Position numbers and translations under genes: made by a program
DNA from: Bradyrhizobium lablabi
Lineage (GTDB): Bacteria; Pseudomonadota; Alphaproteobacteria; Rhizobiales; Xanthobacteraceae
Reading direction: 5' to 3'
NCBI RefSeq assembly: GCF_900141755.1
Contig: NZ_LT670844.1
Span: forward strand, 3,596,001 to 3,660,000
Length of the DNA stretch: 64,000 nt
Shown: piece by piece, positions 1 to 64,000 of the stretch
Layout of the letters: every line of letters starts with the position of its first letter
Numbering within the stretch: the stretch's first letter is position 1
The notes under the pieces: generated by a model
Told to the model about the DNA's origin: nothing
The model's database searches: none
The model's input: the letters and a program-made list of their open reading frames with translations, nothing else

Positions 1-333
1 GATTTCGGCCGTGAAGTCTCGTATCGCCTGCTGCAGGCCCTTGTGCTGAGCAGGAATGGGGTCGACGAACACACGCTCCATGGCGACGCGCAACCAATCC
101 AGCCCCGGGGGCACGGTCTTCAATTCGGGAGCAACCGATGCGAAGTCGCGCAGATCGAAGTCTGCGCCCGCGGGAAGCGCATAGAATTTTGCGCCGATCT
201 CTTCGATGCGGTCGCGCAGCACACTGCCCGATAGAAAAGCGATCTCGTGGCCATCGACCATCAAGATGCGGGCAATCGCAAGCAGCGGATTGAGATGACC
301 CGTGGCGGGCGTCGAAGCGATGAGGATTTTCAT
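1..333 (-). CDS. GT1-type glycosyltransferase, 3' part missing
   Basis: Reading the minus strand from the ATG at 333 gives an open frame of 111 codons that runs off the left edge. The first residues, MKILIASTPATGHLNPLLAI, are the N-terminal strand and glycine-rich loop typical of the UDP-glycosyltransferase/MGT family (GT-B fold, GT1), which move a sugar from a nucleotide donor to a small lipophilic acceptor. Only the acceptor-binding half is present; the C-terminal donor-binding domain lies outside. The next gene on the same strand begins well upstream, so an operon is uncertain. The family call comes from the N-terminal motif alone; the substrate cannot be guessed. Confidence 0.7.
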   Translation of the reverse strand, partial: MKILIASTPATGHLNPLLAIARILMVDGHEIAFLSGSVLRDRIEEIGAKFYALPAGADFDLRDFASVAPELKTVPPGLDWLRVAMERVFVDPIPAQHKGLQQAIRDFTAEI

Positions 334-493
334 GTGACCTGTCTCTCTGCTGTCGGAAAGAGCTCCCTCCGGAGAATTGTCCGACGGGTCGGCTCAAGAT
401 CAGAACAGGTTGGAGGATCGCGGTTACGCTTCGGCTGCGTGGCGGGACGAAACGGTTACGGCTGCAATGTGTGATGGCATTGCGAAGGCGCGC

Positions 494-1711
494 TCAGGAC
501 GGAACGACGACGCGTTCGGCTGGACGGGCAAGCAGCAGATATGAGAGTAAGGCGACGAGCGAGCACACCGCCATGAGAGCGGTCATCGAGAGCGCCGAGT
601 GTTCGTCATAGAGCATCGCGACGAGCCCGCTGACAACGGCGCCCGTCATCATTTGAATAGAGCCGGTCGCGGCACCGGCGGCGCCGGCAATCTGCGGCAA
701 GGGCTGCATCGCCCCCTGCATCGCATTTGGCGCGATCAGCCCAAAGGCGAAGTTGGCAAGGACCAGCAGTGAAATGACGAGAGCGAGCGGCATCCAGCCG
801 GCCAGCGTCATCGTCAGCAACGCCATGGCGGCGGCCGCCGCGACCAACAGCCCGATCGTCAGCGGATAGTCTGGCGCGACACCCCAGGCGCTGAGCCGGC
901 CGTTGAGCAGCGCACCCGCCATGATTCCCAATGAGGTCGCAGCGAACACCAGGCCATACTGGTCGGGTCTCATCCCCTCGACATTGATCAGGAACAGCGA
1001 CGAGCCGCTGACATAAGCAAACAGCGTCCCGAAAGCGGCGGCGTTGACAAGGATGTACCCGAGACAAAGCGGATGCGTCAGGACCCGAAGATAGTTGCGC
1101 GCGATGACGGAGGGAACCAGACGGTTGGCCGGGTCTATTCGCGCGCTCTCGGCAAAGCCAATCGATATGGCCAGCAGCAACAACAGCCCGACCCCGGCAA
1201 GCACGGCCTGGATGAGGCGCCAACCGCCAAGGGCCAGCAGCGCCGCGCCCGCGCTCGGCGCGATCATGGGGACGATCATGGTAGCGATGGCCACATAGGA
1301 GAGTCTCGTGCGGGCAGCCTGACCCTCGAACAGGTCGCGGATGATGGCGAGCGCGATGGTCATGCTCGCGCCGGCGCCGGCCCCCTGGACGACACGCCAG
1401 GTCAGCAGCGTTGGCAGCGACCGCGCAAGCGCGCAGCCGATGCCGGCGATGATGAAAAGCGCGCAGGCGAACACCACGACCGGCTTGCGGCCGTATCGAT
1501 CGGAAGCCGGCCCATAGAATAGCGGCGCGACGGCGAAACCGAGCATAAAGAGGCTCATCATCAGGCCGGCGCGTGCGGGAGCGACGTGCAGTGCGGCACC
1601 CATGACCGTGAGCGCCGGCAGGCTCATGTCGATGCCAAAGGACGGCAGGGCGACGAGAAAACTCAACAATAAGGTGAAAGCCATGGAAGCAGGCGGAACG
1701 CGCACGCGCAT
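494..1711 (-). CDS. Bcr/CflA-type MFS drug efflux transporter
   Basis: A protein of about 405 residues, almost wholly hydrophobic, with the pattern of twelve membrane helices of the major facilitator superfamily. The loop 2-3 signature GPASDRYGRKPVV and the helix 5 motif WRVVQGAGAGASM, followed by AIIRDLFEG, fit the Bcr/CflA (DHA1) subfamily, inner-membrane proton antiporters exporting small toxic compounds. The frame can be extended upstream to 1837, but that part is arginine-rich and unlike a transporter start and would overlap the upstream gene. I therefore use the ATG at 1711; another ATG at 1687 is possible because neither has a strong ribosome site. It follows a small exported-protein gene with 25 bp between them. 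Confidence 0.85.
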   Translation of the reverse strand: MRVRVPPASMAFTLLLSFLVALPSFGIDMSLPALTVMGAALHVAPARAGLMMSLFMLGFAVAPLFYGPASDRYGRKPVVVFACALFIIAGIGCALARSLPTLLTWRVVQGAGAGASMTIALAIIRDLFEGQAARTRLSYVAIATMIVPMIAPSAGAALLALGGWRLIQAVLAGVGLLLLLAISIGFAESARIDPANRLVPSVIARNYLRVLTHPLCLGYILVNAAAFGTLFAYVSGSSLFLINVEGMRPDQYGLVFAATSLGIMAGALLNGRLSAWGVAPDYPLTIGLLVAAAAAMALLTMTLAGWMPLALVISLLVLANFAFGLIAPNAMQGAMQPLPQIAGAAGAATGSIQMMTGAVVSGLVAMLYDEHSALSMTALMAVCSLVALLSYLLLARPAERVVVPS

Positions 1712-1736
1712 CGTATCCGTTGGCTTTAGGAATCGA

Positions 1737-2027
1737 TCAGCAGCCGCGGCAAATATTGAGCTTGCGATCCACAGCTGCGTCCTCCTCCCCGATATGCTCG
1801 AGATCGCCGGGGTTCTCCGATGGAACGTCACGCGCATGCGGTTGGCGGTGGCCGACCGGCGCGCCCGTCAATCGCGTGTTTTGCGTGAGCAATGTGGGCG
1901 CGCGCAATGAGGGCACGGTTGCACTTGAGGATTGAGCCGACGATGTCACGCTTCCGACGGTCTGCGCGATCGTTACGCGACTGCCGAACATAGCCAGCAA
2001 CACAATTGTCCTGATCACGTTTCGCAT
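1737..2027 (-). CDS. small exported protein, VGHRQP family
   Basis: A 96-residue protein with an N-terminal signal peptide (MRNVIRTIVLLAMFGSRVTIA) ending near AQT, a Ser/Thr-rich stretch, then GAPVGHRQPHARDVP and a C-terminal tail DRKLNICRGC. The VGHRQP block and the CRGC end recur in small secreted proteins of Bradyrhizobium and relatives as I remember them; no function is known to me. A good ribosome site (GGGAGA, 8 bases before the ATG) supports the start. The two C-terminal cysteines could form a disulfide in the periplasm. It lies directly upstream of the MFS exporter and may share a transcript with it. Confidence 0.7.
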   Translation of the reverse strand: MRNVIRTIVLLAMFGSRVTIAQTVGSVTSSAQSSSATVPSLRAPTLLTQNTRLTGAPVGHRQPHARDVPSENPGDLEHIGEEDAAVDRKLNICRGC

Positions 2028-2134
2028 GATTTAGATCTCCCGAGTTTGGCGCATGTTGTCTCGGCGTTGAGCCGGCGCGCGATGTCGCCGACGTCAGCCG
2101 TTTTCGGTTCAGATGGGATCTTGTGTGGAGGGGG

Positions 2135-3766
2135 TTAGCCGATCCTCGCCGCGCGACTGAGCGGTCGCGTCTCGGCCTGTTTAGGCGGCAAAGCCATCGC
2201 TTCGATCAGCGCCCGGCCAGCCTTGTCAGCCTTGTCAGCCCTGTCAGCCTTGTCGGTCTTGGCCGCCATCGCCTGCAACGCGTTGCGGTCGACCTTGCTC
2301 AGCGCGTTGCGGGGCAGTTCGTCGAGTATCTCGAGGCCCTCCGGGACCTTGTAGGACGCAAGCCGCGTCGCGACGTTACCGAGGATTTCGGAGACGACCG
2401 TGTCCTTGGTCCCGTCTGCGAGCCTGACAAAGCCGAACACGCGTTGACCGAGTACGGCATCCGGTATGCCCACGACTGCGGCTTCCCTGACGGCAGGATG
2501 CGAGGCGACCAGCGCCTGCTCCACTTCGACGGGCGAGATGTTGGTGCCGCCGCGAATGATGATGTCTTTCTTGCGGGATACGAACCAGAGCTCGTCTCCC
2601 TCGCCGCGCCGCATCAGATCGCCGGTGTGATACCAGCCAGCCCTCAGGCTTTCCCCGGTCGCTTTTGGATCGTTCCAGTAGCCGTCGAAGACGTTTCCGC
2701 CGCGGATCAGGAGCTCGCCAACCTCACCATCGCCGACATCTGCGCCTTTTGCATCGACCAACCGGATCCTCGCGCCCTTGGGGACCCGCACGACCGGCCC
2801 GGGTCGCAGACCGAAGGTCAGAGATCCCATGACTTCCGTCGCACCCCAGACGTTGTAGAGCGGAGCGCCAAAGGTCGCGGTGACACGCTCCTGCAGATCG
2901 ATCGGACAGGTATCCGCTCCGGTCAGGCAAATTCGCAAGGACTTCAGATTGCGCGGCCGGGCCAGCTGGCACCCAAGCATTGCCGCATATTGGGCCGGAA
3001 AACCGGCCAACCAGGTGCAGCGATGACGCTCGATGGTGTCGAGGACGATATCGGCGTCAAAGTTTTCGAGCAGCACGAAAGGCGCGCCGAACTGAATGAA
3101 GGACAGCAACGTGAGGAACCCGCCCATATGCGCCAGCGGCAAGGGCTCGATCATGATATCGTCGTCCGACAATCCCCAATTCCTGATCAGCAGGTCCGTC
3201 GATTCAGCCAGTGTCGTCGGCGTATGAACGACGAATTTGGGCTGGCCGGTGGTCCCGGAGGTGATGATCAGCACCGCGGGTTTGTAGGAACCGGGCGAGA
3301 CGGACAAGTTCTCGTTACCGGGGACGTCGAACAACGCTTCCCACGGCTGGACGCCGTGGTCCTCGAAGGTCCCGTTGACGACAAAGCGCTTGTCCAGCGC
3401 CAGGATCGAGGCGTCAAGCGGGGCGACATTATCGTAAAGGCTCATTTCGCCAAGGTAGAGCGCCGGTCTCAGTCGCCGCAGAATGGGAGCGAGCTCGGCG
3501 AACTTGAACGCGGTTCGCAATGGCGCCGCGATCGCCCCCAATCGAAAGCAGGCATAATAGGCGACGATCATTTCGGGCCGGTTCATCATGTGAAGCGCGA
3601 CGCGATCACCCGGTCCGACGCCGCGCAGGGCGAGGCCGCGCGCCAGGCTTTCGGCTTCGACCGCAAGCCGCTCGTAAGTCCATACTTCTTCGTGAAAAAC
3701 GAATGCCGCACTTTTTGGCCGAGATTGAACCTGGTGCAGCAAAGCACCTGCTGGGGTCACTTTCAT
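2135..3766 (-). CDS. AMP-dependent acyl-CoA synthetase/ligase
   Basis: A 543-residue member of the class I adenylate-forming superfamily (ANL). Core motifs are in order: phosphate loop TSGTTGQPK at 169-177, the A5 motif NVWGATEVMG, the A7 motif GWYHTGDL, the hinge RKKDIIIRGGTNISPVEVE and a C-terminal PRNALSKVDR block holding the catalytic lysine. Such enzymes activate a carboxylate as acyl-AMP and transfer it to CoA or another thiol; the substrate is not evident, but length and motif spacing suit a fatty-acid or aromatic-acid CoA ligase. The ATG at 3766 is preferred over 3799 because GGGAGA stands 8 bases before it. The C-terminus carries a Lys-Ala-Asp repeat beyond the catalytic lysine, unusual for the family. 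Confidence 0.88.
   Translation of the reverse strand: MKVTPAGALLHQVQSRPKSAAFVFHEEVWTYERLAVEAESLARGLALRGVGPGDRVALHMMNRPEMIVAYYACFRLGAIAAPLRTAFKFAELAPILRRLRPALYLGEMSLYDNVAPLDASILALDKRFVVNGTFEDHGVQPWEALFDVPGNENLSVSPGSYKPAVLIITSGTTGQPKFVVHTPTTLAESTDLLIRNWGLSDDDIMIEPLPLAHMGGFLTLLSFIQFGAPFVLLENFDADIVLDTIERHRCTWLAGFPAQYAAMLGCQLARPRNLKSLRICLTGADTCPIDLQERVTATFGAPLYNVWGATEVMGSLTFGLRPGPVVRVPKGARIRLVDAKGADVGDGEVGELLIRGGNVFDGYWNDPKATGESLRAGWYHTGDLMRRGEGDELWFVSRKKDIIIRGGTNISPVEVEQALVASHPAVREAAVVGIPDAVLGQRVFGFVRLADGTKDTVVSEILGNVATRLASYKVPEGLEILDELPRNALSKVDRNALQAMAAKTDKADRADKADKAGRALIEAMALPPKQAETRPLSRAARIG
2220..2255 (-). repeat. 9-bp tandem repeat coding Lys-Ala-Asp
   Basis: Four adjacent units of GCCTTGTCA (the third with one change, the fourth ending in G) lie inside the 3' end of the acyl-CoA synthetase gene. 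They encode a repeated Lys-Ala-Asp tripeptide. In-frame units of this length can gain or lose copies by slippage without breaking the gene. Confidence 0.9.
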
Positions 3767-4244
3767 TTGGCATCTCCCGTTGCTGATGGCAGGCAGCAAA
3801 TTGGACGGGCCGCGCTACCGCGCTATTTCAGTCTCGGGAAAACGGTTGCGATTGTAGGCCAGCGAACAAACACAGGGCGAAAACAAGGCAGGACATGGCG
3901 CCGACATCGCGAGGCGCCGACTTCTGCTGATTATTAGCAGGCACGCATCAAAATGGATGGGTGAGAATGATCGCAAACAGCTCATGGGGAGCGCTGACTG
4001 TGCACGATGAGGAGCAAGATCGTCGTCCATGTCAAACTTATCACCGGTCACCGTGCCGCGACGAATCACCAAAGCTTCAGCTTGACCCGACAAACGTACG
4101 GCGCGATGAGCCGATCTCACTGGTGACCTACGACTTCTATGATACGATTGAGCCGATGGACCCGTTCGGCGGCTCAGTCGGCAGCGACACGACTTAATCG
4201 ACGTGATTCCATTGTATGCCAGCGGATTTGTGGGGGTCTCCAGG
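3767..4244. other. intergenic, divergent promoters expected
   Basis: About 480 bp lie between the divergently oriented acyl-CoA synthetase and HlyD genes. Short open frames exist (for example 3961-4197 on the plus strand), but none has a signal peptide, a recognisable family or a convincing ribosome site. I see no clear stem-loop or known operator. Confidence 0.5.
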
Positions 4245-5228
4245 ATGGGCAAGAATTCGGTTCGTTGGCTGATCGGGGTAGTTGTCGTCGCAGCGTTTGC
4301 AACAATGCTTTGGCTTGCGACCCGGCCGCCGCCTCTGATCATTCAGGGGGAGGTTTCGGCGGATCGGGTCGACATCAGTCCGCGGGTCGCGGCGCGGATC
4401 GCCAATTTGAAAGCTGATGTCGGCGACACGATGCAGCGTGGTGCGGTGATGGCCGAGCTGGAAAGTCCGCAACTGGTCGCAGCCCGGCTCGCGGCTCAGG
4501 CCGCGTTGGCGATCGCAAAGGCCGATCTGGACCGGATCAACAGTATCCGGCCCGAGACCGTCGCGGCGCGCCAGGCTGAGCTGAATGCGGCAAAGGCCGA
4601 TGAAACGCTTGCGCAGGAAACCTACAATCGGCAGACCGAGCTGGCGCGCACCGGCAACGCGCCACAGGCCCGCGTCGATGAGGTAACCCGCAATCTCGAT
4701 ATGGCGGCCCGCAAACGCGAGTCGGCGGAGGCTGCATTGCAACTTGCGGCGCAGGGGGCCAGCAAGGAAGAACGCACGCTGGCTGCGGCCCAGGTCAAGC
4801 AGGCCGAGGCTACATTGAATCAACGTGACGTCGACGTGGCCGAATTCACCATTCGTTCGCCGATCAACGGTCAGGTCACCGCACGCGTCGCAGCGCTTGG
4901 CGAGAATTTCAGCCCGGGGGCGCCGCTGTTCTCGATGATCGACATGCAGAACCTGTGGTTCACATTCAACCTGCGCGAGGATTTGCTCGGCGGCTTGAAG
5001 ATCGGCGACAAATTCGACCTGATGGTGCCCGCTCTGAAGTCGCAGATTATTCCGGTCCGGGTCACGATGATCAATGTACAGGGACAATACGCCGCGTGGC
5101 GGGCGACGCGCGCCACCGGTGATTTCGATCTCCGCACCTTCGAAGTTCGCGCGCTGCCGATGCAACCGGTCGACGGCCTGCGTCCCGGCATGAGCGCGAT
5201 CGTCTCTTGGGCCAATCGAGGGCGCTGA
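4245..5228 (+). CDS. HlyD/EmrA-type membrane fusion protein
   Basis: About 327 residues: one N-terminal membrane helix (WLIGVVVVAAFATMLWLA), a first half-lipoyl segment (IQGEVSADRVDISPRVAARI), a long alanine- and glutamine-rich helical hairpin at about 75-200, and the second half-lipoyl/barrel part starting at FTIRSPINGQVTA. This is the periplasmic adaptor layout of tripartite exporters. It is followed after one base by two ABC-2 permease genes, so it probably serves as their adaptor, as YbhG or YhiI do. A GTG at 4203 would add 14 residues; the ATG at 4245 fits the start of the membrane helix better. Confidence 0.88.
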   Translation: MGKNSVRWLIGVVVVAAFATMLWLATRPPPLIIQGEVSADRVDISPRVAARIANLKADVGDTMQRGAVMAELESPQLVAARLAAQAALAIAKADLDRINSIRPETVAARQAELNAAKADETLAQETYNRQTELARTGNAPQARVDEVTRNLDMAARKRESAEAALQLAAQGASKEERTLAAAQVKQAEATLNQRDVDVAEFTIRSPINGQVTARVAALGENFSPGAPLFSMIDMQNLWFTFNLREDLLGGLKIGDKFDLMVPALKSQIIPVRVTMINVQGQYAAWRATRATGDFDLRTFEVRALPMQPVDGLRPGMSAIVSWANRGR

Positions 5229-5229
5229 C

Positions 5230-6453
5230 ATGCTGGCCCGCAGTCGCATTCGACCCGGCTTCCGGCAGGTGTTCTGGCGAGAGGTCGGCTGGCTGCGGCG
5301 TCGCCCTTTCCTGCTTGGCCTCGCGACGATTGTGCCGCTGGCCCAGATGGCTTTCCTCGCCGCGATCTTCAGCGCCGGATTGGCAACGCGACTGCCGATC
5401 GGCGTGCTCGATCTCGACAGTTCAGACCTGTCGCGCACCATCATCCGCATGGTCGACGCAACCCCTGATACCGCCGTGGCGGTCCGCGTCGGGGACCTTG
5501 CGGAAGGGCGCAGTCTGATCCAGTCCGGCAAAATCCACGGGCTGTTGATGCTGCCGCTCTATCTCCAGCGCGATGTGTTCGCCGGCCGGCGGCCCGAGGT
5601 CGTGTTCTTCTACAACACACAAACGCTGACGACGGGAAATCTTACCGTTCGTGGAGTGAACGCCGCGGTTCCGACCGCGGCCGCAGGAATTCGGCTATCG
5701 CTGCGCAGCGCTCAGGGTCAGCCGCTCGATTTTGCGGAAGCCGATCTGCAACCGATTCCGGTTCAGACCCATCCGCTGTTCAACCCGACCCTGAACTATG
5801 TCTACTTCCTGCTGACCGCCCTGATACCGAGCATATTGCAGGTCATCATGGTGACGACCTCGGCCTACTCCGTCGGCCTCGATGTCGAAACGCCGCATCG
5901 CCTTCGTATTCTTCGGTCGCTGGGCGGCGGACTTTGGCCGGCCATGGCAGGCAAGATCTTGCCGTACACTATCCTATTCATGCTGGTGCTGGGCCTGTCG
6001 GACACGCTGCTGTTTAAGGTGTTCGAACTGCCGCTACGCGGGCATCCCTGGCTCTTGATCATCGCGGGTCTGCTGTTCGTCCTGTCATGTCAGCTGCTGG
6101 GGGCGCTGCTGGCGCTGCTGCTGAAGCCGACGCTCAGCGCGGTGAGCATCAGCACCCTGGTGACGGCGCCTGCGTTCGGCTTCATGGGGATCGGTTTTCC
6201 ACGCCTCGGCATGAACGCTTTTGCCTATGGCTGGGGCCAGCTGTTGCCGGGAACGTGGTACCTGACCGCTCGCATCGACCAGACTGTGCGTGGCACACCG
6301 GTCGACCTTTCCTGGAAGCCGCTGTTGATCCTGGGTGCTTTCACGGTCGGCCTCGTCGGGCTTGCCGCATGGAAGCTGGAGAGCATGCACAGGTCCGCTC
6401 ATCGGAGCGAAGACCGCCGTGTAGCGCAGCCGCTTGCCGAGGCGTCGTCATGA
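5230..6453 (+). CDS. ABC-2 type permease, first of pair
   Basis: A 407-residue membrane protein with the YhhJ/YbhS-type layout: one N-terminal helix (about 27-52), a periplasmic domain of about 120 residues with LPIGVLDLDSSDLSR and FYNTQTLTTGN, then five to six C-terminal helices from about residue 190 (NYVYFLLTALIPSILQVIMV) to 380. This family forms the membrane part of ABC-2 exporters for drugs, ions or polymers. The start follows the HlyD stop by one base with GAGGGC as ribosome site, and its stop overlaps the next start (ATGA), which points to translational coupling. No nucleotide-binding subunit is encoded here or next to it. Confidence 0.87.
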   Translation: MLARSRIRPGFRQVFWREVGWLRRRPFLLGLATIVPLAQMAFLAAIFSAGLATRLPIGVLDLDSSDLSRTIIRMVDATPDTAVAVRVGDLAEGRSLIQSGKIHGLLMLPLYLQRDVFAGRRPEVVFFYNTQTLTTGNLTVRGVNAAVPTAAAGIRLSLRSAQGQPLDFAEADLQPIPVQTHPLFNPTLNYVYFLLTALIPSILQVIMVTTSAYSVGLDVETPHRLRILRSLGGGLWPAMAGKILPYTILFMLVLGLSDTLLFKVFELPLRGHPWLLIIAGLLFVLSCQLLGALLALLLKPTLSAVSISTLVTAPAFGFMGIGFPRLGMNAFAYGWGQLLPGTWYLTARIDQTVRGTPVDLSWKPLLILGAFTVGLVGLAAWKLESMHRSAHRSEDRRVAQPLAEASS

Positions 6454-7628
6454 GCGGAGTTCTTCAGGTTTTTCGGGATGAAATTCGTCGCATCTTTACG
6501 GTTAAGCCGGCCTTTTCCGTGCTCATCCTGGGCGCTGCGTTCTATGCTTTGTTCTATCCCCAGCCTTATTTGAATGAGGCCTTGCGCAACGTCCCGATCG
6601 CGGTCGTCGATCGCGACGGCACCGAGAGCAGCCGCGACTTCGCGCGGCGGGTCGACGCCACTCCTGACGTGGCGGTTACCGCGCTGTTGCCGGACCTCGC
6701 GAGCGCGGAGCGCGAGGTCTACGCGCGCAGGGTCGATGGCATCCTGGTGATCCCGCAATATTTCGAGCGCGACCTTTTGCACGGCCGGCCTTCGCCGGTC
6801 GCGCTCTATGCCGACGCCAGTTATTTCCTGATCTACCAGCGTGTGGCCGGGGCCGTCGCGGCCGTGGCGCGCACCGTCGGTACCGAGGTCGAAACCGCCC
6901 GCCTGATCGCCATCGGCGTCGATCCGGCCATCGCCGTCGCCGCGTCGGACCCGATGCCCCTGACCGCGGTGCCGATATTCAATCCCGAAGCCGGCTATGC
7001 CACCTACGTATTGCCCGCGGCGTTCGTACTCATTCTGCAGCAGATGCTATTGATGGGTGTCGGTTTGCTCGGTACCTTGCCCGGCGCCGATCCCGCTGAA
7101 GTCGGCACGCGCCGGCGGCCGCTACCGGCTGCGATCATTGCGGGCAAATTACTCGCCTATCTCGCGCTGGAGGCCGTGATCCTGCCGATATACCTCATCG
7201 TACTGCCTTATCTGTACGGCTTGCCACGGTTGGGGGGAACGCTGCCGATTTTGATTTTCGCCGTTCCGTTCGTGCTCTCGGTCGCGGGACTTGGCTTTGT
7301 GGTAGCGGGTATCTTTCGAAAGCCGATCCGGGTGGCGCTCATTCTGGCCGCGCTCGGCCTTCCGCTCTTCATGGTCGCGGGTTTCTCCTGGCCCGCCGAG
7401 GCGATACCTCCGTTCATAAGGCTTGTATCGCTACTCGTGCCAAGCACATCAGCCATCGATGGTTTCGTGAAATTGTCGCAACTCGGCGCGCCGCTCTCCG
7501 CCGCCAATCCTGAATTTTTCACGCTCTGGGCCTTGGCTTTTTTCTACAATCTTTTCGCGCTTTTGCAGGTCGTTCGGGGCGGACTGCCCGGTCCCATCGT
7601 ATCCGGGAACACTTCGCCGGCGTCATGA
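6450..7628 (+). CDS. ABC-2 type permease, second of pair
   Basis: A 392-residue paralogue of the preceding permease with the same plan: helix near 20-40 (FSVLILGAAFYALFY), a periplasmic domain beginning VPIAVVDRDGTESSRDFAR, then C-terminal helices from YATYVLPAAFVLILQQM onward. The aligned opening blocks (VLDLDSSDLSR and VVDRDGTESSR) show that the pair arose by duplication and probably forms a heterodimer. The ATG overlaps the upstream stop by four bases. With the adaptor it would make an exporter, but the energising ATPase is absent from the locus and must come from elsewhere if the complex works. Confidence 0.87.
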   Translation: MSGVLQVFRDEIRRIFTVKPAFSVLILGAAFYALFYPQPYLNEALRNVPIAVVDRDGTESSRDFARRVDATPDVAVTALLPDLASAEREVYARRVDGILVIPQYFERDLLHGRPSPVALYADASYFLIYQRVAGAVAAVARTVGTEVETARLIAIGVDPAIAVAASDPMPLTAVPIFNPEAGYATYVLPAAFVLILQQMLLMGVGLLGTLPGADPAEVGTRRRPLPAAIIAGKLLAYLALEAVILPIYLIVLPYLYGLPRLGGTLPILIFAVPFVLSVAGLGFVVAGIFRKPIRVALILAALGLPLFMVAGFSWPAEAIPPFIRLVSLLVPSTSAIDGFVKLSQLGAPLSAANPEFFTLWALAFFYNLFALLQVVRGGLPGPIVSGNTSPAS

Positions 7629-8076
7629 TGATGAACGCATCCGTAATTACCGCACTCGCGGCACTCGCCGGCGCTGCCATAGGCGGACTTACATCTGTCT
7701 TCGCGTCGTGGATGACTCAACACGCGCAGGCAAGGGCGCAGCGGCTTGCGCAGGACAAGCTTCGCCGCCAAGAACTCTACAAAGAATTCATCGAGGTAGC
7801 TTCGAAATGCTATATCGACGCGCTTCAGCACGACAAAGCCGATATACCGGCACTGGTCGAACTTTACGTCAGGTAGGCAGAATGCGCATCCTGTCCTCGC
7901 CAAAGGTCGTTGAAAGCGCGGAGCTAGTCGCGCGAAAACTTATCGATACGTATCTTGTACCAAACAAGACGTTCCTTGAACTGCGGCAAATGGTCAATAG
8001 CGGGACGATCGACCTTCTTCGAGATTTCAGCGAGGCCTGTCGCGCAGAATTTGAGTCACTTCGCACTCAATTCTGA
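7625..8076 (+). pseudogene. small membrane-anchored protein, frameshifted
   Basis: The frame from the ATG at 7625 encodes an N-terminal helix (ITALAALAGAAIGGLTSVFA) and a charged helical stretch ending ALVELYVR at a TAG at 7874. The protein clearly continues one frame back from about 7869 as VGRMRILSSPKVVESAELVA through to ACRAEFESLRTQF at 8073. One missing base near 7870 restores a single protein of about 149 residues. I remember similar intact small proteins in Bradyrhizobium, but know no function. The start overlaps the permease stop (ATGA), so the gene was once coupled to the exporter operon. A sequencing error is possible. Confidence 0.7.
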
Positions 8077-8108
8077 CGAGACAGACCGCAAGAATTCCAA
8101 ACGCAAGC

Positions 8109-8339
8109 TCAATCGGCGGATTTTGGACCGCCACTGTAGCGGCGTCCCACCGTTTCGGTAAATTGCGCCATTGCGGCGCCGAAGGCACTTTGCGGCCGCT
8201 GCATGACCGTTTGGCTTGAGAGCCTGGCCTCGCTGGGCCAATACCTCTTATCAGAGATTGTAGCACCAGCGTAAGCGCTGCCCGAAATCGCCACTAACGC
8301 CATCACAGACGTCGCCAAGATCAGTGGTTTTGTAATCAC
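8109..8339 (-). CDS. small exported protein
   Basis: A 76-residue product read from a GTG at 8339 that stands 6 bases after AAGGAGAG. A longer frame exists upstream to 8456, but only this start puts the signal peptide (ITKPLILATSVMALVAISGS, cleavage near AYAG) at the N-terminus. The mature part is about 50 residues, with SDKRYWPSEARLSSQ and the ending YSGGPKSAD. The YWPSE and GGPKS blocks resemble small periplasmic proteins common in Bradyrhizobium; their role is unknown to me. It is convergent with the frameshifted gene at 7625 and stands alone. Confidence 0.68.
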   Translation of the reverse strand: MITKPLILATSVMALVAISGSAYAGATISDKRYWPSEARLSSQTVMQRPQSAFGAAMAQFTETVGRRYSGGPKSAD

Positions 8340-8723
8340 GATCGTCTCTCCTTTGTCTTGCATGTCGCTGCATGGTTGGGAGATGCGCTCGTTCTCATAG
8401 GAATTCGAGATTGGTGGGCAGGCCTTCGCATAAACGCTGCATAAGCCCTGCACCATGCGGTGATGGGAAGATCAAAACCTAAGCGGGCAGCCAGCGAACC
8501 CATCCGCGCGGGCTCGCAAGATGATGCGTTCCAGCGCAATTAGATTCATCGCCGGCGGCCCGCGCCCAGGGACGGATCTATTTCGCGGACTCGTCCTCGC
8601 CGAAGTTTCCGCTGCGCGCTGCCATGCCTCGCGACAAGGACGCGATGCAGGCACCCCTCGGACGAGCAAAGGGCGGCCTCGTTGACCCAATAAAACTTGT
8701 CGAAATGAACGGCGACGACTTCC
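8340..8723. other. intergenic, no gene recognised
   Basis: About 380 bp between the end of the porin gene and the small exported-protein gene on the same strand. It holds the promoter region of the latter. The open frames here look like chance products of high GC, and I find no repeat or hairpin worth naming. Confidence 0.5.
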
Positions 8724-10727
8724 TCAAAACTCAGCATGCGCTCGTGCCGAGAATATCGAGACTGGCCCGCGGTCCGCGTTGTAGGAGGGATTGGCCACGA
8801 ACTGATAGTCGAACGTCAGCGTGCTCCATCTGTTGAAATTGTAGGCATAGAATGCCTCGAGGATTTTCTCTTCGCGATAGTTCAATTGGCCATCCCCGAT
8901 CAGCAAGCCGATGCCCCCCGCGGCAAGGAAGTCACGATGCGCGCTGGAGAGACCGTTGATCACTCCTCCAATCCCGATTGTGTCATTCATCCGTCCCCAC
9001 GAGCTGCCCTTGATCGAGACGCCGCCTGAAAGGCTACGATCGATGTCGGTGAACGACAGGATTTCGCTCTGGCCGTCGTTCCAGCTGGCGCGGGCGAAAA
9101 TGCCGATGTCCTGGGTGATCGCCTGCTCCATATTGGCGTAGAAGCCATATTTGGGAAGTGTATGACGGATGCTCGCCGTCGTGGCATTGATGTCGAGCGA
9201 AGGATCGGCCGCCACGATGGCCAGGGCCTCGCGATAGCTGGCGGTGTTGCCCTGGTTTTCAAAGACCCCGAGCCTGAGTTTACCGGGCTGATCTGAGATC
9301 GCGTAGCGTTCTTCCAGTTCAACGACTGCGCCACCGCCCCTGGAAGTCAGAACATCGCTGTTGGGTGCTGACGGAACCTGGAACAGGCCAGCGCGCACAG
9401 CCCAGTCCTTGCGATTGAGTTCGATCACCGCGCCGCGTGTGAATCCCGGCAGATCGGCTGGGAAGTCATAGGCGCCCGACGACCAGATCGACCAGTTCAT
9501 AAAATCGGCGCGCGGGTCTCTTGCGTAAGAGTTGCCGTCGAAATAGTCGGTAATGGCAAATCGCCCGACAGTCAGCGTGACGCGGTCGATGTCGCGTTTT
9601 CCGGGAAGTTGAAGCGGGCCGTCCGCAACCTCTTCCTGCTCGCCGCCGAGGCCGAATGTCTGGCGGATGAAATAGCGTTGCGGGCGGATCTTCGGAAAAT
9701 CCGTGCCGCCCTTTTGCGCTTCACCATTCGAAAAACCCGCCAGCCCGAGCGTGGTGTTCAAGCCGAATCCCTGCGCTAGTTCCGGGTTGAAATACAACTC
9801 GCCACCGCCCCACAAACGCCATCCGAGAAACGCATCCGCCGTCCATGTCTCTCGACCCTGGCCGCCTCCCGGAAGGCTGTTGGCGCCCTCATAGGGCGAG
9901 CGGATGCGCGGATAGGCTTGCGAAATGAACGTGGTTTGCCCGTGAACATTCCAATCAGGCGATTCCGGTAGTTGCATCCCGTCGACAGGGGACAAAGCCC
10001 AGAGCGTGTCCCCGAGCTTATAGTTCAGCCCGACCTTGATGACCTGAATCCTGGGATCGACGTTGAGGTCCGGAAGCATTGCATCGCCGAGACCGTAAGT
10101 CCTGCGTGCGAGGTCGATATAGTCGTATTCGACCTTTGCAGTCCAATTGCCGCCAATGGCCTTTTCAATGCCGAGGCCGGCTGTCCAGCCGAGGTGCGGA
10201 AGAAACTGTGACGACAGCGGGGTGATGCCGTCATTCGCGTTGATGTTGACCCTGCTTTGACCCCATGCCAATCCGCCGGTCACATAGGGAAGAGTCGTTC
10301 CGAAAGCGTAGCCGATCCGACCCCGCGCCGTCGCCGCGTATTCCAGAGTTGAATTGAATGGCGCCGGATCAAGCTTCGGAAGATCACGTGGGCTTGTGAA
10401 TAGCGCATCCACCTCTAGGCCGAGCACCACTCGATTTGGCAATTGAAAATTATAGCCTGCCTGAAACCCGCCGATCAGGCCCGTGAGGCTGTGGGGAAAA
10501 AATATCGCCTGCTCGGGAACAGGATTGGCACCAGGACCAAGGTCGCCTTGGCCGTAGCCGACCTGCCCTCCGAAATAAAACCCGGTCCAATTGTAGATCG
10601 CGGCGCGAGCCGGCGCCTTGATCGGCACGGTCGCCGGCAAATCGGCCGCGGCCGCGAAAGGACAAGACCCAAGAACAACCGACGTCGTGCTTCCAATTAT
10701 AAAAATCCGCTTCATCACGTTTCTCAT
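8724..10727 (-). CDS. Omp25-like plus OprB porin fusion
   Basis: A 667-residue outer-membrane protein. After a signal peptide (ends FAAAADLP) comes an Omp25/OmpW-like eight-strand domain (about 45-235) with the rhizobial hallmarks NWTGFYFGGQVGYG, GGFQAGYNFQL and KVEYDYIDL and an ending VIKVGLNYKLG. The C-terminal 400 residues follow the OprB carbohydrate-selective porin pattern (WNVHGQTTFISQAYPRIRSP, RIRPQRYFIRQTFGLGGE, LTVGRFAITDYFDGNSYARD) and end in a terminal phenylalanine as barrels do. Having both in one chain is unusual in length, though I have seen such fusions in Bradyrhizobium. It lies downstream of the Nramp gene on the same strand, so it may be the outer-membrane entry for that transporter's substrate. 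Starts at 10727 or 10715 are both possible. Confidence 0.82.
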   Translation of the reverse strand: MRNVMKRIFIIGSTTSVVLGSCPFAAAADLPATVPIKAPARAAIYNWTGFYFGGQVGYGQGDLGPGANPVPEQAIFFPHSLTGLIGGFQAGYNFQLPNRVVLGLEVDALFTSPRDLPKLDPAPFNSTLEYAATARGRIGYAFGTTLPYVTGGLAWGQSRVNINANDGITPLSSQFLPHLGWTAGLGIEKAIGGNWTAKVEYDYIDLARRTYGLGDAMLPDLNVDPRIQVIKVGLNYKLGDTLWALSPVDGMQLPESPDWNVHGQTTFISQAYPRIRSPYEGANSLPGGGQGRETWTADAFLGWRLWGGGELYFNPELAQGFGLNTTLGLAGFSNGEAQKGGTDFPKIRPQRYFIRQTFGLGGEQEEVADGPLQLPGKRDIDRVTLTVGRFAITDYFDGNSYARDPRADFMNWSIWSSGAYDFPADLPGFTRGAVIELNRKDWAVRAGLFQVPSAPNSDVLTSRGGGAVVELEERYAISDQPGKLRLGVFENQGNTASYREALAIVAADPSLDINATTASIRHTLPKYGFYANMEQAITQDIGIFARASWNDGQSEILSFTDIDRSLSGGVSIKGSSWGRMNDTIGIGGVINGLSSAHRDFLAAGGIGLLIGDGQLNYREEKILEAFYAYNFNRWSTLTFDYQFVANPSYNADRGPVSIFSARAHAEF

Positions 10728-10882
10728 TACTCTGATCGTTTTGTGGGTGACTGTTATTCAATATTGGTCCGACGCCTCAGCTCGCGGTTGAAGCGGTCGG
10801 CCCTTGGACAGGGCGGTGTCGTCGAGGCCGGGGCGGCGTGAAACCACCCGGCGGCCTCGCGTCGCCAGGCATCGTCGCGTGA

Positions 10883-11125
10883 TCAACCGGGGCGTTTGCC
10901 GTGAAAGTCCTTCTCGACTTCCTTGCGCTTTGGCCACCGGCGGCCGAAAGCCAGCAATGCCCCGAGCCGTTCCAGAAATCGCGTCGCAGACAAGAAGGTT
11001 CGAAGACCGCGACGTGAGATCCTGCGCTGCCGGTGCAGGCTCATCGCGCAGCGCAAGACGCTGCTTGCCAAGCGGAACGCCCCGACGGCACCCCATCGTC
11101 TCGCGCTTGCGATCGAGGCCCTCAT
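10883..11125 (-). CDS. possible small basic protein
   Basis: An 80-codon frame whose ATG overlaps the Nramp stop by one base (TGATG), the arrangement seen in coupled genes. The product is rich in arginine and leucine (LRTFLSATRFLERLGALLAF) and ends KEVEKDFHGKRPG. I do not recognise it, there is no separate ribosome site, and arginine-rich frames arise by chance in this GC content. The rest of the 397 bp between the Nramp and porin genes holds nothing I can name. Confidence 0.3.
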   Translation of the reverse strand: MRASIASARRWGAVGAFRLASSVLRCAMSLHRQRRISRRGLRTFLSATRFLERLGALLAFGRRWPKRKEVEKDFHGKRPG

Positions 11126-12816
11126 CACGCGCCCGACGTCGCAAGCTGGAAAATGCGGAGCAGGACAAGGCTGCCGGCGACGATGAGGTAGCCGCGCAAC
11201 ACAATCATCCAGATGCGGGATGCAAGCGAAAGGCGCGCCGGCGGCAGCTGTTCCAAAGGTGGCATGCGCCAATGGTCACTGGCGACCTTCGCTGCCTTGG
11301 ATATCGACCTGACGTTTCCAGCCTCCGGTTTCCTCAAGCGGCGCTGCGCAAATGCGACACCCAGAGCCGCTATGAGGCCAATCACACTGCCCCCGATCAG
11401 GATGCTCAAGATGACCGTGTCGGAAATGCCGGGATAGAGAACCGATCCGGTCAGAATGACCGAGAGCATCACGAGCACCGCAACGACGCCGCCGGTAAAA
11501 AGGTTGAGCTTGCGCGAATTGACCCACGGACCGAGCACCGGCTTGTCGTTGCAAAGCAGCAGAAGAAACACGGTAGCACCTGGCAGCAATACGCCGGCGA
11601 GCGTTTGGACAGCGCTGGTCAGCAGCCCAAGCTGAACGCCCGGAGTGAGGACGAGCACCACAGCGAGGACGATGAGGCCGCAATAGATGGCATAGAATCC
11701 CTTCGCCTCGGTCGGCTTGCGGTGCAGGGAATGCCGCCAGGAGAATACATCGCCGAGGGCATAGGCAGTGGCCAGCGACACAGCGGACGCTCCGATGATG
11801 CAGGCATCGAGCAGCGCCAGTGCGAAGAATATCGCGGGAGCCTTCCCGAAATACTTCTCCATGCCGGCGGAGACTGCGCCCGCATCGACGAAATTCCCAA
11901 ATTCCGGGCGGCCGGCAAACGTCTGGGCAGTGAACGCCATGATCGCCATTGCGCCCGCGATCACGATCGCGATGCCGATCATGAGATCGATGCGCTCATA
12001 CTTGATGAAACGCGGCCTGATCCTTTTGTCGACGACGTAGCTCTGTTGAAAGAACAGTTGCCAGGGCGCGACCGTCGTGCCGACGATGGCGATGATGAGT
12101 AGCATCACTTCGTTCAGTGCCGCCCCCTGCGGCATCTTCGGCACCATCATGTCCCGGATCATCTGACCCGCCGGCGGGTGGATGAAAAGGAGGACGGGAA
12201 AGATCAGGAAACTCCCCAGGACGAGCATCAGCGCAAAACGCTCGAAACGCCGGAAGTTGCCGGTGCTTGCCGCGAGCATAACCAGCGCAGCGGCCGCCAC
12301 GACACCCCACAGCTTCGGCACTCCGAGGTAGTCGAGCGCGAGCGTGATGCCGATGAACTCTGTGACAATCGTCAGGGCGTTGAGAATAAACAGATCGATG
12401 ACGCTGAACGCGCCCCAAAATCTGCCGAACCGCTCAAAGATGAGCCGGGCATGGCCGACGCCGGTGACGGCGCCAAGACGCAAGACCATTTCCTGATTCA
12501 CGTAAAGAACCGGAATTAGCAGCACCAGCGTCCACAGCAACGTCGTGCCGTAGTTCTGACCCGCCTGAGTGTAGGTACCGAAGGCGCCAGCGTCATTGTC
12601 GCCGACCATGACGATGAGGCCTGGTCCCAGAATGGCAAGCAGGGTCTTCAGCCGTGCGCTCAAGGTTGACCTCGGTGCGAAATCGTCTTCCGCGATGCTG
12701 CCGAGGGCGCCATGGATGTCTCCGAGATGGGCCTTGTCCAGCACGGCGGTCTGGATTTTTGGTGCGCCGGTGTGGTTGCCAATCGTTTGTGGACTCAGTT
12801 CATTTGCGACAGTCAT
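11125..12816 (-). CDS. Nramp-family transporter with atypical motifs
   Basis: A 563-residue inner-membrane protein with the eleven- to twelve-helix Nramp (NRAMP/MntH) fold. In helix 1, where Mn/Fe transporters carry Asp-Pro-Gly-Asn, this protein has GDNDAGAFG (72-80); in helix 6 the Met-Pro-His motif is replaced by GTTVAPWQ (246-253). Both metal-binding signatures are therefore changed, as in the divergent Nramp clade that includes the Mg-type NRMT proteins. The family fold is clear, the ion is not. A soluble N-terminal extension of about 55 residues and a C-terminal linker before a last helix (about 535-555) are longer than in MntH. It lies upstream of the porin gene on the same strand. Confidence 0.85.
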   Translation of the reverse strand: MTVANELSPQTIGNHTGAPKIQTAVLDKAHLGDIHGALGSIAEDDFAPRSTLSARLKTLLAILGPGLIVMVGDNDAGAFGTYTQAGQNYGTTLLWTLVLLIPVLYVNQEMVLRLGAVTGVGHARLIFERFGRFWGAFSVIDLFILNALTIVTEFIGITLALDYLGVPKLWGVVAAAALVMLAASTGNFRRFERFALMLVLGSFLIFPVLLFIHPPAGQMIRDMMVPKMPQGAALNEVMLLIIAIVGTTVAPWQLFFQQSYVVDKRIRPRFIKYERIDLMIGIAIVIAGAMAIMAFTAQTFAGRPEFGNFVDAGAVSAGMEKYFGKAPAIFFALALLDACIIGASAVSLATAYALGDVFSWRHSLHRKPTEAKGFYAIYCGLIVLAVVLVLTPGVQLGLLTSAVQTLAGVLLPGATVFLLLLCNDKPVLGPWVNSRKLNLFTGGVVAVLVMLSVILTGSVLYPGISDTVILSILIGGSVIGLIAALGVAFAQRRLRKPEAGNVRSISKAAKVASDHWRMPPLEQLPPARLSLASRIWMIVLRGYLIVAGSLVLLRIFQLATSGA

Positions 12817-12935
12817 GATTCATTCCTGTTCAGTCTTGGTCTTGGCTGCTGGCCCGACGTTTCGAGTTTTGGGAAAGGGCGAGATGCGCTCTGTCACGCG
12901 GCTGAGCGCTATTCCTCACGTGCGGTTGTTTGCCG

Positions 12936-13466
12936 TTACGGATTGCGACGGTCGTTGCGCGCTTTGGGCAACTTTTCGGCAATTCCGAATGTGTCGGCGC
13001 GGCAGCGCATCTCGATCCATACATCCGATGGATCGATGCCGGCGCGATGCCACAGCGCCACGAGGTGGTAGAGCAGGTCGGCGCTCTCTCGAACGATGCC
13101 TCGATCGTGGTGTTTGACGGCCTCGAGTGCCACTTCGCCGGCTTCCTCGATGACCTTTTGAGCGGTCTTGCGGACGCTCGAAGCGAGCAGCCGCGCTGTG
13201 CGCGGATGATTCTCCGGCGTCACATCGGAAAGCGATTGATAGAGACGGTCGAGTTCGCTCCGCTGCGGACCTGGCGGCGCGGCGACGCAAACTGAATCCC
13301 GCACCAGCGGGCTCTCGGTTTCGCGCGGGGGCGATCCAGTGGGTTGCGCGAGCAAGGCACGGGTCCGGCGCGGGCTGCCACTGCGACGACGTGTCTTGCG
13401 CGGGCGAGACCCATCGCTCTGCAAATCGGGATATTCCAGGTCAGAAAGCTTGTTGGCGTCGGTCAT
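12936..13466 (-). CDS. HisE-like phosphoribosyl-ATP pyrophosphohydrolase
   Basis: A 176-residue protein whose C-terminal 110 residues match the all-alpha PRA-PH (HisE, MazG superfamily) fold: LDRLYQSLSDV, then KVIEEAGEVALEAV with the metal-binding glutamates and ESADLLYHLVALW with the conserved Asp. HisE hydrolyses phosphoribosyl-ATP in histidine synthesis. The N-terminal 65 residues are Arg/Ser/Pro-rich and probably disordered, which normal HisE (about 105 residues) lacks. No other his gene is near, so this is likely a second, stand-alone copy with a modified role. GGAGA stands just before the ATG at 13466. Confidence 0.75.
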   Translation of the reverse strand: MTDANKLSDLEYPDLQSDGSRPRKTRRRSGSPRRTRALLAQPTGSPPRETESPLVRDSVCVAAPPGPQRSELDRLYQSLSDVTPENHPRTARLLASSVRKTAQKVIEEAGEVALEAVKHHDRGIVRESADLLYHLVALWHRAGIDPSDVWIEMRCRADTFGIAEKLPKARNDRRNP

Positions 13467-13668
13467 CCTCTGTCTCCGTCGTTACCTCGATGCCGGTCAT
13501 CCACGGCACGAGGCGAGCGGAGGAGCTAGGCGCCCACGCCACCTCGGCCGGATGGGATCACGGCCTTGCGAAACTCTGTGTGATTGTTCCCTGAAGGGGC
13601 TCCCGTCGCGGCACCGGAACGGTGGGCGGCGGGACATCTAGGTCCTTCGTCCATGTCGCTCCCTTAAT

Positions 13669-14028
13669 CTATTCGGCCAGTGCCAAGCGGCGGCCGCGGC
13701 GTTGCATCGACAACTGGCCGGGCGCGCGGCTGAGCGTACGGCGTTCGTCGAAGTCGCCGATCGCCGCTTCGCCGTTTGGCTCGATCTGCCAGCGGCATTC
13801 CAGCCGGCCATTGCGATTGATCCAATGACAAGCCAGCGCCGGGGATGGAATCCGCCGCCGGCCCTTCGGGCGGCGAAGACCCGGAAGGTTGTCATTGGAA
13901 TGGGTATCGTCGACGAGCCCGGCCCCGCGCAACACAAGGTGCCGCAACTGCAGAGGCCGGAATCTTCCGAGCCTGAAGTCTGCAATGTGGAAATCAACAA
14001 GTCCGGATTTTGCGAGTCTTTTGAACAT
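13669..14028 (-). CDS. small CRW-motif hypothetical protein
   Basis: A 119-residue protein with a very strong ribosome site (GGAGGTGAGCG directly before the ATG at 14028). The centre, ALACHWINRNGRLECRWQIE, resembles short Bradyrhizobium proteins with a repeated Cys-x-Trp pattern whose function I do not know. The sequence is basic, has no signal peptide and no membrane helix. The spacing of CHW and CRW could bind metal or form a beta hairpin, but that is speculation. It is the first sizeable gene downstream of the promoter that points left from the metal-regulator operators. Confidence 0.6.
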   Translation of the reverse strand: MFKRLAKSGLVDFHIADFRLGRFRPLQLRHLVLRGAGLVDDTHSNDNLPGLRRPKGRRRIPSPALACHWINRNGRLECRWQIEPNGEAAIGDFDERRTLSRAPGQLSMQRRGRRLALAE

Positions 14029-14078
14029 CGCTCACCTCCACTTCCGCGTTTAGCGCGGCAGGCCGGTGAGCGAGACAG

Positions 14079-14198
14079 TCAGCTAGGAGCGACCATCACC
14101 CTCACGCAGCCACAGCCGGCGCGGTTGATCTTGATATTCTGCGGCATCACGAGCCCGACTCTTGTCGGGCCGGCGCTGCCAAAGGTGGTACTGCCCAT
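14079..14198 (-). CDS. possible 39-residue peptide
   Basis: A short frame between the left-facing promoter near 14300 and the CRW-protein gene. The product starts MGSTTFGSAGPTRVGLVMP and ends INRAGCGCVRVMVAPS; the Cys-Gly-Cys near the end could bind a metal. It is the only frame reaching through this interval on that strand, but it has no good ribosome site and is unknown to me. Confidence 0.3.
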   Translation of the reverse strand: MGSTTFGSAGPTRVGLVMPQNIKINRAGCGCVRVMVAPS

Positions 14199-14283
14199 GT
14201 GTTGTTCGGGACTGCTCGTCGTTAGGGTTGAACCATGAGGTCGGACGTCTTGCAGGGAACCATTAGTTCCAAGCAATGATTGG

Positions 14284-14312
14284 CCAATACGCCTGCCATA
14301 AATCCGTGTCAA
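14284..14312 (-). promoter_or_regulatory. candidate promoter facing left
   Basis: On the minus strand TTGACA (14312-14307) is followed after 17 bases by TATTGG (14289-14284), a good -35 and a fair -10 for the housekeeping sigma factor. It begins 12 bp from the first metal-regulator operator, so repression there would affect it. Confidence 0.45.
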
Positions 14313-14323
14313 GCGTCTTTCTT

Positions 14324-14341
14324 TATCCCCCGTGGGGGATA
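14324..14341. promoter_or_regulatory. CsoR/RcnR-type operator 1
   Basis: TATCCCCCGTGGGGGATA is a perfect 18-bp inverted repeat of the type bound by CsoR/RcnR/InrS regulators, which read G-tracts flanked by A/T. It stands between the left-facing promoter and the regulator gene and is probably its autoregulatory site. Confidence 0.8.
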
Positions 14342-14346
14342 TATGC

Positions 14347-14364
14347 TATCCCCCACGGGGGTTA
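14347..14364. promoter_or_regulatory. CsoR/RcnR-type operator 2
   Basis: TATCCCCCACGGGGGTTA repeats operator 1 with one mismatch in the palindrome. Its start is 23 bp from that of operator 1, about two helical turns, so two tetramers could bind on nearly the same DNA face. A further half-site TATCCCCATA lies at 14381-14390, next to the ribosome site. Confidence 0.78.
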
Positions 14365-14407
14365 TTGAGCGCCTTTATATTATCCCCATAGGAGGATTTG
14401 AGAGTAC

Positions 14408-14671
14408 ATGCCCCACCAGAACCATCCGGCGATCATCAAACGCCTCAAGCGTGCCGACGGTCACCTTCAGACCATCATCGAAATGATCGAAAGTGACAGA
14501 CCATGCCTGCTGATTGCCCAGCAATTGCAGGCCGTCGAGAGCGCGATAGAGAGCGCCAAGAAAGCCTTGATCCATGATCATATCAGCAATTGTCTGGAAC
14601 GGCCGCTGAAGACCGCGGGCCCTTCGGGCCGCGCTCTTAAAGAGTTCAAACTGATTGCCAAATATCTATGA
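14408..14671 (+). CDS. CsoR/RcnR/FrmR-family metal-sensing repressor
   Basis: An 87-residue all-helical DUF156 protein. The family fingerprint is clear: RLKRADGHLQTIIEMIE, then RPCLLIAQQLQAVESAI with Cys33, and HDHISNCLE with His58 and Cys62. Cys33/His58/Cys62 matches the Cys-His-Cys Cu(I) set of CsoR, while His3 near the N-terminus is a feature of the Ni/Co sensor RcnR, so the metal is ambiguous. Such repressors leave DNA when metal binds and release an exporter gene. AGGAGG lies 12 bases before the ATG, slightly far. No exporter gene follows, so the regulator is an orphan here apart from its two operators. Confidence 0.85.
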   Translation: MPHQNHPAIIKRLKRADGHLQTIIEMIESDRPCLLIAQQLQAVESAIESAKKALIHDHISNCLERPLKTAGPSGRALKEFKLIAKYL

Positions 14672-14994
14672 CGGACTTCAGCCGGGGCGGCTGCGTGGAA
14701 CGTCGGAATAGCATTCTTCTCGAGCGTGTGCTGCGAATTCCTCCAGCCAGAAACCGGATGGCGGCTTCGCTTCATAGTATCGGAAGCGCTGAGGCGTCGA
14801 TGGTGTCAGCTTAATGCCGCAAGTTAAGGGAGGGGCGTCGGGATGCCTTGACGGCCATCGAGATTGCGTTGATGGCTTGAAGTCACCTGGTGGCGATGCG
14901 AGCGGCCGTGTCTCGCTTGATAGACGTCCGCTCTCCAACCGCATCACAGCCTCCGGCGGAGCATCGCACCTTTGAAACGTGCCCCCAACGGCTG
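14672..14994. other. intergenic, nothing recognised
   Basis: About 320 bp between two convergent genes. No hairpin with a T-run, repeat or credible small gene is visible. A longer minus-strand frame crosses it but has no family signature. Confidence 0.5.
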
Positions 14995-15219
14995 TCAATA
15001 GCGGCGCACTCCGACGGCTCCTCTGCGATAGCCATACCTTCCTACTCCAACTGCCCCGCATCCCCGCGGACCGCAGCCAGCCGCGGCGCAACCCCTCGGA
15101 CCGCATCCCGCTACGCCATTTCGATAGTATGCTTCGCTCTGACCGCCACCAAAGATGACGAGACCGAGAGCTATGGTGATGCTTAAACCCGCGGCTCGAA
15201 TAATCGCTTTCATCTTCAT
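14995..15219 (-). CDS. small exported Gly/Cys-rich protein
   Basis: A 74-residue product read from the ATG at 15219 after GGGAGAG. The signal peptide MKMKAIIRAAGLSITIALGL is followed by a mature part of about 45 residues made of a duplicated AGCGPRGC block and Gly/Tyr/Arg repeats (GVGRYGYRRG). The four cysteines in two CGPRGC units could make disulfides or bind metal. Similar short Gly-rich exported proteins are common in Bradyrhizobium, without known function. Upstream lie three 15-bp direct repeats and a copy of the TGCATAG motif facing this gene. Confidence 0.7.
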   Translation of the reverse strand: MKMKAIIRAAGLSITIALGLVIFGGGQSEAYYRNGVAGCGPRGCAAAGCGPRGCGAVGVGRYGYRRGAVGVRRY

Positions 15220-15234
15220 GTTGCTCTCCCACAT

Positions 15235-15279
15235 GGTAGCGAATGATCAGGTAGCGAATGATCAGGTAGCGAGTGATCA
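15235..15279 (-). repeat. three 15-bp direct repeats in leader
   Basis: GGTAGCGAATGATCA occurs three times head to tail (the third has G for A at base 9), just upstream of the ribosome site of the Gly/Cys-rich protein and downstream of its TGCATAG motif. If transcription starts at the motif, the repeats form the 5' leader. Confidence 0.9.
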
Positions 15280-15311
15280 GTGCTGAAAGAGATTTGAGGC
15301 CTTCGCAGCAT

Positions 15312-15328
15312 CGACTATGCAAAATCAG
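15312..15328 (-). promoter_or_regulatory. TGCATAG motif, copy 1
   Basis: CTGATTTTGCATAGTCG read on the minus strand, the full consensus. It faces the Gly/Cys-rich exported protein and ends 92 bp before its ATG. It forms a back-to-back pair with the plus-strand copy at 15391. Confidence 0.7.
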
Positions 15329-15390
15329 GCAGCGAGCAAAACTCCGCCCTAAATTTCACTTTGCCCCTGCAATCGGCTCAAATCTTGCCG

Positions 15391-15401
15391 GAATTGCATA
15401 G
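15391..15401 (+). promoter_or_regulatory. TGCATAG motif, copy 2 (variant)
   Basis: GAATTGCATAG keeps the core TTGCATAG but lacks the trailing TCG (GGGAG follows). It faces the small exported protein at 15500 and ends 98 bp before its start. It is a weaker member of the set, accepted because position and direction fit. Confidence 0.5.
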
Positions 15402-15499
15402 GGAGCGCTTGACTGCCGGCCTACTATGGTTCGAAATAAATTCTACTGAAGCGCATTTGTCCAAGCGAGCAAGGGCAGCGCCATCTTCTGTGGTGCATC

Positions 15500-15862
15500 A
15501 TGAGAATGGGACCGCGGATCATCAACCTTCTCTCCGTGTTGACGATAGCCGTGCTTTGCGCATCGTGCAGAACCGACTCATCACCTGACCTTGGTCAAGA
15601 CTCATCCATCCTTAGCCAGGCCGAATTAAATGCCCGGGAAGATTGTCTGCATCAAGAGGTGGCTCGGCTTTTGGAGCCACAGGGAAGTCCACTTAGTTCC
15701 CTTCAAACCATTGCTGTGACTGCGACCCGCTTTTGCAGCCACACGATAGCAGCAAGGCTCAGAGGCGTTTCCGCGTCCGCTGCGAGAGACGATCAAATTA
15801 AGACCGAGGAGCACGCCTTCGCGATAGGTCTAGAGATGAGAGAAAGGAGAGCATCGAGATAG
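15500..15862 (+). CDS. small exported protein, possibly lipoprotein
   Basis: A 120-residue protein with N-terminal IINLLSVLTIAVLCASC. The cysteine after CAS could be lipidated, though Cys at -3 is not the usual lipobox, so a normal signal peptide is the alternative. The mature part is polar, with two further cysteines (REDCLHQE and TRFCSHT) likely to pair, and a C-terminal charged helix. I do not recognise a family. The ribosome site is weak. It lies 98 bp downstream of a variant TGCATAG motif. Confidence 0.6.
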   Translation: MRMGPRIINLLSVLTIAVLCASCRTDSSPDLGQDSSILSQAELNAREDCLHQEVARLLEPQGSPLSSLQTIAVTATRFCSHTIAARLRGVSASAARDDQIKTEEHAFAIGLEMRERRASR

Positions 15863-15941
15863 ATAGCCCACACTCTGGGGGAGTTATACAACGTCCGACA
15901 TCCACCCTAGGGCGCGAGCAGTTATCTACGTCGAGTTCCGC

Positions 15942-16220
15942 TCAGAGCGCAGGAACCATCGGCCCATAATATGCGCCCCAGTGGCCCCACACATCGCGGC
16001 CTCCATACGGATGGGAGCGGCCAGGAAGACCGTGGGCCCGGCTATCGTAACCGCCATGGCCGTCACCGGGACTATCAGCGACGACGCCGCCAAAGTGATT
16101 GCCGCGAAAACCATCGCTACCGCCACCGAAACCGCCGCCGCGGGCAAATGCGCTCGTGGAAAATCCGGAACTTCCGAGAACAAGGACAATTGCGAGAACA
16201 TTTATGGCGTTGCGCAACAT
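15942..16220 (-). CDS. small exported Gly-rich protein, WGAYYGPM family
   Basis: A 92-residue product from the ATG at 16220 (AGAGG 8 bases before). The signal peptide MLRNAINVLAIVLVLGSSGF ends near AFA, then RGGGFGGGSDGFRGNHFGG and a C-terminal DVWGHWGAYYGPMVPAL. The VWGHWGAYYGPM ending is one I know from short exported Bradyrhizobium proteins without assigned function. The Gly/His-rich middle could bind metal ions. It is divergent from the gene at 16607. Confidence 0.7.
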   Translation of the reverse strand: MLRNAINVLAIVLVLGSSGFSTSAFARGGGFGGGSDGFRGNHFGGVVADSPGDGHGGYDSRAHGLPGRSHPYGGRDVWGHWGAYYGPMVPAL

Positions 16221-16606
16221 TGACGACCTCTTCGAGATGCTTCCCGCATCCACCTCTATTCCAGGACATTTGTCGATCAGTTGCTCGCGCGGAACCTTCC
16301 GGTCGACGGTTCGGATCTAAGAACGCGGACTTGTAATCGCTTGTCCGATATTGCTGCTTCTTGCGCAATATTGCGGCATTTCGGCCGAACGAAGTGCGAG
16401 GTTCCGATTTCTCGCAAGCCGCAAGTGGCCGATGCCGAACTCAGGGTGGCACTTTCGCGAGAGTGGCGTGCGGCTCTCGCGGGAGTGACGGCGGCAGCTG
16501 TCTTGAGCATTGTCTCGGCCGGACCGAGCCGGCCCAACCTGCCAGGTTGGCCTATAGCGCCCCGGCCTGCGACGATGCTACGTTGAGGCATCAGGAGGGG
16601 CACCGG
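16221..16606. other. intergenic between divergent small genes
   Basis: About 385 bp holding both promoters. I see no TGCATAG motif, repeat or small gene here; the open frames lack ribosome sites and family signatures. Confidence 0.5.
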
Positions 16607-16945
16607 ATGACAAAACTTCGAGAAGCAACGGCTGCAATCGTTTGCACGGTTCTTTGCTTATACACAACCGTCGCTCAAGCCGGTCCTTGCAGCGAAGACA
16701 TTGCACGATTTGAAGCCGCCATCCGCCAGTCTGCCGGAAATCCGAACGCGGGATTGACAGCGCCCCAGTCGGTTGGCGCACAACTGGGTCACGAGCCAAC
16801 ACCCGATTCCGTGAAACGGGCCCAAGAGCGCTTGCAAGCAAAATTCTCGGCGACGATGGCCCGCGCCAAACGGCTGGATGCCAGGGGTGATCGCACTGGC
16901 TGCAGTCGCGCACTTTCTTCAGCGAAGCGAATGTACATTATTTGA
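16607..16945 (+). CDS. small exported helical protein
   Basis: A 112-residue product; AGGAGGGG stands just before the ATG at 16607, although the frame is open further upstream. Signal peptide ends near AQAGP; the mature protein starts CSEDIARFEAAIRQSAG and is predicted helical, with RAQERLQAKFSATMARAKRL and a second cysteine in GDRTGCSRALSSAKRMY. Proteins of this shape (about 90 mature residues, two cysteines, Ala-rich helices) occur widely in Bradyrhizobium and Rhodopseudomonas; I know no function. Confidence 0.72.
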   Translation: MTKLREATAAIVCTVLCLYTTVAQAGPCSEDIARFEAAIRQSAGNPNAGLTAPQSVGAQLGHEPTPDSVKRAQERLQAKFSATMARAKRLDARGDRTGCSRALSSAKRMYII

Positions 16946-17019
16946 GCGGAGCCACCGCCGGCAGGAATTTTCTCTATGTTCCCGTTGACCCGACCGGTTA
17001 GTCGCTGTTTCGCCGCAGC

Positions 17020-18858
17020 TTAGCCGACTTTCGTCTTCGCCAATGGAAGCCTGAACGAGAACACCGCGCCGCGCTGGCGGTTCTCGACCGAGATGTCGCC
17101 GCCATAACTTTCAAGGATCGTGCGCGCGATCGGAAGTCCCAAGCCCGTCCCTTGCGGCTTCGTTGTGACGAACGCATCGAAGATGCTTGCCATTTTGTCG
17201 TTTGGTATGCCCTTTCCAGAGTCCGATATTCGCACTTCGACGCCGTCGGCCTCGGCATTCTGACGGGTCCTGACCGTCAAATTGTGTGGTCCGGGCTCGC
17301 CGTCCATGGCATCGATACCGTTCATCACCAGGTTGATCATCACCTGCTGCAAATGGATCGGATCGGATCGTACCGGCAACGCTTGTGGGGCAAGTACGGT
17401 ACGCAACAGAACTCCCCGCCTTTCTATCTCAGGCGAAACAATCTTGACCACGTCCCGAACGGTGTCATTCAGGTCGACCGCTCGCAGATCGCCCTCCTTC
17501 CTGTCGTTCAGTAAATTCCGCAAGCCGGCAATGATCTCGCTCGCGCGCTGTTCGTCCCTGACAATATCCGAAAGAATTTCGCTGATTTGGCCGAGGTCAG
17601 GTGGATCGGCCTTTAGCAGGACTTGCGCGGCTTCGGTGTTGCTTAGGATCGCTCCTAAAGGCTGGTTGAGTTCATGTGCTATGGATGACGACAGTACATT
17701 TGCCGTCGTCACCCGGTTCAATCGGACGACCTCGCGGCGACGACTGGTTGCTTCAGCTTGCGCGAAATGGCGGCGGCGACGCTCGACCAGCAACCAAGAG
17801 ATGATTGCGGCCTGCAACAGCAGTGCAGCAACGCCGATGGTCACTTGCGGCCGATATTGCTCCCATAAACCGGGTTGGCGAAAGTGGATCTCACTCCCCG
17901 CGGGCAAACTGCCTTCGCTGATGTTCCAGCGTTGCAGCTCTCTCCAATCGTACTTTGGCGTCGCATATCCGATCGGAGGCGTCTTGATATCTCCCGGTGC
18001 TTCTCCGCCCATGATGCGCATGGCGACACTAGCCGCTTCTCGGCTTACAGATGAAACCGAAATAAGTGGTCCACCGATGATCCCTTGACCAAAAAACGCG
18101 TCGGAATGGGTAAATATCGGCGCGTTCGCGACCGCATGAAGACGGGTCAAGATCCCTTCTTCGTGGGGAACTCCTGCCCCATCAACCGAAAACAGCCCAA
18201 AGAAGATAGCGGACCGTTGTGGCAACGCAGTGGCGCGCTGGAGCATCTCTTCAAGCGATAAATCGTTCAACCACGTAAACGAGACTCGCCCTTCGAATCG
18301 TCGGAGATCGGTGCGCAATTGTTCCATCCAATATTTCTCGAGGGGAGAGTCACCGAGAACAACTGCAACACCGGTGGTTTGGGGAAGTACCCGCAACATA
18401 TTTTCTATGATGACGGGAAAATCGTTGTTGACCGCGACCACCGCGTCGTTCGCCGTGAGTCCGCTGAGCGAGACTCGGCGATTCTCAAAAGCCGTGTACA
18501 GCGCCGGCACGGAAGGAAACAGTTGCTGCCTATGTTGCTGGACAAAGTTGACCGCCGGCCCACCGATGGCCACGACCAGATCGAGCCGACGTTCGCTGAA
18601 AAGAGCGCTCAAATAGCCGACGAACGGTCCCTCTTGATCATCGGCGAAGCGAGCGGTCGCCAAAGACGCCTCGTAGAGGTCTATGGCGTTTGGCGATTGC
18701 CGAACCAATTCCTCTCGGAAGGCCCTGGCATACTCGCTCCATGGCGCGAAATCGCGGCCGAAGGAGTGCAGGAGCAGAACCCGCTTGGACTCGGAGAGTG
18801 CCTCGCCGGTCATGGCGAGAAGCAGCACAATCGCACTAAAGAGTATCCGGGATCTCAT
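17020..18858 (-). CDS. histidine kinase with ABC_sub_bind-like sensor
   Basis: A 612-residue membrane sensor kinase. After a signal peptide comes a periplasmic domain (about 24-330) like the ABC_sub_bind family (KRVLLLHSFGRDFAPWSEYA, VVAIGGPAVNFV, PIFTHSDAFFGQGIIGGPL), then one membrane helix (338-358), HisKA with SIAHELNQPLGAILSN (His395), and HATPase with the N box QVMINLVMNGIDAM, G1 box DSGKGIP and G2 box GTGLGLPIA. It senses an unknown periplasmic ligand. The receiver gene lies 203 bp upstream on the same strand and, with its TGCATAG motif, probably forms the same unit. Confidence 0.9.
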   Translation of the reverse strand: MRSRILFSAIVLLLAMTGEALSESKRVLLLHSFGRDFAPWSEYARAFREELVRQSPNAIDLYEASLATARFADDQEGPFVGYLSALFSERRLDLVVAIGGPAVNFVQQHRQQLFPSVPALYTAFENRRVSLSGLTANDAVVAVNNDFPVIIENMLRVLPQTTGVAVVLGDSPLEKYWMEQLRTDLRRFEGRVSFTWLNDLSLEEMLQRATALPQRSAIFFGLFSVDGAGVPHEEGILTRLHAVANAPIFTHSDAFFGQGIIGGPLISVSSVSREAASVAMRIMGGEAPGDIKTPPIGYATPKYDWRELQRWNISEGSLPAGSEIHFRQPGLWEQYRPQVTIGVAALLLQAAIISWLLVERRRRHFAQAEATSRRREVVRLNRVTTANVLSSSIAHELNQPLGAILSNTEAAQVLLKADPPDLGQISEILSDIVRDEQRASEIIAGLRNLLNDRKEGDLRAVDLNDTVRDVVKIVSPEIERRGVLLRTVLAPQALPVRSDPIHLQQVMINLVMNGIDAMDGEPGPHNLTVRTRQNAEADGVEVRISDSGKGIPNDKMASIFDAFVTTKPQGTGLGLPIARTILESYGGDISVENRQRGAVFSFRLPLAKTKVG

Positions 18859-19061
18859 CTGTCAGCGAAGCCATCAAGAGTATGAGTGTTCGCGGGATTG
18901 GATCAGTGCGCGCCGGTTGCATCCATTGTAATCTGAACGCTCGCATTGCGGGAGGTTTAATTGCGGGAATTCGATCAAGGCGCTCGCGCAGCAGGTGTAT
19001 CGTGATGAGACAATGTAAGTAGCCCTGTCGTTTTATCGTAGATCTCAACGGCTAGGTCTGG

Positions 19062-19415
19062 TCATGGGACCTTTTTGATTGCCTCAATGAGCAGATTTGC
19101 CAAAAACGGCTTCCGAAGATACGCAATGCAGCCAGCGTCAAATGCCTCCTGACGGGTGGCTTCGTTATCGATCGCCGTCATGAAAATCACCGGCAGATCC
19201 GTACCCGATGACGTCAGCCGCCGTTGCAGATCGATGCCTGAGATCCCGCCGAGGTGAATGTCCAGAACAAGGCAATCCGCCCCGCACTCTGCGAAGCTCT
19301 CAAGAAACAGTTCTGCGGAAGTAAATGTCTGAACGCGGAAGCCGTGCGCTGCCAGCAGACGGCCAAGACCCTTTAGCAGGCTCGGATTGTCATCAATGAC
19401 AGCTATGGTGCGCAT
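19062..19415 (-). CDS. single-domain response regulator
   Basis: A 117-residue CheY-like receiver with no output domain: acidic pair DD8-9, phosphoacceptor Asp52 in LVLDIHLGG, Thr80 in FMTA and Lys102 in YLRKPF. The frame is open to 19463, but the receiver fold begins at the ATG at 19415. With the kinase downstream it makes a two-component pair; lacking a DNA-binding domain, it must act through protein contact or a phosphorelay. The closest output partner in the region is the FixJ-like regulator at 28.6 kb, but that link is a guess. A TGCATAG motif faces it 141 bp upstream. Confidence 0.88.
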   Translation of the reverse strand: MRTIAVIDDNPSLLKGLGRLLAAHGFRVQTFTSAELFLESFAECGADCLVLDIHLGGISGIDLQRRLTSSGTDLPVIFMTAIDNEATRQEAFDAGCIAYLRKPFLANLLIEAIKKVP

Positions 19416-19556
19416 GCGATTGCTGATCCAAATAAAGAAGAGTTCGCTGGCGATGGCGAACAATCGATAGCGATCTGCGGAGATACGACCTCGCAGCTGA
19501 ATGCGTAGGCGATTTACCTGCGCGTGCAGACCACACTCGTGCAGCGGCTGCTACGA

Positions 19557-19572
19557 CGCTATGCAAAATCCA
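19557..19572 (-). promoter_or_regulatory. TGCATAG motif, copy 3
   Basis: TGGATTTTGCATAGCG on the minus strand, facing the receiver gene at 19415 and ending 141 bp before its ATG. It lies in the 222-bp gap between that gene and the end of the upstream sulfatase operon. Confidence 0.65.
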
Positions 19573-19637
19573 CCGCAAGGCTGACATTTGCCGATGCCTG
19601 CGTGAGCTCGGCCGTCACCGACCATGACGCCAGGCGG

Positions 19638-20711
19638 TCAGGGATTTGGTCGGTTGAGCACGGTACGAAAACCCAGATGCGCCGCCGAAAGGTCGTTTTC
19701 CTGGGGCTGCCGAGCGGCGGGGCGATAGCGAGAACAATAGTTCATCGAGCACAAATATGAGCCGCCCTTGATGACTCGGCTCGCCGTTTGCCCTTGCGCA
19801 ATACGAAGGCTGACGCGTTCAGGACCGATCGGATTGGTTGCCGCTGCTTTCGAGTGACCCGATCTGTACCAATCGCTGGTCCATTCCCAGACGTTGCCGA
19901 TCATGTCGTAAAGGCCATAGCCGTTTGGGGGAAAGCATCCCACCGGAGCTGTTTCGGCAAAGCCATCATCGTTCGTGTTCAGCACCGGAAAGATACCCTG
20001 CCAGGTATTGGCAATCGGTTTGCCTTCCGGATCGAACGCGCTGCTCCAGTCGTCTTCGCCATCACGGCCGCCGCGCGCCGCGAACTCCCACTGCGCTTCC
20101 GTTGGCAAGCTGCGGCCGAGCCATTTGGCATAAGCAAGGGCGTCATCATAGGCGATATGAACCACGGGGTGGTTTTCCTTGCCCACGATCGAACTTGCCG
20201 GGCCGCCGGGCTGGCGCCAGTTAGCGCCGGCAACATATTGCCACCATCGACCGTCTTCGCCCTTCGCATCCTTCGGAGGCACAAACATGATAGAGCCGGG
20301 AACGAGCAACTCACGCGGCCAATCAGGATGGCTCTTGGGATCGACCGGACGCTCGGCCAAAGTCACATAACCGGTCGCGTCGATGAATTTCTTGAATTGC
20401 GCGTTCGTCACCTCGTGGCGGTCGATCCAGAAGCCGTCGACGCGCACAATGTGGGTAAACCGCTCCTCCGGCTGATGTTGATCGGAGCCCATCGCAAAGG
20501 TGCCCGCTGGAACAAAGCTCATTCCCGCAGTCTCACCGTCGCCCAAAGGGAGCCCGGAGTAAGCGGCGCAACTGCCGATTTCTGCTTTTCGCTCCTGCTT
20601 TTTCGTGACCTCGGTCGCGGACACACAGATCATCGCACCAGCAAACGCCGCAGCGCAAACACCCACAGCCAAAACAGAACGAACCCAGAGCGGCCAATTT
20701 AGCGAAACCAT
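19638..20711 (-). CDS. formylglycine-generating enzyme (SUMF1/FGE family)
   Basis: A 357-residue FGE-sulfatase domain protein with an N-terminal hydrophobic segment (about 9-30). Family blocks are clear: GMSFVPAGTFAMGSD, WIDRHEVTNAQFKKFIDATG, PVVHIAYDDALAYAKWLG, RSLPTEAQWEFAARGG, GLYDMIGNVWEWTSDWY. The catalytic pair is kept as Cys321 and Cys326 in YLCSMNYCSRYRPAAR. FGE oxidises the cysteine of a CxPxR motif in sulfatases to formylglycine; its client is very likely the sulfatase of this operon. The hydrophobic N-terminus suggests export or a membrane anchor, whereas many bacterial FGEs are cytosolic. The start has AGGAGT before it and lies 11 bp after the catalase-like gene. Confidence 0.92.
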   Translation of the reverse strand: MVSLNWPLWVRSVLAVGVCAAAFAGAMICVSATEVTKKQERKAEIGSCAAYSGLPLGDGETAGMSFVPAGTFAMGSDQHQPEERFTHIVRVDGFWIDRHEVTNAQFKKFIDATGYVTLAERPVDPKSHPDWPRELLVPGSIMFVPPKDAKGEDGRWWQYVAGANWRQPGGPASSIVGKENHPVVHIAYDDALAYAKWLGRSLPTEAQWEFAARGGRDGEDDWSSAFDPEGKPIANTWQGIFPVLNTNDDGFAETAPVGCFPPNGYGLYDMIGNVWEWTSDWYRSGHSKAAATNPIGPERVSLRIAQGQTASRVIKGGSYLCSMNYCSRYRPAARQPQENDLSAAHLGFRTVLNRPNP

Positions 20712-20722
20712 GCTCGTTACTC

Positions 20723-21895
20723 CTAATGCGCCGACTGATGGCTGCCGCCGCTGGCTTCATCTAGCGAGCGGCTCCCCGGATGCTTCGACTCACTGTCGGC
20801 ATCTCGACACCCTCCTGCGGCCCGACTGTCCGCGCACATGCGGGCTCTTCGGCTGGCAACCTCTGCTGGCCAGCGGGCCCGATTGATGCTTCCGAGAGGC
20901 GCGCTGTCAGGTGTCGAATTTCCGGTGACGTCGAAATAGATGGTCTCACTCTCTTCCGGCGGAAGTTGCGAACCAGGCAGCAGGGTAAGCCTCGCGACCG
21001 TATGGAAGGGCGCTTCCGCTTCGCTCCACTCGACGCTGGCGTTTTCGATCCAGAAGCTGGCATCCCGACGCTTGCCCCAGTACGTCATATTGTCGGCGTC
21101 GAGTAACTGGACCCCAAAGTCGAAGCTGCTCATTTTGCCATCCTCCTTGAGGTGCCGGATCAGTTCGTCCTGCAGGCCCTTCGGATTGCTCTTTTCCAGA
21201 GGGCAAGCCGGATTGTTCGGGGATGGCGTGGCCGAAAACTTCACGACGTCGGTCGGTCCGTGACGAAAAGGGACGGTGCTCCAGTAGCGCAGCTGTTGGT
21301 AGGGCTTGATGGTCTGGCGCGCCTGTATCTCCGCCAAAGCGAGCGTTCTCACCACTCTCAGCTTGTCCTGGAACGGCAGGGACCACAGACCGAGGACTGG
21401 GTTTGATGCCGTCAACACGCCGATAGTCGCCAGAAAAGCGGGCGAGTCATTGATGGGCAGGGTCGTTGCGTTTTGCATCGAGAAGTCCTGCCGACCAGGC
21501 TTTGCGTCAGGACCTGCGGTGTCATCCCGAGCGAGGTCGACCGAGAAAGACAACGACCTTACGTCGGGCTTAAAATCGGAGTTTACGCTGGCGTCCGCGT
21601 TGGCAAATCGCACCACCGCGGGATAAGCGCCAGGCTTTGCGAAAATCCCCTTCGCAAGCCGCCTCGCCAGCGCCGGCTGGCGTCCGGCCGTTACGTCAAG
21701 TACGTCGAACTGGGCTCGGGCGCACACACCCTTTGCGTGGGTTCCACGGCAAAGCCCTCGTTGCTGTTTCGCGGCAGCATTCGTCTGCATCAAGAGAGAT
21801 TTCTCGACGATCGCCTCAATATCGGCCTTTTCGCGGAAGGGGTTCCGGTCAGCATCGCTCTCGGTCACTCCAAACCATCTGGTCAGCAACACCAT
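20723..21895 (-). CDS. catalase-like haem protein (SrpA-like)
   Basis: A 390-residue protein of the small catalase-related family. RGTHAKGVCARAQFDV carries the distal-His region, AVVRFANADASV follows as in catalases, and SMQNATTLPINDSPAF resembles the region of the distal Asn. I could not find the proximal Tyr motif with certainty, so haem ligation needs checking. GGGAGAC before the ATG at 21895 decides the start over 21931. The last 45 residues (from about RARMCADSRAAGG) are polar and low in complexity and look like an added tail or a late frame change. The gene follows the DyP gene by 32 bp and precedes FGE by 11 bp. Confidence 0.8.
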   Translation of the reverse strand: MVLLTRWFGVTESDADRNPFREKADIEAIVEKSLLMQTNAAAKQQRGLCRGTHAKGVCARAQFDVLDVTAGRQPALARRLAKGIFAKPGAYPAVVRFANADASVNSDFKPDVRSLSFSVDLARDDTAGPDAKPGRQDFSMQNATTLPINDSPAFLATIGVLTASNPVLGLWSLPFQDKLRVVRTLALAEIQARQTIKPYQQLRYWSTVPFRHGPTDVVKFSATPSPNNPACPLEKSNPKGLQDELIRHLKEDGKMSSFDFGVQLLDADNMTYWGKRRDASFWIENASVEWSEAEAPFHTVARLTLLPGSQLPPEESETIYFDVTGNSTPDSAPLGSINRARWPAEVASRRARMCADSRAAGGCRDADSESKHPGSRSLDEASGGSHQSAH

Positions 21896-21927
21896 CGAAA
21901 GTCTCCCACGAGACGCCGGATCACGCC

Positions 21928-23508
21928 TCATCCCAACCGGGCGATAAACTTGATCGCGGTCACACTTGGCAGAAAGCAGTACGCGGCGGCTTTCGTCGTA
22001 ACGAAGCTTGAGAATCCCGTGAGCTTGATCGGCGGTGCGCCGTTGGCGTGCGGAATGACGAAAATGCTCGCCGCCGGGTCCTGAGTGCCGATCAACGGGT
22101 CTTTGGATTTGGGATGAAGCCTGACCGCGCCGGCGAATTCGCTATCGTTGACCCAGTTTCCGAGCACAAACTCGTACTGGTTCTCGATGCTGGAGTTGAT
22201 GAAATAGCCGAGAAGGCCGCGCTCGATGCCGTCGTCGGGTCGCGCAGGATCGTAGGCTGGCCCATATGGCAGACCGCGGCGGATCAGCCGGTGGGTGTTA
22301 TTGCTTCCGCCGGGTTGCCCCTGGCCGGTGACAGGCTGACCCCTTGGATTAATGCGGCGCATGTGCGCGCCAACGGGACAGCGCAGACCCCTGGGATCAC
22401 CCGATCCATCCGCGTTCACATATTCGAAATTGTTCAACTGCTCTGGTGGAATCCCGCCTGACGGGTTGTCCGTTTCTGGCGACAACATAAGAGGAACGCC
22501 GTTGCGCCACCGTCCGCAGATCTTGGCGGCAAGCATTTCAGGGTCGATCTTATCCTTATTCGATTGAAGGTAATTCTCGAATTTGACGACGTCGGTTTTG
22601 ATCATCTTGAAGACGGCAAAGCTGCCGTTCAAGCCGAGCTCACGAGGTTCCGGCACGAAATAATTCTCGGCTTCGTCCCGCAGCACGAACAGCCAGGGTT
22701 CGCAGGGCTGCTGATGATCAGGCGGATATCGTTCCGGACCGCCGCGAATTGTCGTCATGCTGATGCCGTCGGTATAGCCGAAATGAACCTTGAAGGTGGG
22801 GACTGCTTCGCCGTCCTTCATTTCCATCAACGCCATCCCGTCAGCACGCCAGATCTCCCGAAAGGCACCGCCTTCGGCAAACAGCGCGACCAGGCGATCG
22901 CTGTAACTCGTCATCGCCTCCGGGGTAATGGCGTGCAGCGTCAAGAGGACGTGGTCGCGTCCCTTGCCGAATCCATCGATCCAGTGGTGCGGGGCGCTCT
23001 CGCCGGTATCGCCTACTAGTTTCGCGCGTTCGGCGGCACCAGAGATGAACGCGCCGAAGGATTTGAACGAGAGGCCCGGGACGCGCTCCCTGATTTCCAA
23101 CGCGATCAGCCCGGGCCACGTGATGCCGAGGTTCAGGCAATAGTCGGGCTTGCGGCGCGGGGCATCAGTGGGATGGTCGCCTGGCCCCGGCTCGAAACCC
23201 ACGTGCCAATCTTCCGCAGTGGTGATTTGCGGCACGTCGAATTCGTTGCCATTGACGAACCGACCGAGCAACTTGCGGGCCGCCGCGGGAATGCCGACCG
23301 AAAGCAGGAAATGCCGCACCATCGGCATCTTGTAACCGCGGAGGATGAAGCCCTGAATATCGCCGAGGTCAAGCGCGCTCCGCGAAGCAGATCGGGAATG
23401 GGAATCTCGTCCCGGAATTTCATTTTCCACTCGGCCGAAAAGACGGCGAAAAAATCCCTGGCCGCCTTCTTTCGCCTCAGCCGCCCGTGCCTCGTTGGCC
23501 TGACCCAT
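21928..23508 (-). CDS. DyP-type haem peroxidase
   Basis: A 526-residue dye-decolorising-peroxidase family protein. The GxxDG motif with catalytic Asp is FGYTDGIS (Asp247), the proximal haem His is His382 in RCPVGAHMRRINPRG, and the distal Arg lies probably in HRLIRRGLPYG, followed by ENQYEFVLGNWVND. The haem and peroxide sites look intact. It is longer than bacterial EfeB/DyP (about 300-420), nearer to the long class of fungi and some bacteria, and shows no Tat signal, so it is probably cytosolic or packaged. AAGGAG before the ATG. It is 15 bp downstream of the duplicated-domain gene. Confidence 0.9.
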   Translation of the reverse strand: MGQANEARAAEAKEGGQGFFRRLFGRVENEIPGRDSHSRSASRSALDLGDIQGFILRGYKMPMVRHFLLSVGIPAAARKLLGRFVNGNEFDVPQITTAEDWHVGFEPGPGDHPTDAPRRKPDYCLNLGITWPGLIALEIRERVPGLSFKSFGAFISGAAERAKLVGDTGESAPHHWIDGFGKGRDHVLLTLHAITPEAMTSYSDRLVALFAEGGAFREIWRADGMALMEMKDGEAVPTFKVHFGYTDGISMTTIRGGPERYPPDHQQPCEPWLFVLRDEAENYFVPEPRELGLNGSFAVFKMIKTDVVKFENYLQSNKDKIDPEMLAAKICGRWRNGVPLMLSPETDNPSGGIPPEQLNNFEYVNADGSGDPRGLRCPVGAHMRRINPRGQPVTGQGQPGGSNNTHRLIRRGLPYGPAYDPARPDDGIERGLLGYFINSSIENQYEFVLGNWVNDSEFAGAVRLHPKSKDPLIGTQDPAASIFVIPHANGAPPIKLTGFSSFVTTKAAAYCFLPSVTAIKFIARLG

Positions 23509-23523
23509 CGCGCATCTCCTTGA

Positions 23524-24375
23524 CTATCGGCCCGAAGCGGATAGCGGCTTGCTGTCGGCGACCAGCGCGTGGATGTCCTGAACCGAAAGACCCGGATATG
23601 CCTGGTAAAATCCGATCGGAGTGCGATTTGCCGCCGCCGCAAAGTCAACGAACTCCTGGAGATGCTTCCTGCATGGCGAGGGTGGCGGGTTCTTGGTGAA
23701 CTTGAATATTAGATCGAAGACCTCTCCGATATTTTTGGTGAAGTCGGCAATGTACTTGTCGAAGGAGCCGTCATAGACGGTAAAGAAACCGATCTGGTTG
23801 TCCTCGAGCGGCACGAACTGCGCGAAATGAGGCGTGCCGACTTTATCCAGGTCCTTCGTTGTCCCGCGCCCCCTGGCCCGCAAAATCAGTTGTACCGCGA
23901 TGAAATGAAGCGACGACTTGATCGGCAAGATGACCAGAAATGGATGCAACTCGCCGCTCCCACTGACGTCCGCAGCGGACGCCAGCGCCTTGATTTCCTT
24001 GGCCGTGACATTGGGGTAGGCGGTGTAAAGGTTCACCGCATGGATCAGATGCGCCGCAGTCCATTTGGCGAAAGCCTCTGCATTGGCGGCGACCGGACCA
24101 GGTGGCGGATTTTGTACGTGCTGGAAGATGGCGTCGAACACCGGTCCCGCAAGCTTGGCGAGATGGGCCATCAGCGGACCGAATTCGCCGTCGAAGTCGC
24201 CAAGAAACAGCAAGGTCTTTTCGCTGAGAACCGTGAAGCGCGAGTAGTGAACCTTGCCGATGGTATCCGCCGCCCGAAACAGCCCCGGCATCATTGGCGG
24301 AAGCTGTTCCGCCAACGCCTTCGCATCCGCAGGCGACTTCAACGGAAAGCTGAGGGTGAAGTGGTTCTGGCTCAT
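23524..24375 (-). CDS. protein with internal two-fold domain repeat
   Basis: A 283-residue protein I cannot name. It contains two similar units of about 90 residues. Unit 1 (about 42-131) runs VHYSRFTVLSEKTLLFLGDF, then AGPVFDAIFQHVQNPPPGPV and NLYTAYPNVTAKEIKAL; unit 2 (about 180-273) runs PHFAQFVPLEDNQIGFFTVY, then IGEVFDLIFKFTKNPPPSPC and GFYQAYPGLSVQDIHAL. The pattern, strand-rich then helical, would suit two ferredoxin-like halves as in DyP proteins, but that is inference. No signal peptide. GGGAGA before the ATG; the DyP gene follows after 15 bp, so a joint role with the peroxidase is likely. Confidence 0.8.
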   Translation of the reverse strand: MSQNHFTLSFPLKSPADAKALAEQLPPMMPGLFRAADTIGKVHYSRFTVLSEKTLLFLGDFDGEFGPLMAHLAKLAGPVFDAIFQHVQNPPPGPVAANAEAFAKWTAAHLIHAVNLYTAYPNVTAKEIKALASAADVSGSGELHPFLVILPIKSSLHFIAVQLILRARGRGTTKDLDKVGTPHFAQFVPLEDNQIGFFTVYDGSFDKYIADFTKNIGEVFDLIFKFTKNPPPSPCRKHLQEFVDFAAAANRTPIGFYQAYPGLSVQDIHALVADSKPLSASGR

Positions 24376-24559
24376 GATGTCATCTCCCTCATCCTGGCGG
24401 CTCGTGCATCCGGGCGACTGAACGCCCGGGATAGGCGTTACATGCAGCGATACAGAGCGCTGGCCACGCGCTGGTTCGCCACGGTTGATCCAGGCATCGA
24501 ACCGATTGGTTGTTACGGACGCCCACCGACGTCCATAACCGCAGTCCGCGATTGCCGCG

Positions 24560-27061
<2,502 letters not shown>

Positions 27062-27195
27062 GTGCCGCCTCCAACTACGTGAGTTCTCATGTTCTGGAGC
27101 GAACGCCAGGCGCGACCTGTGGTGGATCCTGCAAAACAACCCACCGCACTTGGTCGCAATTCGGTCCATGATGATATTAGAGGAATGATCGCGCC

Positions 27196-27212
27196 CGACT
27201 ATGCAGTTTCAG
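27196..27212 (-). promoter_or_regulatory. TGCATAG motif, copy 4 (variant)
   Basis: CTGAAACTGCATAGTCG on the minus strand; it differs from the best form only where TTT is AAC. It faces the sulfatase operon and ends 134 bp before its ATG. With copy 5 it makes a back-to-back pair in the 342-bp divergent region between the sulfatase and HlyD genes. Confidence 0.65.
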
Positions 27213-27330
27213 ACACGGGGCCGAGCAGCTTCGCACGCTTTCCCCGCTCGCTTGTCTTAGTCGGCTCACCAGCAAAGGCGGATCGGAGTGATAGCCGCAG
27301 GCCGGACGGAGAAGGGCCATTCGACGCGCC

Positions 27331-27344
27331 GATTTTGCATAGCG
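27331..27344 (+). promoter_or_regulatory. TGCATAG motif, copy 5
   Basis: GATTTTGCATAGCG on the plus strand, ending 59 bp before the GTG start of the HlyD gene at 27404, the shortest spacing of the set. Confidence 0.7.
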
Positions 27345-27403
27345 TCGGCCAATCAACCGGTTGCAAATGAACGCTGGACATTATCAAACGACGGGGCCTC
27401 GCC

Positions 27404-28513
27404 GTGCTCATTATCCTGGGTCTCTATCTTGTCGGGCTGTGGGTGGTGTTTTCGAGGTTCAAACTGGTGCGCTGGGGCTGGCTGTCGGGGACGGTCGCCG
27501 TCGTCATCGGCGCCCTCATCCTCGCGACATTTCTCGCATTGTTTAATTACCTCACGCCCTCGGGCAGGGTGACCGTGGCGGGCCGTGTGGTGGAGGTTAC
27601 GCCGAACGTGACCGGTCAGATCATCGCCATTCCGGTCAAGCCGAATGTGCCCGTGAAGACCGGCGATGTTCTGTTTCAGATCGATCCGGCGCCCTTTCAA
27701 TACAAGGTCGCGCAATTGCAAGCGTCGCTTGCCGCGGCAAAGCAACAGACCGAGATCTTGAAATCGAATTACGAGCAGGCCACCGCGAATGTCGTCGGTC
27801 TGACCGCGCAGGTCGCGTTCAACACGAAACGCAACGCGGACATTCAGAAGCTTGCAGCGGAAGGTGCCAACACGGAATTCCAGGCTCAGGACCGCCAGAA
27901 TCAATACGAGACGACACTAGCGCAGCTCAACGTGGCCAAAGCGGCGCAGCAGAGCGCAAAACTCGCGTTGGATTCCGAGATCGGCGGCGTCAATACGACG
28001 GTCGCGCAGACTCAGGCGCAGCTCGACAACGCGAGCTGGGAGCTGTCGCAGACGACGGTGCGCGCGCCCGCCGACGGCTATGTGACGGTCGTGGCGCTGA
28101 CCGTTGGCGACCGGGCATTGCAGGCTCGTTCGGCGATATCCTTCGTCGTCGAGAATGAGATTACAATTGTCGGGATGTTCTCACAGAATGGCTTCCAGAC
28201 GATAAGGGCCGGCGCCCCCGTCGACATCGTTTTCGACAATGCGCCGGGGCGCATTTATCACGCAAAGATCACGGCAATCCCCAAGGGCGTCGGCCAGGGG
28301 CAGATTGCGGTATCCGGAACGCTGGCGCGCACCAGTGCGCTGGGTGGCACTTCCGTCTTTCCGGCGGAGATTTCTGTTCCGGACGAAATGAGCCGTGACT
28401 CGCTGCGGCTGGGAATGTCCGGAAACGCCACCGCATTTGCCCAAAATGCCGGCGTTATCGGGCTGCTTGCCTCCATTCTTGTCTGGGTCAGCGCCTATAC
28501 GGCTTACCTGTAG
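27404..28513 (+). CDS. HlyD/YibH-type membrane fusion protein
   Basis: A 369-residue inner-membrane adaptor with two N-terminal helices (LIILGLYLVGLWVVF and GTVAVVIGALILATFLALF), a half-lipoyl segment (VTVAGRVVEVTPNVTGQIIA), a helical hairpin at about 95-205 and the matching half TTVRAPADGYVTVVALTVGD, then a barrel domain and a C-terminal helix. Two leading helices and a closing helix are typical of the YibH/DUF-type branch rather than EmrA. No export pump is encoded beside it. The start codon is GTG with a weak ribosome site. It diverges from the sulfatase operon and shares its motif-bearing promoter region. Confidence 0.85.
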   Translation: MLIILGLYLVGLWVVFSRFKLVRWGWLSGTVAVVIGALILATFLALFNYLTPSGRVTVAGRVVEVTPNVTGQIIAIPVKPNVPVKTGDVLFQIDPAPFQYKVAQLQASLAAAKQQTEILKSNYEQATANVVGLTAQVAFNTKRNADIQKLAAEGANTEFQAQDRQNQYETTLAQLNVAKAAQQSAKLALDSEIGGVNTTVAQTQAQLDNASWELSQTTVRAPADGYVTVVALTVGDRALQARSAISFVVENEITIVGMFSQNGFQTIRAGAPVDIVFDNAPGRIYHAKITAIPKGVGQGQIAVSGTLARTSALGGTSVFPAEISVPDEMSRDSLRLGMSGNATAFAQNAGVIGLLASILVWVSAYTAYL

Positions 28514-28621
28514 CAGCGACGAACGCACTCTGCTGGCAATCACCTGCGTTGACGAGTCGCGCGCGAGTGGATTATTTTCGCGTTCCAAGCTCAGGCGTCC
28601 ACCTCGACCAGGGTGAGCACG

Positions 28622-29272
28622 ATGATGGCCGGCGGTCCCGTGATTCATATCGTGGACGACGACGCCTCGTTCCGGACGGCGATTTCGCGCGTATTGAACG
28701 CCTCCGGCTATGAGGTTGCAGCCTACGAGTCTGCGACCTGTTTCTTGCGCGACATTGAGAATGCCAGTCCCGGTTGCATACTCCTCGACGTTCAGATGCC
28801 GGCCTTGGGCGGTTTGCAGCTCCAGGAAGAACTTGCGAGGCTGTCACACGGCTGGCCGATCATCTTCATGACAGGTCATGGAGATATTCCCACCAGCGTG
28901 CGCGCGATCAAGGCCGGCGCCGAAGATTTCCTTACTAAACCCATACCCCGGCAAACGCTGCTGGAAGCGATCCAGCGCGCGCTGGTTCGCCATGCGGCGC
29001 AGCGGCGCGGCCAGGACCAGCTCAATTCCTTCAAAACCCTTATCTCGACGCTGACCCCGCGCGAGAACGAGGTTTTCGCGCTCATGGTCCGTGGCAAATT
29101 GAACAAGCAAATTGCCCATTCGCTCGGTACTTCCGAACGCACCGTCAAGGCCCATCGGCACATGGTGATGGAGAAGCTGCAGGTTCAGTCGTTTGCGGAG
29201 GCGGTTTCTATCGCGGAGCGCGTAGGGCTGTTGGCGTCGCCATCTTCAAGCGCCGCCGAGAACCCGGGATAG
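28622..29272 (+). CDS. FixJ/NodW-like response regulator
   Basis: A 216-residue two-domain regulator: receiver (about 5-118) with HIVDDDASFRTAI, phosphoacceptor Asp in CILLDVQMPALGG, FMTGHGDIP and the Lys of DFLTKPIP; then a LuxR-type HTH starting TLTPRENEVFALMVRGKLNK and continuing QIAHSLGTSERTVKAHRHMV. This is the FixJ/NodW family, activated by a partner kinase. The ATG at 28622 has AGGGTGAG 5 bases before it and is preferred to a GTG at 28613. No kinase is adjacent. It stands inside the group of motif-bearing genes and is one candidate to read the motif. Confidence 0.9.
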   Translation: MMAGGPVIHIVDDDASFRTAISRVLNASGYEVAAYESATCFLRDIENASPGCILLDVQMPALGGLQLQEELARLSHGWPIIFMTGHGDIPTSVRAIKAGAEDFLTKPIPRQTLLEAIQRALVRHAAQRRGQDQLNSFKTLISTLTPRENEVFALMVRGKLNKQIAHSLGTSERTVKAHRHMVMEKLQVQSFAEAVSIAERVGLLASPSSSAAENPG

Positions 29273-29416
29273 AGATCTCCGGACATCCAGCTTCCGAGCA
29301 ACCGCGAAGCCCAAAACCTTCGGTTGCCCCAAGGGACAATATCGCCCCAGCGCCGGATTGTGGTGTGGTTGCGCCCGCCGGATCCTTTGTGTGTTCTCAC
29401 GCGCGCAGGTGCTTCG

Positions 29417-29839
29417 ATGGCCAGTCATCGACCGATCGCGACCGGGACGAGAGCGCCCTCCCCGCGCCAGAGCAACGTATGCCGTGACCTCGTCGAGGAG
29501 ACGGAGAACCTGGCACTCGCGGAAGTCGACGGGCCCCTCCACATTTCAGCTCTCTGCGTTGCGCTTGCGGTCAGCGAGCGAACGCTTCGCAAAGCATTCC
29601 ACAAGGCTTATGGCCTCCCTCCGTGCAGGCATCTTCGAATGTTGCGGCTGTCTCGGGCGAGACGGGCTCTTCTGTCCGCGGATTCCAAGCTCGTAACTGT
29701 GACGGAGATCGCGACGTGCTTTGGTTTCGTCGAACTGGGGCGCTTTTCCGTCGAATATCGAAAGGTGTTCGGTGAAAGTCCGTCGCAAACGCTACATCAC
29801 GCCTTCCCGGAAAGAACGGTCAATGTTGCTGTCCAATAA
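29417..29839 (+). CDS. AraC-type DNA-binding protein, short
   Basis: About 140 residues holding only the C-terminal AraC/XylS DNA-binding domain: first HTH ISALCVALAVSERTLRKAFH, linker GLPPCRHLRMLRLSRARRAL, second HTH TVTEIATCFGFVELGRFSVE and the family ending YRKVFGESPSQTLHH. The usual ligand-binding N-terminal domain is lacking. The frame is open upstream to 29324, but that stretch does not resemble a sensor domain. It could be an intact stand-alone regulator or the remnant of a longer one. Its place among the TGCATAG-bearing loci makes it another candidate to bind the motif. Confidence 0.75.
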   Translation: MASHRPIATGTRAPSPRQSNVCRDLVEETENLALAEVDGPLHISALCVALAVSERTLRKAFHKAYGLPPCRHLRMLRLSRARRALLSADSKLVTVTEIATCFGFVELGRFSVEYRKVFGESPSQTLHHAFPERTVNVAVQ

Positions 29840-30010
29840 AGTCTTCCTTTCGGAGGTTGACGATGTGAGTTTCTAAAAGTCGTCTCAATAGCGACGAGCT
29901 TGACGTGACCTTAGAGCAACAACGCCGGACAGATTTTGTATGGAACCGATTTGCGGAGAGACATCCAATCTATGGTTGATAGACTGATCTCCAGCATTGG
30001 GAGCAAGCCG

Positions 30011-31084
30011 ATGACGCGCGAGTTGTCCGAACCAAGTTTTCGCGGTTGGCTCATCCACTCTAGCGTCGGCGTAGCCGTGTTGATGTTAGGATCCTTGTCC
30101 CAGGTGGCCTATGCCGACGAGGGCGGCGTTTCGTTCTGGCTTCCCGGGCAGTTCAGCAGCCTTGCGGCAACTCCCCAGGTGCCGGGCTGGTCCATGGCCG
30201 AGGTTTACTATCATACCACTGTATCGGCATTTGGTGGTGTGGCCGCGGCAAGAGAGATTACGATCGGCAGGTTCGCGCCGACAGTTAACGTCAGCTTGAA
30301 TGCAAGCCTGCATGCGCAAGCCGATCTCCTGCTGCTCAATCCGACTTACACATTCGCGACGCCGGTGCTTGGCGGACAACTGGCCATCGGCATGACCGGC
30401 CTGTTCGGCCGATCGGCGGCTTCGATCGATGGAACGCTCACCGCAGGGTTCGGACAGTTTGCGGCAATGCGCATGGGAAGCATCGGCGACTCCATCACCT
30501 CCTTCGGCGACCTCTATCCGGTGGCGACGCTGAAGTGGAATGCGGGCGTCAACAATTTCATGACCTATCTGACGGGCGACATTCCCGTTGGCGCCTACAG
30601 TCCCACGCGCCTTGCCAATCTCGGTATCGGCCACGCCGCGATCGATGGCGGCGGCGGCTACACCTACTTCAATCCGCAGACCGGGCACGAATTCTCAGCC
30701 GTCGCGGGATTTACCTACAACTTCAAGAATCAGGACACGCAATACCAAAACGGCATCGACTTCCACGTCGACTGGGGCGCCTCCCAGTTTCTCTCGAAAC
30801 AAGTTTTCGTCGGCCTCGTGGGATATGTGTATCAGCAGGTTACGGACGATTTCGGTCAACATCCGATTCTGGGTGGTTTCCAGTCGCGCGTCATTGGTGT
30901 GGGGCCGCAGATCGGATTTCTGTTTCCGGTTGGAGACATGCAGGGATACGTCAATCTGAAAGGATACGGCGAATTCGATCAAGCCAACCGGCCGGCGGGA
31001 TGGAATACGTGGCTGACGTTCTCGATCTCACCGATGGCGCCTACCAGCACTGTGACGCCGACGCGCCACATGGTGACGAAGTAA
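30011..31084 (+). CDS. SphA-like outer-membrane protein
   Basis: A 357-residue product read from the ATG at 30011 (GGGAG 8 bases before; the frame is open to 29936). Signal peptide with GVAVLMLGSLSQVAYA. The mature protein fits the SphA/Phenol_MetA_deg family of outer-membrane beta barrels found near aromatic or hydrophobic-compound genes: GGVSFWLPGQFSSLAATPQVPG is cut short here to its first residues GGVSFWLPGQFSSL, then QADLLLLNPTYTFATPVLGG, GDIPVGAYSPTRLANLGIG and NPQTGHEFSAVAGFTYNF. Probable passive uptake of hydrophobic molecules. A degenerate motif (GATTTTGTATGG) at 29932 faces it. Confidence 0.82.
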   Translation: MTRELSEPSFRGWLIHSSVGVAVLMLGSLSQVAYADEGGVSFWLPGQFSSLAATPQVPGWSMAEVYYHTTVSAFGGVAAAREITIGRFAPTVNVSLNASLHAQADLLLLNPTYTFATPVLGGQLAIGMTGLFGRSAASIDGTLTAGFGQFAAMRMGSIGDSITSFGDLYPVATLKWNAGVNNFMTYLTGDIPVGAYSPTRLANLGIGHAAIDGGGGYTYFNPQTGHEFSAVAGFTYNFKNQDTQYQNGIDFHVDWGASQFLSKQVFVGLVGYVYQQVTDDFGQHPILGGFQSRVIGVGPQIGFLFPVGDMQGYVNLKGYGEFDQANRPAGWNTWLTFSISPMAPTSTVTPTRHMVTK

Positions 31085-31174
31085 GGCATCGATCCGTTTT
31101 GGGTCAGCGCAGCCGTCGGCTCGCACAGACTTGCGTGCATTCGCCACGAACAAACCTCGTGCGGAGGCGATCCA

Positions 31175-31984
31175 ATGAATTCCATTCCCGGGGCCCGGAT
31201 ACGCCGCTATTTCCTGATTTTTGCAGCGGTGATGGCTTGCTACGTCGCTGTTAGCTACTTGATCTTGCCGGCCACTTGGTCGCGCGTCGAGCATGAACCC
31301 GGTCTTTCAAAGCGGGTGATGCGGACCTCGACGGCGCAGGGTATCCCCGGAGATCCCATTAATGTGGGCCTCATTGGAACCCGCGAAGACGTGGTCTATG
31401 CCTTTCACGCAGCTGGATGGTATCCAGCAGATCCAATTACGCTGCGGACAAGCCTCGAAATTGTGGACAGCGTCATGCTCGATCGTCCTTACAAGGACGC
31501 TCCAGTCAGCCCGCTCTTCTTCGAGGGCCGGCGTGAAGATCTCGCATTTGAAAAGCCGCACGGAGTGAGCGCGGACCGCCGGCAGCACGTTCGGCTATGG
31601 TTGGTACTCGAAAGCGGGACCGATGCAGCTCCCGTTTGGCTTGGATCGGCAACTTTCGACAGCGGGGTTACGCTGAGTCGGGACACCGGCCAGGTTACGC
31701 ACAAAATCGCACCAAATATAGATGAAGAGCGCGACGAGCTGATCGGCGACCTGAACCAGGCGCAGACGGTCTTGCGCATTTATCAAATGAACGGGATCGG
31801 CCCTACCCTGAATGGACGGAACGGTGAAGGGGATCCTTATTACACCGACGGAGAGATATGGTTGGCGCGGCTTGTTCCTCGAGGGGAGAAGGCCGACAAG
31901 GTCGCCAGCATGCAGCCCTCGCCTGCATTGATCCAAATAAAGGATGCGGTGTTTTCCTGGTCTTCTCCCGGCCATTCACGTTGA
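31175..31984 (+). CDS. LssY_C-domain membrane-anchored protein
   Basis: A 269-residue protein with one N-terminal helix (YFLIFAAVMACYVAVSYLIL) and a periplasmic LssY C-terminal domain: GDPINVGLIGTREDVVYAFH, AAGWYPADPITLRTSLEI, PVSPLFFEGRREDLAFEKP and RQHVRLWLVLES. LssY was named in the Legionella type I secretion locus; the domain's activity is not known to me. GGAGGCGATCC just before the ATG is strong. It follows the outer-membrane barrel gene by 90 bp on the same strand, so the two may be cotranscribed. Confidence 0.82.
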   Translation: MNSIPGARIRRYFLIFAAVMACYVAVSYLILPATWSRVEHEPGLSKRVMRTSTAQGIPGDPINVGLIGTREDVVYAFHAAGWYPADPITLRTSLEIVDSVMLDRPYKDAPVSPLFFEGRREDLAFEKPHGVSADRRQHVRLWLVLESGTDAAPVWLGSATFDSGVTLSRDTGQVTHKIAPNIDEERDELIGDLNQAQTVLRIYQMNGIGPTLNGRNGEGDPYYTDGEIWLARLVPRGEKADKVASMQPSPALIQIKDAVFSWSSPGHSR

Positions 31985-32031
31985 CTGCTCTGTCGACATG
32001 AATTGGGCAAACGAGCCGCGGCGCAGTGCTT

Positions 32032-32045
32032 TTTTTGCATAGTCG
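32032..32045 (+). promoter_or_regulatory. TGCATAG motif, copy 6
   Basis: TTTTTGCATAGTCG on the plus strand; the preceding GA of the consensus is replaced by T. It faces the cyclase fusion gene and ends 157 bp before its ATG. Confidence 0.62.
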
Positions 32046-32202
32046 TCCGCGCGGGTTTTGCCGTAACTTGCCAAGCCAAATCTCGCTGCTAACCGGAGAT
32101 CGGCTCGGCCATGGAAAAAGGCGATCGAGGAACGCATGCTAATCTTGCTAGGGCGACCAACGGTTGGCGGATCGCCGCGCGGCGCGCGCGCAACAATCGA
32201 AC

Positions 32203-35200
32203 ATGTTGAGACGCCTAGCCAAGGCTGTCTGCTTGCTCCTGCTGGCATCGCATCCCGCCGCCGCTCTCGATGCGGTTTCCCTACAGCTCAAATGGAAGCA
32301 CCAGTTTCAGTTCGCCGGCTACTACGCGGCGCTTGAGCAGGGTTTCTATCGTAACGCCGGTCTCGACGTGACGATCCGCGAAGGTGGTCCCGATATCGAC
32401 GTTGCCGAGGCGGTCGCCAGCGGCAAAGCGGATTTCGGCGTCTGCGGCGCCAGTGTTCTGCGTGAATGGGCGGCGGGTCGGCGGCTGGTCGTGTTGGCCG
32501 CCATCTTCCAGCACTCCCCGGCAATCATTCTGGTCCCGCGCCGGGCGGACATCAGCAGCGTGTCGGATTTACGCGGCCGCACGCTGATGGACGCGCCGGG
32601 GAGCGACGATATCGCCGTGATGCTGAAGCGCGAAGGGGTCGATTACGAGACGTTACCGCGGGTCGCTCACGACGGAAATCCGCGCGATCTCTTGACTGGT
32701 CGTGCCGACGCGATGGTTGCTTACAGCACCAACGAGCCGTTCGCTCTTGAGCAGCTCGGAGCCGCATTTCGGACCTTCTCGCCCAGCGCGTACGGAATCG
32801 ATTTCTATGGCGACAATCTGTGCAGTTCCGAGACAGAGGTGAGAGCCCACCCCGAACGAGTGGCCGCGTTCCGCGCGGCAAGCCTAAAAGGCTGGGCCTA
32901 TGCGCTGGCGCACAAGGAGGCGACTGTCGATTTGATCCTCAAGACCTATTCGCAAAAAAAGAGCCGCGAGGCTTTGCTGTTCGAAGCAGCCCGCACGGAT
33001 CTGCTGGTCGGACGGGGCCCAGGCCAAATCGGTGAACAGGATGCCGCGCGCTGGCGACACATCGCCGCGACGTATCGGAAGCTCGGGATGTTGAGTGACG
33101 ATACGCTGCCCAAAGGGCTGATGTGGGACAGAGAAGACGAAGTCGAAGGACGCTGGTTGATCCCACTGCTCCTTGTCCCGGTCGGATTGGCGATTGCGGG
33201 TGTGGTCCTGTACCGAAGTCGCCGTACCCTGCGGGGCGCACTGGCCCGGCTGGGGGCCCTCCCGTTAATCGCCACAATGGGGCGACCAAGGCTGAGCCTG
33301 ATCATGTCTTTGCTGTTCATCGGCCTCAGCATTCCCGCTCTCATCTTCATCCTGATCTACAATTACAATAAGAACTCGGCCGGCATGGTGTCGATCCTGA
33401 ACGACGCGGTCGCGCAGACCAGCCGGGCCAGCGTCGAGCGCACCCAGGATTTGATCGAAAGCACGGAAAGCCCGCTTCGCTTTCTCGCCGAGGTGGCCGC
33501 CGCCGATCCCGGCTATTTTCGTACCGAGGAAAGCCGCGATCTGCTCCATCGCGCCCTGACCTCGGCTGCGCATATCGACGCCGTCTATGTCAGCTTCGAG
33601 GATGGTTATCATCGGGTTGTCACCCGCATCGACGAGGACCGCAGACGCAGCGATCCTCGCATTCCGGCGGCCGCGAACTGGCACTCCAGCTACATCGACG
33701 CGATCACGTTTGCGCTCTCACGATTCCGCCATCGCAAATTCTTCGACATATGGCCCCATGAGGTCGGCGGATACGATGTCGGCACTGACACCGACATTCG
33801 GACGCTGCCCGGCTATCAGGCGGCCAAGATCACCAGGACGCTTGCCGTGACCGAGCCCTCGATCAACCCCGACACCGGTTTCCCCATTCTCTCGCTGCGT
33901 GTTCCAATCTTCCATGGTGTCGACTTCCTGGGCTGCGCATCGGCCAACATCACCATGGACGTCATGTCGCACTTTCTCGACAAGCATCGAGCCAGCCCAC
34001 ACAGCACGACCCTGATCGCGGACCGCAACAACGGCAAGATCATTGCCTTCCCAACCAAGCAGAAGAGCGTCAGCATAGAGAATGGAGCGCTTAGGGTCGC
34101 AACTCTGGCGGATATCGACGATCCGGATGTGCGCGAGGCTCATCGTCAGCACGCTCATGCTGGTGCCGACAGCTTCGTCTTCCGATCGCCGGCGAACGGA
34201 GAGGATTTCATCGCGGCCTTCGCCAATTTCCCGGATGGTTTCGGTCAGGCCTGGCAGGTGATTACGCTGACGCCGGTCGACGATTTCGTAGGGACGTTGA
34301 AGGCAACCAATCGGTTGATGATGGTGATCATCATCATCCTCACCATGATCGAGCTGTTCTTCATCTATTTCGCAGCCAGCCGACTGTCGCGGCCGGTCGA
34401 AAACGTGTCGCGACAATTGCAGGAGATCGAAAGTCTGCAATTCGACACACCCGGGACTCAGCCATCCAATATCCGGGAGATCGCGAGGCTGGAGTCCGCG
34501 GCTTCGCTGTTGCGAACATCGCTGAAATCGTTCTCCTCCTTTGTTCCGCTCGATGTGGTCCGCCAGCTCATCAAATCCGGCATTCCGCTGACCCTGGGCG
34601 TTGAGCCGCGAATGCTCACCGTGTTCTTTTCCGATCTTGAGAATTTTTCCAGCCACTCCGAGACTCTCGCACCGGACGACCTTCTGGTTCAGATCTCGAC
34701 CTATCTCGAGGAAGTGTCAGGCGCGATATCGCAAGAGGGAGGAACCGTCGACAAGTTCATTGGCGACGGCGTCATGGCGTTCTGGAACGCCCCGGTACAG
34801 CGTACCGACCATGTGCTGCGTGGCTGCGCGGGCGCCTTGCGGGCAGCGCGGCGCATGGAGCGTGTCAACGATGCCTGGGAGGCGGAAGGCCGGCCGCGAA
34901 TCCGAATCCGGATCGGACTTAATTGCGCCAATGTTCTTGTCGGCAATGTCGGCTCTTCGGCTCGACTGAGCTACACGGCCTTGGGAGACGGCGTGAATGT
35001 CGCCGCCCGCCTTGAAGGCATCAACAAGCTGTTTGGCACCACCATCTGCATCAGCGACAGCATCTACGACCATGCGCAGTCCGACATACTCGCTCGACCA
35101 CTGAAGCGCGTTCAGGTGAAGGGCCGCAAGACCGGGTTCATGATCTATGAGTTGCTCGCTATCCGCGCCAGCGACGATCCCGAGCTGAGCGTCCGTGACC

Positions 35201-35379
35201 GTGACGAGCGGCTGTGCGCGATGACCTGGAAAGCGTCGCAGTGGATGGAGGCCGGCGATTTTGCAGCGGCGGAGCGCGGCTATCGCGATATTCTTGACAA
35301 TTTTCCCGCCGATCCCGTGGCGAAGGTCATGCTCGAGGAATGCGGGCAGAGGCGAACCTCCCTTGTAGTCGGTTTTTGA
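32203..35379 (+). CDS. substrate-binding/CACHE/HAMP/adenylate cyclase fusion
   Basis: A 1058-residue receptor cyclase. In order: signal peptide; an NMT1/THI5-like binding domain (VSLQLKWKHQFQFAGYYAAL, KADFGVCGASVL, about 25-310); helix WLIPLLLVPVGLAIAGVVLY; helix SLIMSLLFIGLSIPALIFIL; a CACHE-like periplasmic domain (about 395-690); helix MMVIIIILTMIELFFIYF; a HAMP-like linker; and a class III cyclase domain (about 800-990). Metal-binding Asp811 (FFSDLENFS) and Asp855 (KFIGDG), base-selecting Lys851 and Thr925, and transition-state Asn932 and Arg936 (GDGVNVAARLE) are all present, so it should make cAMP. Three helices place both sensors outside and the cyclase inside. The ATG at 32203 is chosen over a TTG at 32164. 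Confidence 0.9.
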   Translation: MLRRLAKAVCLLLLASHPAAALDAVSLQLKWKHQFQFAGYYAALEQGFYRNAGLDVTIREGGPDIDVAEAVASGKADFGVCGASVLREWAAGRRLVVLAAIFQHSPAIILVPRRADISSVSDLRGRTLMDAPGSDDIAVMLKREGVDYETLPRVAHDGNPRDLLTGRADAMVAYSTNEPFALEQLGAAFRTFSPSAYGIDFYGDNLCSSETEVRAHPERVAAFRAASLKGWAYALAHKEATVDLILKTYSQKKSREALLFEAARTDLLVGRGPGQIGEQDAARWRHIAATYRKLGMLSDDTLPKGLMWDREDEVEGRWLIPLLLVPVGLAIAGVVLYRSRRTLRGALARLGALPLIATMGRPRLSLIMSLLFIGLSIPALIFILIYNYNKNSAGMVSILNDAVAQTSRASVERTQDLIESTESPLRFLAEVAAADPGYFRTEESRDLLHRALTSAAHIDAVYVSFEDGYHRVVTRIDEDRRRSDPRIPAAANWHSSYIDAITFALSRFRHRKFFDIWPHEVGGYDVGTDTDIRTLPGYQAAKITRTLAVTEPSINPDTGFPILSLRVPIFHGVDFLGCASANITMDVMSHFLDKHRASPHSTTLIADRNNGKIIAFPTKQKSVSIENGALRVATLADIDDPDVREAHRQHAHAGADSFVFRSPANGEDFIAAFANFPDGFGQAWQVITLTPVDDFVGTLKATNRLMMVIIIILTMIELFFIYFAASRLSRPVENVSRQLQEIESLQFDTPGTQPSNIREIARLESAASLLRTSLKSFSSFVPLDVVRQLIKSGIPLTLGVEPRMLTVFFSDLENFSSHSETLAPDDLLVQISTYLEEVSGAISQEGGTVDKFIGDGVMAFWNAPVQRTDHVLRGCAGALRAARRMERVNDAWEAEGRPRIRIRIGLNCANVLVGNVGSSARLSYTALGDGVNVAARLEGINKLFGTTICISDSIYDHAQSDILARPLKRVQVKGRKTGFMIYELLAIRASDDPELSVRDRDERLCAMTWKASQWMEAGDFAAAERGYRDILDNFPADPVAKVMLEECGQRRTSLVVGF

Positions 35380-35456
35380 TCCTGAACGGCTATCTAGCTC
35401 GATGATTTCGGCGTGGCGAATTGTTTCCTCAAAGTCGGCCCAGCACCCCCATCGGG

Positions 35457-35473
35457 CTGATTTTGCATAGTCG
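35457..35473 (+). promoter_or_regulatory. TGCATAG motif, copy 7
   Basis: CTGATTTTGCATAGTCG, identical over 17 bases to copy 1. It faces the DUF1254/DUF1214 gene and ends 90 bp before its ATG, in the short gap after the cyclase gene. Confidence 0.72.
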
Positions 35474-35563
35474 CCCGTAACGGGAGTGCGTAATTTTGCG
35501 CGGCCAGTTTTATATTGCGCACGAGCGCCCGAGCACACGCCGCAAAGAGGAAGGAATGTTCAG

Positions 35564-37006
35564 ATGTTGACGAAACGTGATCTTCTTCGCTCCGCCGCCC
35601 TAGCTGCAATCACCGCGTCGACGGCGAAGTCCGTCCCTGTGCAAGCGCAGACGAACGCCGACCGCCCTGGCTTCCTCAAGGCAAAGGACATTGCCGAGGC
35701 AGGGTTCATCTACGGCCTGCCCATTGTGATGGGCTACGGCGTCATGTACGAGTTTGCGGTAGATCGCAATTCCGGGCAGTACAAGGCGCCGTTCAATCAG
35801 ATTGCGAACGCGGCCAACGTATTCACCTATAAAGACACCGCCGTTGTCACACCGAACAGCGACACGCCTTATTCAGTCGTATGGATGGACTTGCGGGCGG
35901 AGCCGCTCGTGCTTTCGGTCCCGCCGGTGGACCCGAAGCGCTACTACTCGGTCATGCTGTGCGACGGTAATACCTACAACTACGGCTATATCGGGACCCG
36001 TGCCACGGGGAGCGAAGCCGGCGACTACATGGTTGTCGCTCCGGACTGGAAGGGCGCAACTCCGCCAGGAATTAAAAAGGTGTTCCGGTCGAGCACCCAG
36101 TTCTCGATGGCGATATATCGCACCCAGCTCTTCAGCCCCGACGATCTCGACAACGTCAAGAAGGTGCAGGCCGGCTACAAGGTGCAGACGCTTTCGGCCT
36201 ATCTGAAACAGCCGGCTACGACTGCCGCAGCAACGATCGATTTTCCTGAAATCGACAAGGAACTCGCGAAGACGAACTTTTTCGACTACCTCGACTTCGC
36301 GCTGCAATTTGCTCCGGCCCAGGAGAACGAGAAGGAGATACGCGCGCAGCTCGCCAGTATCGGCGTCGGACCCGGCAAAACCTTCAACTTCAAGGACCTG
36401 CCGCTGGAGCAAAAGCTCGAAGTCGGCTTGGGCATGAAGGAAGGTGAGAAGAAGGTCGATGAGGCCGTCGCCAATGCCGGCAAGGCGATCAATGGCTGGC
36501 GAGTCAGCTCGCTTTTCGGCGATAGTGCTTTTTTCAACGGCGACTGGTTGAAACGCGCTGCCGGCGCGAAGGGAGGAATATACGGCAACGACGCAGCGGA
36601 GGCGATGTATCCCGCCAGGCGCACCGACAGCGATGGTCAGACCCTGGACGGCAGCCAACACAATTACACGCTGACATTCCCAGCAGGGCAGTTGCCGCCG
36701 GTGAATGCCTTCTGGTCGCTGACCATGTACGACGGCAAGTCGCAGTTGCTGATCGAAAACCCGATCAATCGCTATCTGATCAACTCGCCGATGCTAGCGA
36801 CCATGAAGACAAATGCCGACGGGTCGCTCACGCTCTACATCCAGAACAAATCGCCAGGCGCTGACAAGGAATCGAACTGGCTGCCTGCTCCAAACGGCCC
36901 GATCTATCTGGTGTTGCGGCTCTACTGGCCGAAGGTCGAACCACCTTCGATCCTGCCGGTGGGTGAAGGCACCTGGCAGCCGCCCGACATCAAGCGGGTG
37001 TCGTAG
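35564..37006 (+). CDS. exported DUF1254/DUF1214 protein
   Basis: A 480-residue protein with an export signal that begins LTKRDLLRSAALAAIT; the Lys-Arg followed by hydrophobic residues resembles a weak Tat signal. DUF1254 lies at about 55-190 (AEAGFIYGLPIVMGYGVMYE, VVTPNSDTPYSVVWMDLRAE, KRYYSVMLCDGNTYNYGYIG) and DUF1214 at about 370-470 (LPPVNAFWSLTMYDGKSQLL, NPINRYLINSPM, PIYLVLRLYWP). These paired domains occur together in many bacteria; no activity is established to my knowledge. AGGAAGGA precedes the ATG at 35564. It is motif-controlled like the cyclase before it. Confidence 0.88.
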   Translation: MLTKRDLLRSAALAAITASTAKSVPVQAQTNADRPGFLKAKDIAEAGFIYGLPIVMGYGVMYEFAVDRNSGQYKAPFNQIANAANVFTYKDTAVVTPNSDTPYSVVWMDLRAEPLVLSVPPVDPKRYYSVMLCDGNTYNYGYIGTRATGSEAGDYMVVAPDWKGATPPGIKKVFRSSTQFSMAIYRTQLFSPDDLDNVKKVQAGYKVQTLSAYLKQPATTAAATIDFPEIDKELAKTNFFDYLDFALQFAPAQENEKEIRAQLASIGVGPGKTFNFKDLPLEQKLEVGLGMKEGEKKVDEAVANAGKAINGWRVSSLFGDSAFFNGDWLKRAAGAKGGIYGNDAAEAMYPARRTDSDGQTLDGSQHNYTLTFPAGQLPPVNAFWSLTMYDGKSQLLIENPINRYLINSPMLATMKTNADGSLTLYIQNKSPGADKESNWLPAPNGPIYLVLRLYWPKVEPPSILPVGEGTWQPPDIKRVS

Positions 37007-37062
37007 ATGCAGCGGATCCGGTAATGGCAGTAGCGAACCAAACGAACCAGAAGGACACCGCC

Positions 37063-37335
37063 ATGCGAGCACATCTGACCTATCCAGCGATACTCACCGC
37101 GTTCTTGCTAGGTTCGACGTCAATGGCCCCTGCACAGACCGGCGAGTTCGCCGTTCAAGTCCCGGGTTCGGTCGTTCACGACGGTTGGGAGCTTCAAGAC
37201 CGACTGCAAAATGCCCGGTCTGGAGCGCCCGCCAAATCGGTCAGCCCCACAACTCAAAGCTACGACGGACCGAATCCTGCGCGGCCAGTAGCCGGCAGCG
37301 TCACAACTGTGAACCCAACCAAAGGCGGACGGTAA
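37063..37335 (+). CDS. small exported protein
   Basis: A 90-residue product from the ATG at 37063 with GAAGGA before it; the frame is open to 37024. Signal peptide MRAHLTYPAILTAFLLGSTS ends near APAQ. The mature 65 residues are polar and low in complexity (GSVVHDGWELQDRLQNARSG, then SPTTQSYDGPNPARP), probably unstructured. No family is recognised. It lies 56 bp after the DUF1254 gene and may share its transcript. Confidence 0.6.
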   Translation: MRAHLTYPAILTAFLLGSTSMAPAQTGEFAVQVPGSVVHDGWELQDRLQNARSGAPAKSVSPTTQSYDGPNPARPVAGSVTTVNPTKGGR

Positions 37336-37342
37336 GTCGAAG

Positions 37343-37651
37343 CTAACGAGCCCCCGTACTCATCTGGAGGCATGTCAGTAGACTAACATAACTCGGTGTG
37401 CCGCCAACCCTTTCATTCTCGGTGCAGCTCGCTCTGCTTGGTGCAGCAAATTTCGACCATTGGTTCCCCAGTTGCTGTCTTGCCCGTTGTTCATCTCTTA
37501 TGCAGCTCTTATCAGGTTCACGGACACTGAGACCAGCGGTAGCGGCGACGTCGAGTTTGCAATTGCGGGTGATGTCGAACTTCGGCACCTGGTCAGCCAC
37601 CGCAACAACCAACTGCGTGCTAACAATTATCATAGAGATCGAGATAGGCAT
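37343..37651 (-). CDS. small exported Cys-containing protein, PKFDIT family
   Basis: A 102-residue protein with a strong start (AGGAGGCTAGC then ATG at 37651). A short signal segment (MIIVSTQLVVAVA) is followed by DQVPKFDITRNCKLD, SCIRDEQRARQQLGNQWSKF and CTENERVGGTPSYVSLLTCL. Four cysteines with conserved spacing and the SYVxLLTCL ending match a small periplasmic family I know from Bradyrhizobium and relatives, function unknown. It is convergent with the preceding small gene, only 7 bp apart. Confidence 0.75.
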   Translation of the reverse strand: MPISISMIIVSTQLVVAVADQVPKFDITRNCKLDVAATAGLSVREPDKSCIRDEQRARQQLGNQWSKFAAPSRASCTENERVGGTPSYVSLLTCLQMSTGAR

Positions 37652-37858
37652 GCTAGCCTCCTGCTCGTATTTCGCTTAAGTGCATTTTGAAAAGCGGACC
37701 ATCCGCATTCAACTCCTAGTCAGGCTGGGCACCATTCGTCTATGCGAAAACCGACAGCCGTCGCGCTTCCGCCGATGCTCGTTCGGTTACTCAAACGACT
37801 GCGCTTTGGGAGCGCGGTTGTCTCCTATTGGAAGCCCTGCGGTCACCAATTGGGCCGT

Positions 37859-37875
37859 CTGATTTTGCATAGACG
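37859..37875 (+). promoter_or_regulatory. TGCATAG motif, copy 8
   Basis: CTGATTTTGCATAGACG on the plus strand, one base from the best form. It faces the frameshifted histidine kinase and ends 67 bp before its ATG. The 291 bp between the neighbouring genes hold nothing else recognisable. Confidence 0.7.
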
Positions 37876-37942
37876 GGTGCTTCCGCCTTGATATTCTTTC
37901 CGTCTCGTGACCGGCGTTTCGGGGGGTAGCAAGGACGTTCTA

Positions 37943-39233
37943 ATGCGGGGGAGGCGTTCGTTGTCAAAGGGCCAGGAGCATAACGCGGCTGCGGTGAAAT
38001 CATCGCCGATCTTCGGCGTCCCGCTTCCTCACCCACCTGCCCTGCAACTGATTTACGATACGGCGCCGATCGGTCTTGCGTTCCTTTCCCCGGATTGCCG
38101 CTATTTGCAGATCAATCAGCGGCTCACTGAGATATGCGGCATTTCGGTCGAGGATCATCTCGGACGTTCCGTTCGGGATTGCGTGCCGGCGCTGGCTGAA
38201 GCCGTCGAAGGAATCGTGCGCTCGATCATGAGAACCGGCGAACCGGTAATTGGCGTCGAAGTGGCCGGTCAGCGCGCAGACCAAACCGACGAACGATCAT
38301 GGGTTACCTATTGGCACCCGTTGCGAAATTCGGCTGGCGAGATTGTCGGCGTTAACGTCGCTGCCGAAGAGATCACCGAGCGCAAGCGCGCGGAAGCAGC
38401 GCTGCAGGCGAACGAAAAAGAGCTGCGCTGCGCCAGGGATGCGGCCGAAGCAGCGCTGCGAAATCTACGCGAGACTCAAAACTCCCTGATTGAAGCTGAA
38501 AAGCTCGCAGCCCTTGGGCGGCTGGTGGCGGGGGTCGCGCATGAGATCAATAATCCGGTAGGTACCAGCCTGACTGTAGCTTCGTCGCTTGAACAAAAGA
38601 CCGCAGCACTCGCTGCGGAAGTCGCGCAAGGCAATCTAAGGCGTTCAAGCCTGAATGAGTTTCTCGAAATCAGCCGCGAGGCATCATCGCAACTGGTTGC
38701 CAATCTCAATCACGCGGCCCAAATGATTCAATCGTTCAAGCAGGTGGCTACCGACCGAAATTACTCCGATCGACGCACCTTCGATCTCGGCGATCTGACC
38801 GAACAGGTTGTCATCGGCTTGCGGCAAGGTTCGGGACGGGAAAAGCTGATTGTCAACGTCGAGTGCCAACCCGATCTGACGATGGAGAGCTATCCGGGAC
38901 CCTACGGACAGGTCCTGACTTCTCAACTCGGTCGCGCATGCGTTTCCCGACGGTAAGAGCGGTGCTATCGACATCAAGATGCAGGCGTCCGGGAATGACA
39001 ATGTCGAAATTCTGTTTTCGGACGACGGCTGCGGCATGAGCCACAGCGTCAGGCGCAAAGCGTTCGATCCGTTCTTCACGACCCGTCGCGATCAGGGCAG
39101 CACCGGCCTCGGGCTGCATATCGTCTACAGCATCGTTACGAATTGCCTGGGTGGCCGGCTCAATCTCGATAGCGAGCCAGGCAAGGGAACGAAGATGCAG
39201 CTCTTGCTGCCCCGGGTGGCGCCGGCAGGCTGA
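37943..39233 (+). pseudogene. PAS histidine kinase, frameshifted at N box
   Basis: The first frame (ATG at 37943 after AAGGA) encodes a PAS domain (LIYDTAPIGLAFLSPDCRYL, then EITERKRAEAAL), a coiled coil and HisKA with LVAGVAHEINNPVGTSLTVA (His200). It runs to YPGPYGQVLT near 38920 and then leaves frame, stopping at 38956. One frame over the kinase resumes as VAHAFPDGKSGAIDIKM and carries the G1 box FSDDGCGM, F box FDPFFTTR and G2 box STGLGLHIVYS to 39231. The residues expected between VLT and VAHAF, including the N-box asparagine, are missing, so a small deletion removed them. The ATP site cannot be complete. A regulated but dead kinase, unless the read is wrong. Confidence 0.8.
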
Positions 39234-39448
39234 CTAACTGCCGCGAGAAGCCATTGGCGCGGTGTGGGCGTTCACCTGCGCCTCCTGTCATTTTGCGACG
39301 CCGGGTTTGGCGAATCGCGTCGCGCTGGCCGCCGACGTTCCATATTCGTCCATTTGGGAAGTCCGCTTTGCGCCAGCAATGCGCGGGCGAACAGACCGAC
39401 AAAATTGAGAAACGCCCAATTCTTTTGAGCTTCTCGACGTCCGGAAGC

Positions 39449-39525
39449 TGGCGATCCCGGCATGACTCGAACATGCGACCTACGGTTTAGGAAACCGTCG
39501 CTCTATCCGGCTGAGCTACGGGACC
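39449..39525 (-). tRNA. tRNA-Arg (anticodon CCU)
   Basis: The minus strand folds as a 77-nt tRNA with encoded CCA. Acceptor GGTCCCG pairs with CGGGATC (one G-U), the D arm holds GCTCAGCCGGATAGAGC, the anticodon arm ACGGTTTCCTAAACCGT gives loop TTTCCTAAA with anticodon CCT, and the T arm holds GTTCGAGTC. Discriminator G, then CCA at 39451-39449. It decodes the rare Arg codon AGG. tRNA genes of this kind often serve as integration sites. Confidence 0.95.
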
Positions 39526-39715
39526 GAAGACCCGCGCAAGGCGGCGGGTGCTTGGGAGTTAGATACCAGAGCGGCGGCGTGATCGCCAGCCTCCGGGCAG
39601 CCCTTTTGCCACGCGAAAAGCGTGGCGCGGACATCGATTTTTGGCCAGAATGGGTACCGAAGCGATTTTGTGAAGGAGACTGGTCTCCTCACATTCCACC
39701 GGGGTCACAGGCGTC

Positions 39716-40021
39716 ATGAAAAGCATCGCAGGTCTAACGCTATTTTTTGCCATCCTCGCCGGTTGCGCCGAAGCGGGCGAGCCGGTTCGCGTCGAGCAGG
39801 CCTCCGCGGGCAAGCCCTACGACTTCATCGTTCACGTCCAGAACACCTATGCGATCGGCTACAATCCGGAGGTGAGGGAAGACCGCAACCGCATGGCGCT
39901 GCGAATTCTCAGGGGCCAATGCAGGTCGGCATGGGTGGTTGGCGATGACAAGATCGACACCGAAATCTTTGGCATCACCACGTCCCGCCCCGACTACGTC
40001 GTTTTGGTGAAATGCGCCTGA
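39716..40021 (+). CDS. small lipoprotein
   Basis: A 101-residue protein with a clear lipobox, LTLFFAILAGC, so Cys17 should be lipidated. The mature part (GKPYDFIVHVQNTYAIGYNP, RMALRILRGQCRSAWVVGDD, SRPDYVVLVKCA) looks like a compact mixed alpha/beta fold with two further cysteines likely to pair. I recognise no named family. It is convergent with the gene at 40059, with a hairpin between them. Confidence 0.7.
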   Translation: MKSIAGLTLFFAILAGCAEAGEPVRVEQASAGKPYDFIVHVQNTYAIGYNPEVREDRNRMALRILRGQCRSAWVVGDDKIDTEIFGITTSRPDYVVLVKCA

Positions 40022-40039
40022 AGGCGCGCTTGGCGCCTT
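40021..40039. terminator. hairpin between convergent genes
   Basis: AAGGCGC, loop GCTTG, GCGCCTT: a perfect 7-bp stem directly at the stop codon of the lipoprotein gene. There is no T-run, so termination would be weak or Rho-assisted; it could serve both convergent genes. Confidence 0.35.
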
Positions 40040-40058
40040 CCAAGCCAGACCGCGATCT

Positions 40059-40373
40059 TTATTGTTGCTGAAGTTTTGTAATGGTCCTGGTGCCACCCGT
40101 TTCCGAGACGGAATAGGTGACCTTGTCGCCGGCATGCACCGTATCTAACGACAAGCCGGCTGGTACTTTGAACTCTTCGGCCGCGCCGGCAGTATTCGCT
40201 CCGACGGTACCGCCTTGCGTCGGTTGAATCGCGACCATGCGATTGATCCGGTCAACCTCGGTAACCACTCCGGTAAGCGGTTGTTGGGCCAAAGCTGCCG
40301 AACTGATCAAGGCTGCCGAGCTGCTGATGGTGAGGGCCGCAGCGCCAGCCAGAACGATCTTTGCCAATCTCAT
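40059..40373 (-). CDS. small exported CusF-like fold protein
   Basis: A 104-residue product from the ATG at 40373 (GGGAGGACTGCC just before). The signal peptide MRLAKIVLAGAAALTISSSA ends near ALAQQ. The mature 70 residues, LTGVVTEVDRINRMVAIQPT then VHAGDKVTYSVSETGGTRTI, follow the CusF/small OB-fold strand pattern, including the GDKV turn. CusF's metal-binding Met and His are absent, so copper binding is unlikely. The use is unknown; such proteins occur in several copies in Bradyrhizobium. Confidence 0.7.
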   Translation of the reverse strand: MRLAKIVLAGAAALTISSSAALISSAALAQQPLTGVVTEVDRINRMVAIQPTQGGTVGANTAGAAEEFKVPAGLSLDTVHAGDKVTYSVSETGGTRTITKLQQQ

Positions 40374-40538
40374 GGCAGTCCTCCCGGTTTTAGAGGTATG
40401 CGCGATAAACCGTAATCGCCGCGTTGGTTCCTTCACCAGATCGCCGCGGCAGGGCCCGCGACAGCCACGGCATTCATGACCGCGAGCATGTTGGGAAGAA
40501 TCGATGTTGAATCGGGCGTGGTTCCCCGCGCGGGAACC

Positions 40539-40721
40539 TCAGGCTGGATTCTCAACGTCCGGCGCGCGCGGGCTTCGATCGCGCGGCTCCCTCTCGTCCA
40601 CCTGGTTCTTGAGATCGGCCGCCTTCTCAAGGAAGCCGGCTGCAACGTTGGTGTCCGTGGTGGTTTTGGCGAACTTCAAAAGCGTCGCCGCCTGACGCGT
40701 GAGATACTCTCGGCTAGCCAC
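40539..40721 (-). CDS. 60-residue conserved small protein
   Basis: Starts at GTG 40721 with AGGGGA 9 bases before. The product begins ASREYLTRQAATLLKFAKTT and continues VAAGFLEKAADLKNQVDERE. This MASREYL-type small helical protein recurs in Bradyrhizobium as I remember it, always short and cytosolic; it seems to be a helical hairpin. Function unknown. A possible general-stress promoter lies about 40 bp upstream. Confidence 0.65.
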   Translation of the reverse strand: MASREYLTRQAATLLKFAKTTTDTNVAAGFLEKAADLKNQVDEREPRDRSPRAPDVENPA

Positions 40722-41079
40722 TACGTATTTCCCCTAACTTTGCCAACCCCCACACACACCACGCGGGAACCCCGTTTTTCGTTCCAGGAGAAATGTACAA
40801 AAGTGTACTGAAACCGGGTTCCACATCCACAAAGCACAACGCCGCCCAAGCGGAATATGATCGCTCGGCGGCGTTGGTCAGTCACCGAGGCCCCTGAAAT
40901 CCCCCGGCTCGAATATGTATACAAGGCCAGGACAAAGGTTCAAAAATAGAGCACCCGCAGAAATACGGGGAGCGCGCGGCGGAACTTTCCGCCGTTTCGG
41001 GGTGACAAGCCGGCCTAAAATGTGGACAATTCGTTAAATTCAGGGTTTTGCCAATTTCAAAGATTTTGGCGGGCAATTG
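40722..41079. other. intergenic, divergent
   Basis: About 360 bp between the 60-residue gene and the caspase-like gene. It contains the possible EcfG promoter and a perfect palindrome GGCGGAACTTTCCGCC near 40980, not followed by a T-run. No gene is seen. Confidence 0.5.
40760..40785 (-). promoter_or_regulatory. possible EcfG (general stress) promoter
   Basis: On the minus strand GGAAC, 17 bases, then CGTG, close to the alphaproteobacterial EcfG form GGAAC-N16/17-CGTT. It is placed about 40 bp before the start of the 60-residue gene. One mismatch in the -10 and the high GC make it tentative. Confidence 0.3.
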
Positions 41080-42507
41080 ATGCGCGTTATTTCCGCCCTG
41101 TTGCTTGCCGGAATTCTGACCTTGCCGGCCAATGCCGAGACGCGCGCCGCCGATGGTCCAGGCCGGTTCGCGCTGGTGATCGGCAATGCCAAATATCCCG
41201 ACAACGAATTCGTCCTGAAAGACGCCGCCAACGACGCCCAGGACATCGCTGATGAACTCAGGCACGACAAGTTTGACGTGGAACTAGGCGTCAACCTGAC
41301 CGGTGACGCGATGCGGCAAGCGCTCGATCGTTTATACGCCAAAATTGCGCAGGGATCCGCCGCGCTGATTTTCTTCGACGGTTTCGGCATTCAATCCGGT
41401 CGCCAGACCTACCTGATCCCGGTCGATGCCCAGATCTGGGTCGAGCCGGACGTGCTGCGCGACGGCTTCAATCTGGAGACCATCCTCAGCGAGATGAGCA
41501 ACCGCGGCGCGTCGGTCAAGATCGCGCTGCTCGACGCCGCGCGGCGTAACCCGTTTGAGCGCCGCTTTCGCCGCTACTCCGCGGGCTTGGCCCCGGCGGT
41601 GACGCCCAACAATACGCTGGTGCTGTATTCCACCGCGCTCGGCTCGGTCGCCAGCGACAGCAAGAACGACCACAGCCTGTTCGTGACGGAACTGCTCAGG
41701 GAGATTCGCACGCCCGGCGTCAGCGCCGAGCAATCGCTCAGGAACACCCAGACCGGGGTGGTGGGCGCATCAAAGAGCGAACAGGTGCCCTGGCTATCGT
41801 CTTCGATGGCGGTCGACTTTTCATTCTCCACCAGCCTCGTACCGGACAGCGGCGACCACAAGATACCCAGGATCGAGCCCAAGATCGAACCGAAGATCGA
41901 ACCGAAGATCGAACCGAAGCTCGAATCGAAGCTCGACCATGGCGGTCCGCCGCCCTGCGTGACTGTCAAAGCGGACAACCCGCCGAGCCCGGAAGAGCTC
42001 GCCCAGGACCCAGTGATCAAGGATTTGAGCCGCCGCGTGTCCGCCAATCGGAACGACGCGCTGGCGCATTACAAGCGCGGACAGATTTACGCGATCAAGC
42101 ATGCCTATTCGCTGGCCGTGCAGGATTTCAACGAGGTCATCCGATTGAGCCCGAAGGACGCGCCGACTTATAATAATTTATGCTGGACGCTTGCCGCGCT
42201 CGGCGATCTGCAGTCAGCGCTGAAGGATTGCAACGAGGCGCTCCGGCTCAAGCCGGAATCCGCGGATGCGCTGGACAGCCGCGGCCTGGTCAATCTGAAG
42301 CTCGGCAACAACAGCGACGCGATCAGGGATTATTCCAACGCGCTTGACAATAATCCTCGCTCGGTATCATCGCTGTTCGGCCGCGGCGTCGCGAAACAGC
42401 GCAGCGGCGCCGACGGAACGTCGGACCTTAGCGCCGCGAAATCGCTGGATGCCGGGATCGTCAAGGAATTTGCCGCCTACGGCGTCAGCGAGTGCAGCCC
42501 GCGATGA
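41080..42507 (+). CDS. exported caspase-fold pseudo-protease with TPRs
   Basis: A 475-residue exported protein. The signal peptide ends near NAETRA. The caspase-like p20 fold (about 28-250) starts RFALVIGNAKYPDNEFVLKD and shows the usual strand order, but the catalytic His position, normally GHG, reads FFDGFGIQSG (Phe102), and the catalytic Cys position, normally DAC, reads LLDAARRNP (Ala154). Both catalytic residues are lost, so it cannot be a protease. A linker of IEPK repeats leads to three or four TPR units (ALAHYKRGQIYAIKHAYSLA, APTYNNLCWTLAALGDLQSA, SADALDSRGLVNLKLGNNSD). Probably a periplasmic binding scaffold. Confidence 0.87.
   Translation: MRVISALLLAGILTLPANAETRAADGPGRFALVIGNAKYPDNEFVLKDAANDAQDIADELRHDKFDVELGVNLTGDAMRQALDRLYAKIAQGSAALIFFDGFGIQSGRQTYLIPVDAQIWVEPDVLRDGFNLETILSEMSNRGASVKIALLDAARRNPFERRFRRYSAGLAPAVTPNNTLVLYSTALGSVASDSKNDHSLFVTELLREIRTPGVSAEQSLRNTQTGVVGASKSEQVPWLSSSMAVDFSFSTSLVPDSGDHKIPRIEPKIEPKIEPKIEPKLESKLDHGGPPPCVTVKADNPPSPEELAQDPVIKDLSRRVSANRNDALAHYKRGQIYAIKHAYSLAVQDFNEVIRLSPKDAPTYNNLCWTLAALGDLQSALKDCNEALRLKPESADALDSRGLVNLKLGNNSDAIRDYSNALDNNPRSVSSLFGRGVAKQRSGADGTSDLSAAKSLDAGIVKEFAAYGVSECSPR
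41872..41931 (+). repeat. 12-bp tandem repeat coding IEPK
   Basis: Five 12-base units based on ATCGAACCGAAG; three are identical, the first and last diverged. They encode Ile-Glu-Pro-Lys repeats joining the caspase-like and TPR parts, a stiff charged spacer whose length could vary by slippage. Confidence 0.92.
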
Positions 42508-42521
42508 GGCATTCACTTTTC

Positions 42522-42611
42522 GTCATGCCCGGGCTTGTCCCGGCCATCCACGTCTCTCCTACCGCAATTGCCCAAAAAGACGTGGATGCCCGGGACAAGC
42601 CCGGGCATGAC
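42522..42611. repeat. palindromic intergenic repeat, GCCCGGG family
   Basis: Begins GTCATGCCCGGGCTTGTCCC and ends with its near inverse; the inner arms carry CCATCCACGTCT and AGACGTGGATG. Same family as those at 47846 and 54396. It sits at the 3' ends of two convergent genes. Confidence 0.88.
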
Positions 42612-42632
42612 AACTTCATTTGGCTGCGTCCC

Positions 42633-43070
42633 TCACCCACCACGACCTGCTGATTTCAACGCCTCCGCCAGCCCCTGCGGATCGTCGGTGCCGATGCGGC
42701 GGATTTCGCCGGATTTCAGCCGCAGTTCGACGGCGTCGAAACCTGACACGTTATAGAGCCGGAAACCCGGGCCCATCCGGATGCCAAACCCGTTCCACCA
42801 ATGGTTCCGTACCGGGGCGACGTTCTGGATGTCGTTGAACGGTAGGCGATAGTCCCAAAATCCCGGGCCGAAATACCACCGAAGTTCCGTCGCGCCGACC
42901 TCGACGGTCAGTGACGAGAACACGACCGCCGCGGCGATCAGCGCGACCAAGGCGACGAGCGGCGACCACTGCCCGCTCCGCCAAGCGACAAATGCATCGA
43001 GCATGGCCGCGGCCAGCAACACAGCCATGATCCAAACGCCACGCTGGGTGTGATGATACGCTATGACCAT
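42633..43070 (-). CDS. membrane protein with bacterial PH-like domain
   Basis: A 145-residue protein with two N-terminal helices (IMAVLLAAAMLDAFVAW and LVALVALIAAAVVFSSL) and a C-terminal soluble part, TELRWYFGPGFWDYRLPFND then GFRLYNVSGFDAVELRLKSG and EIRRIGTDDPQGLAEAL. Two helices followed by a strand-rich module with the RIGTDDP turn fit the bacterial PH/YdbS-like architecture; the role is unknown. It is convergent with the caspase-like gene, with a palindromic repeat between. Confidence 0.7.
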   Translation of the reverse strand: MVIAYHHTQRGVWIMAVLLAAAMLDAFVAWRSGQWSPLVALVALIAAAVVFSSLTVEVGATELRWYFGPGFWDYRLPFNDIQNVAPVRNHWWNGFGIRMGPGFRLYNVSGFDAVELRLKSGEIRRIGTDDPQGLAEALKSAGRGG

Positions 43071-43315
43071 GACCTCCTGCCCGCAAACGCGCCAGGCGAA
43101 AGTTCCCGCGCCATTTTTCAGGCCTGTTTATATCGCCATTTGGTCGCAAAAGCCGCGAGCCGGGTTCACTGTGTCCCCGTCGTCACAGGCGAGCGGAAAG
43201 CGCGCGATCGGGTATGTAAGACACAGGTTTTTCTGGGGTGACAAGTCGACCGATAATGGCGACAATTGGCGCAAATCACGTCGCAGGAACTTTAGAAAAA
43301 TTGCAAAGGAAAATC

Positions 43316-43933
43316 GTGATCGCATCGCGCCCATCCGCCTTGCTGATTGCCGCGCTTGCTGCAGCTGCGATGCTGGCACCATTGCGCACGCAGGCGCAGT
43401 GGTGGTCGCGCGCGCCGGCCGATTTCGAGGAATGCGCCGACGCCGCGGAGAAGGCGGCGACCAAGGACGTCAAGGCCTCGGCGCTCACCGCATGCAACGC
43501 GAAATTCGCCGGCCGCCGCAAGCCGGGCGGCGGCTACACCTATTACGATTTCATGCAGAACCGGAGCTTTGATATCGCCGGTCCCAACCCGACACCGGAA
43601 GAGCAGAAGCAGATCGACGAGCAATATACCGCCTTCCTCGACCGCGAGCGGCGCAACAGCATCGCGGCGGCGTTGGCGGCGAAACAGCAGCAGCAATTGT
43701 TGCAGCAGGCCTCGCTGCAGAGTGAAAAGGTGCCGGAAAACGAAAAGGCACCGGCGCCGGTGGAGACGCACAATAAGCCGCAGGCCGTCGTGAACGACAT
43801 CAAGCCGCATCCGAAAAATTCAACTTGCGCGCCGCATACCTTCTCCTGCGACTGGCCGCGGCTTTCCGAAAGCATCAAGGATCTGAAGAAGGCGTTGTTC
43901 GGCTCGCCCACGAGCAAGGCGAAGCGAAGCTGA
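43316..43933 (+). CDS. exported hypothetical protein, Gln/Lys-rich
   Basis: A 205-residue product read from the GTG at 43316, which has AAAGGA 5 bases before it and places the signal peptide (ASRPSALLIAALAAAAMLAP) at the N-terminus; the frame is open to 43238. The mature protein starts AQWWSRAPADFEECADAAEK, has four cysteines in two pairs (ECADA, TACNA; STCAPHTFSCDW) and a Gln-rich helix (AKQQQQLLQQ). It looks periplasmic with two short folded ends and a flexible centre. I know similar proteins in Bradyrhizobium, without function. Confidence 0.7.
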   Translation: MIASRPSALLIAALAAAAMLAPLRTQAQWWSRAPADFEECADAAEKAATKDVKASALTACNAKFAGRRKPGGGYTYYDFMQNRSFDIAGPNPTPEEQKQIDEQYTAFLDRERRNSIAAALAAKQQQQLLQQASLQSEKVPENEKAPAPVETHNKPQAVVNDIKPHPKNSTCAPHTFSCDWPRLSESIKDLKKALFGSPTSKAKRS

Positions 43934-43966
43934 TTTCTCGCCCAGCAAATCTGCCCACACTTCGAG

Positions 43967-44078
43967 GTCATTCCCCGCGCAGGCGGGGAATCCAGTAACC
44001 ACCGAACGCCCTTGGGGCGACGGGCTGCCCAATCCGCTCGGCGGCGATTACTGGATGCCCGCCTTCGCGGGCATGACG
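43967..44078. repeat. palindromic repeat, GCGGGCATGAC end family
   Basis: GTCATTCCCCGCGCAGGCGG at the left and CGCCTTCGCGGGCATGAC at the right, with AATCCAGTAA and TTACTGGATG as inner arms. A common Bradyrhizobium-type intergenic element between two convergent genes. Confidence 0.85.
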
Positions 44079-44111
44079 GCAGTGCGGGCGCACGACAGCG
44101 GCACGACAATC

Positions 44112-44534
44112 TCAATCCGTGATCACCATCGCCCAGAACTTGCGGTACGGCGAATTCGGGTTGCTCACCGACGCCACGCCGACGCGGCGCGCGCCGGCCA
44201 TCAGGAGATTCTCGCGGTGGCCGGTGGAGTTTTCCCACTGCTTCAGCATCTCGGAAAAGCTGAGAAACCCGGCGCCGATGTTTTCCGCCGCCCTCGATTT
44301 GCGCAAGCCCGCCACTCGCGCCGGAAAATTGCCGCCGACGCTGTGGCTGACGCTGCCACTCGCGGCCATCGCCTGCGCCTGTTTCAGCGCAACCGCGCCG
44401 AGACGGCTGTCGGAGCGCACCGCGGGCAGGCCATGCGCCCGCCGATAGGCGCTGATCGCGCCGGCGCAATCGTCCGCGCGCGCGGTTGCAACGAAGCTCA
44501 GGCTTAGAGAGAGCGCGAGAAGGAACAACCTCAT
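44112..44534 (-). CDS. exported CAP/SCP-domain protein
   Basis: A 140-residue product read from the ATG at 44534, where the signal peptide MRLFLLALSLSLSFVATARA begins; an ATG at 44552 would add six residues. The mature part is a compact CAP (SCP/PR-1) domain: ISAYRRAHGLPAVRSDSRLG, ALKQAQAMAASGSVSHS with its His, AAENIGAGFLSFSEMLKQWE with the conserved Glu, and SPYRKFWAMVITD. Bacterial CAP proteins are secreted and probably bind lipids or cell-wall parts; few are characterised. Confidence 0.85.
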   Translation of the reverse strand: MRLFLLALSLSLSFVATARADDCAGAISAYRRAHGLPAVRSDSRLGAVALKQAQAMAASGSVSHSVGGNFPARVAGLRKSRAAENIGAGFLSFSEMLKQWENSTGHRENLLMAGARRVGVASVSNPNSPYRKFWAMVITD

Positions 44535-44561
44535 CGTATATCGTGTCGGCATGCGTGGTTT

Positions 44562-44807
44562 TTAATGAGCGTCGTGATGGGCGCGTTTGAGGCGGGGAGC
44601 ACGCGACTTGGCAGCAGGCACGACCGGCGCATCGATGACCGGCGCGGCACTGCCGCGCGCGGCGTGCTGCTCCTGCAGTCTCGAATCGTAGCCGGGCGAC
44701 GGCGTCACCGTCGGCGGGGCGGCGCTTGCCGGCGCCATCAAGACCTGGCCGACGAGAGCCATACCGGCGGCAATGAAAAGACCTTTGCAAATTCGCTTCA
44801 TATTCAT
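44562..44807 (-). CDS. small exported Pro/Ala-rich protein
   Basis: An 81-residue product with GGGAGCA before the start. The signal peptide KGLFIAAGMALVGQVLMAP ends near ASAAPP. The mature 50 residues are Pro/Ala/Arg/His-rich and end PRLKRAHHDAH, so the protein is basic, probably unstructured, and might bind metal through the terminal histidines. It lies 27 bp upstream of the CAP-domain gene on the same strand. No family is recognised. Confidence 0.62.
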   Translation of the reverse strand: MNMKRICKGLFIAAGMALVGQVLMAPASAAPPTVTPSPGYDSRLQEQHAARGSAAPVIDAPVVPAAKSRAPRLKRAHHDAH

Positions 44808-44869
44808 TGCTCCCGAAAGCGCCGCACGTACCGCTCGATCGTCGCCTTTTCAAGGCAATGCGGCTCATT

Positions 44870-45586
44870 TCATTCGAGAGCCCGGACACTCCAGGTGGCG
44901 TGGCGAACCCCGGGCTGGCCGGCGAGGCTCGCAACGACGGCGTCGAGTTCCTCCGGTTCGATCGACTGGCTCACCAGCGTTGCGACGATCTCGGCGGTGT
45001 CGCCGGAGCGGTAGACCACGTCGATATCGCGCACCGGGTAGTTTGCCGCCTCGAGCTTTTCCAGCAGCAATTCACGAATCGCGGCAACGGAAGCGGCGTC
45101 GGCCGTAACCAGCACATCGTAGCTTGCTTCCGAGGCCTGTTCGTCGATCGGAATGCGATCGATGGCCTTGACCAGCGGACGAAGCAGCGTATTGCCGCCG
45201 AGCACGAAGACCGTCAGCAGCGCGGCTTGGGCGACCATATCCGCGCCGGCGCAGCATCCGACCGCGGCCGAAGCCCATAACGTCGCCGCCGTGTTGAGGC
45301 CACGGACGTTCATGCCTTCCTTCATGATCGCGCCGGCGCCGAGAAAGCCGATCCCCGAGACCACATAGGCAATCACCCGAACGGCGCCTTCGGCTTCCGC
45401 CAGGTGATAGGCGAGATCGACAAACGCCGAGGCGCCGACGGCGACCAGCACATTGGTTCGTAACCCCGCGCTGCGCTGGCGATATTGCCGCTCGGCGCCG
45501 ATGATGGTTCCGAACACGAAGGCGGTCAGCAGGCTGACGAGCGTGTCGAGAAAATCGTAGAGCTGAAACGTCTGAATGAAGCGCAT
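44870..45586 (-). CDS. MgtC/SapB-family membrane protein
   Basis: A 238-residue protein with four to five N-terminal helices carrying the MgtC signature (FVFGTIIGAERQYRQRSAGL, RTNVLVAVGASAFV, YVVSGIGFLGAGAIMKEG, VRGLNTAATLWASAAVGCCA) and a C-terminal soluble ACT-like domain (SYDVLVTADAASVAAIREL). MgtC relatives help bacteria at low Mg and acid pH and modulate the ATP synthase. It follows the PanE-like gene by 19 bp on the same strand. Length fits the long SapB type. Confidence 0.9.
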   Translation of the reverse strand: MRFIQTFQLYDFLDTLVSLLTAFVFGTIIGAERQYRQRSAGLRTNVLVAVGASAFVDLAYHLAEAEGAVRVIAYVVSGIGFLGAGAIMKEGMNVRGLNTAATLWASAAVGCCAGADMVAQAALLTVFVLGGNTLLRPLVKAIDRIPIDEQASEASYDVLVTADAASVAAIRELLLEKLEAANYPVRDIDVVYRSGDTAEIVATLVSQSIEPEELDAVVASLAGQPGVRHATWSVRALE

Positions 45587-45605
45587 TATTTGTCTCGATC
45601 GGGGG

Positions 45606-46628
45606 TCAGACGTCTATCATGGAATTCGACGGCCTTATCTGCTCGACCGTCAGCCCGGGCGAGCCTTTGCCTGACGCCTCGGCCGCTTTCACCAGCGCGA
45701 CGACGCGACGCGACAATGGCACCTTGAGCCCGCGCCGGTCGGCGATCTCCGTGATGACGCCCTGCAGATAGTCGATCTCGGTGCGGCGGCCACGCTGCAG
45801 GTCTTCCCACATCGAGGAGCGCGCCTGCGGATCGATCTTCAAGGTGCGCCCGAGCACGGCTGCGAATATCGCGTCGGGCAGCCGCAACAGATGCGGCGTC
45901 AGGCCGGCCGGAACCGGCGTCGCGGATACCGGCTTGATGCCCTCGGCGCGGATCGCGGCGAGGCCCTCGGCCATCTGGTCCGCCATCAGCCGGCGCCAGG
46001 CGCGCTGCGCGAGCTGCTGGCGAAGCGGCAGGTCGGCCAGCGCATTGATCGCGTTGTTGAGATTGACCAAGAGCTTGCCCCATTGCAGGCCGGCGATGTT
46101 GTCGCTCGCATGCATCTTCAACCCCGGCACCGAAAGCTGCGCGGCGGTATCGGCGTCGTCCCGCTCGATCACGATATCGCCCGAAGTGGCGCGGTGGTAT
46201 CGGCCCTCGCCGGGAGCGACCACATTGAACGGCACCACGCCCGCCAATACGCGCCGGCCCGGTAATTTTTGGCGCAGCACGGCAACATTGCCGATGCCGT
46301 TCTGCAGGCTGACAATGACGGCATCGCTGGGCGCATGGCGCGCGATCGCGTCGGCGATTTCAGCCGTGTCCGCGCTCTTGACCGTCACCAGCACCACGCC
46401 GGCATCGCCGAAAATCGCGCCATCTTGGGACAGCACCAGTTGATGGGCCGGGATGGTGCGATCAGAACCATCGAAGCTGGTCAGCCGCAGCCCGCTTAAT
46501 TCGATCTCACCGATCACGCGTGGGCGCGCCAATAGCGCGACCTTGCGGCCGGCGGCGGCATACATGCCGCCAACAAAGCAGCCGATGCTGCCCGCGCCCG
46601 CCACGCCGATCGGTTTTTCCAAAATCAT
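45606..46628 (-). CDS. PanE/ApbA-type ketopantoate reductase family
   Basis: A 340-residue NADPH-dependent reductase. The Rossmann motif is IGVAGAGSIGCFVGGMYAAAG with its GxGxxG core at about 10-15; then VVLVTVKSADTAEIADAI, VSLQNGIGNVAVLRQKL and the helical C-terminal domain with GKLLVNLNNAINALADL (catalytic Lys and Asn) and SSMWEDLQRGRRTEIDYLQG. The family makes pantoate for coenzyme A, but many paralogues have other keto-acid substrates, so the exact reaction is open. First gene of a pair with mgtC-like. Confidence 0.88.
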   Translation of the reverse strand: MILEKPIGVAGAGSIGCFVGGMYAAAGRKVALLARPRVIGEIELSGLRLTSFDGSDRTIPAHQLVLSQDGAIFGDAGVVLVTVKSADTAEIADAIARHAPSDAVIVSLQNGIGNVAVLRQKLPGRRVLAGVVPFNVVAPGEGRYHRATSGDIVIERDDADTAAQLSVPGLKMHASDNIAGLQWGKLLVNLNNAINALADLPLRQQLAQRAWRRLMADQMAEGLAAIRAEGIKPVSATPVPAGLTPHLLRLPDAIFAAVLGRTLKIDPQARSSMWEDLQRGRRTEIDYLQGVITEIADRRGLKVPLSRRVVALVKAAEASGKGSPGLTVEQIRPSNSMIDV

Positions 46629-46654
46629 CCCGCCACCGATAGCAGACTTTTATG

Positions 46655-46808
46655 TCCTCTTCTCCCTCTCCCCGCTCTTCGCGGGGAGAGGGTCGGGGTG
46701 AGGGGCTGCTTCCGCAAATTCGGAAGGCGAAGAGTGCGCGGTAAGTCCCCCTCACCCGAAATTCGCTTCCGCGAATTTCGACCTCTCCCCGCAAGCGGGG
46801 AGAGGTGA
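46655..46808. repeat. palindromic repeat, CTCTCCCCGC family
   Basis: TCTCCCTCTCCCCGCTCTTC with its inverse GGGGAGAGG, then a central part with GAAATTCGC/GCGAATTTC arms and a closing CCTCTCCCCGC/GCGGGGAGAGG pair. It fills the region between the PanE-like and YidB-like genes, with several nested hairpins. Confidence 0.85.
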
Positions 46809-46908
46809 AGTAGTGCTCTGCCACGCATCCGCCTCCGCCGCTCGCCTTGTAACCGTCATAGCCCGCCGTTATGTTTCCCGCGGGGCGGGTACTGCGCAGG
46901 AGAGAACA

Positions 46909-47496
46909 ATGGGTTTACTCGACGTACTCAACGGGATGCAGAATGGCCCGCGTGGCCCGAGCAATCCCAGCGCACAGTCAAGCGGGGGAATGTCGCCGAT
47001 GACCATGGCGATCCTCGGACTGCTTGCCTGGAAGGCAGTCAAACACCTCACCGCCAGCCAGCCCGGCGCGGCGCCGGCGCCGGCGCCCTCACCGGGGACC
47101 ACCGCGAATGCCGGCATGCCCGGCGGAGGGCTTGGTGGTGGCCTTGGTGGTGGCCTTGGCGACGTCCTCAAGGGCGGATTGGGCGGGCTACTCGGCGGCG
47201 CCGCCGCCGGCAGCGTGATCTCGGGCGGGCTCGGCGATTTGCTCAATCAGTTGCAGAAGAACGGCCATGGCGAGACCGCCAGTACGTGGGTCGCAAACGG
47301 CCCGAACAAGCAGATTGCGCCAGGCGATCTCGCCAGCGCGCTCGGCGCCGACCAGATCAACGGCCTGATGTCACAAACTGGCTTGTCGCGCGAGGAACTG
47401 CTCGCCGGCCTCAGCCAGCAATTGCCCGACGTAATCAATCATCTGACGCCGGACGGACGGCTGCCGACCGAGAATGAGTTGTCAGGCCGGCTCTGA
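46909..47496 (+). CDS. YidB-like DUF937 protein
   Basis: A 195-residue protein starting MGLLDVLNGMQNGPRGP after AGGAGAG. There is a hydrophobic patch (MTMAILGLLAWKAV), a Gly-rich middle with repeated GGGLGG units (about 95-135) and the C-terminal YidB domain: SGGLGDLLNQLQKNGHGETA, STWVANGPNKQIAPGDLASA, GLSREELLAGLSQQLPDVIN. The helical YidB domain has no known activity. The frame is open far upstream, but the ribosome site and family start decide. Shares direction with the GlsB-like gene 61 bp downstream. Confidence 0.88.
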   Translation: MGLLDVLNGMQNGPRGPSNPSAQSSGGMSPMTMAILGLLAWKAVKHLTASQPGAAPAPAPSPGTTANAGMPGGGLGGGLGGGLGDVLKGGLGGLLGGAAAGSVISGGLGDLLNQLQKNGHGETASTWVANGPNKQIAPGDLASALGADQINGLMSQTGLSREELLAGLSQQLPDVINHLTPDGRLPTENELSGRL

Positions 47497-47557
47497 AACC
47501 GGCCCGGGATTTGCGCCTGCATGTCGAAATGGTGCTTTTTAGAAAAGGACGACAAAA

Positions 47558-47836
47558 ATGACCGGCATTATCTGGATTATCGTCGTCGGCTTTGTTGCGG
47601 GGATCATCGCGCGCTTGCTTTCGCCGGGCCCCAACAATCCGTCGGGCTTCATCCTGACCACGGTGCTCGGCATCGCCGGCGCGTTTCTCGCGACCTTTAT
47701 CGGCCAGTTGATCGGCCATTACGGTCCCGACCAGGGCGCCGGCTTCATCACCGCGACCATCGGCGCGCTGGTGGTGCTGTTCATCTGGAACCGGCTGGTC
47801 GCAAGCCGCGTGATTTCGGATCCGGGTGCCAGGTAG
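47558..47836 (+). CDS. GlsB/YeaQ/YmgE small membrane protein
   Basis: A 92-residue protein with three helices and the family pattern GIIWIIVVGFVAGIIARLL, SGFILTTVLGIAGAFLATFI and GAGFITATIGALVVLFIWN. The transglycosylase-associated (GlsB/YeaQ) family is linked to envelope stress; enzymatic activity has not been shown to my knowledge. AAGGA lies 8 bases before the ATG. A palindromic repeat follows immediately after the stop. Confidence 0.88.
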   Translation: MTGIIWIIVVGFVAGIIARLLSPGPNNPSGFILTTVLGIAGAFLATFIGQLIGHYGPDQGAGFITATIGALVVLFIWNRLVASRVISDPGAR

Positions 47837-47845
47837 AAAGAACGT

Positions 47846-47972
47846 CGTCATGCCCGGGCATAGCCGTCCGAAGGACGGCGTCGCTTCCGTTCGCCTATGC
47901 CCGGGCATCCACGTCTTAGCGGCGTTGCGGCAAGAGAGACGTGGATGGCCGGGACGACGCCCGGCCATGACG
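47846..47972. repeat. palindromic repeat, GCCCGGGCATAG family
   Basis: CGTCATGCCCGGGCATAGCC at the left, GACGTGGATGGCCGGGACG at the right ending CCATGACG, with CCGTCCGAAGGACGG as an inner hairpin. Nearly identical to the repeat at 54396, including the CATCCACGTCTT arm. Confidence 0.9.
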
Positions 47973-47992
47973 GAGAAAGAATGCCCGCCCTC

Positions 47993-48775
47993 TCACGAAA
48001 TCAAATGCAGCCCCGCGTCCATCCGCACCAGTTCGCCGGTCATGTTGCTTGACTGCGGCGTGGCGAGGAAACACACCAGCGCCGCGATATCGTCCGCGCT
48101 TGAAGCGACCTTGAGCGGCACCTTCGCGATCACGCTGTCGCGCACCTGCTTGGCGCCGTCCTCGCCGCGGCCCTTGGTGAACCAGGGTGTGTCGATATAA
48201 CCGGGGCAGACTGTGTTGACGCGGATAAGCGGCGCGAGCGCGCGCGCCAGCGAATAGGTCATGGTGTTGAGCGCGCCCTTGCTCGCGGCATAGGCGATCG
48301 AGGAGCCGACGCCGCTGATGCCCGCGACCGAGGATACGTTGACCACCGCCGAAGCGCGCCCCGAGGCCTGCGCGCCCGCTTCCAAAAGGCTGCGCGCCGC
48401 GCGCACCATCTGGAACGGGCCGATGGTGTTGACGCCATAGAGGCGCTGGAAATCCTCCGCCGACAAGCCGTCGAGATTGCCGTGCGGCATGTGTTTTGTG
48501 GTGCCGGCATTGTTGATCAGCGCGTCGAGACGCCCCCACGGCGCGGCCGCCGCGACGATCTTCCTGCAGTCCTCGTCGCGCGACACATCGCCCTGCACCA
48601 CGACGACGTCGCCGCCGGCGCTGCGGCAGAGATCGGCGGTCTGCTCGGCTTCCTTTTGGCTCGAGGAATAATTGATCACGATGCGCGCGCCGTCCTTGGC
48701 CAGGTGTGCTGCGGTCGCAGCCCCAAGGCCCGACGCCGAGCCCGTTACAATCGCGCACAACCCATCCTTCGACAT
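47993..48775 (-). CDS. short-chain dehydrogenase/reductase
   Basis: A 260-residue classical SDR. The cofactor motif is TGSASGLGAATAAHLAKDGA, LINNAG follows at about 90, then the catalytic Ser in VVNVSSVAGISG and the Tyr-Lys pair in IAYAASKGALNTMTYSLARA; CPGYIDTPWF closes the site. It oxidises or reduces an alcohol/ketone with NAD(P)H; a beta-hydroxyacyl substrate would suit the acyl-CoA genes next to it. GAGGAA before the ATG at 48775 decides among several starts. It is divergent from the acyl-CoA dehydrogenase pair. Confidence 0.9.
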   Translation of the reverse strand: MSKDGLCAIVTGSASGLGAATAAHLAKDGARIVINYSSSQKEAEQTADLCRSAGGDVVVVQGDVSRDEDCRKIVAAAAPWGRLDALINNAGTTKHMPHGNLDGLSAEDFQRLYGVNTIGPFQMVRAARSLLEAGAQASGRASAVVNVSSVAGISGVGSSIAYAASKGALNTMTYSLARALAPLIRVNTVCPGYIDTPWFTKGRGEDGAKQVRDSVIAKVPLKVASSADDIAALVCFLATPQSSNMTGELVRMDAGLHLIS

Positions 48776-49036
48776 CCGCATTTCCTCATGTGATCTTGAG
48801 CTCGCTAGACGAGACCACCCACCATATCGTGCCGCGAAATGGCTGCAAATCGGCAAAACTCCGTTGAGCGGAATTAATAATTCCGGCAGCGGGCGCTGCA
48901 TGTCGCCCCCGCAGGCGGCCTTGCGGACTTAGGTGCTTGTCATGGCGGTGGCTTTTCCCCATCATCGGGTGCAAGAAAAGACCGCAACCGCGCTTGAGCA
49001 AGCGGGATGCGGGCCAATTGAACGACGGGGAACGCT

Positions 49037-50101
49037 GTGGCGGAGAGTGAGAACATTGTCGTCGAGACCGCGGAGAAGATATTTTCCGATCTCGCCGACG
49101 CCCAGACCATCAACCACGACAAACAAGGCTCCTGGAAAGCGCCGCTGTGGCAGGCGCTGACCGAAGCCGGCCTGCCGCTGGCGTGGGTTAGCGAAGATTG
49201 CGGCGGCTCGGGCGCCAGCCTCGCCGAAGGTTTTGGGGTATTGAGCGCCGCCGGACGTTTTGCGATCGCCGTGCCGCTTGCGGAAACCATGCTGGCCGGA
49301 TGGCTGCTGGCGCAGGCCAAGATCGCCTCGCCCGAAGGGCCGATGACAGTGGCACCCGCCGCACCCAAGGACCGCATCGCGCTCAATGCCGACGGCACGC
49401 TGTCCGGCCGCGCCCGCGGCGTCCCTTTCGCCAAGGACGCAAAGCATATCGCGGTGCTGGCGCATGGCGCCGGCCTCCTTTCGATCGCGCTGGTCGATCC
49501 GGCAAAATGCCGGATCGAGGCCGGCCTTAACCTTGCGAGCGACGGCAGCGATACCGTGACCTTCGACAAGGTTGCGCCGATCACGATCAAGCCGGCGCCC
49601 AAAGGTTTCGATCAGACCTCGCTGATGCTCATCGGCGCGGTGGCGCGCAGCCTGCAGATCGCAGGCGCGCTGGAATCGATGCTCGACATCAGCGTGCGCT
49701 ATTCGAACGAGCGCGTGGCGTTCGAGAAGAAAATCTCAAAATTCCAGGCAGTGCAGCACAATCTCGCCCGCCTCGCCGGCGAGACCGCGGCCGCGATGAC
49801 CGCGGCAAGCTCGGCGGCGGACACGATTGCCAACGCGTCAAGCTTCGACGATTCGGTGTTCCTCGAAGCCACCGCCGCAAAGATCCGCTGCGCGGAGGCC
49901 GCGGAAAAAGGTGCCGCGATCGCCCATCAGGTTCATGGCGCGATCGGCTATACGCTGGAGCACATCCTGCATCGCTACACCATGCGCGCACTCGCCTGGC
50001 GCGACGACTTTGGTCATGAAAGCCACTGGGCGGTGGAGCTGGGCAAACGCGTCGCCGCGCGTGGCGCCGACGAATTGTGGCCGCTGGTCGCCTCGCGCTA
50101 G
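49037..50101 (+). CDS. acyl-CoA dehydrogenase, first subunit
   Basis: A 354-residue acyl-CoA dehydrogenase-family protein: N-terminal helices with LWQALTEAGLPLAWVSEDCG, a middle beta domain from about 110, and C-terminal helices with ISVRYSNERVAFEKKISKFQ, IAHQVHGAIGYTLEHILHRY. It is shorter than usual (about 380) and the FAD-binding middle part is divergent, as in the non-catalytic partner of two-subunit dehydrogenases. Start is a GTG at 49037. It lies 22 bp upstream of a second dehydrogenase gene, and the two probably form a heteromer. Confidence 0.88.
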   Translation: MAESENIVVETAEKIFSDLADAQTINHDKQGSWKAPLWQALTEAGLPLAWVSEDCGGSGASLAEGFGVLSAAGRFAIAVPLAETMLAGWLLAQAKIASPEGPMTVAPAAPKDRIALNADGTLSGRARGVPFAKDAKHIAVLAHGAGLLSIALVDPAKCRIEAGLNLASDGSDTVTFDKVAPITIKPAPKGFDQTSLMLIGAVARSLQIAGALESMLDISVRYSNERVAFEKKISKFQAVQHNLARLAGETAAAMTAASSAADTIANASSFDDSVFLEATAAKIRCAEAAEKGAAIAHQVHGAIGYTLEHILHRYTMRALAWRDDFGHESHWAVELGKRVAARGADELWPLVASR

Positions 50102-50123
50102 AATTTTACGGAAGAGATCAACA

Positions 50124-51284
50124 ATGACCGCAGCCCTCCGTTTCGATCCCATCCGGCTTCCTCCCGAATGCGAAACACTGCGCAAGGAAGTCCGCGCCTT
50201 TCTCGCCGAAGAGGTAGCGCGAGGCACCTTCGATCCGCACAGCCCGCAAGGCCAGGACAGCGATGTTCCCGGCTTTTCCAAGCGGGTCGGCGAGCGGGGC
50301 TGGATCGGCATGACCTGGCCCAAAAAATATGGCGGCCATGAACGCTCGTTCCTCGAGCGCTATGTGGTGACCGAGGAAATGCGCGTCGCCAATGCGCCGA
50401 CGCGGCGCTTCTTCGTCGCCGACCGCCAGAGCGGCCCGGTGCTTCTGAAATACGCGCCCGAGCACATCAAGATGGACATCCTGCCGCGCATCTGCCGCGG
50501 CGAAGTCTGTTTTTCCATTGGCATGAGCGAGCCGAATTCCGGCTCCGATCTTTTCGCCGCCAAGACCAAAGCCACCAAGACCGACGGCGGCTTTTTGATC
50601 AACGGCACCAAGATCTGGACCTCGTCGGCGCAAGTGGCAAATTACATGCTGGCGATCTTCCGCACCTCGCCATCGACCAAGGAAAACCGCCGCCACGGCC
50701 TGACGCAATTCCTGGTCGACATGAAGATTCCGGGGATCAAGGTCAACCCGATCGGGCAACTGACCGGCAAAGCCGAGTTCAACGAGGTGGTATTCACCGA
50801 CGCCTTCGTGCCCGACGATCATGCGCTCGGCGAAATCGACGGCGCCTGGAAGCAGGCGACGAGCGAGCTCGCTTATGAGCGCAGCGGGCCGGAGCGCTTT
50901 CTGGAAACCTATTATGTACTGACAGAGCTCGTTCGCGCACTAGGCAATGAGCCCGACACCCGCGGCGCCGAGGGCGTCGGCCGCCTGGTGGCGCAATTGC
51001 ACACCATGCGGCGGATGTCGGTGTCGGTCGCGGGCATGCTGCATGCCGGCAAGGAGCCGGTGGTGGAGGCTTCCATCGTCAAGGACATCGGCACCATCTG
51101 GGAACAGCAATTGCCGCAGCGGGTGCGCGATCTCGCAGCCTTCGTCGAGCCGGATGCCTCTAACCACGAAATCCTCGACACGGTATTGCCGTACGCGATG
51201 AAGGTCGCGCCGAAACTCACCATTCAGGGCGGCACCACCGAAGTGCTGCGCGGCATCATCGCGCGCGGGTTGGGCTTGCGCTAA
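50124..51284 (+). CDS. acyl-CoA dehydrogenase, second subunit
   Basis: A 386-residue acyl-CoA dehydrogenase with complete FAD-binding signature: CFSIGMSEPNSGSDLFAAKT, then FLINGTKIWTSSAQVANYML and, at the C-terminus, PKLTIQGGTTEVLRGIIARG. It removes two hydrogens from an acyl-CoA to give the enoyl-CoA. The start is the ATG at 50124 (GGAAGAG before), although the frame stays open back to 49827 inside the upstream gene. Its place after the shorter homologue and before an enoyl-CoA hydratase gene makes a beta-oxidation step. Confidence 0.92.
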   Translation: MTAALRFDPIRLPPECETLRKEVRAFLAEEVARGTFDPHSPQGQDSDVPGFSKRVGERGWIGMTWPKKYGGHERSFLERYVVTEEMRVANAPTRRFFVADRQSGPVLLKYAPEHIKMDILPRICRGEVCFSIGMSEPNSGSDLFAAKTKATKTDGGFLINGTKIWTSSAQVANYMLAIFRTSPSTKENRRHGLTQFLVDMKIPGIKVNPIGQLTGKAEFNEVVFTDAFVPDDHALGEIDGAWKQATSELAYERSGPERFLETYYVLTELVRALGNEPDTRGAEGVGRLVAQLHTMRRMSVSVAGMLHAGKEPVVEASIVKDIGTIWEQQLPQRVRDLAAFVEPDASNHEILDTVLPYAMKVAPKLTIQGGTTEVLRGIIARGLGLR

Positions 51285-51309
51285 ATCGAAATCAATCGAG
51301 GATCAATCC

Positions 51310-52110
51310 ATGAGCAAATATACTGATATCGGCGTCGACAAGGTCGGGCATGTCGGGACCATCGAAATCCGCCGGCCGCCACTGAACTTCTTCGATGTAT
51401 CGCTGATCAACCAGATCGCGGACGCGCTGGAAGAGTTCGACAACGATATCGAGATCCGCGCCTCGGTGCTCGCGGCCCAAGGCAAGGCCTTCTGCGCCGG
51501 CGCCAATTTCGGCGACCCGGCGCGGCAGGAGGCCGAGGAGCGCGCCAAGACCGATCCGGCGTCGAACCTTCCGATCAACCATCTTTATGTCCAGGCGGTG
51601 CGGATTTTCCGCAACAAGAAGCCGATCGTCGCGGCTGTCCATGGCGCGGCCATCGGTGGCGGGTTAGGACTGGCGGTCGCCGCAGATTTCCGCGTCACCT
51701 GCCCCGAGGCGCGTTTCGCCGCCAACTTTACAAAGCTCGGATTCCATCCCGGCTTTGGCCTGACGGCGACGCTTCCCGAACTGGTCGGCAAGAACAATGC
51801 GGAATTGATTTTCTACACCAGCCGCCGCGTCACCGGCGAGGAAGCCACGCGGATGGGGCTCGCCAATATCTGCGTGCCGCAGGATCAGGTCCGAGCCGAG
51901 GCCATGAAGCTCGCGCAGGAAATCGCCGAATGCTCCCCGCTCGGCCTGATTTCGACCCGCGCCACCATGCGCGCCGGTCTCGCCGACCGCGTGCTGGCCG
52001 CGACCAATCATGAACTCGTCGAACAAAACAAGCTGCGCGCCACCGAGGATTTCAAGGAAGGCGTCAAAGCCACCGCCGAACGCCGCGTCGCGAATTTCAG
52101 GGGACGCTAG
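51310..52110 (+). CDS. enoyl-CoA hydratase/isomerase family protein
   Basis: A 266-residue crotonase. The CoA-binding and oxyanion-hole segments are VLAAQGKAFCAGANFGDPA and PIVAAVHGAAIGGGLGLAVA; the catalytic region reads FTKLGFHPGFGLTATLPELV, where the usual first Glu is not in its canonical place, so hydratase activity is not certain. GAGGATC before the ATG; 25 bp downstream of the acyl-CoA dehydrogenase. It would use the enoyl-CoA made by that enzyme. Confidence 0.9.
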   Translation: MSKYTDIGVDKVGHVGTIEIRRPPLNFFDVSLINQIADALEEFDNDIEIRASVLAAQGKAFCAGANFGDPARQEAEERAKTDPASNLPINHLYVQAVRIFRNKKPIVAAVHGAAIGGGLGLAVAADFRVTCPEARFAANFTKLGFHPGFGLTATLPELVGKNNAELIFYTSRRVTGEEATRMGLANICVPQDQVRAEAMKLAQEIAECSPLGLISTRATMRAGLADRVLAATNHELVEQNKLRATEDFKEGVKATAERRVANFRGR

Positions 52111-52112
52111 AC

Positions 52113-52231
52113 GTCGTCCCTGCGAAAAGCAGGGACCCATACGCCGCGGCCCACGGAAAGGGCACAAGGGGAGACGGCTTTCTTCACCACAAACATCGGT
52201 GGTTATGGGTCCCTGCTTTCGCAGGGACGAC
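52113..52231. repeat. palindromic repeat, GTCCCTGC family
   Basis: GTCGTCCCTGCGAAAAGCAG at the left mirrored by CTGCTTTCGCAGGGACGAC at the right, with GGGACCCAT/ATGGGTCCC arms inside. It fills the space between two convergent genes and may terminate both. Confidence 0.9.
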
Positions 52232-52233
52232 AG

Positions 52234-54348
52234 CTAGTTCTTCAGTACCACCAGCGCATCCACGATCGTCACTCCCTGCCCTTCCGGGTGCACCAGAACC
52301 GGATTGATCTCGATCTCCGAAATCTGCGCGCTATATCGCGCCGCCAGCACGGACACCTGCGCGATCAGTTGCGAGAGCGCCGCGACATCCGCCTTTGCCG
52401 CTCCGCGAAATCCGTTGAGCAACGGCGCTGCCTTCAGCTCGGCCAGCATGCGAGAGGCTTCCACCGCGCTCACCGGCGCCGGCCGGTAGATCACGTCGCG
52501 GAACAGTTCGGTGGTGATGCCCCCAAAGCCGACCATGATCATCGGACCGAAAGTTGAATCCAGCATCGTGCCGATGATGATCTCGACGCCCTTTTTCGCC
52601 ATCGGTCCGACCAGCACGCCCTGGATCGCCGCATCGGGCCGATGCCGGCGCGCGCTTTCCAACAGCGCCTCAAACGCCAAAAACACCTCGCCCTTGGTGG
52701 CGATATTGACGCGGACGCCGCCGACTTCGCTCTTGTGCGGGATGTCAGGCGATTGAACCTTCATCACCAGCGGAAATCCGACGTGCGCGATCGCGGCGTC
52801 CAGCGCGCTCTTCTCCCTTACCAGCACCTCGTCCGGCAACGCAATGCCGGCGGCGCGCAACAGCGCCTTGCTATCGGCTTCGGAAAGGGTCGCGGATGCC
52901 AGATGCGCGGAGAGGTCGCGCAAGCCCGCCGCCGCGGCATCCACCGGTGGCGCCAGCTTGAACCTGGCGTGCTCGACCAGCTTGCGCATGGCAACGGCGG
53001 CATGCGTCAACCCTGACAGCACGATGACGCCGGAGGCGGCGAGTTCGCGGCGCGCGAAATCGGACGGCAGCGTGTAGGAATAAAACACGATCGGCTTGCG
53101 CTGCGCATCGATGACCGGTTTCAGCTCCGCCTGCTTGAACGGCATCCGCGTGTCGCTGGACAGCGACAGCACCACAAGGATGGCGTCGACCTCATTGGAG
53201 GCGTCGAGCAGGTCGATGCTCCTCTGCAAGCCGCCGGAATGCACGCCCTGCGCGGTGACGTCGATCGGGTTGCGCGTCGCGCCATAGGACGGCAACAGTT
53301 TTGCGATTTCGTTCTGGATCGGCGCCGACAATTCCGGCACCTGCAGGCCCTGCATCGAAACCGTGTCCGCACCCCAGATGCCCGCCCCGCCCGACACCGT
53401 GAGCACGGCGACCCGGTCGCCTTTCGGCAAAGGGTTGGTGGTCAAGACGGCTGCGATGGCGACGGCCTCGTCGAGGTCGTTGGAGATGATAAATCCATAT
53501 TTTTCGAACACCGCATCATAGGCCGCCGACCACCCGGCCATGCTCGCGGTATGCGAGGCCGCAGCGCGCTCGCCGGCGCCGGAGCGGCCGACTTTTGTGA
53601 CGATGACCGGTTTTCCGATTTCTCCGGCGCGGCGGGCGGCGGCTAGAAACCTATCGACGTCGCGAATGCCCTCGATGAACAGCAGGATCACGTCGGTGGA
53701 TGAATCCTGCACCAGATATTCGAAAAATTCGCCGGCGCCCAGATCAGCCTCATTGCCGGCGCTGACGACATAAGAGAGCGCGACGCCGATCGCCTTGGCA
53801 CGATGATAGATCGCAAAGCCGATGCCGCCGCTTTGCGCGACAATGCCGATCCGCCGCTTGCTCGCAACGAACGGCCGGTCGTTCGGCTTGACGTCGACGG
53901 TCGGGCTGAAGGTGGCGGCGACGCGCTGGGCCTGGCTGTAAAACCCTTCCGCGTTCGGGCCGGAGATCCGCATGCCGGTCTTTTTTGCAAGTGCCGCGAT
54001 GGCATCCTGCATCGCGGCGCTGTCGCCACCCTCCTCGGCAAATCCGGAGGAGATGATGACGGCGTTTTTGACGCCGGCATCGGCGCATTGCGCGAGCGCG
54101 CCAAGCACCGCGCGGGCGGGAATGCTGACAATGGCGAGATCGATCGGCTGGCCGACGTCAGCGATCGCTGGAAAACATTTCAGCCCGTCGATATCGCCGT
54201 AGTTCGGATTGATCGGATAGAGTTTTCCCGGAAATCCGTTCTTGCGCAGCATCGACAACAGCCGCCCCGGGATCTTTTCCAGGTCGCGCGAGGCGCCGAT
54301 CAGCGCGATGCTGGCCGGCGCGAAGAACGAGTCGAGCGGATGCGGCAT
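52234..54348 (-). CDS. ADP-forming acyl-CoA synthetase
   Basis: A 704-residue fused acyl-CoA/acetyl-CoA synthetase (NDP-forming). CoA-binding domain first (SIALIGASRDLEKIPGRLLS, LYPINPNYGDIDGLKCFPAI, about 10-140), then succinyl-CoA-ligase-like domains with GIVAQSGGIGFAIYHRAK and the phospho-His segment GERAAASHTASMAGW, and a C-terminal ATP-grasp part from about 480 (HVGFPLVMKVQSPDIPHKSE, GPMIMVGFGGITTELFRDV). It makes an acyl-CoA with ATP hydrolysed to ADP. Substrate unknown; the neighbourhood suggests a carboxylic acid entering the acyl-CoA pathway. Confidence 0.92.
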   Translation of the reverse strand: MPHPLDSFFAPASIALIGASRDLEKIPGRLLSMLRKNGFPGKLYPINPNYGDIDGLKCFPAIADVGQPIDLAIVSIPARAVLGALAQCADAGVKNAVIISSGFAEEGGDSAAMQDAIAALAKKTGMRISGPNAEGFYSQAQRVAATFSPTVDVKPNDRPFVASKRRIGIVAQSGGIGFAIYHRAKAIGVALSYVVSAGNEADLGAGEFFEYLVQDSSTDVILLFIEGIRDVDRFLAAARRAGEIGKPVIVTKVGRSGAGERAAASHTASMAGWSAAYDAVFEKYGFIISNDLDEAVAIAAVLTTNPLPKGDRVAVLTVSGGAGIWGADTVSMQGLQVPELSAPIQNEIAKLLPSYGATRNPIDVTAQGVHSGGLQRSIDLLDASNEVDAILVVLSLSSDTRMPFKQAELKPVIDAQRKPIVFYSYTLPSDFARRELAASGVIVLSGLTHAAVAMRKLVEHARFKLAPPVDAAAAGLRDLSAHLASATLSEADSKALLRAAGIALPDEVLVREKSALDAAIAHVGFPLVMKVQSPDIPHKSEVGGVRVNIATKGEVFLAFEALLESARRHRPDAAIQGVLVGPMAKKGVEIIIGTMLDSTFGPMIMVGFGGITTELFRDVIYRPAPVSAVEASRMLAELKAAPLLNGFRGAAKADVAALSQLIAQVSVLAARYSAQISEIEINPVLVHPEGQGVTIVDALVVLKN

Positions 54349-54395
54349 GCGGGGACGGTCCTTTTTTATTATTGCTTAGCGCACATCTCTCTTTT

Positions 54396-54525
54396 CGTCA
54401 TGGCCGGGCATAGCCGTCCGAAGGACGGCGTCGCTTCCGCTCGCCTATGCCCGGCCATCCACGTCCTTCGTCTCGTCATGAAGTAAGCAAGACGTGGATG
54501 CCCGGGACAAGCCCCGGGCATGACG
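54396..54525. repeat. palindromic repeat, GCCCGGGCATAG family
   Basis: CGTCATGGCCGGGCATAGCC with the inner hairpin CCGTCCGAAGGACGG, CATCCACGTC and its inverse GACGTGGATG, closing CCCGGGCATGACG. Second copy of the element at 47846, upstream of the synthetase gene and downstream of the VOC gene. Confidence 0.9.
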
Positions 54526-54546
54526 AGTTTCACAATTACGCAACGC

Positions 54547-55311
54547 TCACGCCGCGAGACGAAACGTCACGCCGCCGAGCTCAAACGAATTGCCTGACAC
54601 GGCGCGGCCCTTTGCCTTGGCGGCATCGAGCACTTTGGCGACACTGCCGACCTTGAAAGTCAGGCCGCTCATGATCTCGCTTTCGCCTTTGACAAAAGTA
54701 AAGTCGCAATTGGGCAGTCTCAGCTCCGCCTCGCCGCTCGCATTCGCAGACACCGGCATCTCGATGATCCGTCCCCAGTGCTCGGCCAGCGCCCGCGGCT
54801 CCGGGCTTTGCATCTCCACGGCGGTCAAGGCCAGCGTCACATCCTTGGCGATCGATTTCTGCCAGTCCGGGCCGGCCGGCGGATAGGGCCCCAAAATATC
54901 GTCGCTGCCGTCGGTGTGGTTGAATTCGATGAAGGCGGCGCGGCAATCGCGCGGGTGCAGTTGCACGCCGTGATAGGGCGAATGCCCGATGACGTTGGCG
55001 ATGCGCACGCCGATTTTTTCGGCGTGTTTTCCGCGCGCGTCGGGATTGTCGCAGCAGAAGATCGCCATATAACCGCCGCGGCCGGAGGTCTTTTCCAGAA
55101 AGCGCCCCGCCGCGGTGCCGTCCTGGAACGGCGCGACCACTTCGAGTAAAATCGTATCGACCGGCAGCAGCGCGTTTTCCAGGCCGTATTTGGCGACGTT
55201 GCCGTCGCGGTAGCAGACGTTCAGGCCCATGATGCCGGCGATATCGGAAATCGCGGGCTCGAGACGCGGCGCCACCAGGCAGATTTGCCGCAGCCGTAGA
55301 TAGCCGGCCAT
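54547..55311 (-). CDS. VOC-superfamily (glyoxalase-like) protein
   Basis: A 254-residue protein read from the ATG at 55311; the frame is open upstream but runs through the crotonase gene. It looks like a Glyoxalase_3-type VOC protein: LRLRQICLVAPRLEPAISDI, GLENALLPVDTILLEVVAPF, GRGGYMAIFCCDNPDARGKH, HPRDCRAAFIEFNHTDGSDD and a second half with LALTAVEMQSPEPRALAEHW. Two VOC halves form one metal or substrate cup; reaction unknown. The start lies one base after the crotonase stop, so the two are surely cotranscribed. Confidence 0.8.
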   Translation of the reverse strand: MAGYLRLRQICLVAPRLEPAISDIAGIMGLNVCYRDGNVAKYGLENALLPVDTILLEVVAPFQDGTAAGRFLEKTSGRGGYMAIFCCDNPDARGKHAEKIGVRIANVIGHSPYHGVQLHPRDCRAAFIEFNHTDGSDDILGPYPPAGPDWQKSIAKDVTLALTAVEMQSPEPRALAEHWGRIIEMPVSANASGEAELRLPNCDFTFVKGESEIMSGLTFKVGSVAKVLDAAKAKGRAVSGNSFELGGVTFRLAA

Positions 55312-55312
55312 C

Positions 55313-56104
55313 TTAGTGACCCTGAAATACGGGCTTGCGCTTTTCGACAAAAGCTTTCGCGGCTTCCTTGTGGTCGGCGGTCTCGCCCGAGCGCGAATGG
55401 TGGATCGCTTCGGCATCAAAACAGGCCTCCAGCGACAAATGCTCGGCGTTGTTGATGTTGCGCTTGATGTAGCCGAGCGTCACCGACGGCCCCTGCGCCA
55501 ATGACATCGCGAGCGCATGCGCTTCCGCCTCGACCTCGGTGTCGGGAACGACCTTTGTCACCATGCCGAGCGCGAATGCTTCCTGCGCGGTCAGCACCGG
55601 CGAGGTCAGATAAAGCTCGCGTGCCTTCGCGCTGCCGAGCAGATGGGTGAGAAAATAGGTGCCGCCGTAATCGCCCGACAGTCCGACCTTGGCAAAGGCG
55701 GTCGTGATCTTGACCGAGGCCGAGGCAACGCGGAGATCGCAGGCGAGCGCGATCGAAAGGCCGGCGCCGGCGGCCGCGCCATCGACCTGCGCCACGACCG
55801 GCTTCGGCATCTCGTGCAAAATGCGGGAAACTTCCATGCCGCGGCGCAGGTTTGCCATTTTGGCCTCGAACGGCAGCGGCGCCCGCCCCTCCGCCATCGA
55901 CTTGACGTCGCCGCCGACGCAGAACGTGCCGCCCGCGCCCTTCAAGAGCACCGCGCGGACCTCGTGATCCTCCGCCGCGCGTCGCGCCGCTTCGACCAAT
56001 CCCCGCGTCATGTCCGGATTGAGCGCGTTGCGCCGGTCGGGGCGGTTCATGGTGATGGTGAGCAGGCCCTGGTCGAGGTTTTGCAGGACGATTTCGTTGT
56101 TCAT
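55313..56104 (-). CDS. enoyl-CoA hydratase/isomerase family protein
   Basis: A 263-residue crotonase: LLTITMNRPDRRNALNPDM, AVLLKGAGGTFCVGGDVKSM for the oxyanion hole, KPVVAQVDGAAAGAGLSIAL, and FAKVGLSGDYGGTYFLTHLL, where Asp replaces the usual second Glu, as in isomerase-type members. It acts on an unsaturated acyl-CoA. No clear ribosome site before the ATG. It leads the two-gene unit with the VOC protein. Confidence 0.9.
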   Translation of the reverse strand: MNNEIVLQNLDQGLLTITMNRPDRRNALNPDMTRGLVEAARRAAEDHEVRAVLLKGAGGTFCVGGDVKSMAEGRAPLPFEAKMANLRRGMEVSRILHEMPKPVVAQVDGAAAGAGLSIALACDLRVASASVKITTAFAKVGLSGDYGGTYFLTHLLGSAKARELYLTSPVLTAQEAFALGMVTKVVPDTEVEAEAHALAMSLAQGPSVTLGYIKRNINNAEHLSLEACFDAEAIHHSRSGETADHKEAAKAFVEKRKPVFQGH

Positions 56105-56150
56105 GGGTTTTGCCTTTGTTGTTGTTCGTTGTTGTTCCGCGCTCCCTCCC

Positions 56151-56231
56151 CGTCATTGCGAGCGAAGCGAAGCAATCCATTTCGCCCCGGGGAAGATGGA
56201 TTGCTTCGTCGCTGCGCTCCTCGCAATGACG
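56151..56231. repeat. palindromic repeat, GTCATTGCGAG family
   Basis: CGTCATTGCGAGCGAAGCGA at the left and GCTCCTCGCAATGACG at the right, with AAGCAATCCAT and ATGGATTGCTT arms. It is widespread in alphaproteobacteria; here it lies between two same-strand genes. Confidence 0.9.
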
Positions 56232-56248
56232 AAGGATAGGCCTTCGCT

Positions 56249-57457
56249 CTATTTCTTCACCAGCGGGCAGCGCGACAATTCGAGCGACTGGAACGCGTCG
56301 TTGCCGGAGATGGTCGCGAGCAGCTTGTAATCATCCCAGCGTCCTTTCGATTCCAACGGCTTTTTCACTTCGAACAGATACATGTCATGCACCATGCGGC
56401 CGTCCTCGCGAATTTTGCCGTTCTTGGCGAACATATCGTTGATCGGGGTGTCCTTCATGATCTTCATGACCGCGGCCGAATCGGTGGTGCCTGCCGCCTT
56501 CACCGCTTTCAAATAATGCAGGACGGAAGAATAGACGCCGGCCTGCGCCGAGGTCGGCACGCGTTTGACCCTCTCCATGAAGCGTTTTGAAAACGCGCGG
56601 GTATCGTCATTGAGGTCCCAGTAAAAGGCTTCGGCGAGCAACAACCCCTGCGCGGTCTCGAGTCCGACACTGTCGATGTCGGTGACAAAGGCCAGCAGCG
56701 GCGACAGCTTTTGCCCGCCTTTTGTCAGCCCGAATTCGGCCGCCTGCTTGATCGCGTTGATGGTGTCGCCGCCGGCATTGGCAAGTCCGATCACTTTCGC
56801 CTTCGAGCTTTGCGCCTGCAGCAGGTACGAAGAGAAATCCGACGTGTTGAGCGGATGCCGGACGCTGCCCAGCACCTTGCCGCCGTTCTTCAGCACGACG
56901 TTGGTCGTGTCCTTTTCCAGATCCTGGCCGAAGGCATAGTCGGCGGTGAGAAAGAACCAGCTATCGAGGCCCTGCTTGACGGCGGCAAGCCCGGTGACGT
57001 TGGCCTGCGCAAAGGTGTCGAACACATAATGCACGGTATAGGGCCCGCAGGCCTCATTGCTGAGGCGGATCGAGCCCGGACCGTTGAAGATCACGATCTT
57101 GTTGTGCGCTTTCGCAATCTCGCCGGCCGCCAGCGCGGTCGCCGACGCCGCCACGTCAAAAATCATCTCGACGCCCTGATTGTCCAGCATGTCGCGGGCG
57201 ATGTTGGCGGCGAGATCAGCCTTGTTGAGATGATCGGCGGCGATGATTTCGATCTTGCGGCCAAGCACCTCGCCGCCAAAATCCTCCGCCGCCATCTTCG
57301 CGGCGACTTCGCTGCCCGCGCCGGTGATGTCGGCGTAGAGCCCGGACATATCGAGGATGCCGCCGAGTTTTAAGGGAGGCTTGCTTTGGGCGAAAGCCGC
57401 TTGCGCGGCCAACACCAGCGCCGCGGCGAAAACGCCGGACAGGACCCGTTGCATCAA
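56249..57457 (-). CDS. branched-chain-type ABC substrate-binding protein
   Basis: A 402-residue periplasmic binding protein (Peripla_BP_6). Signal peptide ends near AAFAQSKPP; then LKLGGILDMSGLYADITGAG, AAKMAAEDFGGEVLGRKIEI, DAFAQANV-type segments (here YVFDTFAQANVTGLAAVKQG) and WFFLTADYAFGQDLEKDTTN. Such proteins feed LIV-type importers with amino acids, amides or aromatic acids. No permease or ATPase gene is nearby, so it is an orphan subunit. The link to the acyl-CoA genes suggests uptake of a carboxylic acid. Confidence 0.88.
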   Translation of the reverse strand: MMQRVLSGVFAAALVLAAQAAFAQSKPPLKLGGILDMSGLYADITGAGSEVAAKMAAEDFGGEVLGRKIEIIAADHLNKADLAANIARDMLDNQGVEMIFDVAASATALAAGEIAKAHNKIVIFNGPGSIRLSNEACGPYTVHYVFDTFAQANVTGLAAVKQGLDSWFFLTADYAFGQDLEKDTTNVVLKNGGKVLGSVRHPLNTSDFSSYLLQAQSSKAKVIGLANAGGDTINAIKQAAEFGLTKGGQKLSPLLAFVTDIDSVGLETAQGLLLAEAFYWDLNDDTRAFSKRFMERVKRVPTSAQAGVYSSVLHYLKAVKAAGTTDSAAVMKIMKDTPINDMFAKNGKIREDGRMVHDMYLFEVKKPLESKGRWDDYKLLATISGNDAFQSLELSRCPLVKK

Positions 57458-57626
57458 AACCTCCCGACCCGCCGCATTTTGCGGCTCTTATATGCGTTGC
57501 GGCAATCATGCCGCAAGCGCTTGAGTGCGGCAAGCCGCGCGCGAAAGGCGGCCGTCATGCGCACACTCCGCCATCCACGTGTTTTTCCGCAATGCGGAAT
57601 GATTACGGGCGCGATCTACATTTCGC

Positions 57627-58040
57627 TCACGCCAGCAGTCCCTTGCCCGGAACATGATTGAGCTCGAGCCTCATTCCATCAGGGTCTTCGAACAGCACTG
57701 AATAATATCCCGGCGCCCATTGATCCTCGCGCGGCGCGCGGATGATGGTGACGCCGAGCGAGCACAGGAAGCCGTGCAGTTCATCGACGTCGGCGCGCTC
57801 GCGGGCACGAAAGCACAGATGGTGCAGGCCGACACGGCTTTGGTCAAAACTTGCGCCGGCATGCTCCGCCGACGGCTTGCGGATCCCGAGCGCCGTGCGT
57901 CCGCCGACGCAGTAATAGATTTCGTCGGAATCGATCATCGGCTGCAGACCGAGAAACGGCAGCAATTGGCGGTAGAAGTCGCGGGAGCGTTCGAAATTCG
58001 ACGCGGTGAGAATGACATGCGCCATGCCGTTGACTTCCAT
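57627..58040 (-). CDS. VOC-family (glyoxalase/dioxygenase fold) protein
   Basis: A 137-residue single VOC protein: MAHVILTASNFERSRDFYRQ, YYCVGGRTALGIRKPS, VGLHHLCFRARERADVDELH and WAPGYYSVLFEDPDGMRLEL. The metal-ligand candidates are His8, His in LHHLCF and Glu in RLELNH, so a metal-dependent enzyme is plausible; the reaction is unknown. GGGGAAG precedes the ATG at 58040. It stands 170 bp upstream of the binding-protein gene on the same strand. Confidence 0.82.
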   Translation of the reverse strand: MEVNGMAHVILTASNFERSRDFYRQLLPFLGLQPMIDSDEIYYCVGGRTALGIRKPSAEHAGASFDQSRVGLHHLCFRARERADVDELHGFLCSLGVTIIRAPREDQWAPGYYSVLFEDPDGMRLELNHVPGKGLLA

Positions 58041-58268
58041 CGGCTTCCCCTTCGGTCATCAAAATGAGTTCAAAGATTACTACCGATCGAGTGCATCGTG
58101 ATGAACCCGATTCGCGACGAGAAATCCTGTCCTGGTCGAGGGGTGTTGCGACCAAGACACGTATTGGTGAGAAAAATCAAACCCCTGGCCGCCCGCTGTT
58201 GCAGTTGCGAGCATGCCCGGACTACGGTTCGGCTGGAGCAACCATCGGAATGCCTTCGAGGAGGACCC

Positions 58269-59018
58269 ATGAAGCCAGGTGGCGGCGATACGGGATTTTT
58301 GAACGTGGTTCCGTTGTCTTGCCGGCAGTGGTTGCGTTCGTTGCAGAGGACGGCGGTGGCGATGCTGCTGCTGTTATTGCCGGTTGGTGCCAGCATCGGG
58401 AACGCAGCGGCGCCGGCGCCTTCGGCTGCGGGTACCCATGTGTATCTGCTGCGCGGCGTCCTCAATATCTTTTCGCTCGGCCTCGACGACATCGCGGCCA
58501 AGCTGCAGGCGCAGGGCATCAACGCCACTGTAGCCAACTACCTCTCGTGGTCGTCGCTGGCCGACGAAGCCGCCGCGGAATACAGGAGCGGGCGGACCAG
58601 GACGATCGTTCTGGTCGGACACTCCTCCGGCGCGACCGCGCTGCCCGATATGGTGGCACGGCTGGATCGGCTTGGCGCTCCGGTCAAGCTCGCGATTGGC
58701 CTTGATTCGGTGTTCCGCACCAGCCTGAGCGGACGGGTCGGGCGCTACATCAATTTCTACGTCGCCAACGGCAACGGCGAGCCCGTCGCGAGGACCAAGC
58801 AACTCCATGGCGAGCTGGAGAACGTCGACGTCGGCAAACTGGGTATGGCGCATCTCACCATCGACAAGAGCGAGATCATGCAGCGGAAGGTGATCAGCGC
58901 CATCGACGCGGTGGCCTTCAGCCGCCCAGGTCCCGCGGGCTCTGCCGCACAGGCCGAGGCGGGCGCGACCAGGCCGGGTTCGCCCGCGGCTAGCGCTCGG
59001 GTATCGACAACCAGATAA
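58269..59018 (+). CDS. exported alpha/beta hydrolase-like protein
   Basis: A 249-residue product from the ATG at 58269 (GAGGA before). The signal part AVAMLLLLLPVGASIGNAAA follows a 27-residue lead. The core has AGTHVYLLRGVLNIFSLGLD, the nucleophile elbow VLVGHSSGA (Ser119), a likely Asp in AIGLDSVF and His in MAHLTIDKS, a plausible lipase/esterase triad. The HVYLLRGVLNIFSLGLD opening also occurs in the next gene (RAYLFRGALGPFFSRGMD), so the two are paralogues. Substrate unknown. The frame is open to 58098, but the ribosome site supports 58269. Confidence 0.82.
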   Translation: MKPGGGDTGFLNVVPLSCRQWLRSLQRTAVAMLLLLLPVGASIGNAAAPAPSAAGTHVYLLRGVLNIFSLGLDDIAAKLQAQGINATVANYLSWSSLADEAAAEYRSGRTRTIVLVGHSSGATALPDMVARLDRLGAPVKLAIGLDSVFRTSLSGRVGRYINFYVANGNGEPVARTKQLHGELENVDVGKLGMAHLTIDKSEIMQRKVISAIDAVAFSRPGPAGSAAQAEAGATRPGSPAASARVSTTR

Positions 59019-59250
59019 ATCCCCTCCGGGCGGGGAAGCCCGGAGCGCGCCTCAAATCCTGCCCATTCGTCGGCCACAAGCGCCTCCGTGCCGCGGACAG
59101 CGACCGTCCGCGGCGGCTGTCGACATCTGTGGCTGCCTCTCGCGGCGAAACACACACCTGAGCCCGTAGCGGATTCGCACTGTGTGACTAGCCCACGAGC
59201 ATCTAGGGTAATTCACATGCCTGCGCTTCGAAGGCATCAGCAGGGAGCGC

Positions 59251-60192
59251 ATGATCAAACCGACGCAAGCCGCAACCCTCGTGATCGGAGCGATGCTTTT
59301 CGTCTGCGTCTGCTATGGCAGACCGGATCCGGCTGAAGCGGGCTCGATCACGGCGGCGAGTGAACAATCCTCGCCGCCGCCGGCCGCCGACCAGCCGGCG
59401 GCAACCCAGCCACCGCGCGTGCGCGCCTATCTGTTCCGTGGCGCGCTGGGCCCGTTCTTCTCGCGCGGGATGGACCGTCTGACCGAAAAGCTCGATCATG
59501 CCGGCTTTACGGCGAGCGTCGATGAGTTCACGATTTGCCGCCTGATCGCCAGCAAAGCCATTCGCGAATATCGCGAAGATCCCGAGCCGATCATCCTGAT
59601 CGGTCACTCGATGGGCGGCTATTGCACGATAAAGTTCGCGGAAATCCTTCAGGCTGAAAACATTCCGGTCAGCCTGGTTGTCGCCATCGATCCAGCTCAC
59701 GTCACGCCGAGCGTGCCACTCAACGTCGAACGTTTCTTCAACATTTTCCTGTCGGACAGCGTCTTGGGCGGCGGCGATGTCAAGCCGTCACCAGGCTATC
59801 GGGGCCACTACGCGAGCTACGATCTCTCGAAGCATGATGAGGTTAGCCACATCAACATCGAAAAGATGGAGCAGGTCCACGCGCAACTGCTGACCAAGAT
59901 CGCGCAGCTTGCGGCGACCCCGGCGAAGGGCGGAGGCGAGGCGGTGCCGCTTCGCTATGTCGTTCCCGCCGATGCCGAAATCGAGCTGTGGGACAGCGGC
60001 ATGCCGGTCATCGCCCGTCGGGGCGATACGCTGCAGACGATCGCGGCGTTTTATCGCGTGCCACTGTGGTCGATCACCCAGATGAACAAGGGACCGGATA
60101 GTACGCCGCTGGTGCCGGGCGAGCGTATCATCGTTCCGCGCCATCTAGCCCCGCTCGCCGAGGTCTCCGCGCACGCGCCACCCGGGCGCTGA
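59251..60192 (+). CDS. exported alpha/beta hydrolase with C-terminal LysM
   Basis: A 313-residue protein. The N-terminus (LVIGAMLFVCVCYGR) may be a signal or a lipobox-like anchor. Hydrolase core: RVRAYLFRGALGPFFSRGMD, ILIGHSMGGY (Ser120), VAIDPAHVTPS (Asp) and EVSHINIEKME (His). A proline-rich spacer leads to a LysM domain (about 245-295): VIARRGDTLQTIAAFYRVPL, then ITQMNKGPDSTPLVPGERI. LysM binds peptidoglycan or related glycans, so the enzyme may act at the cell wall. 233 bp downstream of its paralogue. Confidence 0.85.
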   Translation: MIKPTQAATLVIGAMLFVCVCYGRPDPAEAGSITAASEQSSPPPAADQPAATQPPRVRAYLFRGALGPFFSRGMDRLTEKLDHAGFTASVDEFTICRLIASKAIREYREDPEPIILIGHSMGGYCTIKFAEILQAENIPVSLVVAIDPAHVTPSVPLNVERFFNIFLSDSVLGGGDVKPSPGYRGHYASYDLSKHDEVSHINIEKMEQVHAQLLTKIAQLAATPAKGGGEAVPLRYVVPADAEIELWDSGMPVIARRGDTLQTIAAFYRVPLWSITQMNKGPDSTPLVPGERIIVPRHLAPLAEVSAHAPPGR

Positions 60193-60234
60193 CTTGCGAA
60201 TCCGCAAGCACACCACCTCCGAGCGGGAGTTCAC

Positions 60235-60335
60235 TAGAGCCTGATTCAACTGGAGTTGAATCAGCCTCTAGCGTTATTCTTTTGTTTGAGCATGATCTTT
60301 TCGGAAAACCGGTTTCCACTTTTCCGGATCATGCA
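60235..60335. repeat. palindromic repeat with GATTCAAC and GCATGATC arms
   Basis: Two linked hairpins: CTGATTCAACTGGAGTTGAATCAG at 60241-60264, and GCATGATCTTTTCGGAAAAC with its inverse GTTTCC...GGATCATGC. It is a very common Bradyrhizobium intergenic element, here between convergent genes. Confidence 0.88.
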
Positions 60336-60962
60336 CTAACGCGGCGGCAGGAACGGAACGAGCATCGGAACGCGCCGGCAGTAAGGGCCATATGCGTCCG
60401 CGCCCAGCTCTATGGTCAGGAAGCCCTCTTCCATGCGGGCCTTCTGCGACATGCCGAGCGAGATCAGCACCGCGCCGAGCATCGCAGTCACCGTTCCGAC
60501 CCCAACTCCTGTTGCCAGGATTGCCGCGATCAGTCCGGTATAGATCGGGTGGCGCACAAACCCGTATGGACCGGTATCGATGACCCGATGACCTTCTTTG
60601 CGCGTGATCGAGTTCGACCAAAAACGCCCGAGATGGATTCGCGCCCACCATGTGAACGAGATACCCGCCAGGGTCAGGCCGGCAAGCACGAAGGTGCCAG
60701 CGTTGCCAAAATGCAAAATCGGCTTCACTCCCAATGCCTGCGCGGTCCAGGGCGAAAACAGAATGGCTCCCAGGAAGATCGGAATGATATGGACACGGGA
60801 GCTCCAGGACACAGCGTGTTTTTCGGTCCGACCGGACCAGAACGACGCCACGACCCAGCTGACGAGCCAGGCAATCCAGATGAGCGCAAACAATTGGGTG
60901 GGCCAGATGGCGGTCCATCCACTCCAGACGAAGGCGAATAACTGAGCGAGATCATGAGGCAT
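60336..60962 (-). CDS. isoprenylcysteine/phospholipid methyltransferase-like
   Basis: A 208-residue membrane protein with five helices and the ICMT/PEMT-type C-terminal block: ISFTWWARIHLGRFWSNSIT, HRVIDTGPYGFVRHPIYTGL (the RHPxYxG motif) and EEGFLTIELGADAYGPYCRR. Members methylate isoprenylated or lipid substrates with S-adenosylmethionine inside the membrane; the bacterial substrates are mostly unknown. The ATG at 60962 is preferred to a TTG at 60983. The adjacent epimerase gene on the same strand may share its pathway. Confidence 0.86.
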   Translation of the reverse strand: MPHDLAQLFAFVWSGWTAIWPTQLFALIWIAWLVSWVVASFWSGRTEKHAVSWSSRVHIIPIFLGAILFSPWTAQALGVKPILHFGNAGTFVLAGLTLAGISFTWWARIHLGRFWSNSITRKEGHRVIDTGPYGFVRHPIYTGLIAAILATGVGVGTVTAMLGAVLISLGMSQKARMEEGFLTIELGADAYGPYCRRVPMLVPFLPPR

Positions 60963-61023
60963 GTTACAGATATTATTGCGCAATCACGTCAAACGCCATA
61001 CCGGCGATTTAGGGTGGGACGGT

Positions 61024-62043
61024 CTAGTAGACCGACGTCGTCGCCGGACTGAACCCATAATTTTGGCCGGCGGCGCCAAGCAGGTGGGCAATGGTCTCCC
61101 GCAAGGCGGGTTCAACGGGTCTGGGCGCGTAGCCCAGTTCCCGCTGCGCTTTTTCTATCGACAATGCCGTCGCCCGCGACGCAATTCGGACACCTTCGGC
61201 GGTGGCCGAGGGAGGCCGGCGCGTGATGTGATCGGCGATGAACTCCAGCACGGCGGCCGTCATTTCGGCTAGACGGCGGGGAACGGGAACCAGCGGACTG
61301 AAGCGGCAGCTGAGCCTGGCCATGAGCCGGAGAACCTCGTTCAGCGAAATGCATTCGCTGCCGAGAACGTAGCGATGTCCAACCTGCCCGCGCTCCATGG
61401 CAAGAATCAGCCCTGTCGCGGCATCGCGCACGTCGACCAAGTTCACGATGAAATCGAGGTAAAATTGCAGACGCTTGTCGAGAAAGTGCCGGAGCATCGC
61501 CGCCGGCGGCGTAAGATTATGGTCATGAGGGCCGATCGGCATCGTGGGACAACCGATGACGACCGGAAAACCGGATGCGGCAGCTTGCGTTGCGAGCCGT
61601 TCCGCGAGCATTTTCGATCGGGTATATGGACCCGGCATATCGTCGGCCGGCGGCAGGGCGTTATGCGTGACGAAATCTTCTGACGGCCGGCGGCGGAACA
61701 GAATAGATTCGGTCGAGCAGTGCAGGAACCGTGCGATGCCGCGCTTGCGCGCAGCCGAAATCACCACCTCGGTGCCCCCGTAATTCACCGCATGAAAATC
61801 GTTCTTCTGCGGCAACCACATGCCGGGGAGGCCGGCCAGGTGATAAACTTGATCGACGCCGTCCAGAGCTTCATTCACCATGGCCGAATCAAGCACTGAA
61901 CCCCTGACATACTGCACTTCGAGCAGCGCACGGGTCGGAGGCTTAAGATCCAGAACTCGAACCGTGCAATTGCGCTCGACGAGCGCCGAGACCAGATGCT
62001 GCCCAATGAAGCCGCTGCCGCCAGTGACAAGTACCCGTGTCAT
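61024..62043 (-). CDS. NAD-dependent epimerase/dehydratase (HpnA-like)
   Basis: A 339-residue extended SDR. The Rossmann motif is TRVLVTGGSGFIGQHLVSAL; QVYHLAGLPGMW, ARFLHCSTESILFRR and the Tyr-Lys pair in PYTRSKMLAERLATQ follow, with NLVDVRDAATGLILAMERGQ toward the C-terminus. It resembles hopanoid-associated sugar epimerases (HpnA) and other lipid-linked sugar modifiers, so a lipid substrate is plausible. Its ATG overlaps the stop of the Mpo1-like gene by four bases (ATGA), indicating translational coupling. A longer frame to 62409 is the antisense-like extension and is not used. Confidence 0.87.
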   Translation of the reverse strand: MTRVLVTGGSGFIGQHLVSALVERNCTVRVLDLKPPTRALLEVQYVRGSVLDSAMVNEALDGVDQVYHLAGLPGMWLPQKNDFHAVNYGGTEVVISAARKRGIARFLHCSTESILFRRRPSEDFVTHNALPPADDMPGPYTRSKMLAERLATQAAASGFPVVIGCPTMPIGPHDHNLTPPAAMLRHFLDKRLQFYLDFIVNLVDVRDAATGLILAMERGQVGHRYVLGSECISLNEVLRLMARLSCRFSPLVPVPRRLAEMTAAVLEFIADHITRRPPSATAEGVRIASRATALSIEKAQRELGYAPRPVEPALRETIAHLLGAAGQNYGFSPATTSVY

Positions 62044-62603
62044 GTGTGGGGGTGCGGCTCGCCGTGAAGTTGCTCGGAATATTGCAAAGATCCGTGCGGC
62101 GTTATTTTTGGAACCTGCTGGATGATAGCGGCAAGGTCGCGCCGAAAGCCAAGTGCAATGAAAAGTTTCGCCATCACGAACATCGGTCCGAGCAGCAAGT
62201 GAGACGGATTGTCCACGAGCGCCGGCTGTCGACGTTCGAACACCCGGTGCCCGACTATTTGCGACGCGATCCCGATCATAATCAACACGGCGGTGATCGA
62301 CCACATACCGGCAGCGGTCGTATGATTGACGATCATCGCGGCGGCCAAAAGCAACAAGACAGCGGCGCCAACGATCGCCGTTCCGAGGGCGGCGTCGAGC
62401 AGGAGCCAATAGATCAGTACGGGCAACACGGCAATGGTCGCCGCGTTAGCCTGGGCACCAAACGCAGGGACGGGCAAGGAACTGAGGGGAAGAACCGCAC
62501 CCAGGAACAACAATACGATGCCCAATACGTGCATCGCGCAATTCCAGGGATCGCGGTGATACTCGACGTAGTCGGCAAGCTGCCGCCGAAAAAATGAATT
62601 CAT
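62040..62603 (-). CDS. Mpo1-like (DUF962) membrane protein
   Basis: A 187-residue protein with four to five helices and the Mpo1/YGL010w pattern: YVEYHRDPWNCAMHVLGIVL at the N-terminus, QIVGHRVFERRQPALVDNPS in the middle and HLLLGPMFVMAKLFIALGFR. In yeast Mpo1 is an iron-dependent alpha-oxygenase that shortens 2-hydroxy fatty acids; the His residues (YHRD, MHVLG, GHRVFE, PSH) are kept. A similar lipid oxidation is possible here. Overlaps the epimerase start. Confidence 0.85.
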   Translation of the reverse strand: MNSFFRRQLADYVEYHRDPWNCAMHVLGIVLLFLGAVLPLSSLPVPAFGAQANAATIAVLPVLIYWLLLDAALGTAIVGAAVLLLLAAAMIVNHTTAAGMWSITAVLIMIGIASQIVGHRVFERRQPALVDNPSHLLLGPMFVMAKLFIALGFRRDLAAIIQQVPKITPHGSLQYSEQLHGEPHPHT

Positions 62604-62845
62604 TCGGCGCTCGCTACCGCTCTTGCCGGCGGGAACGTCTCAGAACCGACTACAGCAGCGATCAGACGTCTCCGCTTCATGAACGTAGCCCCCGTCAGAG
62701 ATACGGTGCTAATTAAACTTGGGATGAGGCCCAAGTCAAAGGGCAACTGAGCTCTTGTTCTTTGCAGATTGGATGCAGCAGGACGTCGCCAGCCTATGGG
62801 ATTCATACAGGAATTTAGCGGGCTGCCCAGCTATCGAGCAATGTC

Positions 62846-63661
62846 ATGAAACCACTGACCGGAATAATGGCGCGTTGCGACAGATTTTTCGCGCGGGTGT
62901 TGCCATTCAGCCTCATGTTTGCTGCCACGCCGAATCCGGCGATATCGGCAGGATGCGCCTTCGAACCGCAGGGCGAGGGGCGTGTCGCTGCCATCATCGA
63001 TGCGCGCAGCTTTCGGCTCGAGGACGGGCGCGAGGTCCGCCTCGCCGGGATCGAGCCGATCTTCCCCGAAAAGGGGCCGGCCGAACAAGCAAGCCGCGCC
63101 TCCGCGCTGTCGGCGATTGTCACGGGACACGATGTGACCCTGCGCGGCGAAGACGACACGCCCGACCGCTACGGGCGTCAGCCGGCCTTTGTCTTTCTCG
63201 ATGGTTCGGAAAGCTCAGTGCAGGAAATGCTGCTGGAAGAAGGCGAGGCGCTGGTCGCTGGAACCGTTTCGGACAAGGACTGCGCCAAAAGCCTCAATGC
63301 CGCGGAGACCGCGGCGCGGCAGGCGAAAAGGGGAACCTGGGCCGATCCCTCCGTCATAAAAAACGCGGAAAGTCCGGGCGATATTTTGGCCGGGATGGGG
63401 CGCTTTACCGTGGTCGAAGGCAAGGTTTTGTCGGTCCGGCAGTCCGGGGCGACGACTTACCTGAATTTCGGGCGGAACTGGACACAGGGCTTTGCTGTGA
63501 CTATTTCAAAGCGCATGATCGGGGTATTCGAGGCAGCTGGAATCGGACTTAAGTCCCTCGAAAATCACAGGATTCGTGTCCGTGGCTGGGTTGAGGCGCG
63601 CCAGGGGCCGCGAATCGAAATGCTCCGGGTGGGGCAATTGGAATTGCTCGGCGGGAATTAG
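62846..63661 (+). CDS. exported thermonuclease-like (SNase) protein
   Basis: A 271-residue exported protein. After the hydrophobic start (FARVLPFSLMFAATPNPAIS) comes an SNase-like OB fold: GEGRVAAIIDARSFRLEDGR, EVRLAGIEPIFPEKG, TLRGEDDTPDRYGRQPAFVF and VQEMLLEEGEALVAGTVSDK. The DRYGRQ block is typical; in the RLAGIE strand, however, the usual Asp (xLxGIDxPE) is Glu, so nuclease activity is uncertain. A second strand-rich domain (about 180-270) with VEGKVLSVRQSGATTYLNFG follows. It is 19 bp upstream of the M48-type gene. Confidence 0.82.
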   Translation: MKPLTGIMARCDRFFARVLPFSLMFAATPNPAISAGCAFEPQGEGRVAAIIDARSFRLEDGREVRLAGIEPIFPEKGPAEQASRASALSAIVTGHDVTLRGEDDTPDRYGRQPAFVFLDGSESSVQEMLLEEGEALVAGTVSDKDCAKSLNAAETAARQAKRGTWADPSVIKNAESPGDILAGMGRFTVVEGKVLSVRQSGATTYLNFGRNWTQGFAVTISKRMIGVFEAAGIGLKSLENHRIRVRGWVEARQGPRIEMLRVGQLELLGGN

Positions 63662-63679
63662 CTCGCAGGACACATACGC

Positions 63680-64000
63680 GTGGCAGAGTTTGTGGGACGG
63701 CGCGAGAGAAGGATGAGCCGCCGCCTTTGGGCTGCGCCGGTCGTTTTGTGCGCCATTTTCACGCTCGGCGGCTGCGGCGACATGGGCCGGTTCCAGACCG
63801 CCGCTTCGCCCGCGGCGCCAAGTGCCGTCAAGCCCAGCCGCGCGGCGGTCGCGCAAACCCCTGCCGCCGAGCGCGAGCATGAGCGTATTCTCGCCTCCTA
63901 TGGCGGCGCCTATGACGATCCGAAGCTCGAGGCGCTCATCACCAAGACGGTGGACCGGCTGGTTGCGGCATCCGACCGTCCCGACCAGGCCTACAAGGTC
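63680..64000 (+). CDS. M48-type lipoprotein peptidase, 3' part missing
   Basis: An open frame of 107 codons running off the right edge. From the GTG at 63680 it reads MAEFVGRRERRMSRRLWAAP-type residues and a lipobox LGGC (CAIFTLGGCGDMG); an ATG at 63713 is an alternative start. The next part, EREHERILASYGGAYDDPKL and EALITKTVDRLVAASDRPDQ, matches the region before the catalytic domain of BepA/M48-family periplasmic metallopeptidases, which act in outer-membrane protein quality control. The HExxH motif lies beyond the window. Confidence 0.75.
   Translation, partial: MAEFVGRRERRMSRRLWAAPVVLCAIFTLGGCGDMGRFQTAASPAAPSAVKPSRAAVAQTPAAEREHERILASYGGAYDDPKLEALITKTVDRLVAASDRPDQAYKV

Follow-up and report, generated by a model that had tools for sequence, protein, structure and literature searches.

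Background

In E. coli, MarA, SoxS and Rob use an asymmetric box that stands in fixed orientation and overlaps the -35 region of the promoter, with the marbox consensus GCAHWWWWTGYYAAA, as given in excerpts of one source (PMC6900184). Within a 64,000-nucleotide stretch (the window) of the genome of Bradyrhizobium lablabi, a rhizobium-related soil bacterium, a different element, the TTTTGCATAG box (consensus GkCnGWTTTTGCATAGnCG; 19 bp, asymmetric), looks like a switch before about nine neighbouring genes or operons. Our sequence analysis suggests that a small AraC-type activator, not the adjoining two-component regulator, reads this box. The regulon itself is new, its sort of regulation already known; a literature text search for TTTTGCATAG and CTATGCAAAAT gave nothing on the subject by title, among the matches listed.

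Box copies and genes of the cluster

A motif search of the window recovered each of the eight copies reported in a preliminary description of this DNA, at the same position and on the same strand, and bore out that two of them are identical over 17 bases and that, by our own gene calls, all eight are intergenic and directed at the next gene. The accompanying statement that no copy lies inside genes does not hold, since the 7-base core occurs at 25982(+), antisense within the sulfatase gene, a match that is probably due to chance because it has neither the T run nor a phased -10. Nor were the eight complete: a diverged copy at 37740(-), TTTTCGCATAG (20.9 bits), had been overlooked; it and the copy at 37866(+) form a back-to-back pair, and a small minus-strand gene starts about 85 bp further on.

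TGCATAG occurs nine times in the window, compared with a mean of 3.4 and a maximum of 7 in 100 dinucleotide shuffles, and the 17-mer with at most three mismatches occurs five times (shuffles: mean 0.07, maximum 1). The genome-wide count that the preliminary description had proposed found 10 exact occurrences of TTTTGCATAG in 7.91 Mb, concentrated in the 23-kb cluster, which holds 6 of the 10 (binomial chance about 1e-13); two of the four outside the cluster lie inside called genes (3325431, 4250351). The motif TTTTGCATAG is real, and these window and genome counts exclude chance for the cluster.

Beginning from the left, a minus-strand box (15312-15330, GCCTGATTTTGCATAGTCG) points toward a 74-aa Gly/Cys-rich exported protein (14995-15219, -), and a plus-strand copy with the TGCATAG core, a weak upstream half and a sub-threshold score (15386-15404) points toward a 120-aa small exported protein (15500-15862, +). 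The third copy (19556-19574, -, GGTGGATTTTGCATAGCGT) faces the genes for a single receiver domain protein (19062-19463, -) and a histidine kinase (17020-18858, -), both with a relative close to FixJ in all 10 regions compared; for neither was one found in the 20-kb stretch of genome G004. A weak copy (27196-27214, -, GTCTGAAACTGCATAGTCG) is directed at the sulfatase operon, headed by the sulfatase gene (24560-27169, -; the true start may lie further in) and presumed to include a 283-aa protein without family match (23524-24375, -); on the same strand lie genes for a 526-aa protein weakly resembling Dyp-type peroxidases (21928-23508; 72.7 bits, cut-off 100.5), a 402-aa protein without family match (20723-21931) and a formylglycine-generating enzyme-like protein (19638-20711). 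The fifth copy (27327-27345, +, CGCCGATTTTGCATAGCGT) points toward genes for a HlyD-like protein (27404-28513, +), a FixJ-like response regulator with receiver and LuxR-type HTH domains (28613-29272, +), which is either a rival reader of the box or an upstream regulator, and perhaps a short AraC-type protein (29417-29839, +; 140 aa, HTH_18), the best candidate reader. These are followed by genes for a MetA-pathway (phenol) family protein (29936-31084, +; the start may lie further in) and an LssY_C protein (31175-31984, +). Further plus-strand boxes face an NMT1/Cache/guanylate cyclase receptor (box 32027-32045, TGCTTTTTTTGCATAGTCG; gene 32164-35379, +), a DUF1254/DUF1214 protein (box 35455-35473, GGCTGATTTTGCATAGTCG; gene 35564-37006, +) and a PAS histidine kinase, in whose frame no ATPase domain was found (box 37857-37875, GTCTGATTTTGCATAGACG; gene 37907-38956, +). 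The overlooked copy (37737-37755, -, GTCGGTTTTCGCATAGACG) is directed at a 102-aa small, probably exported protein (37343-37651, -), a target absent from the earlier list; the gene is conserved, and of its 25 relatives in the regions that were fetched, 17 are faced by a strong box no more than 200 bp away.

In two copies, those at 15395 (<13 bits) and 27199 (15.3 bits), the part upstream of the core is weak, but both are followed by a TAnnnT in the expected -10 position or 1 nt away from it: predicted -10 elements are TACTAT (15422-15427, +), exactly in place, for the former and TAATAT (27174-27179, -), 1 nt off the main spacing, for the latter. Likewise predicted are TAATTT (35491-35496, +) for the DUF1254 copy and TATTCT (37892-37897, +), 1 nt off the main spacing, for the PAS kinase copy.

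Predicted promoter layout

Placement was assessed in related regions with our own gene finder and -10 scan, gene starts being approximate, and with 2 sites at region ends left out. The classifiable box copies are intergenic in 206 of 218 cases (random points, about 26%), and 183 of these 206 are directed at the next called gene; because the gene finder misses small genes, some of the 23 'wrong-way' sites really face the 102-aa gene. After merging 220 sites by flank similarity into 133, TAnnnT stands at +27 in 20 of the 133, other offsets reaching at most 8 and the maximum in 2000 shuffles also being 8, and a T stands at +32 in 82 of the 133. Training of the matrix left out 6 of 48 TGCATAG occurrences, in which the three bases preceding the core include at most one T. 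With a sigma70-like -10 (TAnnnT) following at a fixed distance, the box covers the -35 position, an arrangement known from class II activation; the overlap and the single fixed orientation agree with that class, the -10 itself being predicted from sequence.

Distribution across genomes

Of 265 genus genomes, 23 carry an orthologue of the cluster's FixJ-like protein, and all 23 have several boxes around it. Among the matches listed, GATTTTGCATAG occurs in 89 of the 265 and its reversed control in 18, so single matches can be chance. Across 391 family genomes, CnGATTTTGCATAG was found in 11 genomes of other genera, one copy each and none with more; multiple box copies were seen only in this genus among these 391. 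Of 150 GATTTTGCATAG places among the matches listed, 84 have an AraC match and 56 have FixJ at a distance of up to 30 kb (AraC only, 32; FixJ only, 4); many of the 62 near neither regulator may be chance. Because genomes and genes are related, such counts are not independent.

In the B. lablabi genome itself the pattern is unspecific at three mismatches (at least 271 matches vs at least 129 for the reversed control). Outside the cluster, a second strong box at 6544102 (27.6 bits), which precedes a gene for a formylglycine-generating enzyme-like protein, looks like the sole convincing locus of the regulon among 30 pattern matches turned into loci; no AraC gene was found in the 20-kb stretch around it. 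The match at 3170999 (24.4 bits) is intergenic and faces no called gene, and that at 5055824 is weak (18.1 bits).

Candidate regulators

The protein encoded at 29417-29839 belongs to the AraC/XylS family (HTH_18, 69 bits vs a cut-off of 33.6) and matches the AraC-type PDB chains 3mn2 and 3oio. Its length is 140 aa from ATG 29417 or 171 aa from TTG 29324, and a profile scan found HTH families only and no N-terminal ligand domain. A short AraC orthologue occurs in all 23 FixJ-containing genomes; at least 8 further genomes have it without FixJ, with a strong box within 10 kb in 5 of 8. Box clusters without FixJ nearby have an AraC gene in 7 of 8 cases, among the matches listed, and four of the five such clusters that were fetched carry a full-length AraC regulator.

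The association goes with one type of recognition helix. An ERTLR-type AraC was present in 19 of the 20 fetched regions of the AraC list, and a strong box in 10 of these 19, which include sister regions (e.g. G416/G379, G364/G527) and are not independent, vs 0 of 14 RRxLH-type regions (Fisher p 0.0014); the 14 (one set of 13, among them G434 with only 6 kb, plus one more) are also those of less similar AraC genes. In the other 9 of the 19 ERTLR-type regions no strong box was found. The comparison leaves out G013, L041 and G489, all three of which are in the tree: in G013 an RRxLH-type gene belongs to a FixJ cluster and has 2 boxes no more than 10 kb away, and in L041 and G489 more distant AraC genes are located in box regions. 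By tree clade, boxes lie near 28 of 33 short AraC genes, 29 of 34 full-length ERTLR genes and 1 of 14 RRxLH genes. No strong box was found within 10 kb of five short-clade copies (two in G447, two in G383, one in G497). G447 retains a related gene cluster. A clean box immediately precedes a DUF1254 gene in G053, and in G025 another is separated from a DUF1254-family gene downstream by about 1 kb; no AraC gene was found in the 40-kb region around either, though both genomes have AraC matches elsewhere. The suggested link between AraC and box is one of proximity, which is not binding.

The FixJ-like protein was favoured at first as sole reader, a position weakened by the FixJ-less box clusters and the AraC association. 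We now consider it unlikely that this LuxR-type regulator (28613-29272), activated by the kinase at 17020-18858, reads the box with AraC as passenger or second regulator. Boxes do surround FixJ in all 23 genus genomes of its clade, and 20 regions around FixJ paralogues (55-62% identity, 400 kb) contain no strong box and at most one at a loose threshold. In G196 boxes lie near FixJ and AraC was not found in that 40-kb region, but the AraC copy of this genome is 1.6 Mb away within a box cluster of its own. Genomes without the FixJ orthologue moreover have box clusters too, and four of the five that were fetched include an AraC gene amid their boxes, although a FixJ-family homologue that could act in trans (best match 43-60% identity) exists in 23 of 23 genomes searched. 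LuxR/FixJ-type dimers usually bind inverted repeats, whereas the box is not palindromic, and inspection by eye of columns -10 to +9 found no inverted repeat of that operator type. Of the two candidates in the preliminary description, the AraC-type protein fits better: some box clusters stand where this FixJ clade is missing, and 7 of 8 of these, among the matches listed, have an AraC gene. FixJ loses ground as reader; it may act upstream, e.g. by driving AraC expression.

That description had also ascribed all the promoters to 'one regulator or sigma factor'. One regulon is well supported, since the boxes are conserved in orthologous clusters, stand mostly between genes in a consistent orientation and keep a fixed distance to the -10, but the sigma factor alternative does not survive as well. 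The fixed distance between two conserved blocks is what a promoter of an alternative sigma factor would have, yet the -10 is a degenerate one of sigma70 type, the block upstream of it is conserved over 17-19 bp, as far as -48, and the only sigma-type match among 19 window proteins scanned is the HTH of the FixJ-like protein (Sigma70_r4_2, 31.1 bits vs GerE, 65.6 bits); for these reasons we regard such a factor as very improbable. In a sigma54 promoter the GC of the -12 element is preceded, ten bases upstream, by GG; TTTTGCA resembles a -12, but the -24 GG is absent, columns -11/-10 being mostly C/G and T/G, and sigma54 was rejected. The overlap with the -35 would also suit a repressor, and the isolated boxes of G053 and G025, in whose stretches no AraC was found, together with the 62 of 150 places near neither regulator among the matches listed, would suit a reader encoded elsewhere that is neither AraC nor FixJ. 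The fixed orientation and -10 distance and the poor -35 are those of activator-dependent promoters, however, and the box is associated with one AraC recognition-helix type, which leaves a repressor or other regulator quite unlikely, though less so than a sigma factor.

Proposed mechanism

The box, its conservation, placement and orientation, the -10 phasing and the AraC association are features of the DNA itself, and the model that they suggest, a local-regulon operator read by an AraC class II activator with a kinase/receiver/FixJ positive loop, is in our judgement probable as a whole. In promoters of sigma70 type the box would span roughly -48 to -30; TAGnCG at its 3' end would stand in for a poor -35 hexamer, with the TAnnnT -10 another 17 nt downstream. 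The protein binding it would be an AraC-family activator with an ERTLR helix, of which probably a single monomer sits on the one box of each promoter and recruits RNA polymerase in class II manner; the presumed effect is activation, not repression. In the B. lablabi cluster this activator would be the short protein of 29417-29839; as it is sensor-less, how active it is should depend on how much of it is present, which the kinase, receiver and FixJ-like proteins, behind the box themselves, may set in a positive loop. Binding, activation, monomer state, loop and signal are what we infer.

We put forward tentatively, and with somewhat less than even confidence, that one box-HTH pair serves two regulator designs in the genus, a full-length AraC with an N-terminal domain in one type of cluster and a sensor-less AraC coupled to kinase and FixJ in a second. 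If true, a phosphorelay replaced the ligand sensor while the operator code was kept and the regulon came and went between species. These genomes offer a natural series for the exchange of AraC-type specificity and sensing. An operator, a promoter layout and a candidate regulator are now proposed for uncharacterized genes (DUF1254/DUF1214, LssY_C, the sulfatase and its presumed activating enzyme, the Dyp-like protein and the small exported proteins), whose inducer can be searched for with a simple reporter.

Comparison with known systems

Like FixLJ, the cluster has a kinase and a response regulator, the latter FixJ-like; it differs in that the box is not palindromic and that box clusters occur without this FixJ clade. 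Among AraC/XylS regulators, AndR and EutR are the models that best match the HTH of the 29417-29839 protein, but its scores are far under their cut-offs (86.7 bits against 350 for AndR, 78.4 against 319 for EutR) and the match covers only the C-terminal part of the models. The arrangement also resembles the class II promoters of MarA, SoxS and Rob as set out in the excerpted source, in which a sensor-less AraC-type protein is paired with an asymmetric, -35-overlapping box in fixed orientation. Unlike that regulon, the one proposed here has its own box sequence, which by eye does not conform to the marbox consensus quoted from those excerpts, and forms an accessory cluster that includes two-component genes of its own.

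Box copies in the window and the genome

The box, a 19-bp asymmetric motif with a TGCATAG core that stands before the genes and operons of one 23-kb cluster, marks a real regulon, whose kind is already known and whose operator can be put to the test; a literature search, conducted at the level of result listings, returned no published account of it. All eight copies claimed in the preliminary description were found at the positions it gave, and an extra copy at 37740(-) (TTTTCGCATAG) corrects its view that none occurs elsewhere in the window. Its claim that genes contain no copy fails for the 7-base core, which is present at 25982 (+), antisense within the sulfatase gene, without the T run upstream and without a -10 in place. 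The window (bases 3596001-3660000) belongs to a single-contig 7.91-Mb genome, where the genome-wide count that had been proposed gives 10 copies of TTTTGCATAG, 6 of them within the cluster, between 3611315 and 3633872. A second, smaller cluster in this genome (G000:C1:6533001-6553000, L032) carries LssY_C at 75% identity; its FGE-like gene, at 51%, is preceded by one strong box (matrix score at least 20 bits).

Conservation and distribution

Searching genome contigs with the FixJ-like protein (28613-29272, +) yielded six loci: four orthologous clusters (72-74% identity) in Bradyrhizobium or related draft genomes and two remote matches (28%). Each orthologous cluster has 9-10 copies of TGCATAG within 16-21 kb, several of them arranged as back-to-back pairs. 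A 19-position scoring matrix was derived from 42 sites in the window and these four clusters and then run on other genomes, where it found 4-15 copies per 20-40 kb region in 10 of 10 further genomes with a FixJ-like orthologue (threshold 13 bits) and 6-10 copies in 8 of 8 additional ones (threshold 14). Adding the window's own genome and those of the four clusters gives all 23 genomes, among 265 of the genus, that have the orthologue (E 1e-85 or better). By comparison, twenty 20-kb regions around FixJ paralogues (55-62% identity) held no box in 18 cases and one in 2 at threshold 13, and none in any at threshold 20. Kinase and receiver relatives lie near FixJ in all ten of the further orthologue regions scored at threshold 13; neither was found in the 20-kb stretch of genome G004.

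Within a sample of 391 genomes of the family, multiple copies of the box pattern were seen only in this genus; the pattern CnGATTTTGCATAG appears outside it in 11 genomes of other genera, one copy each. Because the FixJ orthologue is limited to 23 of 265 genomes of the genus, the G+C content of the cluster is somewhat lower than that of the window beyond 44 kb, and the cluster ends near a tRNA-Arg (CCT) gene just to its right (39449-39525, -), we infer that the cluster is an accessory island, which may have inserted near that gene. Close to this end, a PAS kinase frame (37907-38956, +) stops after its HisKA part and is followed by a frame called coding by the gene finder (38979-39233, +), so the kinase at 37907-39233 (+) is possibly interrupted or in two parts. 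Also near the cluster (41077-42507, +) is a gene for a caspase-domain (Peptidase_C14) protein with TPR repeats.

Candidate readers of the box

The preliminary description named FixJ-like and AraC-type proteins as candidate regulators; box clusters that lack FixJ favor the latter and weaken the former, and the choice is now better founded than a first reading could make it. FixJ looked perfect at first, until GATTTTGCATAG was found at least once in each of 66 of 242 FixJ-less genomes of the genus, some of them with clusters. Five such clusters (G437, G366, G379, G416, G524) have 5-9 copies each (threshold 14) alongside HlyD, DUF1254 or LssY relatives, and four, the exception being the short contig of G416, encode an AraC regulator of full length (about 340 aa), the HTH of which shares 47-48% identity with the short AraC protein of the window (29417-29839, +). 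Orthologues of the short protein (E 7.6e-35 or better) occur in 31 of 265 genomes of the genus, namely every one of the 23 that have FixJ plus 8 that lack it. Among 150 motif places listed, 84 have a listed AraC match and 56 have FixJ no more than 30 kb away; 32 are near AraC only, 62 near neither, and 4 near FixJ only. These four belong to G196 and G163, whose AraC orthologue sits on a different contig or within a separate box cluster. A FixJ-family protein could still read the box in trans, and one of lower identity is present in 23 of 23 genomes tested for it.

Twenty AraC regions were picked down the E-value list, skipping matches already fetched and contigs with a listed motif place. The first recognition helix is of the ERTLR type in 19 (one reads ERTIR), of which 10 carry one or more strong boxes. 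The remaining region is of the RRxLH type and, like 13 RRxLH regions fetched earlier, has none (10/19 versus 0/14, Fisher p 0.0014, a guide only since the rows are related). In a tree of 83 AraC HTH domains (106 columns), for which some regions were chosen for boxes already known there, a box is nearby in 28/33 of the short clade, 29/34 of the full-length ERTLR clade and 1/14 of the RRxLH clade, as well as near two remote rows. Full-length ERTLR-type genes often adjoin in pairs (L199, L216, several of L234-L253), with slightly different second recognition helices, e.g. FWELGRFSVAYR and FLELGRFAVTYR.

Counting against AraC as the reader, no strong box was present in the other 9 of 19 ERTLR-type regions, nor within 10 kb of five short-clade copies (G447, G383, G497). 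G053 has a clean box immediately ahead of a DUF1254 gene, and G025 has one about 1 kb upstream of a DUF1254-family gene; neither of the 40-kb stretches retrieved there contains an AraC, and both genomes have AraC matches elsewhere.

Promoter architecture

Promoter statistics were drawn from 220 sites scoring at least 20 in 89 regions. Of 218 classifiable sites, 206 are intergenic, compared with about 26% of random points, and 12 lie in called genes; 183 of the 206 are oriented toward the following called gene, with a median gap of 88 bp. Part of the remaining 23 face a 102-aa gene overlooked by the gene finder, whose probably exported product (window 37343-37651, -) is absent from the original target list; it has 25 further tblastn matches in related regions, 17 of them faced by a strong box at no more than 200 bp.

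Merging sites by flank similarity left 133, in which conserved columns extend from -9 to +9 about the T of TGCATAG, followed by another signal at +27 to +32. TAnnnT begins at +27 in 20 of 133 sites, against at most 8 at every other offset and a maximum of 8 across 2000 shuffles, and T occupies +32 in 82. Taking +27 to +32 as the -10 hexamer would put the box at -48 to -30; its last six bases, TAGnCG, would then occupy the -35 position, separated from the -10 by a 17-nt spacer. The best -10 matches in the window are TACTAT at 15422 and TAATTT at 35491; TAATAT (27174-27179, -) and TATTCT (37892) are 1 nt off the expected spacing, and the remaining copies fit a phased -10 more poorly.

Proposed mechanism

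The AraC protein would act as an activator whose amount is the switch, with the kinase, receiver and FixJ-like proteins, which have the box in their own promoters, possibly feeding into it. From the family names in the target list, one might guess that the system handles sulfated or aromatic compounds at the envelope. The arrangement resembles class II activation by MarA as described in PMC6900184, sharing with it a short AraC-type protein that lacks a sensor domain, an asymmetric box of fixed orientation that would overlap the -35, and a putative sigma70-like -10.
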